From positions 1-60,138 of the forward strand of contig NZ_NCII01000004.1 of NCBI RefSeq assembly GCF_002256775.1: a stretch of 60,138 nucleotides of DNA. The letters are read 5' to 3'. The stretch's first letter is position 1. Each line of letters starts with the position of its first letter. The notes below the pieces were generated by a model. The model had not been told where the DNA came from, did not search any database, and saw nothing but the letters and a program-made list of their open reading frames with translations. Below, in pieces: positions 1 to 60,138 of the stretch. Origin of the DNA: Novosphingobium sp. 17-62-19. GTDB lineage: Bacteria > Pseudomonadota > Alphaproteobacteria > Sphingomonadales > Sphingomonadaceae. The translations under genes and the position numbers were made by a program.

Positions 1-111
1 CATCACGTTGCCCCCTATGGCAGCATGATCAACCCGGCTTGGCCGGAGATCGCTAAGGCTACGCCGGCGAACCTACACCACCATATGGGACACGACCCGG
101 ACACGCCGTGA
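1..111 (+). other. 3' end of an unidentified open frame, possible mobile-element edge
   Basis: An open frame enters from the left edge and stops at a TGA at 109-111, giving 36 codons. I do not recognise the product. It runs opposite to cas1, and the homology of cas1 to its family ends near base 100, so the sequence to the left is probably inserted DNA. The last bases before the cas1 sequence (near 90-106) read like the end of an insertion sequence, but no inverted repeat partner or target duplication can be seen inside the window. Treat it as a junction rather than a gene. Confidence 0.3.
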
Positions 112-516
112 CATAAGCATTAGCGCATTGGCTTCCGCTTTGCCTTGCACTGCCAAGAGCGATGCTTGCATCGTGATCTTTGCCACGATGATTTTTTGCC
201 AGAGCTGCTTGAACATGGGGCGCGGGGCCTCCCATTGCGCTCGCATCCGGGCTGCTTGTGCGTGGTGACCGTCAATGGGAGACATGATGGCAACCGGGGA
301 ATGATTGGCCGCGCACATCACCATAATCGCGCCGCGTTCGGCGAGCGCGACAACCAGACTTGTCGTCCAGGTTACGCCGTGGGCATGAACGATGATGGCT
401 TGAATATCGTCGAGCGCCACCCGCCCTTGTTCCTGACGATCAAGGCTGACAACCAGAAATCCACGATATGCGGACAGGTGCAAATCATCCGTGGCAATAT
501 CGACAATACGATCCAT
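73..516 (-). pseudogene. cas1: Truncated type II-C CRISPR integrase Cas1
   Basis: Cas1 joins Cas2 to integrate new spacers into the CRISPR array. The N-terminal half reads as a type II Cas1: a start with DRIVDIATDDLHLSAYRGFL, a segment LDDIQAIIVHAHGVTWT, then MRAQWEAPRPMFKQLWQKII and a helix ending in SRRVR. In the family this point is followed by a GDPxNxEAxAAR-type segment that carries active-site residues. Here the frame instead gives VVSHMVV and a stop. Only about half of the usual ~300 residues remain, so the product cannot be a working integrase. The start at 516 gives the best family match; an upstream ATG at 555 is also possible and lies 13 bases after the cas9 stop. cas2 and the array are not visible and would lie beyond the break. 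Confidence 0.8.
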
Positions 517-568
517 GCTATGCCAGTCTTTCGCCAATGAAGGCTGGCACAGCATGGATAATTAATGG

Positions 569-3500
569 TTAACGCGGTCCGGGATCAAATATACGGCCAA
601 GTTCGTCGATGCGAATCTGTCGAGCCTTAAGCTTTTTCAAGCCACCCGCAGCAGGGGAAAAGAACTTGAACGGGTCATTCGGAGACTTATTACGCTCGTC
701 GAGCTTTCCCGACTCTAAGTGGCCGACGAGACTAACTTGCGTTGGCCATATTTGCTTGACCAGCATAATCTCGCGCGGACCACCATCACGTTCTATAGCA
801 ATCAGATCGTTCTGCTTTAGACTAAGCACTTTTTTTGCCGCAGGGTGTGGCCGTGTATCCTTTGGCTGTTTTTGATGAGCGTCAAAAGTCGAGACCGTCA
901 CTGATTTCCATTTGCCGTCAGGCAAGCGCCAAACGTCAAATCGTGCATTGGAACTTCCCTTGTACGCCTTGAATGCTCGCCCATCAGTGTCGCGGATGGG
1001 AATTACGCTCAGAATCTCACGCACTCTCACATGGCGGATACCCTTGAATACTGGATTCGTTTTAGAGAACTGAACAAGCGCCTTTTCAAAATCCTTGCCG
1101 GATCGGCCCTCGGTTGCCTCCCAGAGTGCCCGTTGCAAGGCGGCATCCGGGATACGGATGGGATCGGTGATATCTGCCGGTTTGAGGCTGAGCAGGGGCA
1201 CACGGTGAACAACAATCGGCAAGCCGCTGTCGCTGGTCAGGCCTGTAAGCCCATAGGCAGTGTCATTGTGCAGCCGCGCGGCGGTGGCGTCCTTACCCTT
1301 CGCGGGAACGCCCTTGCGACCATGATCTGCCTTGTGACTGACAACTACGCGATCAAGCGACTCACGTAAATTCTCGCGAAAAGTCTCCCACGGCTTGGGC
1401 AAGCCCACGAACAGCTTGTCGAGATTCTGATCCTCCGCGCGGCCTGCCGCTTTCGAAATCTCGTTCAACAGACTGCGCGTCGTAACTCCTACAACGGCGG
1501 CATCAATCGCATGATGGCGATGATCGAGACGATTTTTTGGTGCGCCGTTGTGAGGGTTCTCGACGTAATTATGGTCGCGAAGGATATCGTTCAGCCCCCA
1601 CAGCCGCCGCAGCATCGCCGTCATGCGACCGGGGATCACATAAACGCCCTTTACGCCTTCCCCGGGCAAGCGGTCGGAAGGGCGTTCGGGATAGAGGCTG
1701 GACAGATAGGTCCGCGCCATCCGCGAAAGATATTGCGTGTCGGTCAACTGGCGCGCGATGAAGCCACCCTCTTGATCAAAGCGCTCCATCGCGTCGGGCG
1801 CAAAGCGCCAGCGTTTTGATGAATCAAGCCGACTGGCTTGCTCCGCAATGATCGGCCAGCGGCCTGTCTCGCCCCATTTATCCCAAGGCGTTTGATTGCC
1901 TTTTTCACGATTGCACGCCCTATGCGCCACAATTTTGTTGGCGGCACTGTCATCAAGCGAAATGGAATAGGGTATAATGTGGTCAATGTCGCAAGTGCCA
2001 TCAAACAGTGACGCAACGCCGATGTTCCTGCCGCAGTAGGGGCAGGCATGATCCAGTGGATTTTTGGGACTGGACTCCTCCCACAAACGCAGGAGCATCC
2101 TGTTGGCACCTGTGTCCGGTTGCCCCAATCGCACCAGTTCGTCAGATCTCGCTTTTGCCGCGCGGGTGTCTTTATTGATCCGCTTGTTGTGCACCTCCTT
2201 TTGTTTCTCGTTCAATTTCAGTTCGCGCGCCAGTTCGACGACAATTTCATCCGGGCGGCCATGCACCTTGATGATGGCATTGAGCAGACGGCGAAGCTGG
2301 CCAAGGCCAATATGCACGGTGGGGTTTGTGATCTTGCCCCAGCGCGCTTCATCACTGTCCTGCGGATCGAGCGAGCCGGGCGGAATCTCACGCGAGAGGA
2401 TTTCACCGTAATACGGCAGTTGGTCCAGTACTTCACCCGTCCGAAAATCGCTGTGCGACTTGCCGAGCGCAGCCTCTACCGCCTTATCGTAAGTCACCAC
2501 ATCTTTCTTGAGTTCGGAAAGGATCAGTCGGCTGGCAGTTTCTCCCAGCCGCCCATGACCTTCTGGCAAGCCCACGCGCCCGATGGCTTCGGCCTGTTCC
2601 GCAGTAACGCCGTGGGTGGCCATCAACCACTCGTGCAGGCGAACCGGGTCTTCCTCTTCGGCCACCGCTTCGATGATCGACCATTGCACGCCCGGATCGA
2701 AATGCGCCCAGCGACCGCCGAAGCAGTTTTTATGACTGAAAGAGGCAAAGATTTCATCGCCGACAAGACCAGTGCGGTTTTCGCTCGCCTTATTGAAGCT
2801 TTCGCCATCGGCCAGCTTCAACATCTGCCCGCCAGCCATCTTGGAGAACGAAAGCGTTTTCTGGACTTTTAACGCCCTTATGATCTTGTCGCGCTGATCG
2901 AGCGTCAGCTTGCGCGATGGCGCGCCCGCTTTGGTGATTTCAAGCTGATTGACCTCTTCATACAACCGCCGTTCCTGAAACAGCGGGTGCGCCTTGGGCA
3001 GACGCTCTTCTTCGTTGAAAAAGGTGCAGCCGCCGACCTTTGGTGCTTTCAGCGGGCGCTGGAAAAAGATGATGCGCCGCAGCCGGTCGTGGACGGCATC
3101 GGTCAGCAGCGCGGGATGATGCGGAGCCTGCGCGGCCCAGATTGCATCGAACTCAGCTTCCAGATGACGGCGTTCGGGGTAAAAGTCATAGCCGTCCCCT
3201 TCCGCGCGCATCCGCACACGTTTTGTATCCCTGCCAGCCAAAAACTCACCGTAAGTGCGTGCTCCTGCTTCATGCATTGCCAGATCGAGCGCCTTTGCAC
3301 CGCCCGCGATCTTGCCGCCTTCCTTGTCATCCCCGGCCTTGCGCTCGGCCTTGCGGTTCGATTTGAACCCGCGACGCTGGTTCAGATGGAACAACGCCCG
3401 GCCCAGCAGATGGGGATTCAACGCTCCGTCCAGTGCAGTTGCGCGCAGAGCATAGGGATCAAACCCGGCCAGTGCTTTGGCGTCCTGAGCATCGGCGGGC

Positions 3501-3751
3501 ATAAGACCGGTATCGATCAAAGCTTCCAGCAGAGCCGACCGACGCCGAACATAGCGATCACGCCGCCGCCGCATCGCCCGCGCGTCACGCCGGTCAACCG
3601 CCAGCGAAGCCCCTGACTTGGGATCACGCCCGTCCGAGAATATGCGAACGCCGATGTCGCGGATGCCAACTGGCATTCCTTGCCCATCAAGATTGAAAAG
3701 GCACCAGCCGATGCTGTTTGTTCCGATGTCCAGTCCAAGTCTGGTTGCCAT
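569..3751 (-). CDS. cas9: CRISPR-associated endonuclease Cas9, type II-C
   Basis: RNA-guided DNA endonuclease of 1060 residues, the compact size usual for type II-C. The order of parts is clear: RuvC-I with LGLDIGTNSIGW (catalytic D8), an arginine-rich bridge helix (RRDARAMRRRRDRYVRRR, about residues 53-70), an alpha-helical recognition lobe, RuvC-II with EIVVELARELKL, the HNH domain with CDIDHIIPYS (H591) and ANKIVAHRACNREKGN, RuvC-III with HHAIDAAVVG (D750), and a C-terminal PAM-interacting region. All catalytic residues expected for both nuclease domains are present, so interference should still work even though cas1 is broken. A GGAG motif about 11 bases before the ATG at 3751 fits a ribosome binding site. 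The gene is read away from a tracrRNA on the opposite strand, and its promoter carries a predicted target of a tracrRNA-linked guide. Confidence 0.95.
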   Translation of the reverse strand: MATRLGLDIGTNSIGWCLFNLDGQGMPVGIRDIGVRIFSDGRDPKSGASLAVDRRDARAMRRRRDRYVRRRSALLEALIDTGLMPADAQDAKALAGFDPYALRATALDGALNPHLLGRALFHLNQRRGFKSNRKAERKAGDDKEGGKIAGGAKALDLAMHEAGARTYGEFLAGRDTKRVRMRAEGDGYDFYPERRHLEAEFDAIWAAQAPHHPALLTDAVHDRLRRIIFFQRPLKAPKVGGCTFFNEEERLPKAHPLFQERRLYEEVNQLEITKAGAPSRKLTLDQRDKIIRALKVQKTLSFSKMAGGQMLKLADGESFNKASENRTGLVGDEIFASFSHKNCFGGRWAHFDPGVQWSIIEAVAEEEDPVRLHEWLMATHGVTAEQAEAIGRVGLPEGHGRLGETASRLILSELKKDVVTYDKAVEAALGKSHSDFRTGEVLDQLPYYGEILSREIPPGSLDPQDSDEARWGKITNPTVHIGLGQLRRLLNAIIKVHGRPDEIVVELARELKLNEKQKEVHNKRINKDTRAAKARSDELVRLGQPDTGANRMLLRLWEESSPKNPLDHACPYCGRNIGVASLFDGTCDIDHIIPYSISLDDSAANKIVAHRACNREKGNQTPWDKWGETGRWPIIAEQASRLDSSKRWRFAPDAMERFDQEGGFIARQLTDTQYLSRMARTYLSSLYPERPSDRLPGEGVKGVYVIPGRMTAMLRRLWGLNDILRDHNYVENPHNGAPKNRLDHRHHAIDAAVVGVTTRSLLNEISKAAGRAEDQNLDKLFVGLPKPWETFRENLRESLDRVVVSHKADHGRKGVPAKGKDATAARLHNDTAYGLTGLTSDSGLPIVVHRVPLLSLKPADITDPIRIPDAALQRALWEATEGRSGKDFEKALVQFSKTNPVFKGIRHVRVREILSVIPIRDTDGRAFKAYKGSSNARFDVWRLPDGKWKSVTVSTFDAHQKQPKDTRPHPAAKKVLSLKQNDLIAIERDGGPREIMLVKQIWPTQVSLVGHLESGKLDERNKSPNDPFKFFSPAAGGLKKLKARQIRIDELGRIFDPGPR

Positions 3752-3834
3752 GCCCCACTACTCCAATCTCAGATTGCACGTTATGGGACGATTTTGCCGC
3801 CCGCTACTGCGCGCTTGCTCGACACCACGAGCAC

Positions 3835-3863
3835 AATGTATGCCCTAGGGACTCAATTTACAA
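3835..3863 (-). promoter_or_regulatory. Predicted cas9 promoter
   Basis: On the minus strand TTGTAA (3863-3858) and TACATT (3840-3835) are separated by exactly 17 bases and match the sigma-70 -35 and -10 consensus at four of six positions each. The start of transcription would fall near 3828, leaving a leader of about 75 bases before the cas9 ATG. The 17-base spacer contains TTGAGTCCCTA, the same 11 bases that precede the CRISPR-repeat-like sequence at 4082. No experimental support is available here. Confidence 0.5.
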
Positions 3864-3918
3864 TAAAAGTTTGACAGTGGGCAGTCGATAGCACATGGTG
3901 CCCCCACATGACGGCACA

Positions 3919-3958
3919 AGCCTGCTCCGCTGGGGTCCAAACCCAAACGGAACAGGCT
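3919..3958. other. Inverted repeat between cas9 and the tracrRNA
   Basis: AGCCTGCTCCG (3919-3929) and CGGAACAGGCT (3948-3958) pair at ten of eleven positions around an 18-base loop. There is no T-run next to it on either side, so a classic terminator is unlikely. It could be a protein-binding site or part of a longer transcript leading into the tracrRNA region. No gene is visible in 3864-4061. Confidence 0.4.
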
Positions 3959-4081
3959 AGCTAAATCGGCCAATTCAGTGAAAAGTGACGATAGCATGAG
4001 TGCTTGGCGTCCACAACCGAGCGCGACCGCCTAGGTGAGCTTTTGATTCCACTGGTCTCAGTGAATCGATTTGAGTCCCTA

Positions 4082-4117
4082 GTTGCGGCCGGACCACCGA
4101 TTTCTGAAACCCTTGAC
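4082..4117 (+). repeat. Single CRISPR-repeat-like sequence upstream of the tracrRNA anti-repeat
   Basis: A 36-base stretch beginning GTTGCGGCCGGACC and containing CGATTTCTGAAA (4098-4109). It resembles alphaproteobacterial type II-C repeats, which commonly start GTTGCGG. It is complementary to the anti-repeat at 4146-4171: twelve perfect pairs, a two-base internal loop, four more pairs (GACC), then pairs with several G-U wobbles. It is a lone copy with no second full repeat at array spacing, although a degraded partial copy (GCGATTCCTGAAA, 4125-4137) follows. The 11 bases before it match the cas9 promoter spacer. This fits the guide-plus-repeat half of a natural single-guide RNA. Confidence 0.7.
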
Positions 4118-4141
4118 ACCAACCGCGATTCCTGAAAAAAT
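4113..4141 (+). promoter_or_regulatory. Possible promoter for short-form tracrRNA
   Basis: TTGACA at 4113-4118 is a perfect -35 hexamer. A weak -10, AAAAAT at 4136-4141, follows after 17 bases and would start transcription near 4148, right at the beginning of the anti-repeat. The -35 overlaps the last bases of the repeat-like sequence, so a short and a long tracrRNA form could come from different promoters. Confidence 0.4.
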
Positions 4142-4145
4142 CAAA

Positions 4146-4223
4146 TTTCAGAAATCGCAGGTCTGGTTGTTAACAAGCAACTTGATTGCACCAAATAAGG
4201 TGGGGGCTACGGCCCCCATTTTT
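4146..4223 (+). ncRNA. tracrRNA
   Basis: The trans-activating RNA that pairs with crRNA repeats and is bound by Cas9. The anti-repeat starts TTTCAGAAATCG and runs to about 4171; its complement matches the repeat-like sequence at 4082. Downstream come a short hairpin (CACC at 4190-4193 with GGTG at 4199-4202, alternative to part of the terminator stem) and a GC-rich terminator hairpin. Length and order (anti-repeat, small stem, terminator) are those of type II-C tracrRNAs. It is transcribed divergently from cas9. Confidence 0.8.
4201..4223 (+). terminator. Intrinsic terminator of the tracrRNA
   Basis: A seven-base-pair stem TGGGGGC / GCCCCCA around a tetraloop TACG is followed by ATTTTT. This is a textbook rho-independent terminator and doubles as the 3' stem-loop of the tracrRNA. 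The AT-rich stretch from here to 4432, before the transporter gene ends, holds nothing else that I can identify. Confidence 0.85.
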
Positions 4224-4432
4224 GCACTGATGCTGATCGCCGAAAATCATGAGAGTTCGCCTTGGTTCAGCCATGCTAATTATAAAAATTGAAAAATACC
4301 ATAATTATTATAAATGAACTATTTTTGACTTCCACCCGCTTTGCCAAAGATCCATTACCTGATTGGTCTTTTCTCGGCCTTGCCCTGCTGCCGTACAGGG
4401 CGAAGCCAATGAACTGCGGCAGGTTTCAGCTT

Positions 4433-5692
4433 TCAGGCATGACGCGCCATTGTCCGCGTAAGGACCAGACCTGAGATTACCGCTACGACGCTGATCATCA
4501 GTCCGGGGGTCGCTGGGGCATTCGACCAGCCTTGCAGGAGATAGGCAGCATAGGGCGCAGCGCCGCCGAACAGGGCAGTGGCCGTGGTCACGCCCAGCGC
4601 AAGGCCGCTGAGCCGGGTTCTGGCGGGGAACTGTTCTGCGGTGGCGACAGCGCCCACCGCGCTTACCCCGCCAGCCAGCGCTGCAAGGACCATCACGGCG
4701 GGCAGCGCCATCATGATGTCTCCGCTGGCGATCATCAGGAACATCGCCACGGGCAGCGCCGCGCACAATGTGCACAGCACCAGAAGTACGGATTTGCGGC
4801 CGATCATGTCGGATAGCCAGCCGGTGAAGGAAGTCACCACGATCACGACCAGCGCAGCGAAAGTCGACAGTTGTAGCGCGGTCGCTTCGTCTGCCGATCC
4901 CACGAGGCTGATGAAGGATGGCACGTAAGTGATACCCACGTAGTAGGTTATCGAGCCGAGCGCCGATATCACAAATCCGATCCCGATGCCTCGCCGCTGG
5001 TTGCGTACGGCATCGCCAAGTGGCGAGAGAGGCAAGGCGCGCGCTTGGGCTTCTGCCACGAATGCGGGCGGTTCCGGGATGATCTGGCGCAGCAGCCAGA
5101 TGGCGGCAGCAAGCGCCGCACCGAACAGGAACGGGATGCGCCAGCCCCAGCTATCGAGGCTTTGCTGCGGCAGTGTTGCGGTCAACCAAGCGCAGAGGCC
5201 GACGGCCAACAGTCCGCCAATCTCGCTGGCCGCCGCCGCGCTCGACGTAATCAGGCCGCGCCGGTGCGCTGGTGCCGTCTCGAACAGATAGGTGACGACC
5301 GCCGGATATTCGCCGCCGACGCTGAAGCCCATCAGGCAGCGCATCGCGATCAGCAGCCAGCCCGCACTTGCACCGATCTGTGCGTATGTTGGCAGCACGG
5401 CCAGCGCCAGCATTGCGATGGTCATCAGTGTCATCGACAGGAGCAGCGTCGGCTTGCGGCCCCTGCGGTCACCGAACTGGCCAAAGGCGATGGCACCGAT
5501 CGGGCGCATCAGATAGGCGATGGCGAACCCGGCAAGGGTCTTGCCCAGGCTCTCGCCATCCTCGCCGAAGAACACGCGTGAGAGCGTGGGGGCGAAATAG
5601 AGGCAGAGCGTGAAATCGTACCATTCGACCACGGTCGAGAGGCCGACCGCGATCATTGCCCGACGGGATTTGGGATCGGAAGCGTCGTTCAC
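4433..5692 (-). CDS. MFS transporter of the metabolite:H+ symporter type, coupled to egtB
   Basis: A 419-residue inner-membrane transporter with twelve predicted hydrophobic segments. The N-terminal GLSTVVEWYDFTL and the loop motif GDRRGRKPTLL are typical of the metabolite:H+ symporter family (ProP, citrate and shikimate porters). I chose the GTG at 5692: it overlaps the egtB stop in a GTGA arrangement, and the family similarity starts right after it; a longer frame reaching 5911 only overlaps egtB and looks non-coding. Because it is translationally coupled to the ergothioneine genes, its substrate may be ergothioneine or a precursor such as histidine or a betaine, but this is inferred from position only. 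Confidence 0.85.
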   Translation of the reverse strand: MNDASDPKSRRAMIAVGLSTVVEWYDFTLCLYFAPTLSRVFFGEDGESLGKTLAGFAIAYLMRPIGAIAFGQFGDRRGRKPTLLLSMTLMTIAMLALAVLPTYAQIGASAGWLLIAMRCLMGFSVGGEYPAVVTYLFETAPAHRRGLITSSAAAASEIGGLLAVGLCAWLTATLPQQSLDSWGWRIPFLFGAALAAAIWLLRQIIPEPPAFVAEAQARALPLSPLGDAVRNQRRGIGIGFVISALGSITYYVGITYVPSFISLVGSADEATALQLSTFAALVVIVVTSFTGWLSDMIGRKSVLLVLCTLCAALPVAMFLMIASGDIMMALPAVMVLAALAGGVSAVGAVATAEQFPARTRLSGLALGVTTATALFGGAAPYAAYLLQGWSNAPATPGLMISVVAVISGLVLTRTMARHA

Positions 5693-6930
5693 GCAGTGTC
5701 CCGTGCCAGCCTCAGCCCCATGAACTGCCAGCGGTGGTGAGGGTAGAAGAAGTTGCGGTAGGTGGCGCGCGTGTGGCCGCGCGGTGTGGCGCAACTGCCG
5801 CCGCGAAGCACGAACTGCCCGCTCATGAACTTGCCATTGTATTCGCCAATTGCACCCTCTGCTGCGCGGAAGCCGGGGTAGGGGCGATAGGCGCTGCCGG
5901 TCCATTCCCATGCGTCGCCAAAAAAGGCCGGGCCAGTGTTCGTTGGATCAGGGCGGATATTGCCGGGACCGTCCAGCAGGTTGCCTTGGGTCGAATCGTG
6001 CAGCGCCGCAGCCGCTTCCCACTCCGCCTCGGTTGGCAGGCGCGCGCCAGCCCATGTGGCAAAAGCATCGGCTTCGAAGAAGCTGACATGGCAGACCGGC
6101 GCTGCTGGATTGATCGTTTGGCGTCCCGAAAGCGTGAAGCTGGTCCAGCCATCGGCGGAATCCGCCCAGTAGAGCGGCGCCTCGATGCCCTGCGCTTGCC
6201 GCCATGCCCAGCCGTCCGACAGCCACAGGCGGGGATCATCGTAGCCGCCATCTGCCATGAAGGCGAGCCATTCGCCATTTGTGACCTTGCGGTCGGCGAG
6301 TTGGTGGGGATGTAGGAAGGTGGTATGGCGTGGCCCTTCGCAGTCGAAGGCAAAATCTGCGCTGCCTGTGGTATCCGCGCCGATGTCGACCAGCCCTTGC
6401 CTGCCATCCAGCCAGTTGTGGGGGACAGCGGTGGCGTGATGCTGGGCGTCCTTCTGCGCCCACACCGCGCACTCCAGCGGGTTCATCGAAAAGGCGTGGA
6501 GGATGTCGGTCAGCAGCAATTCCTGATGCTGCTGTTCATGCTGGCAGCCGAGTTCCACCATGGCCAGCACATCAGGCGACAATTGCCCGATGGCGCGCTC
6601 CATCGCTGCATCCACCGCCGCGCGATAATCAAGAATGTCTGCAAGCGTTGGGCGCGAGAGCATCCCACGCGCAGCCCGTGCCATGCGGGCACCTTCTGCT
6701 TCGTAGTAGCTGTTGAACAGGAACGGCCATTCTTCACGGTAGTGCTGGTACCCGGCCACGTGGTCGCGCAGAATAAAGGTCTCGAAGAACCACGTGGTAT
6801 GGGCCAGATGCCATTTGGCGGGTGAAGCATCGGGCATTGACTGGATCGTTGCGTCTGCATCCGACAGGGGCCTTGCCAGATCCTCGGTCAATTTGCGGAC
6901 AGCGAAATAGCGCGCCATTGTCTGCTGCAT
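5689..6930 (-). CDS. egtB: Ergothioneine synthase EgtB (iron-dependent sulfoxide synthase)
   Basis: Joins hercynine to a thiol substrate (gamma-glutamylcysteine or cysteine) with O2, giving the sulfoxide precursor of ergothioneine. The 413-residue protein has an N-terminal DinB-like four-helix domain with the iron ligands in HLAHTTWFFE and CQHEQQHQELL, then a formylglycine-generating-enzyme/sulfatase-modifying domain with GDAWEWTGSAYRPYPGF, FVLRGGSCATPRGHTRATYRN and FFYPHHRWQFMGLRLARD. Its start overlaps the egtD stop (TAATG) and its stop overlaps the transporter start, so all three are probably made from one message. No egtA, egtC or egtE homologue is present in the window, so which thiol donor is used cannot be told here. 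Confidence 0.93.
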   Translation of the reverse strand: MQQTMARYFAVRKLTEDLARPLSDADATIQSMPDASPAKWHLAHTTWFFETFILRDHVAGYQHYREEWPFLFNSYYEAEGARMARAARGMLSRPTLADILDYRAAVDAAMERAIGQLSPDVLAMVELGCQHEQQHQELLLTDILHAFSMNPLECAVWAQKDAQHHATAVPHNWLDGRQGLVDIGADTTGSADFAFDCEGPRHTTFLHPHQLADRKVTNGEWLAFMADGGYDDPRLWLSDGWAWRQAQGIEAPLYWADSADGWTSFTLSGRQTINPAAPVCHVSFFEADAFATWAGARLPTEAEWEAAAALHDSTQGNLLDGPGNIRPDPTNTGPAFFGDAWEWTGSAYRPYPGFRAAEGAIGEYNGKFMSGQFVLRGGSCATPRGHTRATYRNFFYPHHRWQFMGLRLARDTA

Positions 6931-7928
6931 TAGCCTGCCACGCGCAGCAGGTGGACGCTGAACAGCGCGTCATCGTCAGTCCAAACGTCCACGCTGTCAA
7001 ATCCAGCCTTGCCCGCCAGTGCAGCAAACTCGTCGATGGCATACTTGTGCGAATTCTCGACGTGAATTGCCTCGCCCTTTGCGAAGCGGAATGTCTGGCC
7101 GGCAATCGCGACGACCTGTTCGGTCTGGCTGACCAGCGATATTTCGACATGGCCCGGATCGCTGACATAGCGCGCACGATGGCGGAAAGCGTCAGTGTCG
7201 AAATCGGCACCCAGTTCCCGGTTGGCGCGGTGCAACAGGTTCAGACTGAACGCGGCGGTGACACCCTGTCTATCGTCGTACGCCGCTTCCAGAACAGCCA
7301 CATCCTTTTTGAGGTCGACGCCAATCAGCATCATGCCGTCCGGCCCCAGTCGATTGCGCCATTCACGGAGGAATACCAGCGCATCGTCCCGCTCGAAATT
7401 GCCGATGGTCGATCCGGGAAAGAAGCAGAGATCGCGTAGTCCCTTGCGTGGAGGCAGATCCAGTTCACCCAGATAGTTCCCGCAAACGGCGCTTACTGCA
7501 AGGCCGGGATAACGAGCGCGCACTGCGGCGGCGGCGGAAGCCAGCGGCACAGGGGAAATGTCTATGCATACATAGGCGCGGGCCTGTTGCATTGCGTCGA
7601 GCAGGATTTCTGCCTTGCCGCCCGATCCCGCTCCCAGTTCGACGAAGCGGAACTCCTCACTGGTTGCTGCGGCAATGGCGTGAGCATTGGTTTCAAGGAT
7701 ACGGCGTTCCGTCCGCGTCGGATAGTATTCCGGTAGATCGCAGATGCGGTCGAAAATCGCAGATCCGGCAGCGTCATAAAGGAAACGGCAGGGGATCGCG
7801 CGGTGCGAGTGCGACAGTCCGTCCAGTACCTCGCGCAGGAACTCACCGGTGCCGGGGGTAGAGTCTTCGGTGGCGCGTTCAGTCTGGACGTCGTCGCGCT
7901 CCATCGCCGTGCTCTCGCTAAAATGCAT
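6930..7928 (-). CDS. egtD: L-histidine N(alpha)-methyltransferase EgtD
   Basis: Trimethylates histidine to hercynine with S-adenosylmethionine, the first step of ergothioneine synthesis. Visible marks are YDAAGSAIFDRICDLPEYYPTR near the N-terminus, the SAM motif VELGAGSGGK, CFFPGSTIGNF, GVDLKKD and HVENSHKY, which in characterised EgtD contains the glutamate contacting the substrate imidazole. I chose the ATG at 7928 because AGGA lies about 11 bases before it and it gives 332 residues, close to the usual ~320; an upstream TTG at 7967 would add 13 unlikely residues. First gene of the egtD-egtB-transporter operon. Confidence 0.93.
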   Translation of the reverse strand: MHFSESTAMERDDVQTERATEDSTPGTGEFLREVLDGLSHSHRAIPCRFLYDAAGSAIFDRICDLPEYYPTRTERRILETNAHAIAAATSEEFRFVELGAGSGGKAEILLDAMQQARAYVCIDISPVPLASAAAAVRARYPGLAVSAVCGNYLGELDLPPRKGLRDLCFFPGSTIGNFERDDALVFLREWRNRLGPDGMMLIGVDLKKDVAVLEAAYDDRQGVTAAFSLNLLHRANRELGADFDTDAFRHRARYVSDPGHVEISLVSQTEQVVAIAGQTFRFAKGEAIHVENSHKYAIDEFAALAGKAGFDSVDVWTDDDALFSVHLLRVAG

Positions 7929-8068
7929 ACGGTTTTCCTGTTGGCTTGAGGTGGGCCGGTGGCACAATTAATTCATGCCTGAGCTGAGATGTTTGCCTGC
8001 GATCGGGAAGTCAGTCACGATATCATGTCCTGTTTTCCCGTCGCACTGCCGGTGCGGCACCAAGATAG

Positions 8069-8196
8069 AAGGTTGGCACAAAATGGCTAACGAACGGGCC
8101 GCGACAGCGTTCCGGCTGAGTTTAGCGGCGGTGTTTTACGCCAATGCGACGTAGGGAACGGCCCGCTATCAAGCCTTTTTGCGCCAAGCCAACCTT
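8069..8196. repeat. Imperfect terminal inverted repeat element, MITE-like
   Basis: The outer nine bases AAGGTTGGC (8069-8077) are repeated inverted at 8188-8196. After a 4-base gap the arms continue to pair (about 17 of 23 positions, ending in CGGGCCG), giving arms of roughly 35 bases around a short core. No open frame lies inside. This fits a miniature non-autonomous element or a long transcribed hairpin in the divergent region between egtD and the next transporter. The rest of 7929-8302 holds the unlocated divergent promoters and nothing else that I recognise. Confidence 0.45.
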
Positions 8197-8302
8197 GTCA
8201 CCCGCAGAATAGCGCTGCATGACCTTGCTCTCAATCTTGCAGCAAACTGTGCCGATCATTGTGTTTGATTGGCAGGATCGGGGAAGGCAAAGCCGCTACA
8301 GC

Positions 8303-9319
8303 ATGGCCAGGCGTTACAGACTTCCATCGGTTGACCCCTTCCTGATCTGGCTTGTCGGCACCATCGTGCTTGCCAGCATCCTTCCCGCGCGCGGGGTCGC
8401 GCTCGCCGCGTTCGACATTGCTGCAGACTCCGCCATCGTCCTGCTGTTCTTCCTCCACGGCGCAAAGCTTTCGCGTGAGGCAGTGCTTTCGGGCATCGGC
8501 AACTGGCGCCTGCACCTGATGACGCTGGCTTTCACGTATGCGCTTTTTCCCGTCCTCGGTCTTGCCGCCGCCCGTACTTCGGGCCTTGTGATCGACCCTG
8601 CGCTGGCGCAAGGGATACTGTTCCTCGCGCTCCTTCCGTCCACCGTGCAAAGCTCGATCGCCTTCACCGCGATGGCGGGTGGGAACGTGGCAGCGGCGGT
8701 GTGTAGTGCATCGCTCTCCAACCTCGTTGGCATCGTGCTTACGCCGTTGCTGGTCGCGCTGTTCATCCACTCGGGCGGGGCGGGCGAAATGGACGGGCTT
8801 GGCTCTGTGCAGAAGATCGCAACACAATTGCTGCTGCCGTTCGTTGCCGGGCATCTTCTGCGGCCGGTCATCGGCAAGTGGATCGACAAGCACAAGAAGC
8901 TGCTCCAGCCGGTAGATCGCTCCTCGGTGCTGCTCGTGGTCTACTCGGCCTTCAGCGCTGCCGTGGCGAATGGCGTATGGCAGCGCGTGGGTCTGTTCGA
9001 CCTTGGCGTGCTGCTGCTGGCATCAAGCGTCATCCTTGCCATCGTCATCGCGGTCAACGGTGTGGCCGCGCGCTTTGCTGGCCTGCCGCGTGAAGATGCC
9101 ATTGTGCTTCTATTCTGTGGCTCGAAGAAAAGCCTCGTTTCGGGCGTGCCGATGGCAGGCGCGCTTTTCGCTCCGGCGCAAGTAGGCATGGTGATCCTGC
9201 CTTTGATGATCTTTCACCAGCTGCAACTGGTCGTCTGCGCATGGCTGGCAGGCCGTTACCGCGCCGAAGCAGAGGCCGCCATGAGCCCGCCGCGCGCGGA
9301 GGAGTGCCGTTCCGCATGA
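8303..9319 (+). CDS. Bile acid:sodium symporter family (SBF-like) transporter
   Basis: An inner-membrane protein of 338 residues with about ten hydrophobic segments. FFLHGAKLSREAV, the LPSTVQSSIAFTAMAGGNVAAAV segment and CGSKKSLVSGVPMA are typical of the SBF-like family related to the bile acid:Na+ symporters, whose bacterial members are mostly of unknown substrate. The ATG at 8303 is preferred since similarity starts there; an in-frame ATG at 8219 would add 28 hydrophilic residues. It stands alone, divergent from the egt operon. The substrate cannot be told from sequence. Confidence 0.85.
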   Translation: MARRYRLPSVDPFLIWLVGTIVLASILPARGVALAAFDIAADSAIVLLFFLHGAKLSREAVLSGIGNWRLHLMTLAFTYALFPVLGLAAARTSGLVIDPALAQGILFLALLPSTVQSSIAFTAMAGGNVAAAVCSASLSNLVGIVLTPLLVALFIHSGGAGEMDGLGSVQKIATQLLLPFVAGHLLRPVIGKWIDKHKKLLQPVDRSSVLLVVYSAFSAAVANGVWQRVGLFDLGVLLLASSVILAIVIAVNGVAARFAGLPREDAIVLLFCGSKKSLVSGVPMAGALFAPAQVGMVILPLMIFHQLQLVVCAWLAGRYRAEAEAAMSPPRAEECRSA

Positions 9320-9430
9320 GCGTTCTTGCCGACCGCATTCACCGACTGCCTGAACGCAAACAATAGCTGTCTATCGAACGCATGTTGGTGCGTGATCCAA
9401 GTGTGCGCCATTTTATACATAGCCTACATC

Positions 9431-9466
9431 AAAATCTGATCCGGCCTGAAAATATGATCCGGCCTG
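9431..9466 (+). repeat. Tandem 18-bp direct repeat upstream of the adaptor/tolC operon
   Basis: AAAATCTGATCCGGCCTG and AAAATATGATCCGGCCTG stand head to tail, 17 of 18 bases identical, just downstream of a TATACAT-like box at 9414-9420. Two adjacent identical sites one and three-quarter helical turns apart suggest an operator for a DNA-binding regulator, but it could equally be a small duplication. The gap 9320-9562 holds no gene. Confidence 0.4.
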
Positions 9467-9498
9467 TGCCGATTTCTCGCCATGCAAGGTGAGGGGAT

Positions 9499-9513
9499 AG
9501 GACCTGCGGTCCT
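9499..9513. other. Perfect palindrome in the leader of the adaptor gene
   Basis: AGGACC-TGC-GGTCCT forms a perfect six-base-pair inverted repeat about 50 bases before the adaptor start codon. It could be a regulator site or a small leader hairpin. There is no poly-T run to make it a terminator. Confidence 0.3.
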
Positions 9514-9562
9514 GTTCCCGCAACGCGACCGGCTGCATCAGCCGCCCGTGGGGGGCAGGGAC

Positions 9563-10552
9563 ATGGATCGGAAGAAGGCACTCTGGCTTGGTGTTGCAGG
9601 CTTCGCCGCCATCGGCGCGGGAGCCTATGCCTTTGGCGGCGGCGAACCGGACGAGAAGCGCAAGCCAGCAGCGATGGCGCGCCCGGCTTCTGCGGTGGCG
9701 GAGGGCGCAAAGATCGTGCCGCAACCTGCTGCGATGACCGCGGCAGGCCTTGATGCTTCGCGGCCCACCGATTGCCTGATCGAACCATCTGCCGTGGTGC
9801 GGGTGAACAGTGGGGTGGAAGGCGTGGTGCAGGCGGTGTTCGTTGATCGTGGCGACACCGTCACGCGCGGGCAGGTGGTGGCCCAATTGCGTGCCGATGT
9901 GGATCGCGCTGGGGCAGCAGCGGCGCAGGCGCGGGCGGGCAATGTCTTTGCCGAACGGGCGGCGGCCAGCCGTGCTGCCTATCTCGATTCCGTGCGTAAG
10001 CGCAGCGAGCAAATAGCGCAGTTCCTGGCCCGCGATGCGGTGGAAGAGGCGCAGGCCAATGCCCGTGCTGCGGGCGAAGAGCGGCGTGCGGCGGCGCAGA
10101 ACCAGCGTGTGGCCGCACTTGAATATGCGCAGAGCCAGCGCGTGCTTGCCGAAAAGACCGTGCGCAGCCCTGTTTCGGGCATCGTGACCGAAAGGGTGAT
10201 GTCTGCTGGTGAATATCGCGGGCCGGATGCGACGCATATCGTCACGGTGGCACAAGTCGATCCACTGCACGTGGAGGTATTTGCGCCGATTGCCCAACTC
10301 GATGCAATCAAACTGGGCGATACGGTGACGATCATTCCCGAAGATCCGGTGGGTGGTGAATACAATGCCGTGGTGAAGGTTGTGGACCGTGTATTCGATG
10401 CTGCCAGCGGCACCTTCGGTATGCGTCTTGAGCTGCCCAATCCCGGCAATGCGCTGCCTGCGGGTTTGCGCTGCACGATCCGCATCGGCGGAGCGCTGCC
10501 ACTTCCACGACCGTCGCGGCCACCGGTTCGCCGACCTTCCACAGCCAGCTGA
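9563..10552 (+). CDS. HlyD/RND-type periplasmic adaptor protein
   Basis: Inner-membrane-anchored periplasmic adaptor of 329 residues that bridges an inner-membrane component and a TolC-type channel. An N-terminal membrane anchor (ALWLGVAGFAAIGAGAYAF) is followed by half of a lipoyl/barrel-sandwich domain (VNSGVEGVVQAVFVDRGDTV), an alanine-rich coiled coil, the second lipoyl half (KTVRSPVSGIVTERVM) and a beta-barrel domain (PLHVEVFAPIAQLDAIKLGD). The ATG at 9563 has GGGGCAGGGA just before it, so I prefer it to upstream starts. It lies 41 bases before a TolC gene. No RND pump or ABC transporter gene accompanies it, which is unusual for an efflux adaptor and links it to the giant-protein block. 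Confidence 0.85.
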   Translation: MDRKKALWLGVAGFAAIGAGAYAFGGGEPDEKRKPAAMARPASAVAEGAKIVPQPAAMTAAGLDASRPTDCLIEPSAVVRVNSGVEGVVQAVFVDRGDTVTRGQVVAQLRADVDRAGAAAAQARAGNVFAERAAASRAAYLDSVRKRSEQIAQFLARDAVEEAQANARAAGEERRAAAQNQRVAALEYAQSQRVLAEKTVRSPVSGIVTERVMSAGEYRGPDATHIVTVAQVDPLHVEVFAPIAQLDAIKLGDTVTIIPEDPVGGEYNAVVKVVDRVFDAASGTFGMRLELPNPGNALPAGLRCTIRIGGALPLPRPSRPPVRRPSTAS

Positions 10553-10593
10553 GCCATCAATCGATCCACGCTACTAGCAGGAGCCTGTCGCCG

Positions 10594-12084
10594 ATGACCC
10601 GCAAGTTCGCGCTTCTCGCCTGTTCCGCAACGCTTTTGCTGACGGAATTCCCAGTCCAAGCTGAAACGTTGCAGGCGGCGTTGCAGGCCGCCTATGAAAA
10701 CAACCCCACGCTTGGTGCGCACCGCGCTGCGGTGCGCGCAGCGGATGAAGGGGTGCCTCAAGCGTTGGCAGCGGGGCGACCGACATTGGAAGGCAGCGCA
10801 ACCTATCAGGAGAACCTGCTGCGCGGCGTACCTGCTGGCGGCGGCTTCTTCTCCAACCCTCAGCGGCAGGTGGTGGGGCAAGTGAACCTTACTGTGCCGA
10901 TCATCACCTTTGGCGCGGTGCGCAACAGCGTGCGTGCCGCCCAGAGCCGGGTCGAGGCGAGCCGCATGGGTCTGCGTGGGACCGAGAGCGAGTTGTTCAC
11001 CAACGTCGTTGGTGCCTACATGGACGTGCTGCGCGACGAGGCGGTGGTGCAACTGAACGAGCGCAACACCGAAGTGATGCTCTTCACGCTTGGGGAAACG
11101 CGCGAACGCAATTCTGCTGGTAACCGTGGGCCGACCGACGTGGCGCAGGCTGAGGCGCGGCTGGCGCTGGCGCAAAGCCAATTGGAAACGGCCCGTGCGC
11201 AACTGGTGTCGAGCCGCGAGACCTATATCCGATTGGTGGGCCATCCGCCGGGACAGCTGGATGAGCCGGAAGTGCTGCCCAATCTGCCCGCAACGGTTGC
11301 AGGCGCAGTTTCCACCGCGCTGGCCAACAATCAGGAACTGCAGGCTGCGCGGGCAGAGGTGACGGCAGCAGGCTTTGATGCTGATGCAGCGCAGTCTGCG
11401 CGTCTGCCACGGATCAGCGGCGTGGGCAGCGTAAACCAGTACGACTATCTCGGCTCGCTGGCGCAGGGGACTGGGCCGAGGAACATGGACCAGGGTACCA
11501 CAGCCTTTGTGGGGATGCGGCTGGACGTGCCGCTGTTCGATGGTGGGCGACAAGCGTCGCAAGTAAGGCAAGCCCGGGCAAGGCAGGAACAGACCGGAGA
11601 GCAGGTGATTGCTGCCGAGCGTGCAGTGGTGGCGCAGGCGCGTTCTGCCTATGCCACTTGGCAAGCGGCGAGCAAGGTGACCGAGACCGCGCGGCGTGGC
11701 GTGGATGCCAATCTGCGGGTGCTCACTGGCTTGCGTGCAGAGACGGCGGCAGGGTTCCGACCGCTGCTGGACAGGCTGAACGCCGAGCAAGAATTGCTGA
11801 ACGCGCAGGTGACTTTGGTGACAGCGCGGCGCGATGCCTATGTGGCGGGCTTTGCGCTCTTGGCATCAATGGGGCTGGCCGAGGCCCGCAACCTGAACTT
11901 CGACAGTGGTGTGCTCTATGATCCGGTGGTCAATTACGAGGACGTGAAGGGGCTGCTGCTGAACTGGAACCCCGACCCTGTACGGCCGACGCAAAGCACA
12001 TCGACGGCAGAGACGCCGCCGCAGGATGCAATCGTGGCACCACCCTCTGTCTCGCCGGTTCCACAGATCAATCAAGGGCAATGA
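10594..12084 (+). CDS. TolC-family outer membrane protein
   Basis: Outer-membrane channel of 496 residues. It has a classic signal peptide (KFALLACSATLLLTEFPVQA followed by ETLQAAL), the N-terminal ENNPTLGAHRAAVRAADEGV repeat half, paired coiled-coil segments and the second half beginning TALANNQELQAARAEV. The mid-protein VPLFDGGRQASQVRQARARQ is a TolC hallmark. AGGAG lies about ten bases before the ATG. The C-terminal ~45 residues are proline/threonine-rich and probably periplasmic. It most resembles TolC proteins of type I secretion and is the candidate outer-membrane exit for the giant protein. Confidence 0.9.
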   Translation: MTRKFALLACSATLLLTEFPVQAETLQAALQAAYENNPTLGAHRAAVRAADEGVPQALAAGRPTLEGSATYQENLLRGVPAGGGFFSNPQRQVVGQVNLTVPIITFGAVRNSVRAAQSRVEASRMGLRGTESELFTNVVGAYMDVLRDEAVVQLNERNTEVMLFTLGETRERNSAGNRGPTDVAQAEARLALAQSQLETARAQLVSSRETYIRLVGHPPGQLDEPEVLPNLPATVAGAVSTALANNQELQAARAEVTAAGFDADAAQSARLPRISGVGSVNQYDYLGSLAQGTGPRNMDQGTTAFVGMRLDVPLFDGGRQASQVRQARARQEQTGEQVIAAERAVVAQARSAYATWQAASKVTETARRGVDANLRVLTGLRAETAAGFRPLLDRLNAEQELLNAQVTLVTARRDAYVAGFALLASMGLAEARNLNFDSGVLYDPVVNYEDVKGLLLNWNPDPVRPTQSTSTAETPPQDAIVAPPSVSPVPQINQGQ

Positions 12085-12137
12085 TGAATTTAGCCAGCTA
12101 TTCTGGCGCATTTACCTTAGAGGAACCGCAGAAAGCG

Positions 12138-12155
12138 CCCTGTTTTCGGACAGGG
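12138..12155. other. Hairpin between tolC and the sigma factor gene
   Basis: CCCTGT and ACAGGG pair around a six-base loop 54 bases after the tolC stop. No T-run follows, so it is at best a weak terminator or a processing/pausing site separating adaptor-tolC expression from the downstream block. The promoter of the sigma gene probably lies between here and 12242, but I cannot point to clear boxes. Confidence 0.35.
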
Positions 12156-12242
12156 TATGATAAAGAAAGCGGCAATCCGTTAACTAATATTGCTAGAAGC
12201 TTGTCTGTTTGGCATCCTGACCAGCATGGCCGGGAGTGGCGA

Positions 12243-12782
12243 GTGGACTACGCGAGATTGGCGAGCGACTGGCGCGAGGGTGATCGCGAGGCGGGCAATG
12301 TGCTCTTTTCGGCGCTTTCGTCCGAATTGCGCGCAATTGCCGCCGCTCGGCTGCGGCAAGAACGCAATTGCTCGCTCTCGATTGGAGACCTCGTCAATGA
12401 GGCGATGGTCAAGCTATTCCGTCTCAATCTCATCGAATTTCGCAGCCGTGCGCACATTCTTGCGCTGACATCACGGCTGATGCGGCAAATATTGGTGGAC
12501 GAGGCTCGCAAGCGCAATGCAGCGCGGCACAACCATGAATCGGTAACGCTCAACACCAATGTCGCCGAATGGGAGATGCCTGTAGATCTGATGACGATCG
12601 ACATGCTGCTGAAGGATCTGCACCTGATTGATCCCGAACGCTCGCAAATCGTTGAAATGCGGTTCTTTGGCGGCATGTCGTCCGAAGATATTGCCGAAGT
12701 ACTGGGTCTTTCAGAGGCGACCGTGAAGCGCCGCTGGGCCGCCACGCGCGCTTGGCTGCGTCACCGATTGCGACATCCGTAA
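12243..12782 (+). CDS. ECF sigma factor of the Sig-70_X6/ECF-like group
   Basis: An RNA polymerase sigma factor of 179 residues with region 2 (LFSALSSELRAIAAARLRQE through LVNEAMVKLFRL and LTSRLMRQILVDEARKRNA) and region 4 (LHLIDPERSQIVEMRFFGG, then helix-turn-helix MSSEDIAEVLGLSEATVKRRW). I chose the GTG at 12243, which has GGGAG six bases before it and gives the family's usual length; an ATG at 12081 overlapping the tolC stop would add 54 residues without family similarity. Members of this group are usually found next to serine/threonine kinases. Here the next genes are a 62-residue protein and the giant surface protein, so it is the likely transcriptional switch for them. Confidence 0.85.
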   Translation: MDYARLASDWREGDREAGNVLFSALSSELRAIAAARLRQERNCSLSIGDLVNEAMVKLFRLNLIEFRSRAHILALTSRLMRQILVDEARKRNAARHNHESVTLNTNVAEWEMPVDLMTIDMLLKDLHLIDPERSQIVEMRFFGGMSSEDIAEVLGLSEATVKRRWAATRAWLRHRLRHP

Positions 12783-12792
12783 GGGGCGCAGC

Positions 12793-12981
12793 ATGACGGG
12801 AGGCGACGGCATCCATCATGCAGAGCGCCGCGCCATGGCGCTTCTGGAAGAGGCGATGGATCAGCCGTTGGACGAACGCAGGGACTGGCTGGAAAATTGT
12901 TCCGAAGCCGACGATCAAGTGCGTGCGCTGGCGCTGGCAATGCTGCTTTCCGACGAATCGAGCGACGGATCGCTGCGCTGA
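12793..12981 (+). CDS. Small protein resembling the N-terminal helical segment of sigma-linked Ser/Thr kinases
   Basis: A 62-residue acidic helical protein starting ten bases after the sigma factor stop. MALLEEAMDQPLDERRDWLENC and DQVRALALAMLLSDE follow the pattern of the short N-terminal region of serine/threonine kinases that are encoded beside sigma factors of this group. The kinase domain itself is missing, and I see no continuation in another frame, so it is either an eroded remnant or a free-standing regulator of the sigma factor. The similarity is by eye and moderate. Confidence 0.55.
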   Translation: MTGGDGIHHAERRAMALLEEAMDQPLDERRDWLENCSEADDQVRALALAMLLSDESSDGSLR

Positions 12982-13188
12982 GCGGAAGCGGCGATTGGCG
13001 CCCCGGGATTTTCACGGCCTCAGCGACAAATTCGTGATCCCGTACAACCCGTTTTGACGCCTTCCATTATGGGGGCAGATTGCATGTGCGGTAGCCCCGA
13101 AAATGGGGGGCTGGATGGGTCTTCGCGAAGCTTTGGCAAGCAACCGGGCTGCGGTCTGGCGGTTAACCTTTTGTAGCGGAGGTCGCCT
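12982..13188 (+). promoter_or_regulatory. Leader of the giant gene with several short hairpins
   Basis: Non-coding stretch of 207 bases. AGCCCC (13093-13098) pairs with GGGGCT (13107-13112), CTTCGCGAAG (13121-13130) is self-complementary, AACCG and CGGTT flank 13141-13165, and a GGTTAACC palindrome precedes the ribosome site. A strong CGGAGG lies about seven bases before the GTG start of the giant gene. The hairpins suggest a structured 5' leader, but no known riboswitch fits. No clear promoter boxes can be named. Confidence 0.4.
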
Positions 13189-13374
13189 GTGAACCAGCGC
13201 AGGCTTGGCGATCTTCGCGGGCGATTGGCCCGCCTTGCCACAATCGAACCGATCACCGGGCGTTTCAAGGACTGGCAGCGGGCACGGCTCCGCACATCCA
13301 CGACGCTGGCGAGCACGCTTGCCAACCGGCTCTCGCTGGAAACGCTTGAACCTCGGCTGCTCCTTTCCGCCGAC
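13189..13374 (+). other. N-terminal LEPR-XLL segment of the giant protein
   Basis: Residues 1-62. Thirteen arginines and one lysine with few acids precede the motif LEPRLLLSAD, after which the beta modules start at once. There is no hydrophobic core for Sec signal peptidase or twin-arginine motif. In known proteins the motif is confined to the N-terminus of giant exported proteins, which makes it a candidate export or recognition signal; its role is not established. Confidence 0.8.
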
Positions 13375-16300
13375 ACACCACCCATCGAAGGGCGGATCGA
13401 TGTGGCGGGTGAGACCGACCAGTTCATCGTCAAGATCAGCACGCCTTCGCAGTATGTATTTGATTCGTTGACTGATTCGTCGGCGATCAGCTGGAATCTG
13501 GCCGATCCGTCCGGGCAGGTCATCGCCAACCGCGCGTTTGGCGCATCTGATGCGCGCGATTTTACGGGTGCGCCGGTGCTGGACCTTGCCATCGGCGAGT
13601 ACACGCTGAGCATTGATGGGTCAGCTGACGCCACCGGCAACTATGCGTTCCGACTGCTCGATCTGGCCGATGCGACACCGCTGACGCTGGGAGAGCGCAT
13701 TGCCGCCAACAATCCCGGCAAGCAGACCGACCTGTACAGTTTCGACGTGACGGCGGGGCAAAGTTTCTATTTTGATGCGCAGAGCCTGACCGGCGGGGAT
13801 GCCTCGTGGCGCTTGCTCGGACCGGATGGCGAGCAAGTGCGTCCGCCTGCCAATATCAGTGATTCCGGTGTGTTCTCGCTCAGCCGTACGGGCAAATACA
13901 CGCTTTCGCTCGAAGCGCGTGATAGCAATGCAACGGCCATCGCTTACGCCTTCACGCTTTCACGCGTGACGCATGAAACCGCCCCACTGTTGTTGGGAAC
14001 GACCGAGGTGGGCGAGATTGACCTTGCCGGCAATACCGACAGCTACGAATTCACGCTTGCTGCCGACTCTCGGGTGCTGTTCGATACACTGCAGAACAGT
14101 GGTCTGCGCTGGACTCTGACGGGGCCGCGCGGTGTGGTGGTGAGTAACCGGTCGCTGGCCTCATCGGATACCAACGGCGGCGATCCCGTGCTGGACCTGG
14201 TGGCGGGAAGCTATCGTCTGACGATTGCGGGTGACACCAACAGCGATGGAAAAGGCCGCTATGCCTTCCGCTTGCTTGATGCCACAAGTGCTTTGCCGAC
14301 CACCTATGGAGCCGCTTTTTCGGCTGCGATTGGCAATGGAAATACGATCGCAGAGCGCGAACGTGCTGCGGGGGCGCCGATCGGTGGAAGTGCTGCTGGC
14401 AACCGCAGTTGGACCGTTGATCGCCTCAATGACCTGACCGTCGCCGATACTGCAGCGCTCAGGTCTGAGCAGATTACGGTTGAGGCGTGGTTGCTGGGTG
14501 ACGGCGGCGACTTCTATGAAGGCGCGGTTACCAAGATCAGCGATTCCAGTTGGAACGATGGCTATGGACTGGTGCGTACCGGCGAGACGGTGCGGTTCTT
14601 CGTCAATTCGTGGTCGGGGTCGTTTGTTGAATACGCGGTAGATGGCGACGAATGGCACCATGTTGCCGGGACATATGACGGCGCGGCTCTAAAACTCTAT
14701 GTGGATGGCCAGCTGGTGGCCGAAAGCGCGTTTGCCGAAGCAATTCGCCATACCAACAATGCGCTTTCCATCGGCGGCGCTCCGGCGAGCGACTACCGCT
14801 GGAACGGATCGATCGACGAAGCGCGCGTGTGGAACCTGGCGCGCTCAGCCGAGCAGATTGCTGCGACATGGCAGGTACCGCTGAGCGGGAATGAGACCGG
14901 GCTGATCGGCTATTGGCCGTTCGATGAAGAAAATGGGCCGCTTGCTGCCGATCTCTCGCCCACAGCGGCGATGGCCACTCTGCGCAGCGCACCTGCTACT
15001 GAGACACGCCTTTACAGCTTTGCCGCAAGCAAAGGCGAGCGCGTGTTTTTCGACGTGCTGAGTTATACCGGCGCAAGTCTCCATATTCGTGTGCTTGATC
15101 CCGCGGGGCGGCAGATTCGCACTTCTACCGGGCTGATTGACCTCGATCTTTCCGATCTGCCGATGGATGGCACCTATACACTGGCAATTGAGGGTTATCT
15201 TTACAACGAGCTGGGTGCGCAGTTCAGCGCGGTGCTGCACAAGGCCAGTCGTAGCGAGGCTACGCTGGTGCCCGGCGTGACGGTTACCGGGACCGTAGCC
15301 GCGTTGCAGACTCAGGCGTACAGCTTCACCTTGGCCGATGCGAAGCAACTGGTGTTCGATACGCTGAGCGGGGCGGCAGACATCACGTGGACCCTGCGCG
15401 GCCCACGCGGGATCGAGGTTTCTGCGCGCACTTTCCGCAATTCGGACAGCGCTGATCTGGCAGGCTCAGGGCTGCTCGATTTGCCCGAAGGTGATTATGT
15501 GATCGAAGTGGCGGGGCAAGGCGCGGCAAGTGGCGCGTTTTCGTTCCGCCTGCTCGACATTGCGGCGGCCACTCCGCTGACGATTGGTGTCGGCACGTCG
15601 TTCGCATTTGATCCTGCCAACAGTAGCAGGACGTTCCGTTTTTCAGCCGCCGCTGGCGATCAGTTGCAAGTTGTGCGCAGCGATGGCCTTGCGCATGACG
15701 CCTACGTTCGCGTGATCGATCCGACCGGGCGGCAAGTCTATGGCCCGGCCTATTTCGGCTCCGACAATGTGTTCACAGCCGCGATGGCCGGTGAATACAC
15801 GGTGCTTGTCGAATCCCGATATTACATCACATCGAGCGAAACCTACGGCTTCAGCGTGGACCGGTTGGGCAATACGCCGCCTGCCAACACGTCAACCGGC
15901 ACACCGCTTGTGCTGGGCAGCACGGTGAACGACACGCTTAGTGCGGCGGGTGAAACCGACCTGTTCACTTTCACCACCGCAGGACCGGTGCGAGTGCTGA
16001 TGGATTCACTGACGCTCGACGCGTCCAAGACCTGGACGCTGGTCGGCCCGCGTGGCGTGGAGACAGGGCCTTGGAATCTCCGGGATTCCGATAGCTATGA
16101 TCGAAGCGGCAATACTGTGATCGATCTGCCGCTGGCAGGCAGTTACCAGTTGCGCATAACCGGTTCGGCCGGTGCCTATGGTTTCCGCCTGCTCGATATT
16201 GCAGCAGCTACGCCGATCACCCCGGGACCGACGACCGTAAGCGGTGTGCTGACACCGGGACGGTCCACTGCAATGTACCGGTTCAGTGGGACGGCGGGCG

Positions 16301-19300
16301 AGACGATCGTGCTTGATGCGGTGACCGGCTTTGACGGCTCGATCCGCTTGATCGACAGGTTCGGTCGACTGGCATTCGAGCCGCAGAGTTTCAACGATCG
16401 CAATTTTGTTCTGCCCACGACGGGTGAATATACCCTGCTGCTAGAAGGGCGCATCTACAACGGCGCAGCGAGCGACGATTTCGCCTTTGTCCTGAACCGC
16501 CCGGTCGATCCTGCACCGATCAACCTTGCCTTCGGAACGAGCTACAGTGGCACGATTGCGGCGGCGGGCGATTTGCAGCGGTTCCGCTTCAGTCTGGCCA
16601 CAGCGCGATTGGTGGCGTTTGATTCCCTTGCCAACACACCCGGTCTCAGCTGGACACTGAACGGTCCGGGTGACGCGGTGACGCGCAATTTCACCAATTC
16701 CGACAGCTATGAATCCGGCACGTTCCCGCCGGTCCTGCTTGAAGCGGGAGAATACGAACTGGTCGTGGGCGGCGGTTTCGGCTCTGGTGCCTATGGCTTT
16801 CGAATGCTTGATCTTGCGGCTTCGGCGCAATTCGTGGCTGGCAATGGTGAACTGGTGCAGGGCACACCCTCGCTGCCCAATGGTACACAGGTTTTTGCAT
16901 TTGCGGCGACAGCGGGTGAACGCTTTGCTTTCCAGAACATCCAGCAGTCGAGCCGGACCAGCCTGCGCCTTATTGACCCTGCCGGACGCGATCTTTCAGG
17001 TGCCAGCTTCAGCAGCGGCTCGTTCACTGCTGAATTGAGCGGCACGTACTATGTTCTGATGGAAGGGCAGGTGTTCTTTGCCGGGCCAGCCACGCCCTAT
17101 CAATTCCGTCTGCATCGCCCTTTGAACCCGCCAGCTGGCAGTTTGAACCTGAACGCGCTGACCACCGTCAATATTGCGCAGCCTACGCAAGTCGTGACGC
17201 TCAATTTCTCTCTGGCCGAGCCGAAGCGCGTCTATCTCGACTCCTTTACGAACAACAATCAGATCAGCTGGGAACTGACCGCGATCACCGGTCGGGTGGC
17301 GGGTGCTGCCTTCAGCAACAGTGATGCGTTCGAGAACACCAGCGATCGGGCCATCGATCTGCCTGCGGGAGACTACAGCTTTACCGTCAGCGCCAGCGGG
17401 CTGAACACCGGCGAAGTGCAATTCCGCCTTCTCGATCTGGCAACAGCAGTGCCAATCGTCAAAGGACAGCCGGTTGCAGGCACCAATGATCCAGCAGCGG
17501 AAACCGATGCCTACAGCTTTACGGCCGAGGCGGGGGACCGATTGTACCTGCAGTTCCTGCAAAACAGTGGCCAGCACGGCTATCGCCTGATCGGCCCGGA
17601 CGGAAAACAACTGTTCGGCCCTGCCGGCCTTGGTGACCGTGAGTTCACCGTCAGCCGAAACGGCACGTACACCCTGCTGGTTGAAGGGCGCGTCTATGAC
17701 ACCACGCCGCGCCCTTACAGCTTTGTGCTGCATGATGCTGAAAGCCCGGTGGCGGCGATAAATATCACGGGTGCAAATGGCGGTTATGCGCTGACCCCAG
17801 GCCGGATCAGCAACGCGTTGCGGATGACGGGGCACGAGGAACTGCGCATAGCCGACCCCGCGCTCGATATCCGCGATGATGTGACCGTGGAGTTCTGGAT
17901 CAACCCGGATGCCATGGCAGATTCGTGGACGCCGCTGGTCTACAAGGGGGTAAACGGCCAGCGCACCTATTCAGTCTGGCTGAATTCCAGCGGCTACATC
18001 TACTTTGGTAGCGCGCGGGGTGGTGCCGAGGATGCGCTCCAGACGGCCAGTGGATCGATCAAATTCGGGCAATGGAACCATGTGGCGGCGGTGCTGAGCC
18101 GTTCCACCGGGCAAATGCAGATCCTGATCAACGGAGAAGTTGCGGCCACACGGACAGTATCCTCCACACCTGCCAGCGGTAGCCCGGATACGCCGCTTTA
18201 TATTGGCAGCACAGACGAATGGAGCGAAAGCTACCGGCGTTTCGACGGTGCGCTGGATGAACTTCGAGTGTGGGACGGTGCGCGCAGTCAGGCCGACATA
18301 CAGGCCGAAATGCTGCGGGGGGCGCCATCGAACACCGCAGGCCTGTTGATGCGCCTGCCCTTCGACAACCTTGCGGGCGGAGCGACGCGCGAAACGGTGT
18401 CCAACGCATCGGTGCCGGTGATCTGGAGCCTTGCTGGCCTTGCAGGCGTTGTTGAGGGCCGGATCGGCACTCCTGGCGAACAGCGCGTGTATACCTTCAC
18501 GCTGGCGCAGGACACCATGCTGGCGTTCGATTCCTTGCAGGATAACAGCCAGTTGAACGTGCGCATTGACGGGCCGGGCGGGCTGTCTGTCACACGCAAC
18601 ATGCGCAATGGCGATTCTGACGAATTTGGCGGCGCAAACCCGCTGTTCCGTGCACCTGCAGGGCAATATACGATCACCGTGGACGCCAATGGTGCAAACA
18701 CGGGCAGCTTTGCCTTCCGTTTGCTTGACCTTGCCGGGGCCACGCCCATTTCCACCGACTCTGTGGTTTCTGGCACGATTTCCGGTTCGGGCGAAAACAG
18801 GGCGTTCAAATTTGACGTGGCGGCGGGGGAATCATTGTTCCTCGATGCGCAGTCCATCAGCGCTCAGCAAGCCCGCGCAACATTTCGTCTGATCGACCCG
18901 CTGGGACGGCAAGTCTTCGGGCCGACAGATTTCGTCGACCGCGAACTGGGGCGGATGGCGGTGGGCGGCACTTATACCCTGCTGGTCGAAGGAAGGGTCT
19001 GGCGCAACTGGCCGGTCGATTATCGCTTTGCCGTGCAGACCGTGGCCGACCAGCCTGCCATCCCGATCACTCTGGGCGGGACAAATCCCGCACAACCAAC
19101 GGTGGTGCCCGGCCAAACCGGCAACGCACTCGCGCTGCGCGGTGTGGACTTTGTGGAAGTGCCCGACGGCCCAGCCACATCGCCTGCACGCAACATGACT
19201 CTGGAAGGCTGGTTCAAGCTCGACCGCTTTGCCAACACATGGACGTCGCTTGCGGTGAAGGGTGCGGATCGGACGGCGACGGCCGCCTATCTGCTATCGG

Positions 19301-22300
19301 TACGCAGCAATGGGCAATTGGTGGCCGCTGTCGGCGACAATGCTGGCGAGCAGTCGGTCTCAACCGATGCGGGGGTCTTCATCACGGGTGAATGGGTCCA
19401 CGTTGCCATGGTGGCAGACCGCGATGGCGGCACGCTAAAGCTCTATGTCAACGGCGTTGAGCAAGTGTCGGGCACGATCCGCAATTCGGCCAATGCCGAT
19501 GTTGCCGATGCGCTCCAGATCGGGCGCTATCAGGAACTTGCCGGGGACTATGGCGCCTATGAAGGTGCCGTCGATTCCTTCCGGCTGTGGGATGTCGCAC
19601 GCGGGGCCGCACAGATCACCGCCGGGATGGCCACGCCACCGCCGGCAGGAACCGCAGGCTTGCTGCTCGCGCTGGATTTCCAGAATACGAACCTGTCGGG
19701 AGGAGCGCAGCTCCGCAATCTCAATCCCCAAGGCGTATCGGGGAGGATCGAACAGCCGGGCGAGACGCAGACCTATCGCTTCAGCCTTGCCGAACGCACT
19801 TATGCGCTGTTTGACAGCCTGACCAACAACAGCGGTCTGGTCTGGAGCCTGACCGGTCCTGAGGGTACGCAAGTGGCAAACCGCCGCTTCGATCAATCGG
19901 ATTCCCGCGATTTCGGGGCTAATCCGGCGCTACGGCTGGAGCCGGGCGACTATGAGTTGATGGTGGATGGCACGGGTGATGCCACCGGCTATTTCAACTT
20001 CCGTCTGCTCGATCTGGCAGCGGCACAACCCCTGCCGCTGGGCACGGAAGTATCGGGCAGCCTCTCGCCCTCTTCATCCACCGTCGCCTACCGTTTTGCC
20101 GCAGCCGCTGGCGAACGGGTAGTGTTCGATGCCATAACCGCCACGCCCGACATGGGTTTGCGGATCATCGATCCTTTCGGCACCGACGTTCCCGGTGTGA
20201 GCTTTGCCGATCTGGACAATCTGGAACTTCCGCGCGCCGGAATGTATACGCTGGTCATCGAAGGCCGCGTCGATCACGCATCCAACGCCGCATATGCTTT
20301 TCGCCTGACACCGATCAGCTTCCAGACCACACCATATGTGATCGGCCAGCGCGTCGATGCGACAATCGGCCAGCAGGGCGAAAGTGATCGCTACACGTTC
20401 AGCGTGACCGGTACCCGGCAGGTCGTGTTCGACAATTTCAACGACCTGTCCCAGGTCAATTACACGCTATCCGGCCCGAATGGCGCAATCATCACTTCAC
20501 GCCAGTTCTCGGCTGCGGACGGGATCGACCTGAGCGCCAATCCGGTGATTGATCTCACCGAAGGCGATTGGACGCTGACCATAGATGCGGCAGGCACTTT
20601 CACTGGGCCTTACGCATTCCGTCTGCTTGATCTTGTTACTGGAGAGGTGCTTGCCCCCGGCGGCAGCTTCAATCGCACGCTGGGACAGCTGGGGCGTGAG
20701 ACCGACCTGTATCGGTTTACCGCCACCGAAGGCATGGTGTTCCGCTTCGATTCCACGGTGGGCATTTCAAGCAACAACCGCTTCCGCCTGATCGATCCGC
20801 TGGGGCAGGTGGTATTCGAACAGGCGGTTGGTGATACGCCATATTATGCTGCGCAGCATTCGGGCACTTACACGTTGCTGGTTGAGGGGCGCAATTCCAA
20901 CAATGCCGATGCGCCCTATGGCTTCATTTTCGATGTGCCGGTGCAGCCCGCAGGCGGTGCGGCAACATTGCAGGATTTCGAAGCGGCAGGTGGTCTGCCT
21001 TATGTTCTGGCGAACGTGGCAGGCGCAGCCGCGCAAGTGCTTGATGCCGGTGGCGACAGGTTCCTGCGTCTCACCGATACGCTGTCCACCAATGTGCGCA
21101 ACAACGCCTATTTCTCGGCCAATGGCACCGGACGGCAGGATACCGTCGCGCTCGACTTCGATTTCCGCATCCAGAACCGGCCGGGCCAGGCAGTCAACCC
21201 TGAAGGGCTGACGTTTGGACTGCTGCCTGTGCCGCTGTTCGGGCTTGCCGGACCTGCGAATGGCGCAAGCGATCCCGTGAATACGGCGGGCGCTTTGGCG
21301 TTCTATCTCGATCCCAAGGACGATGGCACCGCCGATCCAAACGACAACCACCTGCAGATGCACGTCAACGGGGTGAAAATCCTCGACGGGCTCGACCCTG
21401 GATTCCTCCTTGCCAATGGCGATTGGGGCCACGTCCGAGTGTTGCTGGAGCGGGCAGAGGGTGGCGCGTTCATCACTGTGCAGATTACTGCGCCGGGTGG
21501 CACTTCGCCCCTGACCGTCATCGACCGACACTTCCTCGGCGGTTACGAACTCGAAGCCCAGCGCGCGTTCTTCTCTGGTGCCAACAGCAGCATCACAGGC
21601 AACCACGATATCGACAACGTGCGCGTGGTGATGACCCCCGCGGTGCAGGCACCCACACCACTGGTGCTGGGCGAGACGATAAGCGGCAATGTTGCACTTC
21701 CGGGTGCGGTAAACCGTTATGCTTTCACGGTAACCGAGCAAACGCGCATCACCGTCGATACGCTCACCAACAATTCCAGCTTCAACTGGCGGCTGACCGG
21801 AGACGGCGTGAACATCGGTGCGGTCAGCTTCACCGGCACCGACAGCTTCGAAGGCCGCAACCGCGATGGCACGATCGATCTTGCGCCGGGCACATACGAA
21901 CTCGCGGTGGGTGCATCAGGCTCAGCCACTGGCAGCTATGCCATCCGTCTGCTCGATTTTGCCGATGCCCTGCCTCTGACGCTGGGCGCGCCGGTCGATC
22001 TGGTGCAAACGCCGGGTAACTCGACGGCGGTCTACAGCTTCACCGCCAATGCAGGCGACGACCTTTACTTTCAGCATATCAGCGGATCGACTTCCCCTTA
22101 TTGGCGTCTGTATGATCCGCTGGGCCGAGACATGTTCACAGCAGGGCCGCTTGGCGATGGTCCGGTAAATGATCTTCCGCTTACCGGCACCTACACGCTG
22201 GTGGTGGAAGGTCGCATCGCCACGACATCTCCGCAGACCACTGCCTTTGCGATCCATCGCGCCATAGAGCAGACGGCAATGCTCGAACTAGGCGAAGTGG

Positions 22301-25300
22301 TGTCCTCCATCTTGGCCAATCCCGGTGAGCGCGACAGCTATACTTTCACACTTGCGCAAGACAGCCGCCTGCTGTTCGACAGCCTGACTGCCAATGACAA
22401 TGTGGGGTGGTCGCTGACCGGTCCGTCCGGCACCATCGCCACGCGCGATTTCCTGCGCTCCGATGGCGGCAATATCGGCGGTTCCACATCGCTCTTCGCA
22501 CTGGCCGGGGACTATACGCTCACGGTGTTTCCGGGCGGAGACTTTGCCGGACCATATGCCTTCCGCCTGCTCGACATGGCCGATGCCACAACCTTGCCCT
22601 TGGGCACCGCAGTTACCGGTTCGCTCGATCCGGGCAATCAGGCGCGGGTGCTGACATTCGATGCAGCAGCGGGCGAGCGCTTCTTCTTCGATGCGCAAGG
22701 CCAGAACAGCGGAAGCATCTGGCGGCTGTTCGATCCTTCTGGCAGGCAGTTGTTCTTTGCCAACTGGTCGACCGATCAGGGGCCGCTGACACTGGCACGG
22801 GGCGGGCGCTACACGCTGGTGCTCGATGGTGGCATCAGCAATGCCACGCCGCAGAATTACGCCATTCAGGTCACGAAGATCGTCGATCTGGTCGATACGC
22901 TGACCTTGGGTTCAACGTACCAGGGCACCCTGCCGCTGCCGTATCAGTCCACCGATCTTGCCTTTACGCTGGCGGCAGATGGGCTGGTCTATGTTGACAG
23001 CATGACGCCCGATTCCCTGCTATCGTGGGAGATCGTTGGCGTGGATGGACAGATGGCCACCCGGCCATTCCACCAGAGCGACGCGCGCGACAACACCGAC
23101 AATCCGGTGGTGGCGCTCAAGGCAGGAAACTATGTGCTGCGGGTACGCAGCAGCACCCCGTCGCCGCGCACTTTCGATGTGCGCGTCAGCAACCTTGCGC
23201 AAGGGCAGATGATCACGCCGGGCCTCCCGGTCACCGGCACGCTTAGCCCGGCGACAGAGACCGAAATCTTCCGCTTCAGCGGGACGCAAGGCGAAACCTT
23301 CTTCTTCGATGCGCAAACTTTCGCCGGATCAGAGGCGAGCTGGCGGCTGATCGGGCCTGATGGCGCGCAGCTGTTCGACAGCCCCTTCGGCGATGTCGAA
23401 GGCTATGTCCTGCCCGCGACCGGCACATTCACGCTCCTGCTTGAAGGCCGCATTTTCAACGGGACGGGGCAGGCGAACTTCGCGTTCAACGTGATCGAGA
23501 CGGTGGCGGGCGCGCCCATCGTGCTCGATCCCGAAGCCAACGACGCACCCGATCTGGTGCCTGCCGAACTGGCAGTCGTAGCTGCTGACGGGGTGTTCTC
23601 CGGCGGCACGGTCATGCTCGTGTGGAAGACACGCAACGCCGGCACGCAGCCCAGTGCGGGCACGTGGCAAGACCGCGTGATCGTGCGCAATCTCGATACC
23701 AATCAGGTCATCGGCACATTCCTGTTCGACGATGCTGGCGGCGTAATCGCTGCCGGTGGCGAGCGGCAGCGGCAGGCCGAAATCACGCTGCCATCGGGCA
23801 ACGCCGGGGTCGGCAGGCTGTCGTTCTCGCTGGCGGTCGATGCCGGGAATTCCGTGGCTGAGGGCAATGTCAGCGGTACGGCCGAAACCAACAATGCCGC
23901 GTCGATTGAAGTCCAGTCGGGCCTGGCACCCTTCGTCGATCTTTTGGTGAGCGACATTACGCCGGTTCCAGCCTCAGGCTGGGGGCCGGGCGACCGGATC
24001 ACGCTCAACTGGACGCTGACCAATCAGGGCAATCGTGCCACACCTTCCGGCTTCAGCGAGCGGGTGGAAGTTCGCAATGTCTCGGGCAATTCCACGTTCC
24101 TGCTGGCCACGCGTGCGATTGCCGATCCGCTGGCAGCCGGGGAAAGCCTCGCGCGCTCGGTCGAAGTGGTGATCCCCGCAGGTCTCAATTCCACCGGCAC
24201 GTTCCGTTTCAGCGTAATCGCCGATGTGCTGGCCGAAATTGCCGAGGCAAACCAGACCGCAACGGGTGAGACCAACAACACCACAGCGCTCGACGTGGTA
24301 AGCGCGCCGGATATCACGCTGGCCAACGTTGCGGTGACGCAAACGTCTCCGGCGGCGGGCGACACGATCGAGCTGACCTGGGCCGAAAACAACATCGGCA
24401 ATGTGGCCACGTTGGGTGGCTTTACCCACCGCATCTTCATCCAGAACCTCGACAACGGGCAAGTGCTGTCCGACACGGTCTACACGTCATCCGGCGCACT
24501 GGCGGCAGGTGCCAGCCGCGATCAGAGCTTCACTTTCCGCTTGCCCGATGGAGCGGCTTCGGTTGGCCGCGTACGCGCGATCGTCTATGCTGACCGGGGC
24601 GCATTTGGCGCAGCAGGCACCGTGCGTGAAGTGGCGGCGGCCTATAATGCCGAGAACAACAACGATGCTTCGGTCATCGCCAATGTCATCGCGCGCCAAT
24701 ACCCCGATCTTCGCACTTCGGGCGTAACCGTCCCGCCACAGGCGAGTGGCGGGGGCGAGCTTACCGTGGGCTGGACGGTAAGCAATGCTGGCCCTGTGGC
24801 GGCGACCGCCGATGGCGGCTGGGTAGACCGGATCGTGCTGTCGGCAGATGGCACACTCGGCAATGCAGACGATGTGGTTCTGGGCGAAGTGGCGCGTGCA
24901 GGCGCGCTGGCGGCAAACGGCTCCTACGCTGCCAGCGCCACGTTCGCGTTGCCTGCCAATCTTGCAGGCGGAAGCTACCGCGTGTTCGTGGTCGCCGATG
25001 CCACGGCCAAGGTTGTCGAACCCGATACCCGTGCTGACAATGCTGTGCCTTCCGAACCCTTCACGATCACCACTCTGGCGCCCAATCTGGTGGCCGATGC
25101 GGTGTTCGGCCCTGCTGGCACGGTGTCTGGTGGGGAGACTTTCATCGTCAGCTGGCGCGTGCGCAACACCGGGCAGGCGACCGCGCCCGGTGGCCATGTC
25201 GATCGCATCGTGCTTTCGGCAGACGGCATTGCCGATGCGGGCGATCTGGTGCTGGCAGAGCTGGTGCGCGATGCGCCGCTGGCCGTGGGATCGACCTATT

Positions 25301-28300
25301 CGGTCTCGGTCCCGGTAAGCGTTCAGGATGGCCGCTCGGGCCAGTTCCGGCTGATCCTTGTGACCGACGCAGGTCAGCAGGTATTTGAAAACCTGCTGGA
25401 AGCCGACAACGTCGGCATTTCGACTCCCGTCACATTCGTGTCCGCGCCATCGCCAAATCTGGTGGTGGAAAGCGTGACCGTGCCCGATGGCGCGGTGCCG
25501 GGGCAGACCGTGCCCGTCACGTTCACCGTCCGCAACACCGGTACGCGCCCCGCCACGGCACCGTGGACCGACCGCATCTATATCGACAATGATACCACGG
25601 TTTCGGGTGGCACCTTGCTGGCCAGTGTGACCCGTACGTTCGATCTTGCTCCGGGCGAGGCCTATACGGTCGTGCGCGATGTGACTCTGCCGACCAACAT
25701 CGGAGATTCCGGCTATCACGTGATCGTCCGCGCCGATGCACTGGGGCAGGTGTTCGAAGGCGGGGCCGAGGTCGACAACGACCTTGCCAGCCTCGAACTC
25801 GTCCTTTCACACCCCGATCTTCTGCCCAGCGCACTCGTTCACGAAGGTGGCGCGGTGGCGGAATCGAACAGTACCTTTGCGGTGCGCTGGCGGATCACCA
25901 ACGACGGCACCGGCACCACGCCCGGACCGTGGACCGATACGCTCTGGCTCAGCCGCGACAACGTGGTCGGCGGTGGTGACATCAGGCTCGGTGATCTGAT
26001 CGCCACTGGTCCGCTCGCACCGGGCGAGACCTATGATGGCCTGCTCAACGTCACGCTGCCCATCGACGCGCAGGGCGCCTATCGCCTGATCCTGCGCACC
26101 GACAGCGGCAATGCCTTGGCCGAGCTTTCGGCAGGCGAGGCCAACAACCAGATCGCCACCGACTTGGCTGTGGGCCTAGCGCCCTATGCCGATCTGGTGG
26201 TCAGCGACGTGACCGCGCCTGCCCTGACCATTCAGGACCCGGCGCGGGTGACCGTCGGCTATACTGTGACCAACACCGGCACAGGGCGCGGCGTGACCGA
26301 CACCTGGGTCGACCGTATCATCGTTTCGCGCGACGATATCCTTGGCGATGGCGATGATATCGTGCTGGCCAGCTTCACCCGCACCGGCGGGCTGGACACC
26401 GGTGCCAGCTACACCGCCAGCGAAGACCTGATATTGCCACCGGGCCTGACCGGACGCTTCACGCTGTTCGTGCAGAGCGATGCCACGGGGCAGGTGTTCG
26501 AGAACGGCAACGACGAGAACCGCGCGCTGTTGGCAGGGCCATTCGATGTCACGCCGACACCGTGGGCCGATATGGCCGTTCCGTCTGTTACGGTCAGCGG
26601 CGGTGCTCTTTCAGGCGGCGAAGTGACCGTCACATGGGAAGTCGCCAATCAGGGCAACGGCCTGACCAGCAGCGCCAGCTGGAACGACAGCGTGTTCCTC
26701 GAACGCGCCGATGGCACCGGTCGCATCCGGCTCGGCACGGTCAACCACATCGGCTTTCTTGCGCCGGGCGACAGCTATGTGCGGACGGCGAGCTTCACCT
26801 TGCCCGAGGGCATATCGGGCGACTACCGCATTGTCGTCGAGGCTCCTGGATCGGACAATCCAAGATCCACAACCGCACCGTACGAATTCATCTATTCAGG
26901 CAACAACAGCGCCGCGTCGGCAGCGTTCAATGTTGCGCTCGCACCGTCACCGGACCTTCGCGTCACCAGAATCATTGCGCCACCCGCCGGGCAAGAAGGC
27001 GCGGTCATCGATGTCGACTGGACGGTGCGCAACGATGGCGCAGCGGCGGCAAACGGCAGCTGGGTGGACCGCGTTTACCTCCGCAAGGTGGGCGATAGCG
27101 GCCCCGGCACGCTGATCGGCAGCTATTCCTACACCGGGCCACTGGCCGCTGGTGCCAGCTATTCGCGGCGCGAGGAAATGCGCCTGCCCGACAAGTCGAG
27201 CAGTGCCTACGAAATCATCGTCATCACCGACGCGACCGGACAGGTCTATGAGCATCAGGCCGACGCCAACAACACGCTGGTCGACGACGCCACGATCCTC
27301 GTCTCGCTCCTGCCGCGCCCGGACCTGCGCATTGGCGATATCATCGCGCCCGAACGCGTGACCGCAGGCGCGACCGGGTCGGTCGAATTCACCGTGTTCA
27401 ATCAGGGTCTGGTCCCGGCCAACGGCACATGGACCGACCGCGTCTACCTCTCGCTCGATGACAAGATCACCAGCGATGACATTCTGGTATCGGTAAAGCC
27501 CAACCAGTCGGCGCTGGAATCCCTCGGCGAATACCGCTCGATTTCCGACGTGTTCACCGTGCCCAAGCGGTTCCGTGGCACCGTCTACATCCTTGTCCAG
27601 ACCGACGCTTCGAACGCCATCGACGAGTTCCCGAACGACACCACTGCCAGCAACGTCAAGGCGCAGGCGATCTTCATCGATCCGATCCCGTTTGCCGACC
27701 TCGTGGTCGATGGCGTGGCGGTCAACGAGCAGGCGTTCGAGGGCAACACCGTCGACGTCCGCTATACGGTCACCAATCGCGGGGCAGGGGAGACCGACAA
27801 GGGTACCTGGACCGAACAGATATGGCTGACGCGCGATCGCAACCGCCCCCATCCGGGGCAGGGCGATGTGCTGCTTACCACGCTCAGCTATACCGGTGGC
27901 GTGCTTGATGTTGGCGCAGGCTATGACCGGCAATTGCAGGTCACGCTGCCCACCGGCCTGACATCGGGCACATATTACATCACCCCGTGGGTCGATCCCT
28001 ATGCCACGCTGCTCGAAGATTCGCTGGCGCCCAACGTCAACCCGGATGATCCCAACGAAATCAATTCGAGCAACTACCGCTCGGACGCCATCGCCATCGT
28101 CGGCACGCCTGCACAAAGCGTGACGCGCGCCATCGCGGTGGAGCAGGTCACCGCCGATCCGGTCGCCGTCGCCGGAGGTCCGCTTTCGGTCAGCTGGACG
28201 ATCCGCGCCGGGGGCACCGCCACGGCCGACGGCTGGACCGACCGCGTGATCCTCGCCGATGCGCCCTTGCTGGCCGATGCCACGCGCACGTTCGACCTTG

Positions 28301-31300
28301 GCAGCTTCCGCAACCAGAGCCGCCTCGATCCGGGCCAGAGCTACACCGTAAGCCGGACCTTCGATCTGAACCCCGCAGCGGCGGGCATGTATGTGATTGT
28401 CTCCAGCGCACTGGGCGGCGATCCGGTGCCGCTTGATAATGCCAACTTTGCAGCATCAACCGTCACCAATGCGCCTGCCGATCTGCAGGTCGTCTCCGTC
28501 GTCCCCGCAGCCCCTGCAGCGCCTGCCTTCTCAGGCGAGCTGACCAGCGTCACCTACACGGTCGAAAACCGTGGCGCAGCGGTCTGGGAAGGCACGGAGT
28601 ACTGGAAGGACGAGATCTGGATTTCGAAGGACCCAACCTTCATCCAGAGCCGCGCGCAACAGGTCGCCTCGGTGCTCCAGACCAATGCGCCACTGGGCAG
28701 CGGTGAAAGCTACACCAACACCGCCAGCTTCACCATGCCACCCGGCGTTGACGGCGAATACTACGTCTATGTCTTCACCAACGTCTATCAGAACGCCAAA
28801 GTGCCGGCGGACATCATCCGCCAGGGCAGCAACGATGGCTTGCGCGATAATACCTTTGCCAAGGGCGCGTTCGAACTGCCGCAGGGTAATGTCCTCTCCG
28901 CCCAGTTCCCGGTGGTCTACCGCGAGCCAGACCTTGAAGTCACCGAACTGACCATCGACGATACGCTGGCCGCAGGCAGCACGGTGGAAATCAGCTTCCG
29001 CGTGACGAACACCGGCACCCGCGGCACCCGCGAAGATGCGTGGACCGACCGGCTCTACCTCTCGCTCGATGCTTCGCTCGATGATGGCGATTGGCTGATG
29101 AGCCGCGAAATCTCGCCCGGTGTGGTGGTACGCGCAGAAGTGCCGCACAACGGCGTGCTGAACCCGGGCGATTCCTACATTGCCCGCGCCACTGTCACCC
29201 TTCCGTTCGAGCTGCAGGGGCCGCTGCACGTGATCGCCATGGCCGATTCCGGGCCGTCGGAATCGGGCTTCCGGGCCAGCTCGCTCTCCTCCCGGTTAAA
29301 AGGTGTTTCGGGCAGCGCCAGCGGTATGGTGCGCGAATTCGAAGGGGAGGGCAACAACACCACATCGCAAGCGATCACGCTGACGCCCTACAGCCCGCCC
29401 GATCTGATGGTGAGCGCAGTGTCGGTGCCCGACCGCGTGGTGCGCGGCCAGAAATTCACGGTGGAATATACCGTCATCAACAGCGGCGGCGATACGCCCG
29501 CATTGCAGGCGCGCTGGGACGATCTGGTCTATCTCTCGCGCGATCCGTTCCTGGATCTGACCTCGGACCGCTTCCTGGGGTCTGTCCGCCACACCGGCGG
29601 TCTTGCCGGGGGGCAAAGCTATGACGCCAGCACCGAATTCACGATGCCGACCAATCTTGGCACCGAGGCGTACTACGTCTTCGTAATCACCGATCCTGCC
29701 CGCTTCGATGCAACCGGGGCTGTATTTGAGGCGAACGAGCGCAATAACGCGCGCAGCACCATTGATCCGGTGCTGATCGATCAGCCTCCGCCGACCGACA
29801 TCCGCGTGGGCAATATCGTCGTCCCCTCCAGCGCCGAACCGGGCGATCCCGTCACTGTGCGCTGGACCGTGGAGAACATCAGCGCAGTTACGGCCAGCGG
29901 CAGCTGGACCGATGCGGTCTATCTGTCCGCCGATGCCGCATGGGACATCAACGATACGCTGCTGGGCTATGGCGACTTTTCCGGCTCGCTCACCACCGGC
30001 CAGACCTATACGCGCGAACTGACCACCAGCCTGCCGGGGACGGCAGCGGGCGATTACCGCGTGATCGTGCGCACCGATGCGCGCAACCAGCTGGCCGAAG
30101 ACACCGGCGATGCTAACAACACCACCGCCTCGGCCAGTGCCATCAGCGTTTCGGTTGATGCGCTGACGCTGGGCGTGCCGCTGACGGTGGACCTGAAGCC
30201 GGGGCAGGAGCGGCTCTACCGCATCGTCGTGCCCGCAGGCCAAACGCTGCGCCTGCGCATGTCCTCGGACGACGAGCGCGCGATCAACGAAGTCTTCGTG
30301 CGCCACGATGCCGCGCCCACCTCGGCGCAGTTTGATGCGACCTATACCGGCCCGCTTGCGCAGGAGTTGACCGCGATCGTGCCCGATACCGAACCCGGCA
30401 CCTATTACGTGCTGGTGCGCGGATTCTCCGGCCCTGACGAGGGCAGCGCGGTGACGATTACGTCCGATTTGCTTCCGCTGGTAGTGACCGACATCGACAC
30501 CGACACCGGCGGTGACGGCAAGTTCGTTACCACCACCATCAAGGGCGCACAGTTCCGGCAAGGCGCAATCGTCAAGCTCTCGCGCCCCGGCATTGCCGAA
30601 TATGAACCCGTGGCGATGAAAGTCGTCGATGCTTCAACCATCATCGCCACGTTCGATTTCACCGATGCGCCGCACGGACTTTATGATCTCAAGATCATCA
30701 ACCCCGACGGGTCCGAGACGTCTGAACCCTACCGCTTCCTGATCGAACGCGGGATCGAGCCGGAAGTGACCATCGGCGTGGGCGGCCCGCGCGTGATTCT
30801 GGCGGGCGATCAGGCGACCTATTCGGTGGCACTGCAGAACCTTGCAAACCTCGATGCGCCCTACACCTATTTTCAGGTGGGCGTGCCCGAGTTGAACTTC
30901 AACAAGTACGTCTATGGCCTGAAATTCCTCGAATTCTACACCAACGTGCGCGGCGTGCCCGATGGCGCGGAAGGTTCTGCCAACAGCGCGGTGCCGTGGC
31001 TGAACCTTGAATCGATCACCAACACCAACGGCCAGCTGATCACGTCCGGCTTCCTTTACGATCAGCCCGCCAACGGTTTTTCCGGCTTTACCTTCAATGT
31101 CCTGACCTACCCCGGCCTGAAAGCCATGGCCGACCGCGCGTTCGAAACGTTCCGTGCGCAGATGGAGACGGTGTTCCCCGAACTCGACGACATCCTTGCA
31201 GGCGGTGAGAGCAACATCGAAGAGTGGTGGGAAGCCGTTAAGGAGAACGTCGAAGAGAAAGTGCCGGGAGCAGGGGCCATCCTTGAAGGTCTTGACTTTG

Positions 31301-34300
31301 CTGGCCTCTACAACGCCAACACGGCGGTGCCGAGCACGGACGAAATCCCGTTCATCCCCTATCGCTTCCACATCATGGCCGCCGCGACAACTATGACGCG
31401 CGCCGAATTCGTGGCGTTCCAGACCGCTGAGGCCAAGGCGCTGCGCACCGCGATCCTCGAAGCCGACGATGCCGCCCCCGGTTTGCTGGCACTGGCCGCG
31501 AATGAACAGGAATGGACCGACCTGTTCCTCGCTGCGCTGGAAGAAGCGCAATTGCTCCGCCCCGAAGGCGAAGTGCCACCGATCCGCACGCAGTCGCACG
31601 TCGTCTCCAAGATGGCCGTGCTGGCGTCGGGCATTCTGTTCGGCCCCGCAGGCAGTGAAGTGCGCTCGGGCGGAGACCTGATCGGCTTCTTCGAACAACT
31701 CCGCACGCTCTATGGCCACAAGGATGGCCAGATGGCGGACATCGATTTCTATGATCCGCGCCAAAGCCCGCGCTACATCGGTGAAGTGCCAATCCCGGCG
31801 CTCCCGGACTTTGCCGACTATGACCTCGGCCTCAGCAACCCTACCGCGTTCGAGGCCTTCCGCATCTTCGTGCCGTGGCTTTCGTTTGATCAGCGCGGCG
31901 CTGGGCTTCCAGCCGATTTCCAGATCACCGGGCCGGAACCAGTCGACGGTGACCCGTTTGCCGCGCTTGATTTCAGCAATGTCTTTCGCAGCGAAGGCGA
32001 GGTGGGCAGGCTGGCCTCGATCACCGGGCCGTCCACGCTCGATACGGCAGGCTGGCTGCCGGGCGGCGCAGCGCTGCCCTATTCGGTCGGCTTTGAAAAT
32101 GCCGAAGGTTCGGGCGGTTACGTGAATGAAATCCGCGTCACCACGCAACTCGATCCGATGCTCGATCCGCGCAGCTTCACCTTCGGCGATATCAAGATCG
32201 GCGATATCACCATCGACGTTCCCGATGGCCGCACCAGCTTTCAGGCGCAGATCGATTTCACCGCCACGCGCGGCTTCGTGCTGCGGGTCAGCGCGGTGCT
32301 CGACCTCTTCCAGCAACCGGCTGCGGCAAGCTGGCTGATTCAGGCGATCGATCCGCTGACAGGTGAAGTGCTGGAAGACACCACGCGCGGGTTGCTCGCG
32401 CCCAACAATGCACTGGGCAGCGGTGCAGGCTTTGTCGCGTGGAGCGTGGAGCCGGGCGATACGGTTCAGACCGGAGACCGGATTAGCGCCTCTGCCCGCG
32501 TGGAAATGACCGGCTTCGCGCCCGAGGACACCACCGTCCTTTCGCAGGCGATCGATGCCGAAGCACCCGACAGCACGATCACGGCCGCGCGCGTCGGCAC
32601 CACTAATGACTTTCAGGTCGATTGGAACGTGCGCGACGATAACGCAGGTTCCGGCTTCCGCCACGTCACGCTTTATGTTGCCGAAAACGGTGGCGATTTC
32701 CGTATATGGCAGCGCCGCCTGACCGATAGTTCCGGTATGCTGGTGTTTGAAGGGGAAGCGGGCAAGACCTACGAATTCCTCGCGCTCGCCACCGATGTCG
32801 CGGGCAATGTCGAAGTGCCGCGCCCCGGCGTGAACGCTGTGGCCGATGGGTCTCCGGTGAACCTTGGCGGCACGCCGATGGTGCCGGGTACGACTGCGCC
32901 CAATTTCGGCCAACCGCCTGCGCCTTCGCCCGAACCTTCGACCAACGCCCTGTTCCTTGCAGCGCAGGCGAATGTCCCCGCCGCCGATCCGCTGACCGCG
33001 CCGAGCGAGTTCGAAGACGTGCTCAGCCCCTTCATCGCCCGCGCCTTTGCCACCGGCATCGGCACCAGCGATGCCGGGATCGGCCCGATGGCGATTGTCG
33101 AAACGCCGGACGGGGATTTACTCGTTTCCGGCGGCCCGAACCGCGGCAGCATCTGGCGCGTCGACGGCAATGGAGGCGTGGTTGGCGAACCGCTCGTCAC
33201 GCTCGATGTGCCGGTGTTCAACATGGCGTTCGACGTCGAGGGACGGCTCTGGGCCACCACCGGCGGCGGGCAACTGCTGCGGCTCGACCCGGTCACCGGG
33301 CAGATCCTCCAGCGCTATGGTGACGGCGTCACCATCGCGCTCGCCATCGATCCCGATAGCGGCGAGATTTTCGTCTCCACCAATGGCGGCGTGTCCACGT
33401 TCGATCCCGACACCGGCCTGTTCGAACAGTGGAGCCGTGATGAAGGCCTGCGCGTCGGCAGTCTCGCGTTCGATTCAGAAGGTACGCTGTGGGGTGTGAC
33501 CTGGCCTGATCGCGAACAGGTCGTGCGCTTCACCGATCTGCGCCGCGCGGAAACCATGCTGCGCTTCGATGCGCCGGTCGATTCCATCGCGTTCGGACAG
33601 GCGGGCACGGCGCTGGCAGACCTGCTCTTCGTTTCGCACACCGCTGGGACCGTGGCCGATACCGGGGTGGCCGAGGCAGGTAGCGAACTGACCATGGTCG
33701 ATCTTGCCACCATGCGCCGCATCGCCGTGGCCAGCGACGGTACGCGCGGCGATGTGGTGCACACCACCAGCGATGGCCGCCTGCTCATCAGCCAGTCCAA
33801 TCAGGTAGACCTCGTCGCCCCGGCAACCGCGCCGGTGGTTATCGCCACGAATCCGCCTGCCGGTGCGCAAATCGCGCTGCCGCAGGCGTTTCTCTCGGTC
33901 ACGTTCGATCAGGACATGTTCGTCGGTTCTGCAAGCGATGCAGGATCGGTGCTCAACCCAACCTACTATACGCTGGCTGGGGAAACCGTCGGCACTCTGG
34001 CCGCGCGTTCGGTCACCTATGACGCTGCAACTCGCACCGCCTATCTCAATTTCGGCGTTCTCTTGGCCGACAGCTACACCCTGACCGCCGGTTCAGCGCT
34101 GACCAGCCAGTACGGGCAGCGCATGGCAGTCAACTACGCCACGCAGTTCGAAGCCTTCGACGATATCAGCGCACTCGTAGACCTGCGCTTCACCAACACC
34201 CGGCTCGACCGCGCAACCGGCACGGTCAGCTACGAAGTGGTCGTCACCAACCGCACCGACGGGCCGATCTCGCTGCCTGCACTGCTGACGATCGATCCGC

Positions 34301-37300
34301 TGGCAGGCTTTGACAACGTGCCGATCGATGCCGCAGGCCAAAGCGAAGACGGCCGATGGCTGATCGACCTTGGCGCATCGCTGCCGCTGAACGGCATCCT
34401 TGAAGCCGGGCAATCGACCACCGGGCGCACCGTGAGCATGGCCACCGGCACGCAGCGCCTGTCCTTCGTGCCCGGCATCGTTGCAGGCACGCTGCCCAAC
34501 ACCGCACCGACCTTTACCAGCGCATTGCCCACCGCGCCGCTGACCATCGGCGCAGCTTTCACCTATCAGGCCAGCGCCACCGATGCCGAAGGGCAGGCGA
34601 TCCGCTTTGGCCTGCTCACGGCCCCTGCGGGCATGACCGTCGATGCCGAAACCGGACGCATCGCGTGGACCGTTGCTGCCGATGCCGCGAGCAATGTGCC
34701 AGTGATCGTGCAGGCCATCGACACACGCGGCGCGATCAGCCTGCTCCGCTTCGAGCTGCAAGTGACCGGCGGCAACCGCGCGCCCGTGTTCTACCAGCCT
34801 CCCGTTGCGCTGGAGGGGGCCGAGGGCCAACTCTTCGAATTCACCCTCGAAGCCGTCGATCCCGATCAGGATACCTTGACGCTCGTGGCCGATGGCCTGC
34901 CCGGCGGCGCAGTGTTCGATTCCTCCACAGGCCGCTTCTCTTGGCGCGCAGACTACCGCGCGGCAGGCACATACGACCTGCGCTTCCTTGCCAGCGACGG
35001 CATCGCAAGCGAGGAAATCGTCGTGCGCCTGTCGGTGGCCGAAGCCGTCGAGCCGCCCACAGTCGTCATCCCCGCAGACCGCACGGCGCGTGAGGGCGAT
35101 TTCGTTCGCTTCCAGATTCAGGCCAGCGTCGATCCCGCCCGCGACCTCACGTTCTCCAGTGCAAACCTGCCGTTCGGTGCCGTGCTCAATCCGATCACCG
35201 GCGAATTCCAGTGGATCCCCACATTCACCCAGCAGGGCACTTACAACCTCGCCTTCACCGTATCGGACGGCCAGAGCGAGGTGAACTTCACCACCAGCGT
35301 CACCGTGTTCAACGCCAATGGCGCGCCGGTATTCAGCAATCAGGATGGCTGGCAAGTGCTCGAAGGCCAGCCGCTGACGATCACCGCCTTCGCCTTCGAT
35401 CCTGACAATCCATACTACACGCCCTCGCTCCGCGATGCCTCGGGCACCGTGCTCCAGACCACCGACCTGCCCAAGACCGTCAACGTCGAAGTGATCGGCA
35501 CATTGCCCGATGGCGCAACCTTCGATGCCGAAACGATGACGCTGAACTGGACGCCGCGCGGCGATCAGGTGGGTGAACATGTCGTGCGGCTGCGCGCAAC
35601 CGACACCGGCGATGGCACCGAAGCCCCGCTGTCGACGCAGATCGACATCCCGATCAAGGTCTTCAACCAGAACCGCCGCCCGGTGGTCAGTCCGATCGAG
35701 AACGTCACGATCGATCGCGGCGAAGTGGTTGAAATCCCGGTCAGCACCAGCGACGCCGATGGCAACCCGCTGGTCTTGCAAGCCGTCAACGAAAGCCCCT
35801 ACCGCCCGCTCCCTGGCTTCGTCACGCTGACCGACAATGGCGATGGTACCGGCGTGCTGCGCATCGCGCCGGGCGCTGGCGATCGTGGCGATTACACGAT
35901 CATCGTGGTTGCCACCGACGATGGCGACGGCAGCACCGAGCCCCTGGCAGGCGGCTACGCCTTCAACATCAGCGTGGAAAGCCCCAACGAAGCACCGGTC
36001 TTTGGCTACCTCGGTGATGCCGCCGCCGTGGCGGGCGAACTCCTGCAAGTGCTGGTCGACGTGTCCGACATGGACGAGGACGCGCTCACTTACGCGCTCA
36101 CCGGCCTGCCCGGAGCCACCGTCACGCCCACCTCGGTCTATGGCCGCGCGCTGATCACGTGGACGCCCACCAGCGCCCAGATCGGCAGCTACAGCGCGCA
36201 ACTGACCGTGCGCGACAGCGGCAGCGGCGTGACCACGCAGGCCACCGACAGCGCCACCTTCAACGTGACCGTCCGCGCCGCCAACGCCGCCCCGCAGCTT
36301 GCCCCCGTGGGCGACCAGCAGGCGCGTGAAGGTGAGGAACTGGCCTTCACCGTGCGCGGGGCTGACACCGACGCAGACCGCCTGACCTACCGCATGAGCG
36401 GCGCGCCCGAAGGTGCAGTGCTTGATCCGGCCACTGGCGCATTCCGCTGGACCCCGGCGGGCAACCAGTCCGGCACCTACAGCGTCACCTTCACCGCCAG
36501 CGATGGCCATTCGGTCAGCGCCGAGACTGTCACGCTCACCGTCGCCAATGCCAATCAGGCTCCGATCATCGTGCCCATCGGCCTGCAACTGGTCCGCGAA
36601 GGCTCCGACCTCGTGTTCCGCGCCAGCGCTTCGGACCCTGACGGCGATCCGGTGCAGCTTGCCGTCCTGAGCGGCCTGCCGCAAGGCGCGTTGTTCGTGC
36701 CCAGCAGCGGCGAATTCCAATGGACACCGGGCTTCGATCAGCAGGGCGACCACGTCCTGCTGCTGCGCGCAGTCGATCCTTCCGGGGCCAGCACCGACGT
36801 TTCGGTCGTGATCCGCGTGGCCGACATCAACCGCGAGCCGGTGATCGATGAAGGCTACCATGGCTTCACCGTGGGCGAGGAAAAGCGTTTCACCATCAAC
36901 GCCAGCGACGAAGATGCGGGCGATACGCTAACGTTCACCGCCGAAAACCTGCCCGAGGGCGCAACCCTCAATGCCGCCACCGGCGAATTCGTCTGGACGC
37001 CGGGACCGGGCCAGATCGGCGATCATGTCGTGACCCTGCTGGTCAGCGATGGAAAGGCGACCACCCGCAAGACGATCCTGCTGCGCGCGCTGATCGAACC
37101 CATAAAGCCCACCGCACGTATCGAACTGACGCCCAGCTTTGCCGCCGTACCGGGTGCCCCGGTAATCGTGACCGTTCAGGCCGCAAGCCTGTCAAACATC
37201 ACTACCGTGTCGCTCACGCTGAACGGCGTGGCCCAGACGCTCGATGCCAACAACCGCGCCACGATCACCGCGCCAGTCCCCGGGAAGTACACGCTGGTCG

Positions 37301-40300
37301 CCACCGTACGTGATGCCGATGGCGGCGAGACGACTGCTACGCGCGTGCTCAAGGTGCGCGATCCGCTAGACCAATCCCCGCCGCTCCTCAGCCTCGCGGG
37401 CAATCTCGCCAATGCGCTGGTCGATGGCGCTATCGACATCTCCGGCACGATCACCGACGCCAATCTGGATGACTGGACGCTGGAACTGGTCCCCACCGGT
37501 GGCGAGGCCGTCATTCTCGCGCGCGGCGATGGTCCTACGTCCGGCGTGCTGGCCGGGCTAGATGCCCGCACGCGCCCGGATGGGTTTTACACCCTGCGCC
37601 TGCGCGCCACCGACATTTCCGGTCGCAGCAGCGTGGCCACCGCAGCCGTCGAATTGCGCAGCGGGGCCAACAAGACCGGGCGCTTCGTCACCACCGCCAC
37701 CGATTATGCCGGAACCATCGGCAGCGTGCCGTTCGAACTCGAACGCCGCTATGATTCCCAGACCGGTCAGTGGGGCTATCTCGGCATCGACGTCGATCTG
37801 CAAAGCTCGGTCGGCGGCACTTTGCGCGCCGATGGCGCCCCGCCCGCGTTCGAGCAGGGCACCCGCGTCTATCTCACGCTGCCAACCGGAGAGCGCGCAG
37901 CGTTCACCTTTGCGCCAGTGGCCGAAACGATCAATGGCCAGACCTTCTATCGCCCCGCCTTCGTCGCCGATGGCACCCACGGTTATGTCCTGACATCGGC
38001 TGACATGCAGTTGCGCAGTGTCGGCGCCGGGTTCTTCTCGGTCGAAACCGGCATTGCCTATAACCCTGCGGCCAGCGTCTTCGGCGATGCCGACTATCGC
38101 CTGACCGCGCCCGATGGCACTGCCTATGCGATTGACAGCACGCGCGGCACCGTGGCAATCGAAACGGCGGCGGGCACGCTGCTGGTGGGCGATAACGGCA
38201 TCGTCGCTGCAGGTGGCCAGTCGCTGGCCTTCGTGCGCGATCCGTCGGGCAACATCGCCCGCCTGACCGCGAGCGACGGCACCACCATCGTGCTAGAACA
38301 CGATGCTGTCGGCCGCGTGCTGGTGGCGCGCGATCTTTCGACCGGCGCAGGCGCGCGCTATGCCTATGATGCACAGGGCCGCATGATCCTCGAACTGCCA
38401 AGCGCAGGTACAGGCCGCAGCATTGCCTATGGCGAAGGCAACACGGTCACACAGTCCCCGGTCATCGCCAACCTTGCCGTTGCCGCCAGCTTCACCGGCC
38501 AGACCGTCTCCGGTTCGCTGGGCGGAGCAGGTGAGGCCAGCTACGCCTTCACCATCCGCGAAAGCGAGATTGCCAAGACCCCGACCGGCGTGGTGATCCT
38601 GCGCGTGGTGACCGAAGGCGCAGCCACCCCGGCCATCGACGGCGTGCGCCTGCTGTCCAGCACAACCGCTGGCACGACCAGCACGTCACTGTTTGCCATA
38701 GAAAGCGCGGGCCTGCACCTTCTGCGCCTTTCGGGCACCGGCAGTTACACACTCGAACTTGGCATCGCAGGCGATCTGAACGCCGATGGTAGCGTTGATG
38801 GTCTGGACAGCACGGCGCTCGCTGCCGCCCAGCCGGGCAGTGACATCACTGGCGATGGCGCGATCAATGCCGCAGACCGTCAGGTGCTTGCCGCAAACTT
38901 CGGCTTCATCGCCAACCGCGCGCCGCAAGTGGCAGCCGTCCTGCCCGATTTGCTCACCCACGTCGATCTGCCGATGTGGATCAATCTGTCCGATATCGCC
39001 AGCGATCCCGATGGCGATGCGCTCTACTTCCGCGTCGTCGAAGTAACCGGTGGCACCGCGCGGCTTACGGCAGATGGGCAAAGCCTGATCTTTACGCCCG
39101 ACGCGGGCTATGCCGGAAACGCCACCTTGCGCGTCGCCGCCGATGACGGCTTCGGCAGCTCGGCCGCAGCAGGGCTCGCGCTCAACGTCTCCAATGCGCC
39201 GCTGACAGCCATAGAATTCGAAGCCCGCGACATAGAGTTCGGTTCCATCACCGAGCAGTTCCGCACGGGCCTCATCGGCACTTTCGCGGATCAGGCGAAC
39301 GTCTTCCTGCCCTATTCCTATGTCACCACGCGCATCGGCGATGCCAGTGTCGCCACGATTTCGGCTGATGGCCTGCTGCGCCCAACTGGTCCGGGATCTA
39401 CCTACCTGCAAGTCACGCACGGCTCGATATCCGCCGCCACCGCAGTTTCGGGCGGGGAACCGAGAACGGTCAGTGAAACGCTGACGTCGATCTACAGCAT
39501 CAACGCCTATCCCGATGCAGTCACGCTACTGCCAGCAGGCGGCACGCGCCAGATCGTGGTCAGCCTCGATCCCGCTCAGTCGATCTTCGCCAGTGACTAT
39601 CCCGAAACGCCCACGATCTATGTTTCGGGCGATAGCTCCATCGTTAGCGTCGATGCCAATGGCGTGATGACCGCGCTGCGCGAAGGGCGCACCACCGTTA
39701 CCGTGATCCACGCGCGCGGTGAGGATGTGATCGAAGTGGCAGTCAAGGCACCGGTAGTCGGCAATACGGCGGCAATCGACGCCAGCGACGGTGGCATCAT
39801 CCGCAGCACCGACGGTATCATGATCGCTTTCGGCCCCGGCGGGCTGAGCGCCGATGCCACGGTCACGATCCAGTCCGTGACCGAGGCCGAACTCGACATT
39901 CCGATCCCTGCGCCCGACCTGTTCGATTTCGTCGCTGCGTTCGATCTCAATGTCGACGGCGGCGATTTGACCGAGGCCGTGCAACTTGCCGTACCGGTCC
40001 CGGCAGGGGCCGGAAATGTCGGTGATCAGGTATGGATATTCGTCGAACAGGAACTGCCTGTCGGTGAAAACGGGGAACTCCAGAAGGTCTGGAACGTGCT
40101 CGATTCCGGCACGATCGACGCCGATGGCATGGCCCGCGTCAAGTCCCCGCCATACCCTGGCGTTGCCGAGAATGCATTTCCCGGCCTCAGCAAGAACGCC
40201 CGCATTCTCGTTGGCCGCCTGGGCGAACCCGTCCCGACGCTGGCGGTCAACGCCGGGTTCAAGCTGGCAAACTTCTTCGTCTTCATGCCGGCGGTGGGCA

Positions 40301-43300
40301 TCGCAGCCGGAGGTGGGCTAGCAGGCGGCATCGTCGGCCTCGGCCTTGCGTCGCTAGGCCTGATGATTGCGCAATTGCCCGATCTCGCCGCGCGCGCAGC
40401 GGTGGAGATATTCCGTCAGGCGGGTGATGGCACTTACGACAAGGTTACGCTGCAACCCACCGCCAATACCTTGAGAATCAACCGCACGATCTATGCGGAA
40501 TTCCCTGCAGCCGAAGACCAGAGCGATGAAGGGCCGGTCATCCTCGACGTTCAGCCCAGGTTGCTTGATGACGGCGGTTCGCAGCTTGTCATCACTATAG
40601 ACAATCCCGGCGCGGACTTGTCGAAAATCGATCTGGTCCTGCGCCACGGCGGGCAGGAAATCGTGCTGTCAAAGGATCAGGTGACGGTGGTTGCCGGGCC
40701 TGATGGCACGGCGATCCTGACAGCGCGGACCAGCCGCAGCGTTTTGCTTGGCTCCACGCAGATTTTCGTAGAACGGCCCCGGCAGGACAGCCTGCCGGAC
40801 CGCACGATCCGCAGCGCCTCGATCAAGGTGGACAACAAAGCCTCGTTTGGTTTCGTCGGTTCGACCACGGGCGTGCTTGTTATCGATCTCAAACGCAATT
40901 TCGAAACCGAACAGGAAGCCGATCGGCTGTTTCACACGATCAGGCTTTTTGGAGCGGACAATCAGCCGGCATCGGTGAATGAAATCGTCACCACGTCCGA
41001 TCTTGGCGCTGCCTTTGCCGCCACGAACAAGGGCATCGCGGTCATCGATACGCTGTCCTTGCAGCAATACGATGCCGATCCGTCGAAGGCCGGTGTCCAG
41101 ATGATCGAGATACCGGGAGGTGCGGTCACCGCGCTCGCGGTCGATCCCAACAACCGCTATCTCTACGCCGCAGGCCTCGGCAAAGTCTACGTGATCGACA
41201 TCAACCCCTCGTCGGCCAACTACCTCAAAGTGGTCGAAAACGCGCTTGGCGCGATTGACGTCAGCATCGTCAGCCGGGGCCAGAACTTCGGCCATATCAC
41301 CAGCATGGCATTGAACGCCGATGGCACGCGACTCTATGTGGGCGTGCCGGTGTCCGAACTGTTCGGGTCACGCGGCTGGGTCTATGGCCAAAAGGGCGAC
41401 AAGGGCCTCGTCATGGTGATCAACACCGACGAGGGTGATCGCGTGGCCAAGGCGGGCGAAAACCCCAAGAAATGGCGCCAGATCATCGCCAAGCTCGATG
41501 GCGGGGTCGAAGTCTATGATATCCAGGCCACCACCGATCCTGACAAGATGGTCTACGTCTCACGCGGAGACCGCGACAACGGGTTGCGCCTGATCGAGGT
41601 TGCCAACGACGATCCGCTGAACTTCGTGCTCGAATTCGGCGGGCCGCAGGTCATCGGCACCAGCCTGACCGAAAAGTCCACCGGCGTCGAATACAAGCCG
41701 TTCACTGTCGCTGGCTACACGGTGACAGTCGACCGTAAACGCACGACCGACGAGGCATCGTTCTCGATAGGCCGTATCAACGATCTCAACGTCCACTATG
41801 CCTCGGGCGTGGCAGTCACGCCGGACCGCCAATATGCCTTCGTCGCCGAATGGGGCCTGCCGCCTGCTTACTGGGGGCCAGATCAGCAGAACGGGCAGGA
41901 TATCGAAGATCTCTACGTCACCGGATCGAAGATTCTGGTGATCAAGGACCCGTTCGGCGCCAATCCGATCCTTGTGGGATCGACCACGCCGATCCCCTTG
42001 GCGTTCCTCGAAGAACTGCGGATCGACAGTTCGGGCCAGAAACTCTACGCGCACTATCGCGGCGTCGGCAATGTCGTCATCCTCGATGTGGCGCAGTTGC
42101 GCGCCATCGATCCCGCGCCATTCCTCGATCCCGACCAGTGGCAGCGCACCGCGCTCGATCATCCCACCTTTGGCGTCGATTTCTACAAGCCTGCCATCGA
42201 TGTGCCCCGCCATGGCCGCGGCATGGCCTTGCAGGAACTGAATGCGCTGCGCCTGATCGCGCCGACCAGCGAATTCGACATCTTCAACCAGAACTCCGAA
42301 CTGCTCAGCTTCACCTGGGACATCGATACCAGCCTCGTCGAAGTGCCCGAAGATGGCTACGAAACGCGCTTCTTCCTCAGCGCGCTGCCACCGGGCAACG
42401 GCCTGTGGCCTGATGACAGTCCTTCGCCGCGCTATTTCTTTGACAGCAACCCCGGTTCCGATCTGCTGAACGCGGGCGATACCAATCCCAACCGCATCCT
42501 CACGTCCCAGATCCTGCGGCCCGGTATCTACAAGGTCGATGCCCGCGGCAACATCACCCGTACTGGCGATACCGACAACAAGACGTGGAAGGTCTTCGTC
42601 GACGCAGCCTTCGCCCGCGCCATGACTGCCGGACAGGACTACTATTGGGGCGTAGAACTTCTTGGCGAGGACGTGCGAGAATCCACCTCGTTCACCGTCA
42701 CCCCCAAGCAGCTCAGCACGCCCTACAATGGCGTTACGCTGCTGACGCATGACATGCAGCTGGGCCTGTCGATCGACGATGATCCGTTCGAAAGCGAGGG
42801 CGGCGCTTTCACCACGATGGCCAATATGATCGCCGAAGCTGGCGGCGGTGGTGTGGTACTGCGCTATGAAAAGGCAACCGGCGACTGGGTCGATATCTTC
42901 GATTCCACCAATCGCAATGCCGATGCCCTGATCGCAGGCAAGCCGGTGGTGCTGATCGCCGATTGGGCCAAGGAATCCGACATCACCGACATCGGCTTTT
43001 CCGAAGCCGCAGCCGATGCCTTCTTCGCCTCTCTTGTCCTGCTCAATCAGGCAAGCGGCGGGAAAATCTTTGCCTCCTCAATGCACTTCATCGGCCACGG
43101 GCGCGGTGCCTCGGTTAATTCCGAGATCATCCAGCGCCTCGGCACCTATTTCCCGGCAGCAGGTCAGGCCGATGGCGGCATCCACATGACCACGCTTGAT
43201 CCGCACGATTTCAAGCAGGATACGCTCGCGGTACCGCTCGATACGCTGGCCAAGCTGCTGGCGCAGGGGATTGGCGCGGTTGTCGGTCTGCTCGCGCCCA

Positions 43301-46300
43301 ATGTCGGGGCGAAGATTATTGAATTGGGAGAGAAGATCCCCAAGCTGTTTGAACTTGCAGCATTTCTCGGATTGAAGTTGAATCCCGTACAGTTCCAGGA
43401 CTTCAAGGACCCCAGGGTTCAGGTCTGGAACAATGTCGGTTTCGCCGACAATTACTACCAGACCCTCGCGCGAATGGAGACCACGGACCTGCCCGTGGGC
43501 GATGAACTGCGCCGTTTGTCGTTTACGCTCACCGCCAATGGGCGCTCGGTCAGCGGTGCCAATCTTGATGTCCTGCTCAATGGCCGGTCGGGATTCACTC
43601 AGGACGATTTCGGCTTTGGTCCCTTCAGCATCGGCGCTGGCGGCCCGCACAACCGCGTGCTGGAATGGTATGCCGGGACGATCGACACCAGTGTCGACAA
43701 TCTCGAAGGCTATCCGATCTATCGCCGCGTCACCGATGAAGGCAAAGGCACGCTGTCGCTGGTCCTGCCAACCGAAGATTTCGGGCGTATCCCCTGGTAC
43801 AATGTCCAGCCCGCGCTGGTAACAGCGGGCAAGCCGACCGTGTTCTATTCCGAAGTTCCCGGCATGATCTGGGAAGGCATCGGCATGGGCTGGTACTACA
43901 GCGCGGCCGGGGGCGGGGCGGACTATCGCACCACAGGCGGCCCCCGCGTCAACGTGGCCGAGGACAACTCGCAGGCCACACCGGGCGATCAGCCCGTGCC
44001 CACCGTGTTCAACGGCGAATTCGAACTGGGCGTGCGCAATTCATTCTGGAACTTCCTCACGCAAGGCGGCAACGCCAGCACCAGCGTGTTCGAAGAGGCC
44101 ACTTTCGGCCGGTATCCCTTGGCCTACGAACTGCCCGGCTGGTCCTTCCACGGCGGCGGTGGCTTCAAGCTCGATTTCGGCGATTGGTTCGGCGAAATCG
44201 ACATCACCGGCATGTTCGCCATGCAGACCAGTGCCACGCAGGCGGGCCTCGATGTTGCCGGACGCCTGATGGACACGGTCGGCAAGAAGCTTGGAGACAA
44301 GTTGTTGCGAGGCCTGTTGATGAGGGCGGCGGGTTTTACACCGGCACCGCCAGCGGGAACCGACGCATTCTTTGCCTGGCAGGAAGAGATGAGGAAGAAC
44401 CTGCCCGGAGCCTTGGCGGATCTCGAGAACTATCATTTCCTGTTGGCGATCGTCGAAATTTTCGATGATCTTATCAAGGCCGCAATCGATGCAGGTGCGG
44501 TATTTGGAGACGGATTCAACTTTCAGGACTTTCTGGGGAAGGCCACGAACCCGAAGCCGGACGAATTCGACGGCTTCCGGGAAATTTTCAAGAAGTCGTT
44601 CGAGGCGGTGTTCAAGAAAATATTCGGCGAACAATCAGGAGAATTGCGCAGTGATTATGCGCTGATGTTCGGTGGTACCGCTGCTGTAAAGGGCATTCTC
44701 GATGGTATAATCGCAGGCATCGACAAACTCGGCCTGCCCAGTGGGCTGGCCGAGCAGGTCACTGGCGCCATCAAGAAGTTCATCGACGAAACCACCGATT
44801 TCTCGACCGTCACCCACAACCGCATGTTCGTGCCGCCCAATGCGAACAAGCTGCATCTGGAAACCTTCGCTCCGTGGGTGATGACACCCAAGGCTTCGAT
44901 CCTCGTACGGATGACCGCCGAAGGCGTTGACGTCGATCCCCTGTTCGAAACCGTCAAGCTCACGCCCGGCTTCCTCCAGAGCAACCAGTTCGTGATCGAC
45001 GTGCCTCCGCAACTGCGCGGCAAAGTGGTGACGCTGCAGATTACCTCGCTCAATGCCGAGGAAATCGTCGAGGACTTCAACGCGTGGTCCTTCCCCGAAA
45101 TCGATGGCGAAGCAATTGAAAACAAGGTCTTGTTCGAACCTGATGAGCGGACAATCGCGCAGATATCCGATAGTCCAGCGCAACTGGCCGCGCTTCAGCA
45201 ACAGGCGCAGTGGATCTTCGATCATCCCGATTCCCAAGTGCAGTTCTTCGGCTATGCCGATCCCATCGGCACTATCGAATACAACCGCCAGCTTGCCCTA
45301 GATCGCGCCACCGCAGTCACGCACTACGTCCGCCAATTCCTCGTCGATCGCGGGCAGTCCGCAGCGCGCGTACTCGATCCGGTGTCCATCGGCGAAGTAA
45401 CAGCCGTGGCCATCCCTGGCGGAACGTCTGCGAGCTACACGCTCGAACGCCGCACCGAAATGCGCGTGCGAGAACGCGTAACAATCGTCAGCGAAAGCGA
45501 CCCCACCGACCCCGCCTATGCTGCGGGCGAAGAAATCAGCCAGGTATTCTTCCTCGATGGCGTCCGCTTCAGCCTCGTCACCAGCGGCGATCCGATGGAA
45601 CTCGATCCGCAAGGTGCCGTGCCGCAGGGGGCGCCTGTCTCCACGCTCGCGCAGATGCAGGACGTGATCGATGCGGCCAAGCAGGCGTGGCTGGACAATG
45701 GCGTCTACGCCAATCTCGACAATGTCTTTGCCGGAATCACCTTCGAAGTGCGCGATCTGGGCGACAATGCACTGGCCTCGTTCGACGATGGCCTGCTTAC
45801 TATTGACGATGACGCATCGGGCTTTGGCTGGTTCATCGATCTCAGCCCGGCTGACAGCAGCGAGTATACTGCCGGAGGCAAGGCACACCTGTTCGAAGCC
45901 CTGTCCGGCAGCGGCGCGCAAGGGCGGGTAGACCTGCTGACCGTGGTCATGCACGAACTCGGCCACGCCGTCGGCCTCGAAGATATTGCCGCCACGCTCG
46001 AACCCCGCTTGATGAGCGCCACACTGCGTCTGGGCGAACGCCGCGTCTATTCCGAATTGGACGCTGCGCCTGCGCCTGCCGTACCCACCACGCCTGCCGC
46101 AGATCCCATGGTCCTGCTCACCGGCGCAGCACTGCCCGCATCGGGCTCGGGCGTGCAGACCTTCTCGACCCTCAGCGCATCCGGCGCGCCCGTGACCTCG
46201 GCACTGACCAACGGCGATTTCGTTGCGGCCACCGGCTGGACGGCCAGCGGCGGCGGCGTGGTCTCCGGCGGCGTCGGCGTTCTGGCGGAAGACTCACGCT

Positions 46301-49300
46301 TCCTGTCCTCGCTCCAGCAAGGCTTCGCCGTTCCCGCAGGGGCAGACAGCATCACCTTGCGCATCGCTTCAGCCAGTCTCGGCAGCAATGCCGCGCTGCC
46401 GCCCGATGCCTTCGAAATCGCGCTGCTTGATCCGGTCACCGGCGCTTCGTTGCTCGGCGCGATGGGCGGACTTTCGCTCAGCGATGCCTTGCTCAACCTT
46501 CAGGCCGATGGCTCGCTCTACCTCGCACCCGGAGTGACTGTGCAGGGCAATCCGCTCACCGGCGCGGCCATCGTCACGATCTCCCTCGCAGGCGTCGATA
46601 CCAGCAACGGCGCATGGCTCAGCTTCGACCTGATCGGGCAGGGCGCGCTCGACAGCCTTGTGACGGTTGATGATGTCGGCTTCGGCGGCGCAATCAACAG
46701 CCCGCCCGTGGCGCGCGATGATGATGCTGTGGTGGCCGAGGACGGCGAAGTAGCCATCGACCTCCTGTCCAACGATAGCGATGTCGATGGCGACCCGCTG
46801 GCGGTCACCATCCTCACCGCGCCCGCCAACGGCACTCTGCGTGCGCCCACCACACCGGGCGACGCATGGACCTATGTGCCCGATGCCAACTTCAGCGGCA
46901 CCGACAGCTTCACCTATCAGATCAGCGACAACATCAACCCGCCCGCCACGGCCACCGCGCGCATCACGGTGAGCGCCGTCAACGATACGCCGGAAATCAC
47001 TCCGGTAGCCAACCGCAGCGCCACCGTGGGCGAGGCGATTGCTCTGGCGATTGCGGCCAGCGATATCGAGGACGCGGCGCAGGATCTCGTCTTCACCCTG
47101 CTCGAAGGCCCGCAGGGATTGACGCTGTCCCCACAAGGCCAGTTGCAGTGGACAGCGGCGGGCAGCGGCCAGCAAACCGTGCGTCTGCGCGTAACCGACA
47201 GCGGCGGGGCGAGCGCCGAAACCAGCTTCGTCATCGCCGTCACCCCGGCCAACAATGAAGCCCCGCAGATCGCAGCCGTTGCCGCGCAACAGGTGGATGA
47301 AGGCGCAAGCCTCAGCTTCGCCCTTTCCGCCACCGATGCCGATCACGCGGCAGGCGATCTCGTCTACAGCCTCGTCACCGGTCCCGCCGGTGCCACCGTC
47401 TCGCCCGCAGGCCAGTTCAACTGGATCGCCACCGATCAGGCCGCGCAGCAGCCGGTCACCGTGCGCGTCACCGATCCGGCAGGCGCATTCACCGAAACCA
47501 GCTTCGTGATCAACGTGGCGCTGGCGCCGGACAATCTGGCTCCGGTGCCCAATGCCGTCGCCAATCGCACAGTGACGGCAGGCGGCGTGCTGATCGTCCC
47601 GCTTTCCGCCACCGACGATCTCGACGCGCCGAACGATCTGGTCTGGTCGCTGGTCTCCGGCCCGCAAGGATCGGCCGTCTCGCCCACTGGCCAGTTCAGC
47701 TGGCTGGCGAGCGAAGCGCTCGGCCCACAGGACGTGGTCGTGCGCGTAACCGACAGCGGCGGCCTCTTTGCGCAAACCAGCTTCACGGTTACCGTCGAAG
47801 CGCGCGCCAATCAGGCCCCCGCCATCGATCCGGTCAGCAACCGCGCAGTGCAACAGGGCACCGCTGTCAGCCTGCAATTGACCGCGACTGACCCCGATCA
47901 CGCCGCCAACACACTGGTCTTCGAACTCGTCTCCGGCCCGCTCGGAGCTGCCGTATCGACCGACGGCCAGTTCGTCTGGACCGCCGATCTGACCGGCGAT
48001 CAGGCGATCACCGTTCGCGTCACCGATCCTGCCGGAGCCTCGGCGGAAACCAGCTTCGTCATCGCGGTTGCTGCCGTGGGCAACGACGCCCCGCTGCTCG
48101 CCCCGATTGCGGCGCAGGCTGTCATCATTGGTGGCGATGTTACACTCGATCTGGTCGCCAGCGATCCCGACGACGACCTTTCCACCCTGATCTTCGCGCT
48201 GGAAAGCGGCCCGCAAGGCGCTGCGGTCACACCACAGGGCCGCTTCACGTGGACCAGCAACGTGCTTGGCACCGTGCCGGTTACCGTCTCGGTCATCGAT
48301 CCATCGGGCAACCGCGCGGAACGCAGCTTCGACATTACCGTGGGCGCCGTACCCAATATCGCGCCGGTCCTCGCGCCCTTGAACGACCAGACAGCCACCC
48401 AAGGCGATGATCTCGCCTTCCAACTTTCCGCCTTCGATGCCGACGATGCTTTGGCAACGCTGGTGTTCTCGCTGGTTTCTGGTCCACAAGGCGCACAAGT
48501 CACCCCCGACGGGCGGCTGACGTGGCAGGCGGCAACGCTGGGCGATGCGGACTTCACCATCCGCGTCACCGATCCTGACGGTGCGTTCGATGAGCGCAGC
48601 TTCAACATCACGGTGAGCGCGCGTCCCAACATCGCGCCGGTGATCGATCCGCAGCCGGTGGTTTCCGTGGCCGAGGGGCAGCAAGTCCTGCTCGATCTCA
48701 CCGCGACCGACGCCGATGGCCCGGCCGATGCGCTGGCGTGGGAACTGGTTTCCGGCCCTTCAGGCGCAGTGCTTACCCCGCAAGGCAGGCTGACATGGCT
48801 CGCCCCTGATGGCGCGGCGAGTGCCGAGTTTGCGGTCCGGGTCAGCGATGGCAAGGGCGGCATCACCACCGGCACGGTCACTGTCAATGTCACCGATGTC
48901 GCACCTGTCCTGACCGTGGTGGGCAGCGGCAGCGCCGGGGCAGGGCTGGTCTACCGCCTGCAACTCGCGCTGACCGATCCGGGGCAGGATACGCCGCAGG
49001 AATGGCGGATCGACTGGGGCGATGGCACCGTGGTCAGCAGCCTCGCCGGAACGGCATCGGCGGCAGAGCACGTCTTTGCAGGCGCGGGCCGCTTTACCGT
49101 GCGCGCCACTTTGCGTAACGAGGACGGGACTTTCACCGCGCAGCCGCTGGTGGTTGATGTCGCCGCAGCGCCGCTCTTGCAAGTCACCGGCAGCGGAATC
49201 GTCGGTGGCAGGCTGGTCGTCCGCTTCTCGCAAGCGCTGGCGGCCTTGCCGCTGACCGGCACTCCGGTCACGCTGGTCGGCTCGGCGGTCGGCGCTGTCA

Positions 49301-50538: not shown

Positions 50539-52415
50539 TGGCCGAGGTTCACGCCGAGATGCTCGACGCGGATGAGGCCCGCACCGCCGCGCCCCAAGAG
50601 GCCGCGCTTTGGGCGGCGCTGGCGATGGCCAAGGACGGCGCAGGCTTCTGCCGCGCCTGGCTCGATCTGCAATGCGCCCGCACGCCGGAGGCCAGCGGCG
50701 GGTTGATCCTGCTGGAAGCGCAGGGCGGCGGCTTTGCGCCTGCTGCGGTCTGGCCTGCCGGGCCGAGCAATATCGACCCGCTGCGCGAGGCGGCAGAAGC
50801 GGTGCTGGCGAGTGGTCAGCCGCAGATCGCGCCGGGTGGGGAGGGGCAGACCGTCATCGCCTATCCCGTTGGATCTTCGGCAGAAGTTCACGGTGTGATC
50901 GTGCTGGCGCTCGCCTCTGCCGATGCGGGCACCTTGCAGCAGACATTGCGCGAACTGCACTGGGGCGTGGGCTGGATACTGACGCTGGTATGGCAGCATC
51001 GCGCGGCCGAGGCGGGGCAGGCAAGCGCCGCGCCTCCGCCCGCAGCGGTCGCGGCGATGGAATTGCTGGCGGCGGTGCAGGAGCATGAGGGGCTGGAGGA
51101 GACGCTGCTGGCCTTCGTCAACGAGATTGCCCGTGCGGTGGGGGCGGACCGGGCGGCGGTGGGGCTGGTGCGGCGCGATGCGGTGCGGCTCTCGGCGATG
51201 TCTCACGGCGCGTGGTTCCGGCGCAAGTCCGAACTGGCCGAGACAATCGAGGCCGCGATGGACGAAGCCTATGACCAGCTCGCGCGGATTGTGTTGCCGC
51301 AAGGCGATGCGGGCGACGATTGTGGCGCGGTGACGATCCAGCACGCGCGGCTGATTTCGACACTGGGCAGCGGGGCCATCGCCTCGATCCCGTTCGAGGA
51401 CCGGGGTATCGTGACTGGCGTGCTGACGCTGGAGCGCGACCGGGGCCGCGCACCGTTCAGCGCGCGGGACTTGTTGCTGTGCGAGACGGCCGCTGCGCTG
51501 GTTGCGCCGACGATCTCGCTGAAGCAGCGCGAGGCGCGGCTGGTGAGCGGGCGCATCCGGGACAAGGCGATGCATGGCGCGCGCGCCGTGTTCGGTCCGC
51601 GCCGTCCGCTGGCCAAGGCACTGGCGATTGGTGCGGTGGTGCTGACCTTCGTGCTTCTGGTGCCGCTGGCGCAGTTCCGGGTGGGGGCCGATGCGACGCT
51701 CGAGGGCCGGGTGCAGCGCGCTGCCGCCGCACCGTTCAACGGCTTCATCGCGCGGTCGATGGCGCGGGCGGGCGATGTGGTGCAGGCGGGGCAAGTGCTG
51801 GCGGTGCTTGACGACCGCGACTTGCGGCTGGACCGGGCGCGGGCGGCGGCCGAACTGCAGCAGGTGGACCGGCAGTACCGCAAGGCGCTGGCGGGGCACG
51901 AGCGGGCCGAGATGAACCTGCTGGGCGCGCAATACCGCCAGGCCGAGGCCGAACTGCGGCTGATCGATTACAAGCTGGAACGCATCGCCATCACGGCGCC
52001 CTTGAGCGGTGTGCTGGTATCTGGCGATGTCAGCCAGTTGGTCGGATCGCCGGTGGAAGAAGGCAAAGTCCTGTTCGAAGTGGCCCCCGCGGACGACTTC
52101 CGCGTGGTGCTGAACGTGGCCGAGGGCGACATTTCGCACGTGAAGCCGGGGCAGGAGGGCCAATTCGCGCCGACCGGCTTGGCCGGGGAAACCGTGCCAT
52201 TCACCGTGACCAAGCTGACCAGCGTGACTGCCGCGCGTGACGGGCAGAACACGTTCCGGGTGGAGGCTGAACTTGCGCCCGAAGCGCGCGAATTGCTGCG
52301 GCCCGGGATGGAAGGCGTGGCCAAGGTCGATGTGGACCGGCGCAGTCTGGCCGGCATCTTGCTGCGCTCGGTGATCGGCTGGATGCGGCTGTTTGCATGG
52401 GAGTGGCTACCGTAA
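50538..52415 (+). CDS. Membrane adaptor: two GAF-like domains fused to a HlyD adaptor
   Basis: A 625-residue protein whose ATG overlaps the giant gene's stop (TGATG), with AGGAGG before it. The first ~360 residues are cytoplasmic and hold two GAF-like domains: GAGFCRAWLDLQCARTPEAS to ILTLVWQHRAAE, and LEETLLAFVNEIARAVGADR to LCETAAALVAPTI. A transmembrane helix follows (ALAIGAVVLTFVLLVPLAQF, ~362-381). The periplasmic half is HlyD-like: a lipoyl half with AAPFNGFIARSMARAGDVVQ, a short coiled coil, the second half with ITAPLSGVLVSGDVSQLVG and a beta-barrel with FRVVLNVAEGDISHVKPGQ. Adaptors of type I systems normally have only a short cytoplasmic tail, so the sensory domains are unusual. Direct coupling to the giant gene makes a role in its export likely. 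Confidence 0.85.
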   Translation: MAEVHAEMLDADEARTAAPQEAALWAALAMAKDGAGFCRAWLDLQCARTPEASGGLILLEAQGGGFAPAAVWPAGPSNIDPLREAAEAVLASGQPQIAPGGEGQTVIAYPVGSSAEVHGVIVLALASADAGTLQQTLRELHWGVGWILTLVWQHRAAEAGQASAAPPPAAVAAMELLAAVQEHEGLEETLLAFVNEIARAVGADRAAVGLVRRDAVRLSAMSHGAWFRRKSELAETIEAAMDEAYDQLARIVLPQGDAGDDCGAVTIQHARLISTLGSGAIASIPFEDRGIVTGVLTLERDRGRAPFSARDLLLCETAAALVAPTISLKQREARLVSGRIRDKAMHGARAVFGPRRPLAKALAIGAVVLTFVLLVPLAQFRVGADATLEGRVQRAAAAPFNGFIARSMARAGDVVQAGQVLAVLDDRDLRLDRARAAAELQQVDRQYRKALAGHERAEMNLLGAQYRQAEAELRLIDYKLERIAITAPLSGVLVSGDVSQLVGSPVEEGKVLFEVAPADDFRVVLNVAEGDISHVKPGQEGQFAPTGLAGETVPFTVTKLTSVTAARDGQNTFRVEAELAPEARELLRPGMEGVAKVDVDRRSLAGILLRSVIGWMRLFAWEWLP

Positions 52416-54593
52416 ATGGCCAACCCGTTCGAGAGCGCCAGCTGGTTCAACGTCGCGCATCTGCGGCCCAAGCTGCGCGCGCACGTGCGGGTGCGGCGGC
52501 ATGTCTATCGCGGAGCGATGTGGTACGTGCTCGATGATGGTGCGGCGGGGCGCGTGCATCGGTTTGCGCGCGGGGCCTATCTGCTGATCGGGCGGCTGGA
52601 CGGCGCGCAGACCGTCGATGCTTTGTGGCAACGGCTGGTGGACGAGATGGGCGAGGATGCGCCGACGCAGGACGAAGTGATCCGCGCGCTGGGGCAGTTG
52701 CACAACTCCGATCTGCTGGCGAGCGACGCCGCGCCCGATACGGCGGACCTGTTCAAGCGGCAGAAGAAGCAGCGGCGGCAGATCTGGTTGCAGAACCTGA
52801 AAAGCCCGATGTCCCTGCGCGTGCCGCTGGTGGATCCCGACAGGTTCCTGACCCGCACGATGCCGTGGGTGCAGCCGCTGTTCGGCTGGGCGGGGCTTGC
52901 GCTGTGGCTCACGCTGGTGGTGCCCGCGCTGGTGCTGGCGGGGCGGCATTGGGACGAATTGACCGGCAACCTGTGGGACCGCGCACTGTCGGCGGACAAC
53001 CTGTTCATCATGGCTTTTGTCTATCCGCTGGTCAAAGTGATCCACGAACTGGGGCACGGCTTTGCCGCCAAGGCGCGCGGGCGCGAAGTGCGCGAGATGG
53101 GGGTGATGCTGCTGGTGCTGTTCCCGGTGCCCTATGTCGATGCCTCTGCCGCCAGCGCCCTGCCGAACAAGTGGCAGCGCGCGACGGTGGGTGCAGCGGG
53201 GATGATGGCAGAACTGGCGCTGGCGGCGCTGGCGATGTTCGCGTGGGTCATGGTGGAGCCGGGCACGTTGCGGGCGGTGCTGTTCAACGTGATGCTGGTG
53301 GCGGGCATTTCGACCGTGCTGGTCAATGGCAATCCGCTGCTGAAGTTCGACGGGTATTACATCCTTGCCGATCTGATCGAGATTCCGAACCTTGCCGAGC
53401 GATCCAACCGGTTCTGGGGGCATCTGGCAACACGGCATCTGCTGGGCGCTTCGGACGAGCAGCCTTTTGCCGCCACGCCGGGGGAGAAGCGCTGGTTCAT
53501 CGCCTATGCGCCTGCGGCTTTTGCTGCGCGCATGGTGATGATGCTGGGCATTGCGCTGCTGGTGGCCAAGCGGTTCTTCTTCATCGGTGTGGCTATTGCG
53601 CTGTGGTCGCTGTGGAATGCCATCGGCGCGCCGCTGTGGAAGATGTATTCGCATGTTTTCACCAGCCCGCAACTGCACAAGAACCGCCAGCGCGCGGTGC
53701 GGCTGACGGTGGGAGTGACAGCGGCGGTGCTGGTGCTGCTGTTCGCCGTGCCCGCCCCGCATCACGCCACCACGCAGGGGATCGTCTGGCTGCCCGAGGA
53801 AGCGCATGTGCGTGCAGGCGGCGATGGCACGGTGAACGAGATCATGGCGGCGGAAGGCGCGCGGGTTGAACCGGGCGAACTGCTGGTCGGTGCGGAGAAT
53901 CCAATCCTTGCCGCCGAGGTGGAGCAACTGCGCTGGCGGGCGCATGAATTACAGGCACAGGCCGATGCCGAACTGCGCACCGGGGCCGGGCGGGCCGAGG
54001 CCGGGGACCGCGTGCAGCGCGAGGTCAGCCAGTTGCAACTGGCCGAGGCGGTGGAGCGGCTGACCACGCAGGAGCGGCGGTTGGGTGATCTGACGATCGA
54101 GGCTGAAAGCACCGGGACTTTCGTGCTGGCCGCTGCTCCTGCGGGCGACATGCCGGGGCGCTATATGAAGAAGGGTGAGCTGATCGGCTATGTGACGCCG
54201 GGCCATGCCGATGTGGCGCGGATTGCGGTGGCGCAGGACGATTTCGAGCTGATCCGGGGGCATTTGCGGTCGCTGCGGTTGAAGCTGGCCAACCGGCCAG
54301 GCGATACCTGGGACAGCGAGATCGTGCGTGCCGTGCCGGGCGGAACGTTCGAATTGCCGAGTCCGGCCTTGGGTTCGGCCAATGGCGGTCCGTTTGCGCT
54401 CGATCCGCGCAGCGAGGATGGCACGGGCACATTGGCGCGGGTGTTCCTGTTCGACGTGGCGCTGCCGCCGGACTTGCGCGAGGTGCCTTTCGGGACGCGC
54501 GTCCACGTGCGCTTTGCGCTCGATTGGGAGCCGCTGGGCTGGCAGGGCGTGCGGCGCATCCGGCAATTGCTGTTGGCGCAGTTCGATGCGTGA
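52416..54593 (+). CDS. PqqD-like/site-2 protease (M50)/HlyD fusion membrane protein
   Basis: A 725-residue protein starting directly after the preceding stop. Residues ~15-105 follow the PqqD/RRE winged-helix pattern (WYVLDDGAAGRVHRFARGAY, LIGRLDGAQTVDALWQRLVD, VIRALGQLHNSDLL). A multi-spanning M50 domain comes next, with HELGHGFAAK (H210, E211, H214) and NPLLKFDGYY (N306, D312) as the zinc and active-site motifs. It is closest to the putative peptide zinc metalloproteases found beside peptide exporters. After residue ~450 a HlyD-like periplasmic part follows, with EEAHVRAGGDGTVNEIMAAE, a coiled coil and ESTGTFVLAAAPAG. It may bind the exported protein through the PqqD part, cleave or guide it in the membrane and hand it to the adaptor ring; that role is inferred. 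Confidence 0.85.
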   Translation: MANPFESASWFNVAHLRPKLRAHVRVRRHVYRGAMWYVLDDGAAGRVHRFARGAYLLIGRLDGAQTVDALWQRLVDEMGEDAPTQDEVIRALGQLHNSDLLASDAAPDTADLFKRQKKQRRQIWLQNLKSPMSLRVPLVDPDRFLTRTMPWVQPLFGWAGLALWLTLVVPALVLAGRHWDELTGNLWDRALSADNLFIMAFVYPLVKVIHELGHGFAAKARGREVREMGVMLLVLFPVPYVDASAASALPNKWQRATVGAAGMMAELALAALAMFAWVMVEPGTLRAVLFNVMLVAGISTVLVNGNPLLKFDGYYILADLIEIPNLAERSNRFWGHLATRHLLGASDEQPFAATPGEKRWFIAYAPAAFAARMVMMLGIALLVAKRFFFIGVAIALWSLWNAIGAPLWKMYSHVFTSPQLHKNRQRAVRLTVGVTAAVLVLLFAVPAPHHATTQGIVWLPEEAHVRAGGDGTVNEIMAAEGARVEPGELLVGAENPILAAEVEQLRWRAHELQAQADAELRTGAGRAEAGDRVQREVSQLQLAEAVERLTTQERRLGDLTIEAESTGTFVLAAAPAGDMPGRYMKKGELIGYVTPGHADVARIAVAQDDFELIRGHLRSLRLKLANRPGDTWDSEIVRAVPGGTFELPSPALGSANGGPFALDPRSEDGTGTLARVFLFDVALPPDLREVPFGTRVHVRFALDWEPLGWQGVRRIRQLLLAQFDA

Positions 54594-56613
54594 CATGGCA
54601 GCTCTGAAAGCGCGTGCGGGCGATGTGTGGTACGAGATCCGCAAAGCCGAACGTCCGGTGATCGCACCCTATCCTGAGCTGGGGCAGGCCAAGGCGTGGA
54701 AGTGGGACCGCCCGCTGGACAAGCTGATCGGGCGGCTGATGGTCGATCCGCCATTTGTGAAGGGCACGTTGCTCGGCCGCGCCACGGCGATTGCGGAGGG
54801 TTGGCCGGAGCTGGCGAAGATGGGGCAGGATGCCTTCATGCTGCGCTGCCGGTCCATGCGGGCACGGCTTTCGCGCGAGGGGCTGGTGCCAGCGCTGGTG
54901 GACGAGTGCTTCGCGCTGATCCGCGAGGCGACCGGGCGCGAACTGGGGATGCGGCACTATCCGGTGCAGTTGATGGGCGGCCTTGCCATGATTGAGGGCG
55001 GCATTGCCGAAATGGCGACGGGTGAGGGCAAGACCATCACCGCGCTGCTGCCTGCGATCACTGCCGCGCTGGCGGGCATTCAGGCGCATGTATTCACCGT
55101 CAACGACTACCTAGCCACGCGCGATCTGGCCAAGCTTTCGCCGGTCTATGCGCTGTTCGGGCTTTCGACCGGGCTGATCGTGGAAGGGGGGGAGCCGGAA
55201 GAGCGGCGCGCGGCCTATCGCGCCGATGTGGTCTATGGGACCAACAAGGAAATCGCATTCGATTACCTCAAGGACATGGCGGCGCTGACGAAGGGGCGCA
55301 GTTCGGTGCGGCGGCAGGTGCAGGCGCTATGTGGCCAGCGCGTTCCACCGCTGACCATGCGCGGGCTGCACTTTGCCATCGTGGACGAGGCGGATTCGAT
55401 CTTCATCGATGAGGCGCGGACGCCGCTGATCCTTTCGGCGGAGACGCCGGGGGATGACAACGGGCTTTACCTTGCCGGGCTGGAACTGGCCGGACGGCTG
55501 GAGGAGGGCCGCCACTACACGATCCGCGAAGAGCAGCGCGCGGTGGAACTGACCGAGCGGGGCAAGCGGGCGGTGGAGGACATGGCCGCCGGATTGCCGC
55601 ACCGCCAGTGGCGCATCCGGCAGGCGCGCGAACAGCTGGTGGTTCAGGCGATCAGCGCGCGCCGCCTGTTCCTGAAGGACCGCGATTACGTGGTGGTCGA
55701 AGGCGAAGTGCGGATCGTAGATGAATCGACCGGGCGCACGATGGCCGACCGGTCATGGGAAGGCGGGCTGCACCAGATGGTCGAGGCCAAGGAGCAGGTC
55801 GAGACGACCGGGCAGCGCACCACACTGGCGCGGATAACCTACCAGCGCTTCTTCCGCCGCTATCGCAGGTTGGCGGGGATGAGCGGGACGGTGCGCGAGG
55901 TGGCAGACGAATTGTGGGCCGATTTCGGACTGCGGGTGCGGCCAGTTCCGGCGAACCGGCCGACGCAGCGGGTGCATCGGGGCCATGCTCTGGTGCGCAC
56001 GCAAGCGGACAAGTGGGCGCTGGTGGCTGCCGAGGTGGAGCGGGTGCGGCGCGAGGAGGGCGAGCGGCCGATCCTTGTCGGAACGCGATCAGTGGCGGAT
56101 TCGGAAAGCGTGGCGGCCTGTCTTGCGGCGCGCGGGGTGCCGCATCGCGTGCTGAATGCGCGACAGGATAGCGAGGAGGCCGAGATCATCGCGGGGGCGG
56201 GTGAGGTTGGGGCGGTGACCGTTGCCACCAACATGGCAGGGCGCGGCACTGATATCGAACTGACGCAAAGCGCGCGGGCGGCAGGGGGGCTGCATGTGAT
56301 CCTGACGGCGTTTCATGAAACGGCGCGGATCGACCGCCAGCTTTACGGGCGTGCCGGACGGCAGGGCGATCCGGGCAGTTCGCAGGCGATCACCGCGCTG
56401 GATGATGAGCTTTACCGCCACTTCGCCACGCGCGCCGCAAAGACGCTGGCCTCGTCTGCGCGCGAGTTTCCGGTGCTGGATGGCCCTGCCGAGTGGCTGC
56501 GCAAGTGGGCGCAGCGCGCGGCGGAGCGACGCCATGCCGCCACGCGGCGGCAGACCGAGCTATCGGAGGAGCGGCTGAAGGAGAGCCTGGCCTTTGCGGG
56601 GAGAGATGGCTGA
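54586..56613 (+). CDS. Compact SecA paralogue (accessory preprotein translocase ATPase)
   Basis: A SecA-type motor of 675 residues (672 if the ATG at 54595 is used), overlapping the M50 gene by eight bases. Seen are HYPVQLMGGLAMIEGGIAEM, Walker A MATGEGKT (143-150), VNDYLATRD, DEAD-box DEADSIFIDEARTPLILS (from 267), DESTGRTMADRSWEGGLHQM, MSGTVREVADELW, VATNMAGRGTDIEL and RQLYGRAGRQGDPGSS. The chain ends about 70 residues after the last motif, while housekeeping SecA goes on for about 250 more, so most of the helical wing, part of the scaffold and the zinc-binding tail are missing. It is therefore not the housekeeping SecA. Being last in the giant-gene operon, it is the best candidate for the energy source of export. 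Confidence 0.9.
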   Translation: MRDMAALKARAGDVWYEIRKAERPVIAPYPELGQAKAWKWDRPLDKLIGRLMVDPPFVKGTLLGRATAIAEGWPELAKMGQDAFMLRCRSMRARLSREGLVPALVDECFALIREATGRELGMRHYPVQLMGGLAMIEGGIAEMATGEGKTITALLPAITAALAGIQAHVFTVNDYLATRDLAKLSPVYALFGLSTGLIVEGGEPEERRAAYRADVVYGTNKEIAFDYLKDMAALTKGRSSVRRQVQALCGQRVPPLTMRGLHFAIVDEADSIFIDEARTPLILSAETPGDDNGLYLAGLELAGRLEEGRHYTIREEQRAVELTERGKRAVEDMAAGLPHRQWRIRQAREQLVVQAISARRLFLKDRDYVVVEGEVRIVDESTGRTMADRSWEGGLHQMVEAKEQVETTGQRTTLARITYQRFFRRYRRLAGMSGTVREVADELWADFGLRVRPVPANRPTQRVHRGHALVRTQADKWALVAAEVERVRREEGERPILVGTRSVADSESVAACLAARGVPHRVLNARQDSEEAEIIAGAGEVGAVTVATNMAGRGTDIELTQSARAAGGLHVILTAFHETARIDRQLYGRAGRQGDPGSSQAITALDDELYRHFATRAAKTLASSAREFPVLDGPAEWLRKWAQRAAERRHAATRRQTELSEERLKESLAFAGRDG

Positions 56614-56629
56614 GCATCGCCCCGGCAGG

Positions 56630-57355
56630 CTACTTGCCCTCGGGCGCCAGCAGGAACACGACATAGCCGCGGAACATCGGGTGCTGTGCCAGCATGGGCG
56701 GGGCCTTCCACGCGCCGCCTTCGACCAGGGCGACGCGGAACGGGATGGGGAAACGCTCCATCCTTGCGAAGTATTGTTCGTATCCGGGGATGGTCGTGCG
56801 GGCCTGATAGGTTTGCACCACCACCTCGTCGATAGTCCGGGCAAGGCCTGCCAGCGCTTGAGGATCGCCATGCGCGCTCCAGTCCATCAGGCCGGTGATC
56901 GATAGCTTCCAGCGCTGCGGCAGGCGTTTGCGCAAGTCTTGCAGGAAGCGGGCGTAGCCATCGATCCCGCGCGTGGCGGCGTCGAAATCCACTTGCAGGC
57001 CGGCCAGCGTGTTGCCGGCCTTTTCCCATCGTTCAAGGTCCGACAGGATCGCGGCATAGGTAGCCTCGTTCCAGTCGAGCCGTTCGGCGCGGACCACCAG
57101 CCACACCGTCCGCCCCGGCAGTTTCGGCACGCCCATGCGCAACCGTTCGAGCCGTGCCACGCCTTCGCGCCGCACTTCGCCATCGAGCAGGTAGACGGTC
57201 TTTGCCGCATTGCCGGGGGCAGGTCGCACGCCGGGCCAGACGTAGATCGCGTCATACTTTGCCGCTTGCACTGCCGCAGGAGCGTTTGGCTGCGGCTCAG
57301 CCTTGCACCCCGTCAGCAGTGCCAACGCCAGCAGGAGCGCCGGACGCCACTTCAC
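56630..57355 (-). CDS. DUF3142-type lipoprotein
   Basis: A 241-residue protein with a lipoprotein signal (KWRPALLLALALLTGC, lipobox LTGC), so it is anchored in a membrane on the periplasmic side. The body resembles DUF3142 proteins: YDAIYVWPGVRP, GLQVDFDAATRGIDGYARFL, LSITGLMDWSAHGD, VDEVVVQTYQ-like strand and RMERFPIPFRVALVEGG, a pattern similar to a TIM-barrel glycosidase-like fold. The GTG at 57355 overlaps the stop of the gene before it (GTGA), so they are coupled. Its 3' end is 16 bases from that of the SecA gene, on the opposite strand. Function unknown. Confidence 0.75.
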   Translation of the reverse strand: MKWRPALLLALALLTGCKAEPQPNAPAAVQAAKYDAIYVWPGVRPAPGNAAKTVYLLDGEVRREGVARLERLRMGVPKLPGRTVWLVVRAERLDWNEATYAAILSDLERWEKAGNTLAGLQVDFDAATRGIDGYARFLQDLRKRLPQRWKLSITGLMDWSAHGDPQALAGLARTIDEVVVQTYQARTTIPGYEQYFARMERFPIPFRVALVEGGAWKAPPMLAQHPMFRGYVVFLLAPEGK

Positions 57356-59517
57356 CAGTAGTAGCGCAGACGTTTGGCCCATGGGCTGTTCGGGTAGCGC
57401 TGCTTGAGTTCGGTGAACCATGCCTTGCGTGTGGCGGTAGGCGCTTGGGCAGCATCCATTTCGGCCATGGTCCATGCCGGGCCGCTGCACCCGTTGTAGC
57501 CCGAAGGCGCATAGCACATCACGGCGCGATAGAGCGCGTAGGCACGCAGATCGGGCGCCGCGGTCTTGTCGGCTATGACCGCGTCATAGATTGCGCCGCG
57601 CGCCACTGCCTTGCCGCCGAAGCCATCCGGCCCGTTGCCGAGCGCCATCTCGTTCCCGTCCGGGTTGAACAGCGCAAAGCCATCGAACCCGTTGAGCCGG
57701 TAGAAATCGCCAAGACACAACTGCGCGCGGTGATCCTTGGGTGCGCGGGCGAGCGTTGCGGCGGTTTCGGCAAGGGCAGGGCAGGCGAAGCCATCGGACC
57801 AGCGGCCCTTGCGGAACAGACCCACCGGCACCGCATCCTGCCGTGCAAAGTCCCACAGCCCGCCGTCGACATTGGCTTCGGCAGGCACCAGCGCCAGATC
57901 GCGCGTGAAATCGGCATAGGCCCCGCGCGCCAGGTCTTTGTATAGCAGCGAAAACCGCGCCACGTCGCGTTCGTGCGCAGGGCGTGAGGTGTTGGCGATG
58001 TTGGCGCGCAGGATGGCGGGCGTGGCAACGGTTTGCAGCAGGATCTCGCGGATCGTCGGGTCGGTGATCGGCGATCCGGGCGCGAAGATCTGATCGACGC
58101 GCCGGTCCCGTTGCCAGCGCACGGCAAGGCCGAGTTCCGCCAGTGGGCGCTGGTAAACCGGGCTGGCCCCGCCCAGCAGTTCACGCCAGAACCCCGCCTC
58201 GTTCGGATCGCGCAGTTTGCCCAGCGCCATTCCGCGCAAGGTCTGGCGGCTGAACGCAAGCGGCTTGTAGCGCGGCTGCCGCGCCGCATCGGGCACGAGA
58301 GCCAGCACCGCCTTGGCATCGCCACCGGCGTAGGTTGCGCGGCTCGCCTCGATCAGCCCGTAAAGCTCTGGATGCGCGGAAAACTGGGCCTTCTGCGCGG
58401 CAAGATCGCTGGTTGAAAGGCCGATGGAATCATCGCCGGAGGGGCGCATCTGCTTGAAATCGGCGACTGCCAGCAGCAGCGGCGCTTTGCCCTGAGCGGC
58501 GATCTGTGCGGCGTCTGCGTGTTCAAGCAGTTTGCTGTCGATCTCCTCGGCCAGATTGGCAGCAGCCTCGCTTGAGCCGGGTGTGCTTGCCAGCAGTGTT
58601 TCATAGTGCTGCACCAGCGTTGGCATATCGCCGCGGAGCCATGCCACACGGCGTTTCAGACCCTGCGCAGAGGCAGCATAGCGGCCTTTGGGATAGGCTT
58701 TCAGGTAGTCGTCAATTGCACCGCTCGCCGCTTCCAGTGAGGGCTTGTCGACTTTTTCGGTGCCGACGAAATCGCCCCATTCGTCCACTGACGTGGCAAT
58801 CGCCATGCGCAACCCGATGCGAATTGGCATGTAGCGGGCGGTTTCTGCCACCCACGCCGATTTGGCGCGGGTGAGGGCGGAAAAGCCTTGAGAAGCGACC
58901 GACCAGTCATTCTTGTGAAAGGCATCGGCAGCCTTCAGATAGGCAAGGTATTCATGCCCCGGTTTGCTAGTGATCGCCGGTTCGTTCCACGCTCCTTCGT
59001 TGCATCCTGTCTGCGCGCGCAGGGCGGTGAGGGCCGTGCGTTCGGCATCGGAAAGTCCGGCGTCGGCGGCGATAGCACCAAGGAACGCCGGGCTGCCGCT
59101 CACTGCCGGTTCGCACGATGGCGCTTCTTCACCGCTGTAACCTGCCGTTTCCGCATGTGGCCACAACGTCTGGCGCATTCCTGCCCATGACATGAAAGTG
59201 CGCCCATATTGCGGATCGTAGGGGTCCGGCCCCACGGCGGTTGCGGCGTCGGGCACAGGATGCAGGCTTTGCATCAATAGCAGCAGGTTGATCCGCGTAT
59301 CGTTGCCGGGGCTGATCATCGCGCGCCCGGCGCATTCATAGTCCGCAGCGCCCAATTCCCACGCCGGGGTGCACGACGGGTCAGCGCACGCCCAAAGCGT
59401 GCCGCCAATGCCGACCGTGGAAAGCGCGACCGCCCCCGCAGCAGTGCGCAGCGGGTGCTTGCGCAGCCACGCCGAAAGATTGCGCCGAAGATGAGTCCGT
59501 CTATCGCTTTTCGCCAT
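57352..59517 (-). CDS. Uncharacterised membrane-anchored helical-repeat protein
   Basis: A 721-residue protein that I do not recognise. A basic N-terminus (MAKSDRRTHLRRNLSAWLRK) is followed by one hydrophobic helix (AAGAVALSTVGIGGTLWACA) and a large, mainly helical periplasmic part with TPR/SEL1-like units, for example YLAYLKAADAFHKNDWSVAS and DDYLKAYPKGRYAASAQGLK. Cysteines cluster at the start (ACADPSCTPAW, YECAGRAM) and end (YNGCSGPAW). The ATG at 59517 is preferred to one 14 codons upstream because it gives a normal basic N-terminus. It is coupled to the lipoprotein gene, and the pair lies next to the giant-export block, so both may serve it at the outer membrane. Confidence 0.65.
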   Translation of the reverse strand: MAKSDRRTHLRRNLSAWLRKHPLRTAAGAVALSTVGIGGTLWACADPSCTPAWELGAADYECAGRAMISPGNDTRINLLLLMQSLHPVPDAATAVGPDPYDPQYGRTFMSWAGMRQTLWPHAETAGYSGEEAPSCEPAVSGSPAFLGAIAADAGLSDAERTALTALRAQTGCNEGAWNEPAITSKPGHEYLAYLKAADAFHKNDWSVASQGFSALTRAKSAWVAETARYMPIRIGLRMAIATSVDEWGDFVGTEKVDKPSLEAASGAIDDYLKAYPKGRYAASAQGLKRRVAWLRGDMPTLVQHYETLLASTPGSSEAAANLAEEIDSKLLEHADAAQIAAQGKAPLLLAVADFKQMRPSGDDSIGLSTSDLAAQKAQFSAHPELYGLIEASRATYAGGDAKAVLALVPDAARQPRYKPLAFSRQTLRGMALGKLRDPNEAGFWRELLGGASPVYQRPLAELGLAVRWQRDRRVDQIFAPGSPITDPTIREILLQTVATPAILRANIANTSRPAHERDVARFSLLYKDLARGAYADFTRDLALVPAEANVDGGLWDFARQDAVPVGLFRKGRWSDGFACPALAETAATLARAPKDHRAQLCLGDFYRLNGFDGFALFNPDGNEMALGNGPDGFGGKAVARGAIYDAVIADKTAAPDLRAYALYRAVMCYAPSGYNGCSGPAWTMAEMDAAQAPTATRKAWFTELKQRYPNSPWAKRLRYYW

Positions 59518-59570
59518 GGCGCAAGACATGCGCAAGGCGCAGGCTTCCGGCAATGACAAATGTCACCAGA

Positions 59571-60044
59571 TCAGTCGTTGATCCACAAGTTGTGGCTGTC
59601 GATCAGCAGGCAGTTGATCGCACGGTTGGCTTCGGCGCGGGCGAGGGCTTCGGTGCGGAATGCTGCATGAGTCAGTCGCTCTGCCTGCAACACATCGGCA
59701 AGGTCGATTGCGCCCAACTGGTGTCCGCGCCGGGTCTTGGAAAGCGCCGCCATCTGCGCGTTCAGCGCCTCGCGCGATTGCTGCCAGGCCTGCATGGCCG
59801 AATTTGCGCGCGTCACATCGCGGGATGCCATTTCCTGCACATCAAGCCGAACCGCCGCAGATTCCGCTGCTGCTGCCAAGCCTTCAGCTTCCGCCTGATC
59901 AGCCACCGCGCGGCGATTGGCACCGCCGATGGGCATGGACAGCACCAGCCCCGCGCCACGTTCACGTCCGCCCTGTTCGCTGAACAGGCGCACGCCAAAG
60001 CTGGGGTCGGCGATCCGGTCCTTGCGTGCGCGTTCGGCAAGGGG
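59571..60044 (-). pseudogene. TolC-family outer membrane protein, N-terminus lost
   Basis: The C-terminal ~157 residues of a TolC-like channel: ERARKDRIADPSFGVRLFSE, the hallmark LVLSMPIGGANRRAVADQAE, a coiled coil with QAWQQSREALNAQMAALSKT and RGHQLGAIDLADVLQAERL. In frame just upstream are two stops (60045-60050), at the point where unrelated sequence starts. About two thirds of the usual length is missing, so the gene has been cut by the element at the right edge. It headed the minus-strand group with the two genes that follow it, whose promoter may have been lost with it. Confidence 0.75.
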
Positions 60045-60138
60045 TCACTACACGAAAGTGAGTTTTACGTACGCTAGGCGCGAACGGATGGCGAACGGCA
60101 AAAAGTGGTGATTCCTGCCCCCGGATTATATCACGCAG
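60045..60138 (+). mobile_element. Probable end of an insertion sequence interrupting tolC
   Basis: From about 60042 the sequence no longer fits the tolC frame and begins GGGGTCACTACACGAAAGTG, which has the look of a terminal inverted repeat, perhaps of the IS256 kind. It runs off the window, so no transposase, second end or target duplication can be seen. A short frame ending at 60111 is not convincing as a gene. Confidence 0.4.

Follow-up and report, generated by a model that had tools for sequence, protein, structure and literature searches.

A gene module with the same parts as the one studied here was described in silico by Kamneva, Poudel and Ward in 2015 (PMC4452313), with a secondary SecA proposed as the ATPase and an M50 protein as a possible pore. 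The module comprises a short SecA without the SecA_SW family, an M50-HlyD protein with membrane helices, a GAF-HlyD protein, a further HlyD protein and sometimes an OEP. Its cargo is not named in the main text of that study, which nowhere uses the terms giant, LEPR, cadherin or adhesin. Among the operons listed there is META1p2399-2402 of Methylobacterium extorquens AM1 (GAF/M50/SecA/HlyD), and the accessible part of Vuilleumier 2009 (PMC2680597) gives META1_2412 of the same strain as a protein of 15,831 residues. No link between the two is drawn in PMC4452313 or in that part of PMC2680597; from locus tags ten apart, we infer that META1_2412 lies close to META1p2399-2402. The accessible part of a paper on giant ORFs in Omnitrophota mentions neither SecA nor TolC, and a literature search, outside which most subscription papers and preprints fell, found no printed link of giants or LEPR-XLL to the SecA module, although the term LEPR-XLL does turn up in two papers. 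An earlier note on this DNA had called the locus a candidate new export system; the module and the idea of SecA in place of an ABC protein, with M50 as pore, were already published in 2015, and what is added here is its likely giant cargo.

The window, that is, the whole 60,138-nucleotide stretch of DNA that was analysed, carries the cluster on the forward strand. It opens with an RND/HlyD-type periplasmic adaptor (9563..10552; frame open from 9482), which has a hydrophobic anchor right behind the 9563 start and matches TIGR01730 (99.1 bits, cut-off 94.9), HlyD_D23 and HlyD_3. A TolC-family outer-membrane channel follows (10594..12084; TIGR01844, 250.5 bits, cut-off 225.15). The earlier note had placed these two genes just upstream of the giant gene; both are present, but an ECF sigma factor gene of the Sig-70_X6 kind (12081..12782; TIGR02999, above cut-off) and a 62-codon ORF read from its translation (12793..12981) intervene. 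The sigma factor is a possible regulator. The giant gene (13189..50538) starts with GTG, with GGAGG immediately 5', and is joined by a TGATG junction with a 1-bp overlap to a GAF-HlyD gene (50538..52415), whose product matches the GAF and HlyD families and has an N-terminal GAF domain, a single hydrophobic segment at about residue 356 and a C-terminal HlyD domain. After a 0-bp gap comes a PqqD-like/M50/HlyD membrane protein (52416..54593; Peptidase_M50, with HExxH and DG motifs), overlapped by 8 bp by the gene for a short SecA paralogue of 675 aa (54586..56613; SecA_DEAD, SecA_PP_bind and P-loop_SecA). Coordinates and families agree with the gene set and junctions described earlier: the giant, GAF-HlyD, M50-HlyD and short SecA genes are one tightly spaced, conserved set, with adaptor and TolC alongside. 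A scan of window genes gave no ABC transporter and no SecY family, and hence no SecY2 candidate beside the short SecA. As had been claimed, the locus has no ABC transporter, with no ABC_membrane match on its contig (C129) and eight such places in the genome, seven of them above cut-off. Neither Rfam families at gathering score nor tRNAs were found in the window, and two weak pairs of repeats were seen close to cas9.

The giant, a surface-type protein of 12,449 aa, was assigned by domain and motif matches, which include laminin-G, CARDB, He_PIG, Big_9 and cadherin-like domains, and it contains no cysteine. Its LEPR-XLL motif (13330..13377; LSLETLEPRLLLSADT) sits after a basic stretch and scores 28.8 bits against NF012209 (cut-off 17), the sole match in the source genome; such a score above cut-off, so close to the start of a protein this long, places the giant in this family. 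The motif was N-terminal in 32/32 loci read (out of 56 LEPR-XLL places), with at most 101 aa preceding it. Two statements of the earlier note held up: the RTX motif GG.G.D is absent from all 12,449 residues, and no Sec-like hydrophobic core is present in the first 90 (best 15-aa Kyte-Doolittle mean 0.49). The N-terminal LEPR-XLL segment is the predicted export signal. By direct reading, the C-terminal tail (50356..50535) runs from a short hydrophobic stretch into basic residues; similar tails occur at loci L003, L004, L005 and L026.

To examine the prevalence of this arrangement, 398 genomes of the window's phylum, which named relatives indicate to be Pseudomonadota, were surveyed, with up to two M50 candidates scored per genome. 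LEPR-XLL was found in 41 genomes and the M50 profile in 90; the latter matched 40/41 LEPR-XLL genomes (the exception being G455) compared with 50/357 of the others; in this sample, LEPR-XLL proteins are not generally found apart from an M50 protein. No M50 match was found in 19 of 93 DUF4347 genomes, and the 37 genomes with the close M50 type encoded LEPR-XLL (32) or DUF4347 (5) proteins. A listed M50 gene lay within 16 kb of LEPR-XLL at 28 of the 56 places, counted against a list of 53 M50 places that leaves out most of the weaker class; at 25 others no listed M50 shared the contig, and at three it was more than 16 kb away, the assemblies being fragmented. The GAF-HlyD/M50/SecA set was complete in six of six close loci (the window, L003, L004, L005, G136 and G192) which, together with the association over 398 genomes, ties the cassette to the giant beyond chance.

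M50 and SecA were encoded on the same strand at all 39 loci where both exceeded the score limits, and a GAF-HlyD relative was present in 24/27 class A, 19/19 class B and 20/23 class C loci. By motif pattern, ABC proteins appeared in none of the 27 class A and 19 class B neighborhoods and in two of the 23 in class C (L034 and L136). ORFs longer than 1800 aa occurred in 15/27, 8/19 and 7/23 stretches of classes A, B and C, respectively, each stretch being at most about 22 kb. TolC, searched with a profile built by iteration over the same loci, was found in 0/27 class A stretches, which mostly end short of the region 5' of the giant; it lies 5' of the giant in the window, G136 and G192. In G136, relatives of the adaptor (66% identical, likewise 5' of the giant), TolC (61%) and the ECF sigma factor (77% identical) are encoded. 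The cassette also occurs on plasmids: two complete ones share the gene order giant, DUF3467, adaptor(s), M50, SecA, with LEPR-like segments recognized by eye at the N-termini of both giants, and a stretch of plasmid M382 carries the set with no giant annotated alongside in the PLSDB gene table, which is incomplete.

In the M50 protein, H210, E211, H214 and D312 are invariant across 41/41 aligned members, the catalytic residues of a sister class are likewise invariant (20/20), and the hydrophobic segments lie between residues 154 and 445, approximately. The PqqD domain named in the earlier note scores weakly in the window's M50 protein (E 0.0026; 18.5 bits, cut-off 23.4) and is better seen in the family, where 22/41 aligned members, the window protein counted, match at E≤0.1 (best 9.5e-9). 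Similarly, HlyD_D23 gives a weak score there (E 0.082), and HlyD_3 matches 32/41 aligned proteins at E≤0.1. An AlphaFold model from four sequences was poor (pLDDT 39). The sister class mostly lacks PqqD and adjoins LEPR-XLL/DUF4347 proteins without SecA. We compared the residue behind the LL of the signal in 36 proteins (the 32 read loci, L152, which is one of the 56 places, and L135, L137 and L150), with classes assigned by genome or by adjoining gene: it was S in 27/29 and D in none of the close-M50 cases, and D in 7/7 of the sister class. One further locus that was read, L115 (G429, SecA-less, LLFSAT), was left out of these counts. This tracking of signal variant with M50 class suggests that the M50/PqqD protein reads the LEPR-XLL signal.

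The short SecA lacks the wing/scaffold family PF07516 (SecA_SW), which is absent from 32/32 aligned short SecAs, the window's included, and is matched by the housekeeping SecA of the source genome. The wing/scaffold part of SecA carries the two-helix finger used at SecY. In a phylogenetic tree, 44 cassette SecAs separated with support of 100 from 33 others (31 housekeeping and two from Gram-positive plasmids). Across 80 genomes surveyed (G087 left out), cassette-type SecA was found in 35/38 close-M50 genomes, the exceptions being G258, G429 and G568, and in 0/42 others. An AlphaFold model from four sequences was again poor (pLDDT 42), and neither model demonstrates a contact or a channel. Cassette SecA accompanies the M50 protein in 30/41 LEPR-XLL genomes, in line with the earlier view of the parts as one conserved cassette tied to LEPR-XLL, and is missing from 11/41. 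We therefore reject SecA as essential to all LEPR-XLL export, and the earlier proposal of a SecA-energised machine can apply to one branch only.

Collectively, these observations lead us to read the cluster as an export machine encoded with its own giant cargo, with a probability of roughly two in three, and LEPR-XLL giants are likely the cargo of the module. The channel, the motor role of SecA and the cleavage of the leader are what we infer beyond this. The LEPR-XLL N-terminus would act as the signal; the PqqD-like/M50 protein would recognize it and, because its protease residues are invariant, probably cleave it. The SecA core would hydrolyse ATP and feed in the unfolded polypeptide, the HlyD portions of the M50 protein, GAF-HlyD and the adaptor would span the periplasm to TolC, and the GAF domain may be a gate or sensor. 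In the SecA-less sister class, a different energy source would drive export. Our fullest version is put forward only tentatively: a route neither Sec nor type I, in which one protein combining an intramembrane M50 protease, a PqqD-like reader and an HlyD conduit would take in megadalton proteins by the N-terminal LEPR-XLL leader, cleave it and hand them to TolC. One branch would be driven by a SecA core stripped of the parts used with SecYEG; the sister branch, with DUF4347 proteins and a leader that ends in L/F-D-A/G-A, would have some other drive. On the other side, protein-conducting pores are not known to be formed by M50 proteases.

Other readings were weighed against the same evidence. 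The short SecA, which has a preprotein-binding domain and whose sequence marks it as a genuine SecA, might work with SecYEG, perhaps alongside the housekeeping SecA (matched at housekeeping level in 79/80 genomes; missing from the G428 assembly), to bring the giant to the periplasm, leaving HlyD and TolC a second step, much as Gram-positive SecA2 proteins act with SecY (PMC4452313). The loss of PF07516 from every aligned short SecA, the scan of window genes that gave no SecY family and the giant's lack of a Sec-type hydrophobic core at its N-terminus speak against this, and we regard it as unlikely. Sharing of the neighborhood through common regulation or co-transfer alone, with no part acting on the giant, would fit a module thought to be horizontally transferred (PMC4452313) and its plasmid copies; yet the LEPR-XLL and M50 pairing spans 14 family codes, whose genomes are not independent, and the variant of the signal tracks the class of M50; we consider this reading very improbable.

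It is also conceivable, though we give it little credence, that SecA, GAF-HlyD and M50 serve only to process the giant by unfolding, modification or cutting, and that it leaves through an ordinary type I ABC exporter whose gene lies elsewhere. The M50 protein does resemble the daptide maturation protease with HExxH motif (NF041824; 151.4 bits, under the cut-off of 300), the source genome has one PrtD-type exporter above cut-off on another contig (G000:C5:44160-45809), and at least one of three type I ABC models (PrtD, LssB and HlyB; E thresholds 1e-100, 1e-130 and 1e-150) matched in 35/39 cassette genomes. Against it stand the lack of RTX motifs in the giant and four cassette genomes (G136, G295, G388 and G385) in which none of these models matched at the thresholds used, with 21-27 first-look candidates scored in each. 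Since the match-less G136 is a single contig, 100% complete, and carries the whole orthologous locus, the system does not appear to depend on a type I ABC exporter; the earlier note had left open a dedicated one elsewhere in the genome.

If the export reading is right, the machine described in 2015 without a cargo and the LEPR-XLL giants without an exporter each gain a partner. This bears on how bacteria export proteins of at least 10,000 residues that lack RTX repeats and Sec signals, and the pairing makes the question testable genetically. Export could then be predicted from the LEPR-XLL motif, and a SecA that acts next to a membrane protease without its SecY-contacting part would put the oldest export motor to a new use.

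Classical type I cargo carries RTX repeats near a C-terminal signal. The locus shares with type I systems (HlyB-HlyD-TolC) its HlyD-type adaptors, TolC and a very large, repetitive, adhesin-like cargo, but its contig lacks an ABC transporter, its giant lacks RTX repeats and the conserved signal is N-terminal. Like accessory Sec systems (SecA2 and SecA2-SecY2), it devotes a second SecA to a special cargo, but here no SecY2 was found among the window genes scanned, the wing/scaffold family is missing and the partners are HlyD and TolC. The likeness is closest to the module of Kamneva et al., with a second SecA_DEAD protein without SecA_SW, an M50-HlyD protein with membrane segments, an adjacent GAF-HlyD and no ABC transporter; to that module, the present analysis adds a likely cargo with a predicted signal at its N-terminus, the invariance of the protease site and a sister class that has no SecA.

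The gene set lies on the forward strand of contig C129, from a 3.8-Mb genome (G000) assembled in 149 contigs. It comprises an RND/HlyD-type adaptor (9563–10552), TolC (10594–12084), an ECF sigma factor (Sig-70_X6; 12081–12782) that is also kept in G136, a 62-codon ORF (12793–12981) between the sigma gene and the giant, the giant LEPR-XLL protein (13189–50538), and a cassette of GAF-HlyD (50538–52415), M50-HlyD (52416–54593) and short SecA (54586–56613). The junctions 3' of the giant (TGATG, 0 bp and an 8-bp overlap) agreed with those described in the earlier note. The giant, 12,449 residues long and without a single cysteine, contains laminin-G, PPC, CARDB, putative-Ig, Big and cadherin-like domains, and its LEPR-XLL match, at 28.8 bits against a cut-off of 17, was the sole one in the genome. 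Its N-terminus is basic and weakly hydrophobic, the best 15-residue mean being 0.49 compared with 2.37 for the OmpA signal peptide, and its C-terminal end consists of a short hydrophobic run followed by a basic tail, similar in loci L003, L004, L005 and L026. A few internal hydrophobic stretches were also seen, the strongest near residue 9043. The contig starts with a Cas1-like frame (73–555, reverse strand; partial Cas_Cas1 match) and a 1060-aa type II Cas9 (569–3751, reverse; TIGR01865, 562 bits), with only two weak repeat pairs within 1–4500. Pfam identified an FGE-sulfatase/DinB protein adjoining a histidine-specific methyltransferase (5689–7967, reverse), which we take to resemble an ergothioneine pair.

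To examine how widely these genes co-occur, we searched genomes of the same family and phylum. The 249 family genomes included three with LEPR proteins; these three were also the ones with close M50 relatives (E below 1e-100), and weaker M50 matches occurred in a further 14. Among 398 genomes sampled from the phylum, 41 had LEPR, 93 had DUF4347 and 90 had an M50 match at E ≤ 1e-20, 37 of them close (E ≤ 1e-100). Any M50 match was present in 40 of the 41 LEPR genomes versus 50 of 357 without LEPR, and a close one in 32/41 versus 5/357 (Fisher 8e-34, a value that overstates the independent evidence because same-family genomes are related). LEPR and close M50 were found together in 14 family codes, and the five close-M50 genomes without LEPR all carry DUF4347. 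Any M50 match accompanied DUF4347 in 74/93 genomes versus 16/305 lacking it; where the weaker M50 class was the only one present (53 genomes), 46 had DUF4347, eight LEPR, 48 either and five neither. A listed M50 lay within 16 kb of 28 of the 56 LEPR places and farther along the contig in three, with none on the contig in 25. The weaker, sister class (L135, L137, L146, L150 and L152; 53 genomes) has GAF-HlyD, M50 mostly without PqqD and often TolC; it lies near DUF4347/LEPR proteins with D after LL or LF in the signal, and has no second SecA.

A second SecA was sought in 80 genomes. Of these, 38 have close M50, and 35 of the 38 carry a cassette-type SecA; none of the other 42 gave more than one SecA match. 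A housekeeping-level match was present in 79 of the 80; G428 lacks housekeeping SecA in its assembly, both its matches being of the cassette kind. Across the 41 LEPR genomes, G000 included, cassette SecA was present in 30 and absent from 11. Neighbourhood stretches gave 26/27 for class A (the single miss, L114, is a contig end), 16/19 for class B and 0/23 for the weaker class C, and M50 and SecA shared a strand in all 39 loci in which each of them cleared the score limits. An adaptor-like gene was present in 19/27 class A stretches. TolC was found in 15/19 class B and 15/23 class C stretches, in 0/27 class A stretches, most of which end short of the region upstream of the giant, and upstream of the giant in the window, G136 and G192.

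Residues 79–624 of the short SecA align with 36–558 of the solved SecA chain 7xha_A (413.5 bits); in the solved protein this region is followed by the wing, scaffold and finger parts. The motor motifs are intact: SecA_DEAD, P-loop_SecA and SecA_PP_bind were matched by 32/32 aligned members. PF07516 (wing and scaffold) was absent from the 14 families matched by these 32 and present in the housekeeping SecA of G000. A quick tree of 77 rows separated 44 cassette SecAs from 33 others (31 housekeeping and two from Gram-positive plasmids) by a branch with support 100; several branches are long and the inner order is unsure.

The M50 protease is probably active, because its HExxH motif (H210, E211, H214) and D312 are invariant in 41/41 aligned members, as are the equivalent residues in 20/20 sister-class members. 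PqqD was matched (E ≤ 0.1) in 22/41 members, weakly in the window protein itself, and in 1/20 sister-class proteins. At the 32 of 56 LEPR places where signal positions were read, the LEPR motif was preceded in frame by at most 101 residues (median 50), and the 25 residues ahead of it were net positive in 30/32. The residue after LL was S in 27/29 proteins of close-M50 genomes or loci (N and A in the remaining two) and D in 7/7 weaker-class proteins. S was retained in three close-M50 genomes without cassette SecA, namely G258 and G568 in the table and G429, read separately. The signal variant thus tracks M50 class and not SecA, which suggests, from a small table, that M50/PqqD reads the signal.

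A search with the window's M50 protein in a collection of named genomes returned three loci, from an alphaproteobacterial MAG, Aurantiacibacter zhengii and an uncultured Sphingomonadaceae. The Pseudosulfitobacter sp. DSM 107133 plasmid has the order giant, DUF3467, adaptor, 'PqqD family peptide modification chaperone', 'translocase', and the Mesorhizobium ciceri R30 plasmid giant, DUF3467, two adaptors, M50, 'DEAD/DEAH box helicase'; the N-termini of their giants are LEPR-like (FEPRVLLSAD and LEPRLLLSAD). The small DUF3467 gene on these plasmids (L191, 7559–7900, checked against Pfam; L193, 9461–9766) is absent from the window. Rhodobacteraceae bacterium M382 has the adaptor, M50 and SecA, with no giant annotated in the stretch examined, where the gene table is incomplete. 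In Methylobacterium extorquens AM1, META1_2412 (15,831 residues; Vuilleumier et al. 2009, PMC2680597) is numbered ten locus tags from an operon listed by Kamneva et al. (2015, PMC4452313), who described this module in silico and proposed the secondary SecA as its ATPase and M50 as a possible pore. The main text of the latter paper does not contain the words giant, LEPR, cadherin or adhesin, and our literature search found no link in print between giant or LEPR-XLL proteins and this module.

We propose that M50/PqqD would recognise and cut the N-terminal signal, SecA would serve as motor, the HlyD parts and TolC would form the conduit, and GAF would act as gate. G000 encodes a PrtD-type exporter on another contig. 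Four of 39 cassette genomes (G136, G295, G388 and the 80%-complete G385) gave no match to the PrtD, LssB or HlyB models at E 1e-100, 1e-130 and 1e-150, with the 21 to 27 top-ranked first-look candidates scored in each genome. One of the four, G136, is a 100%-complete relative assembled as one contig, and it carries the entire cassette together with an LEPR frame of 12,611 codons. In genomes that have the cassette, a type I ABC exporter is thus probably dispensable.
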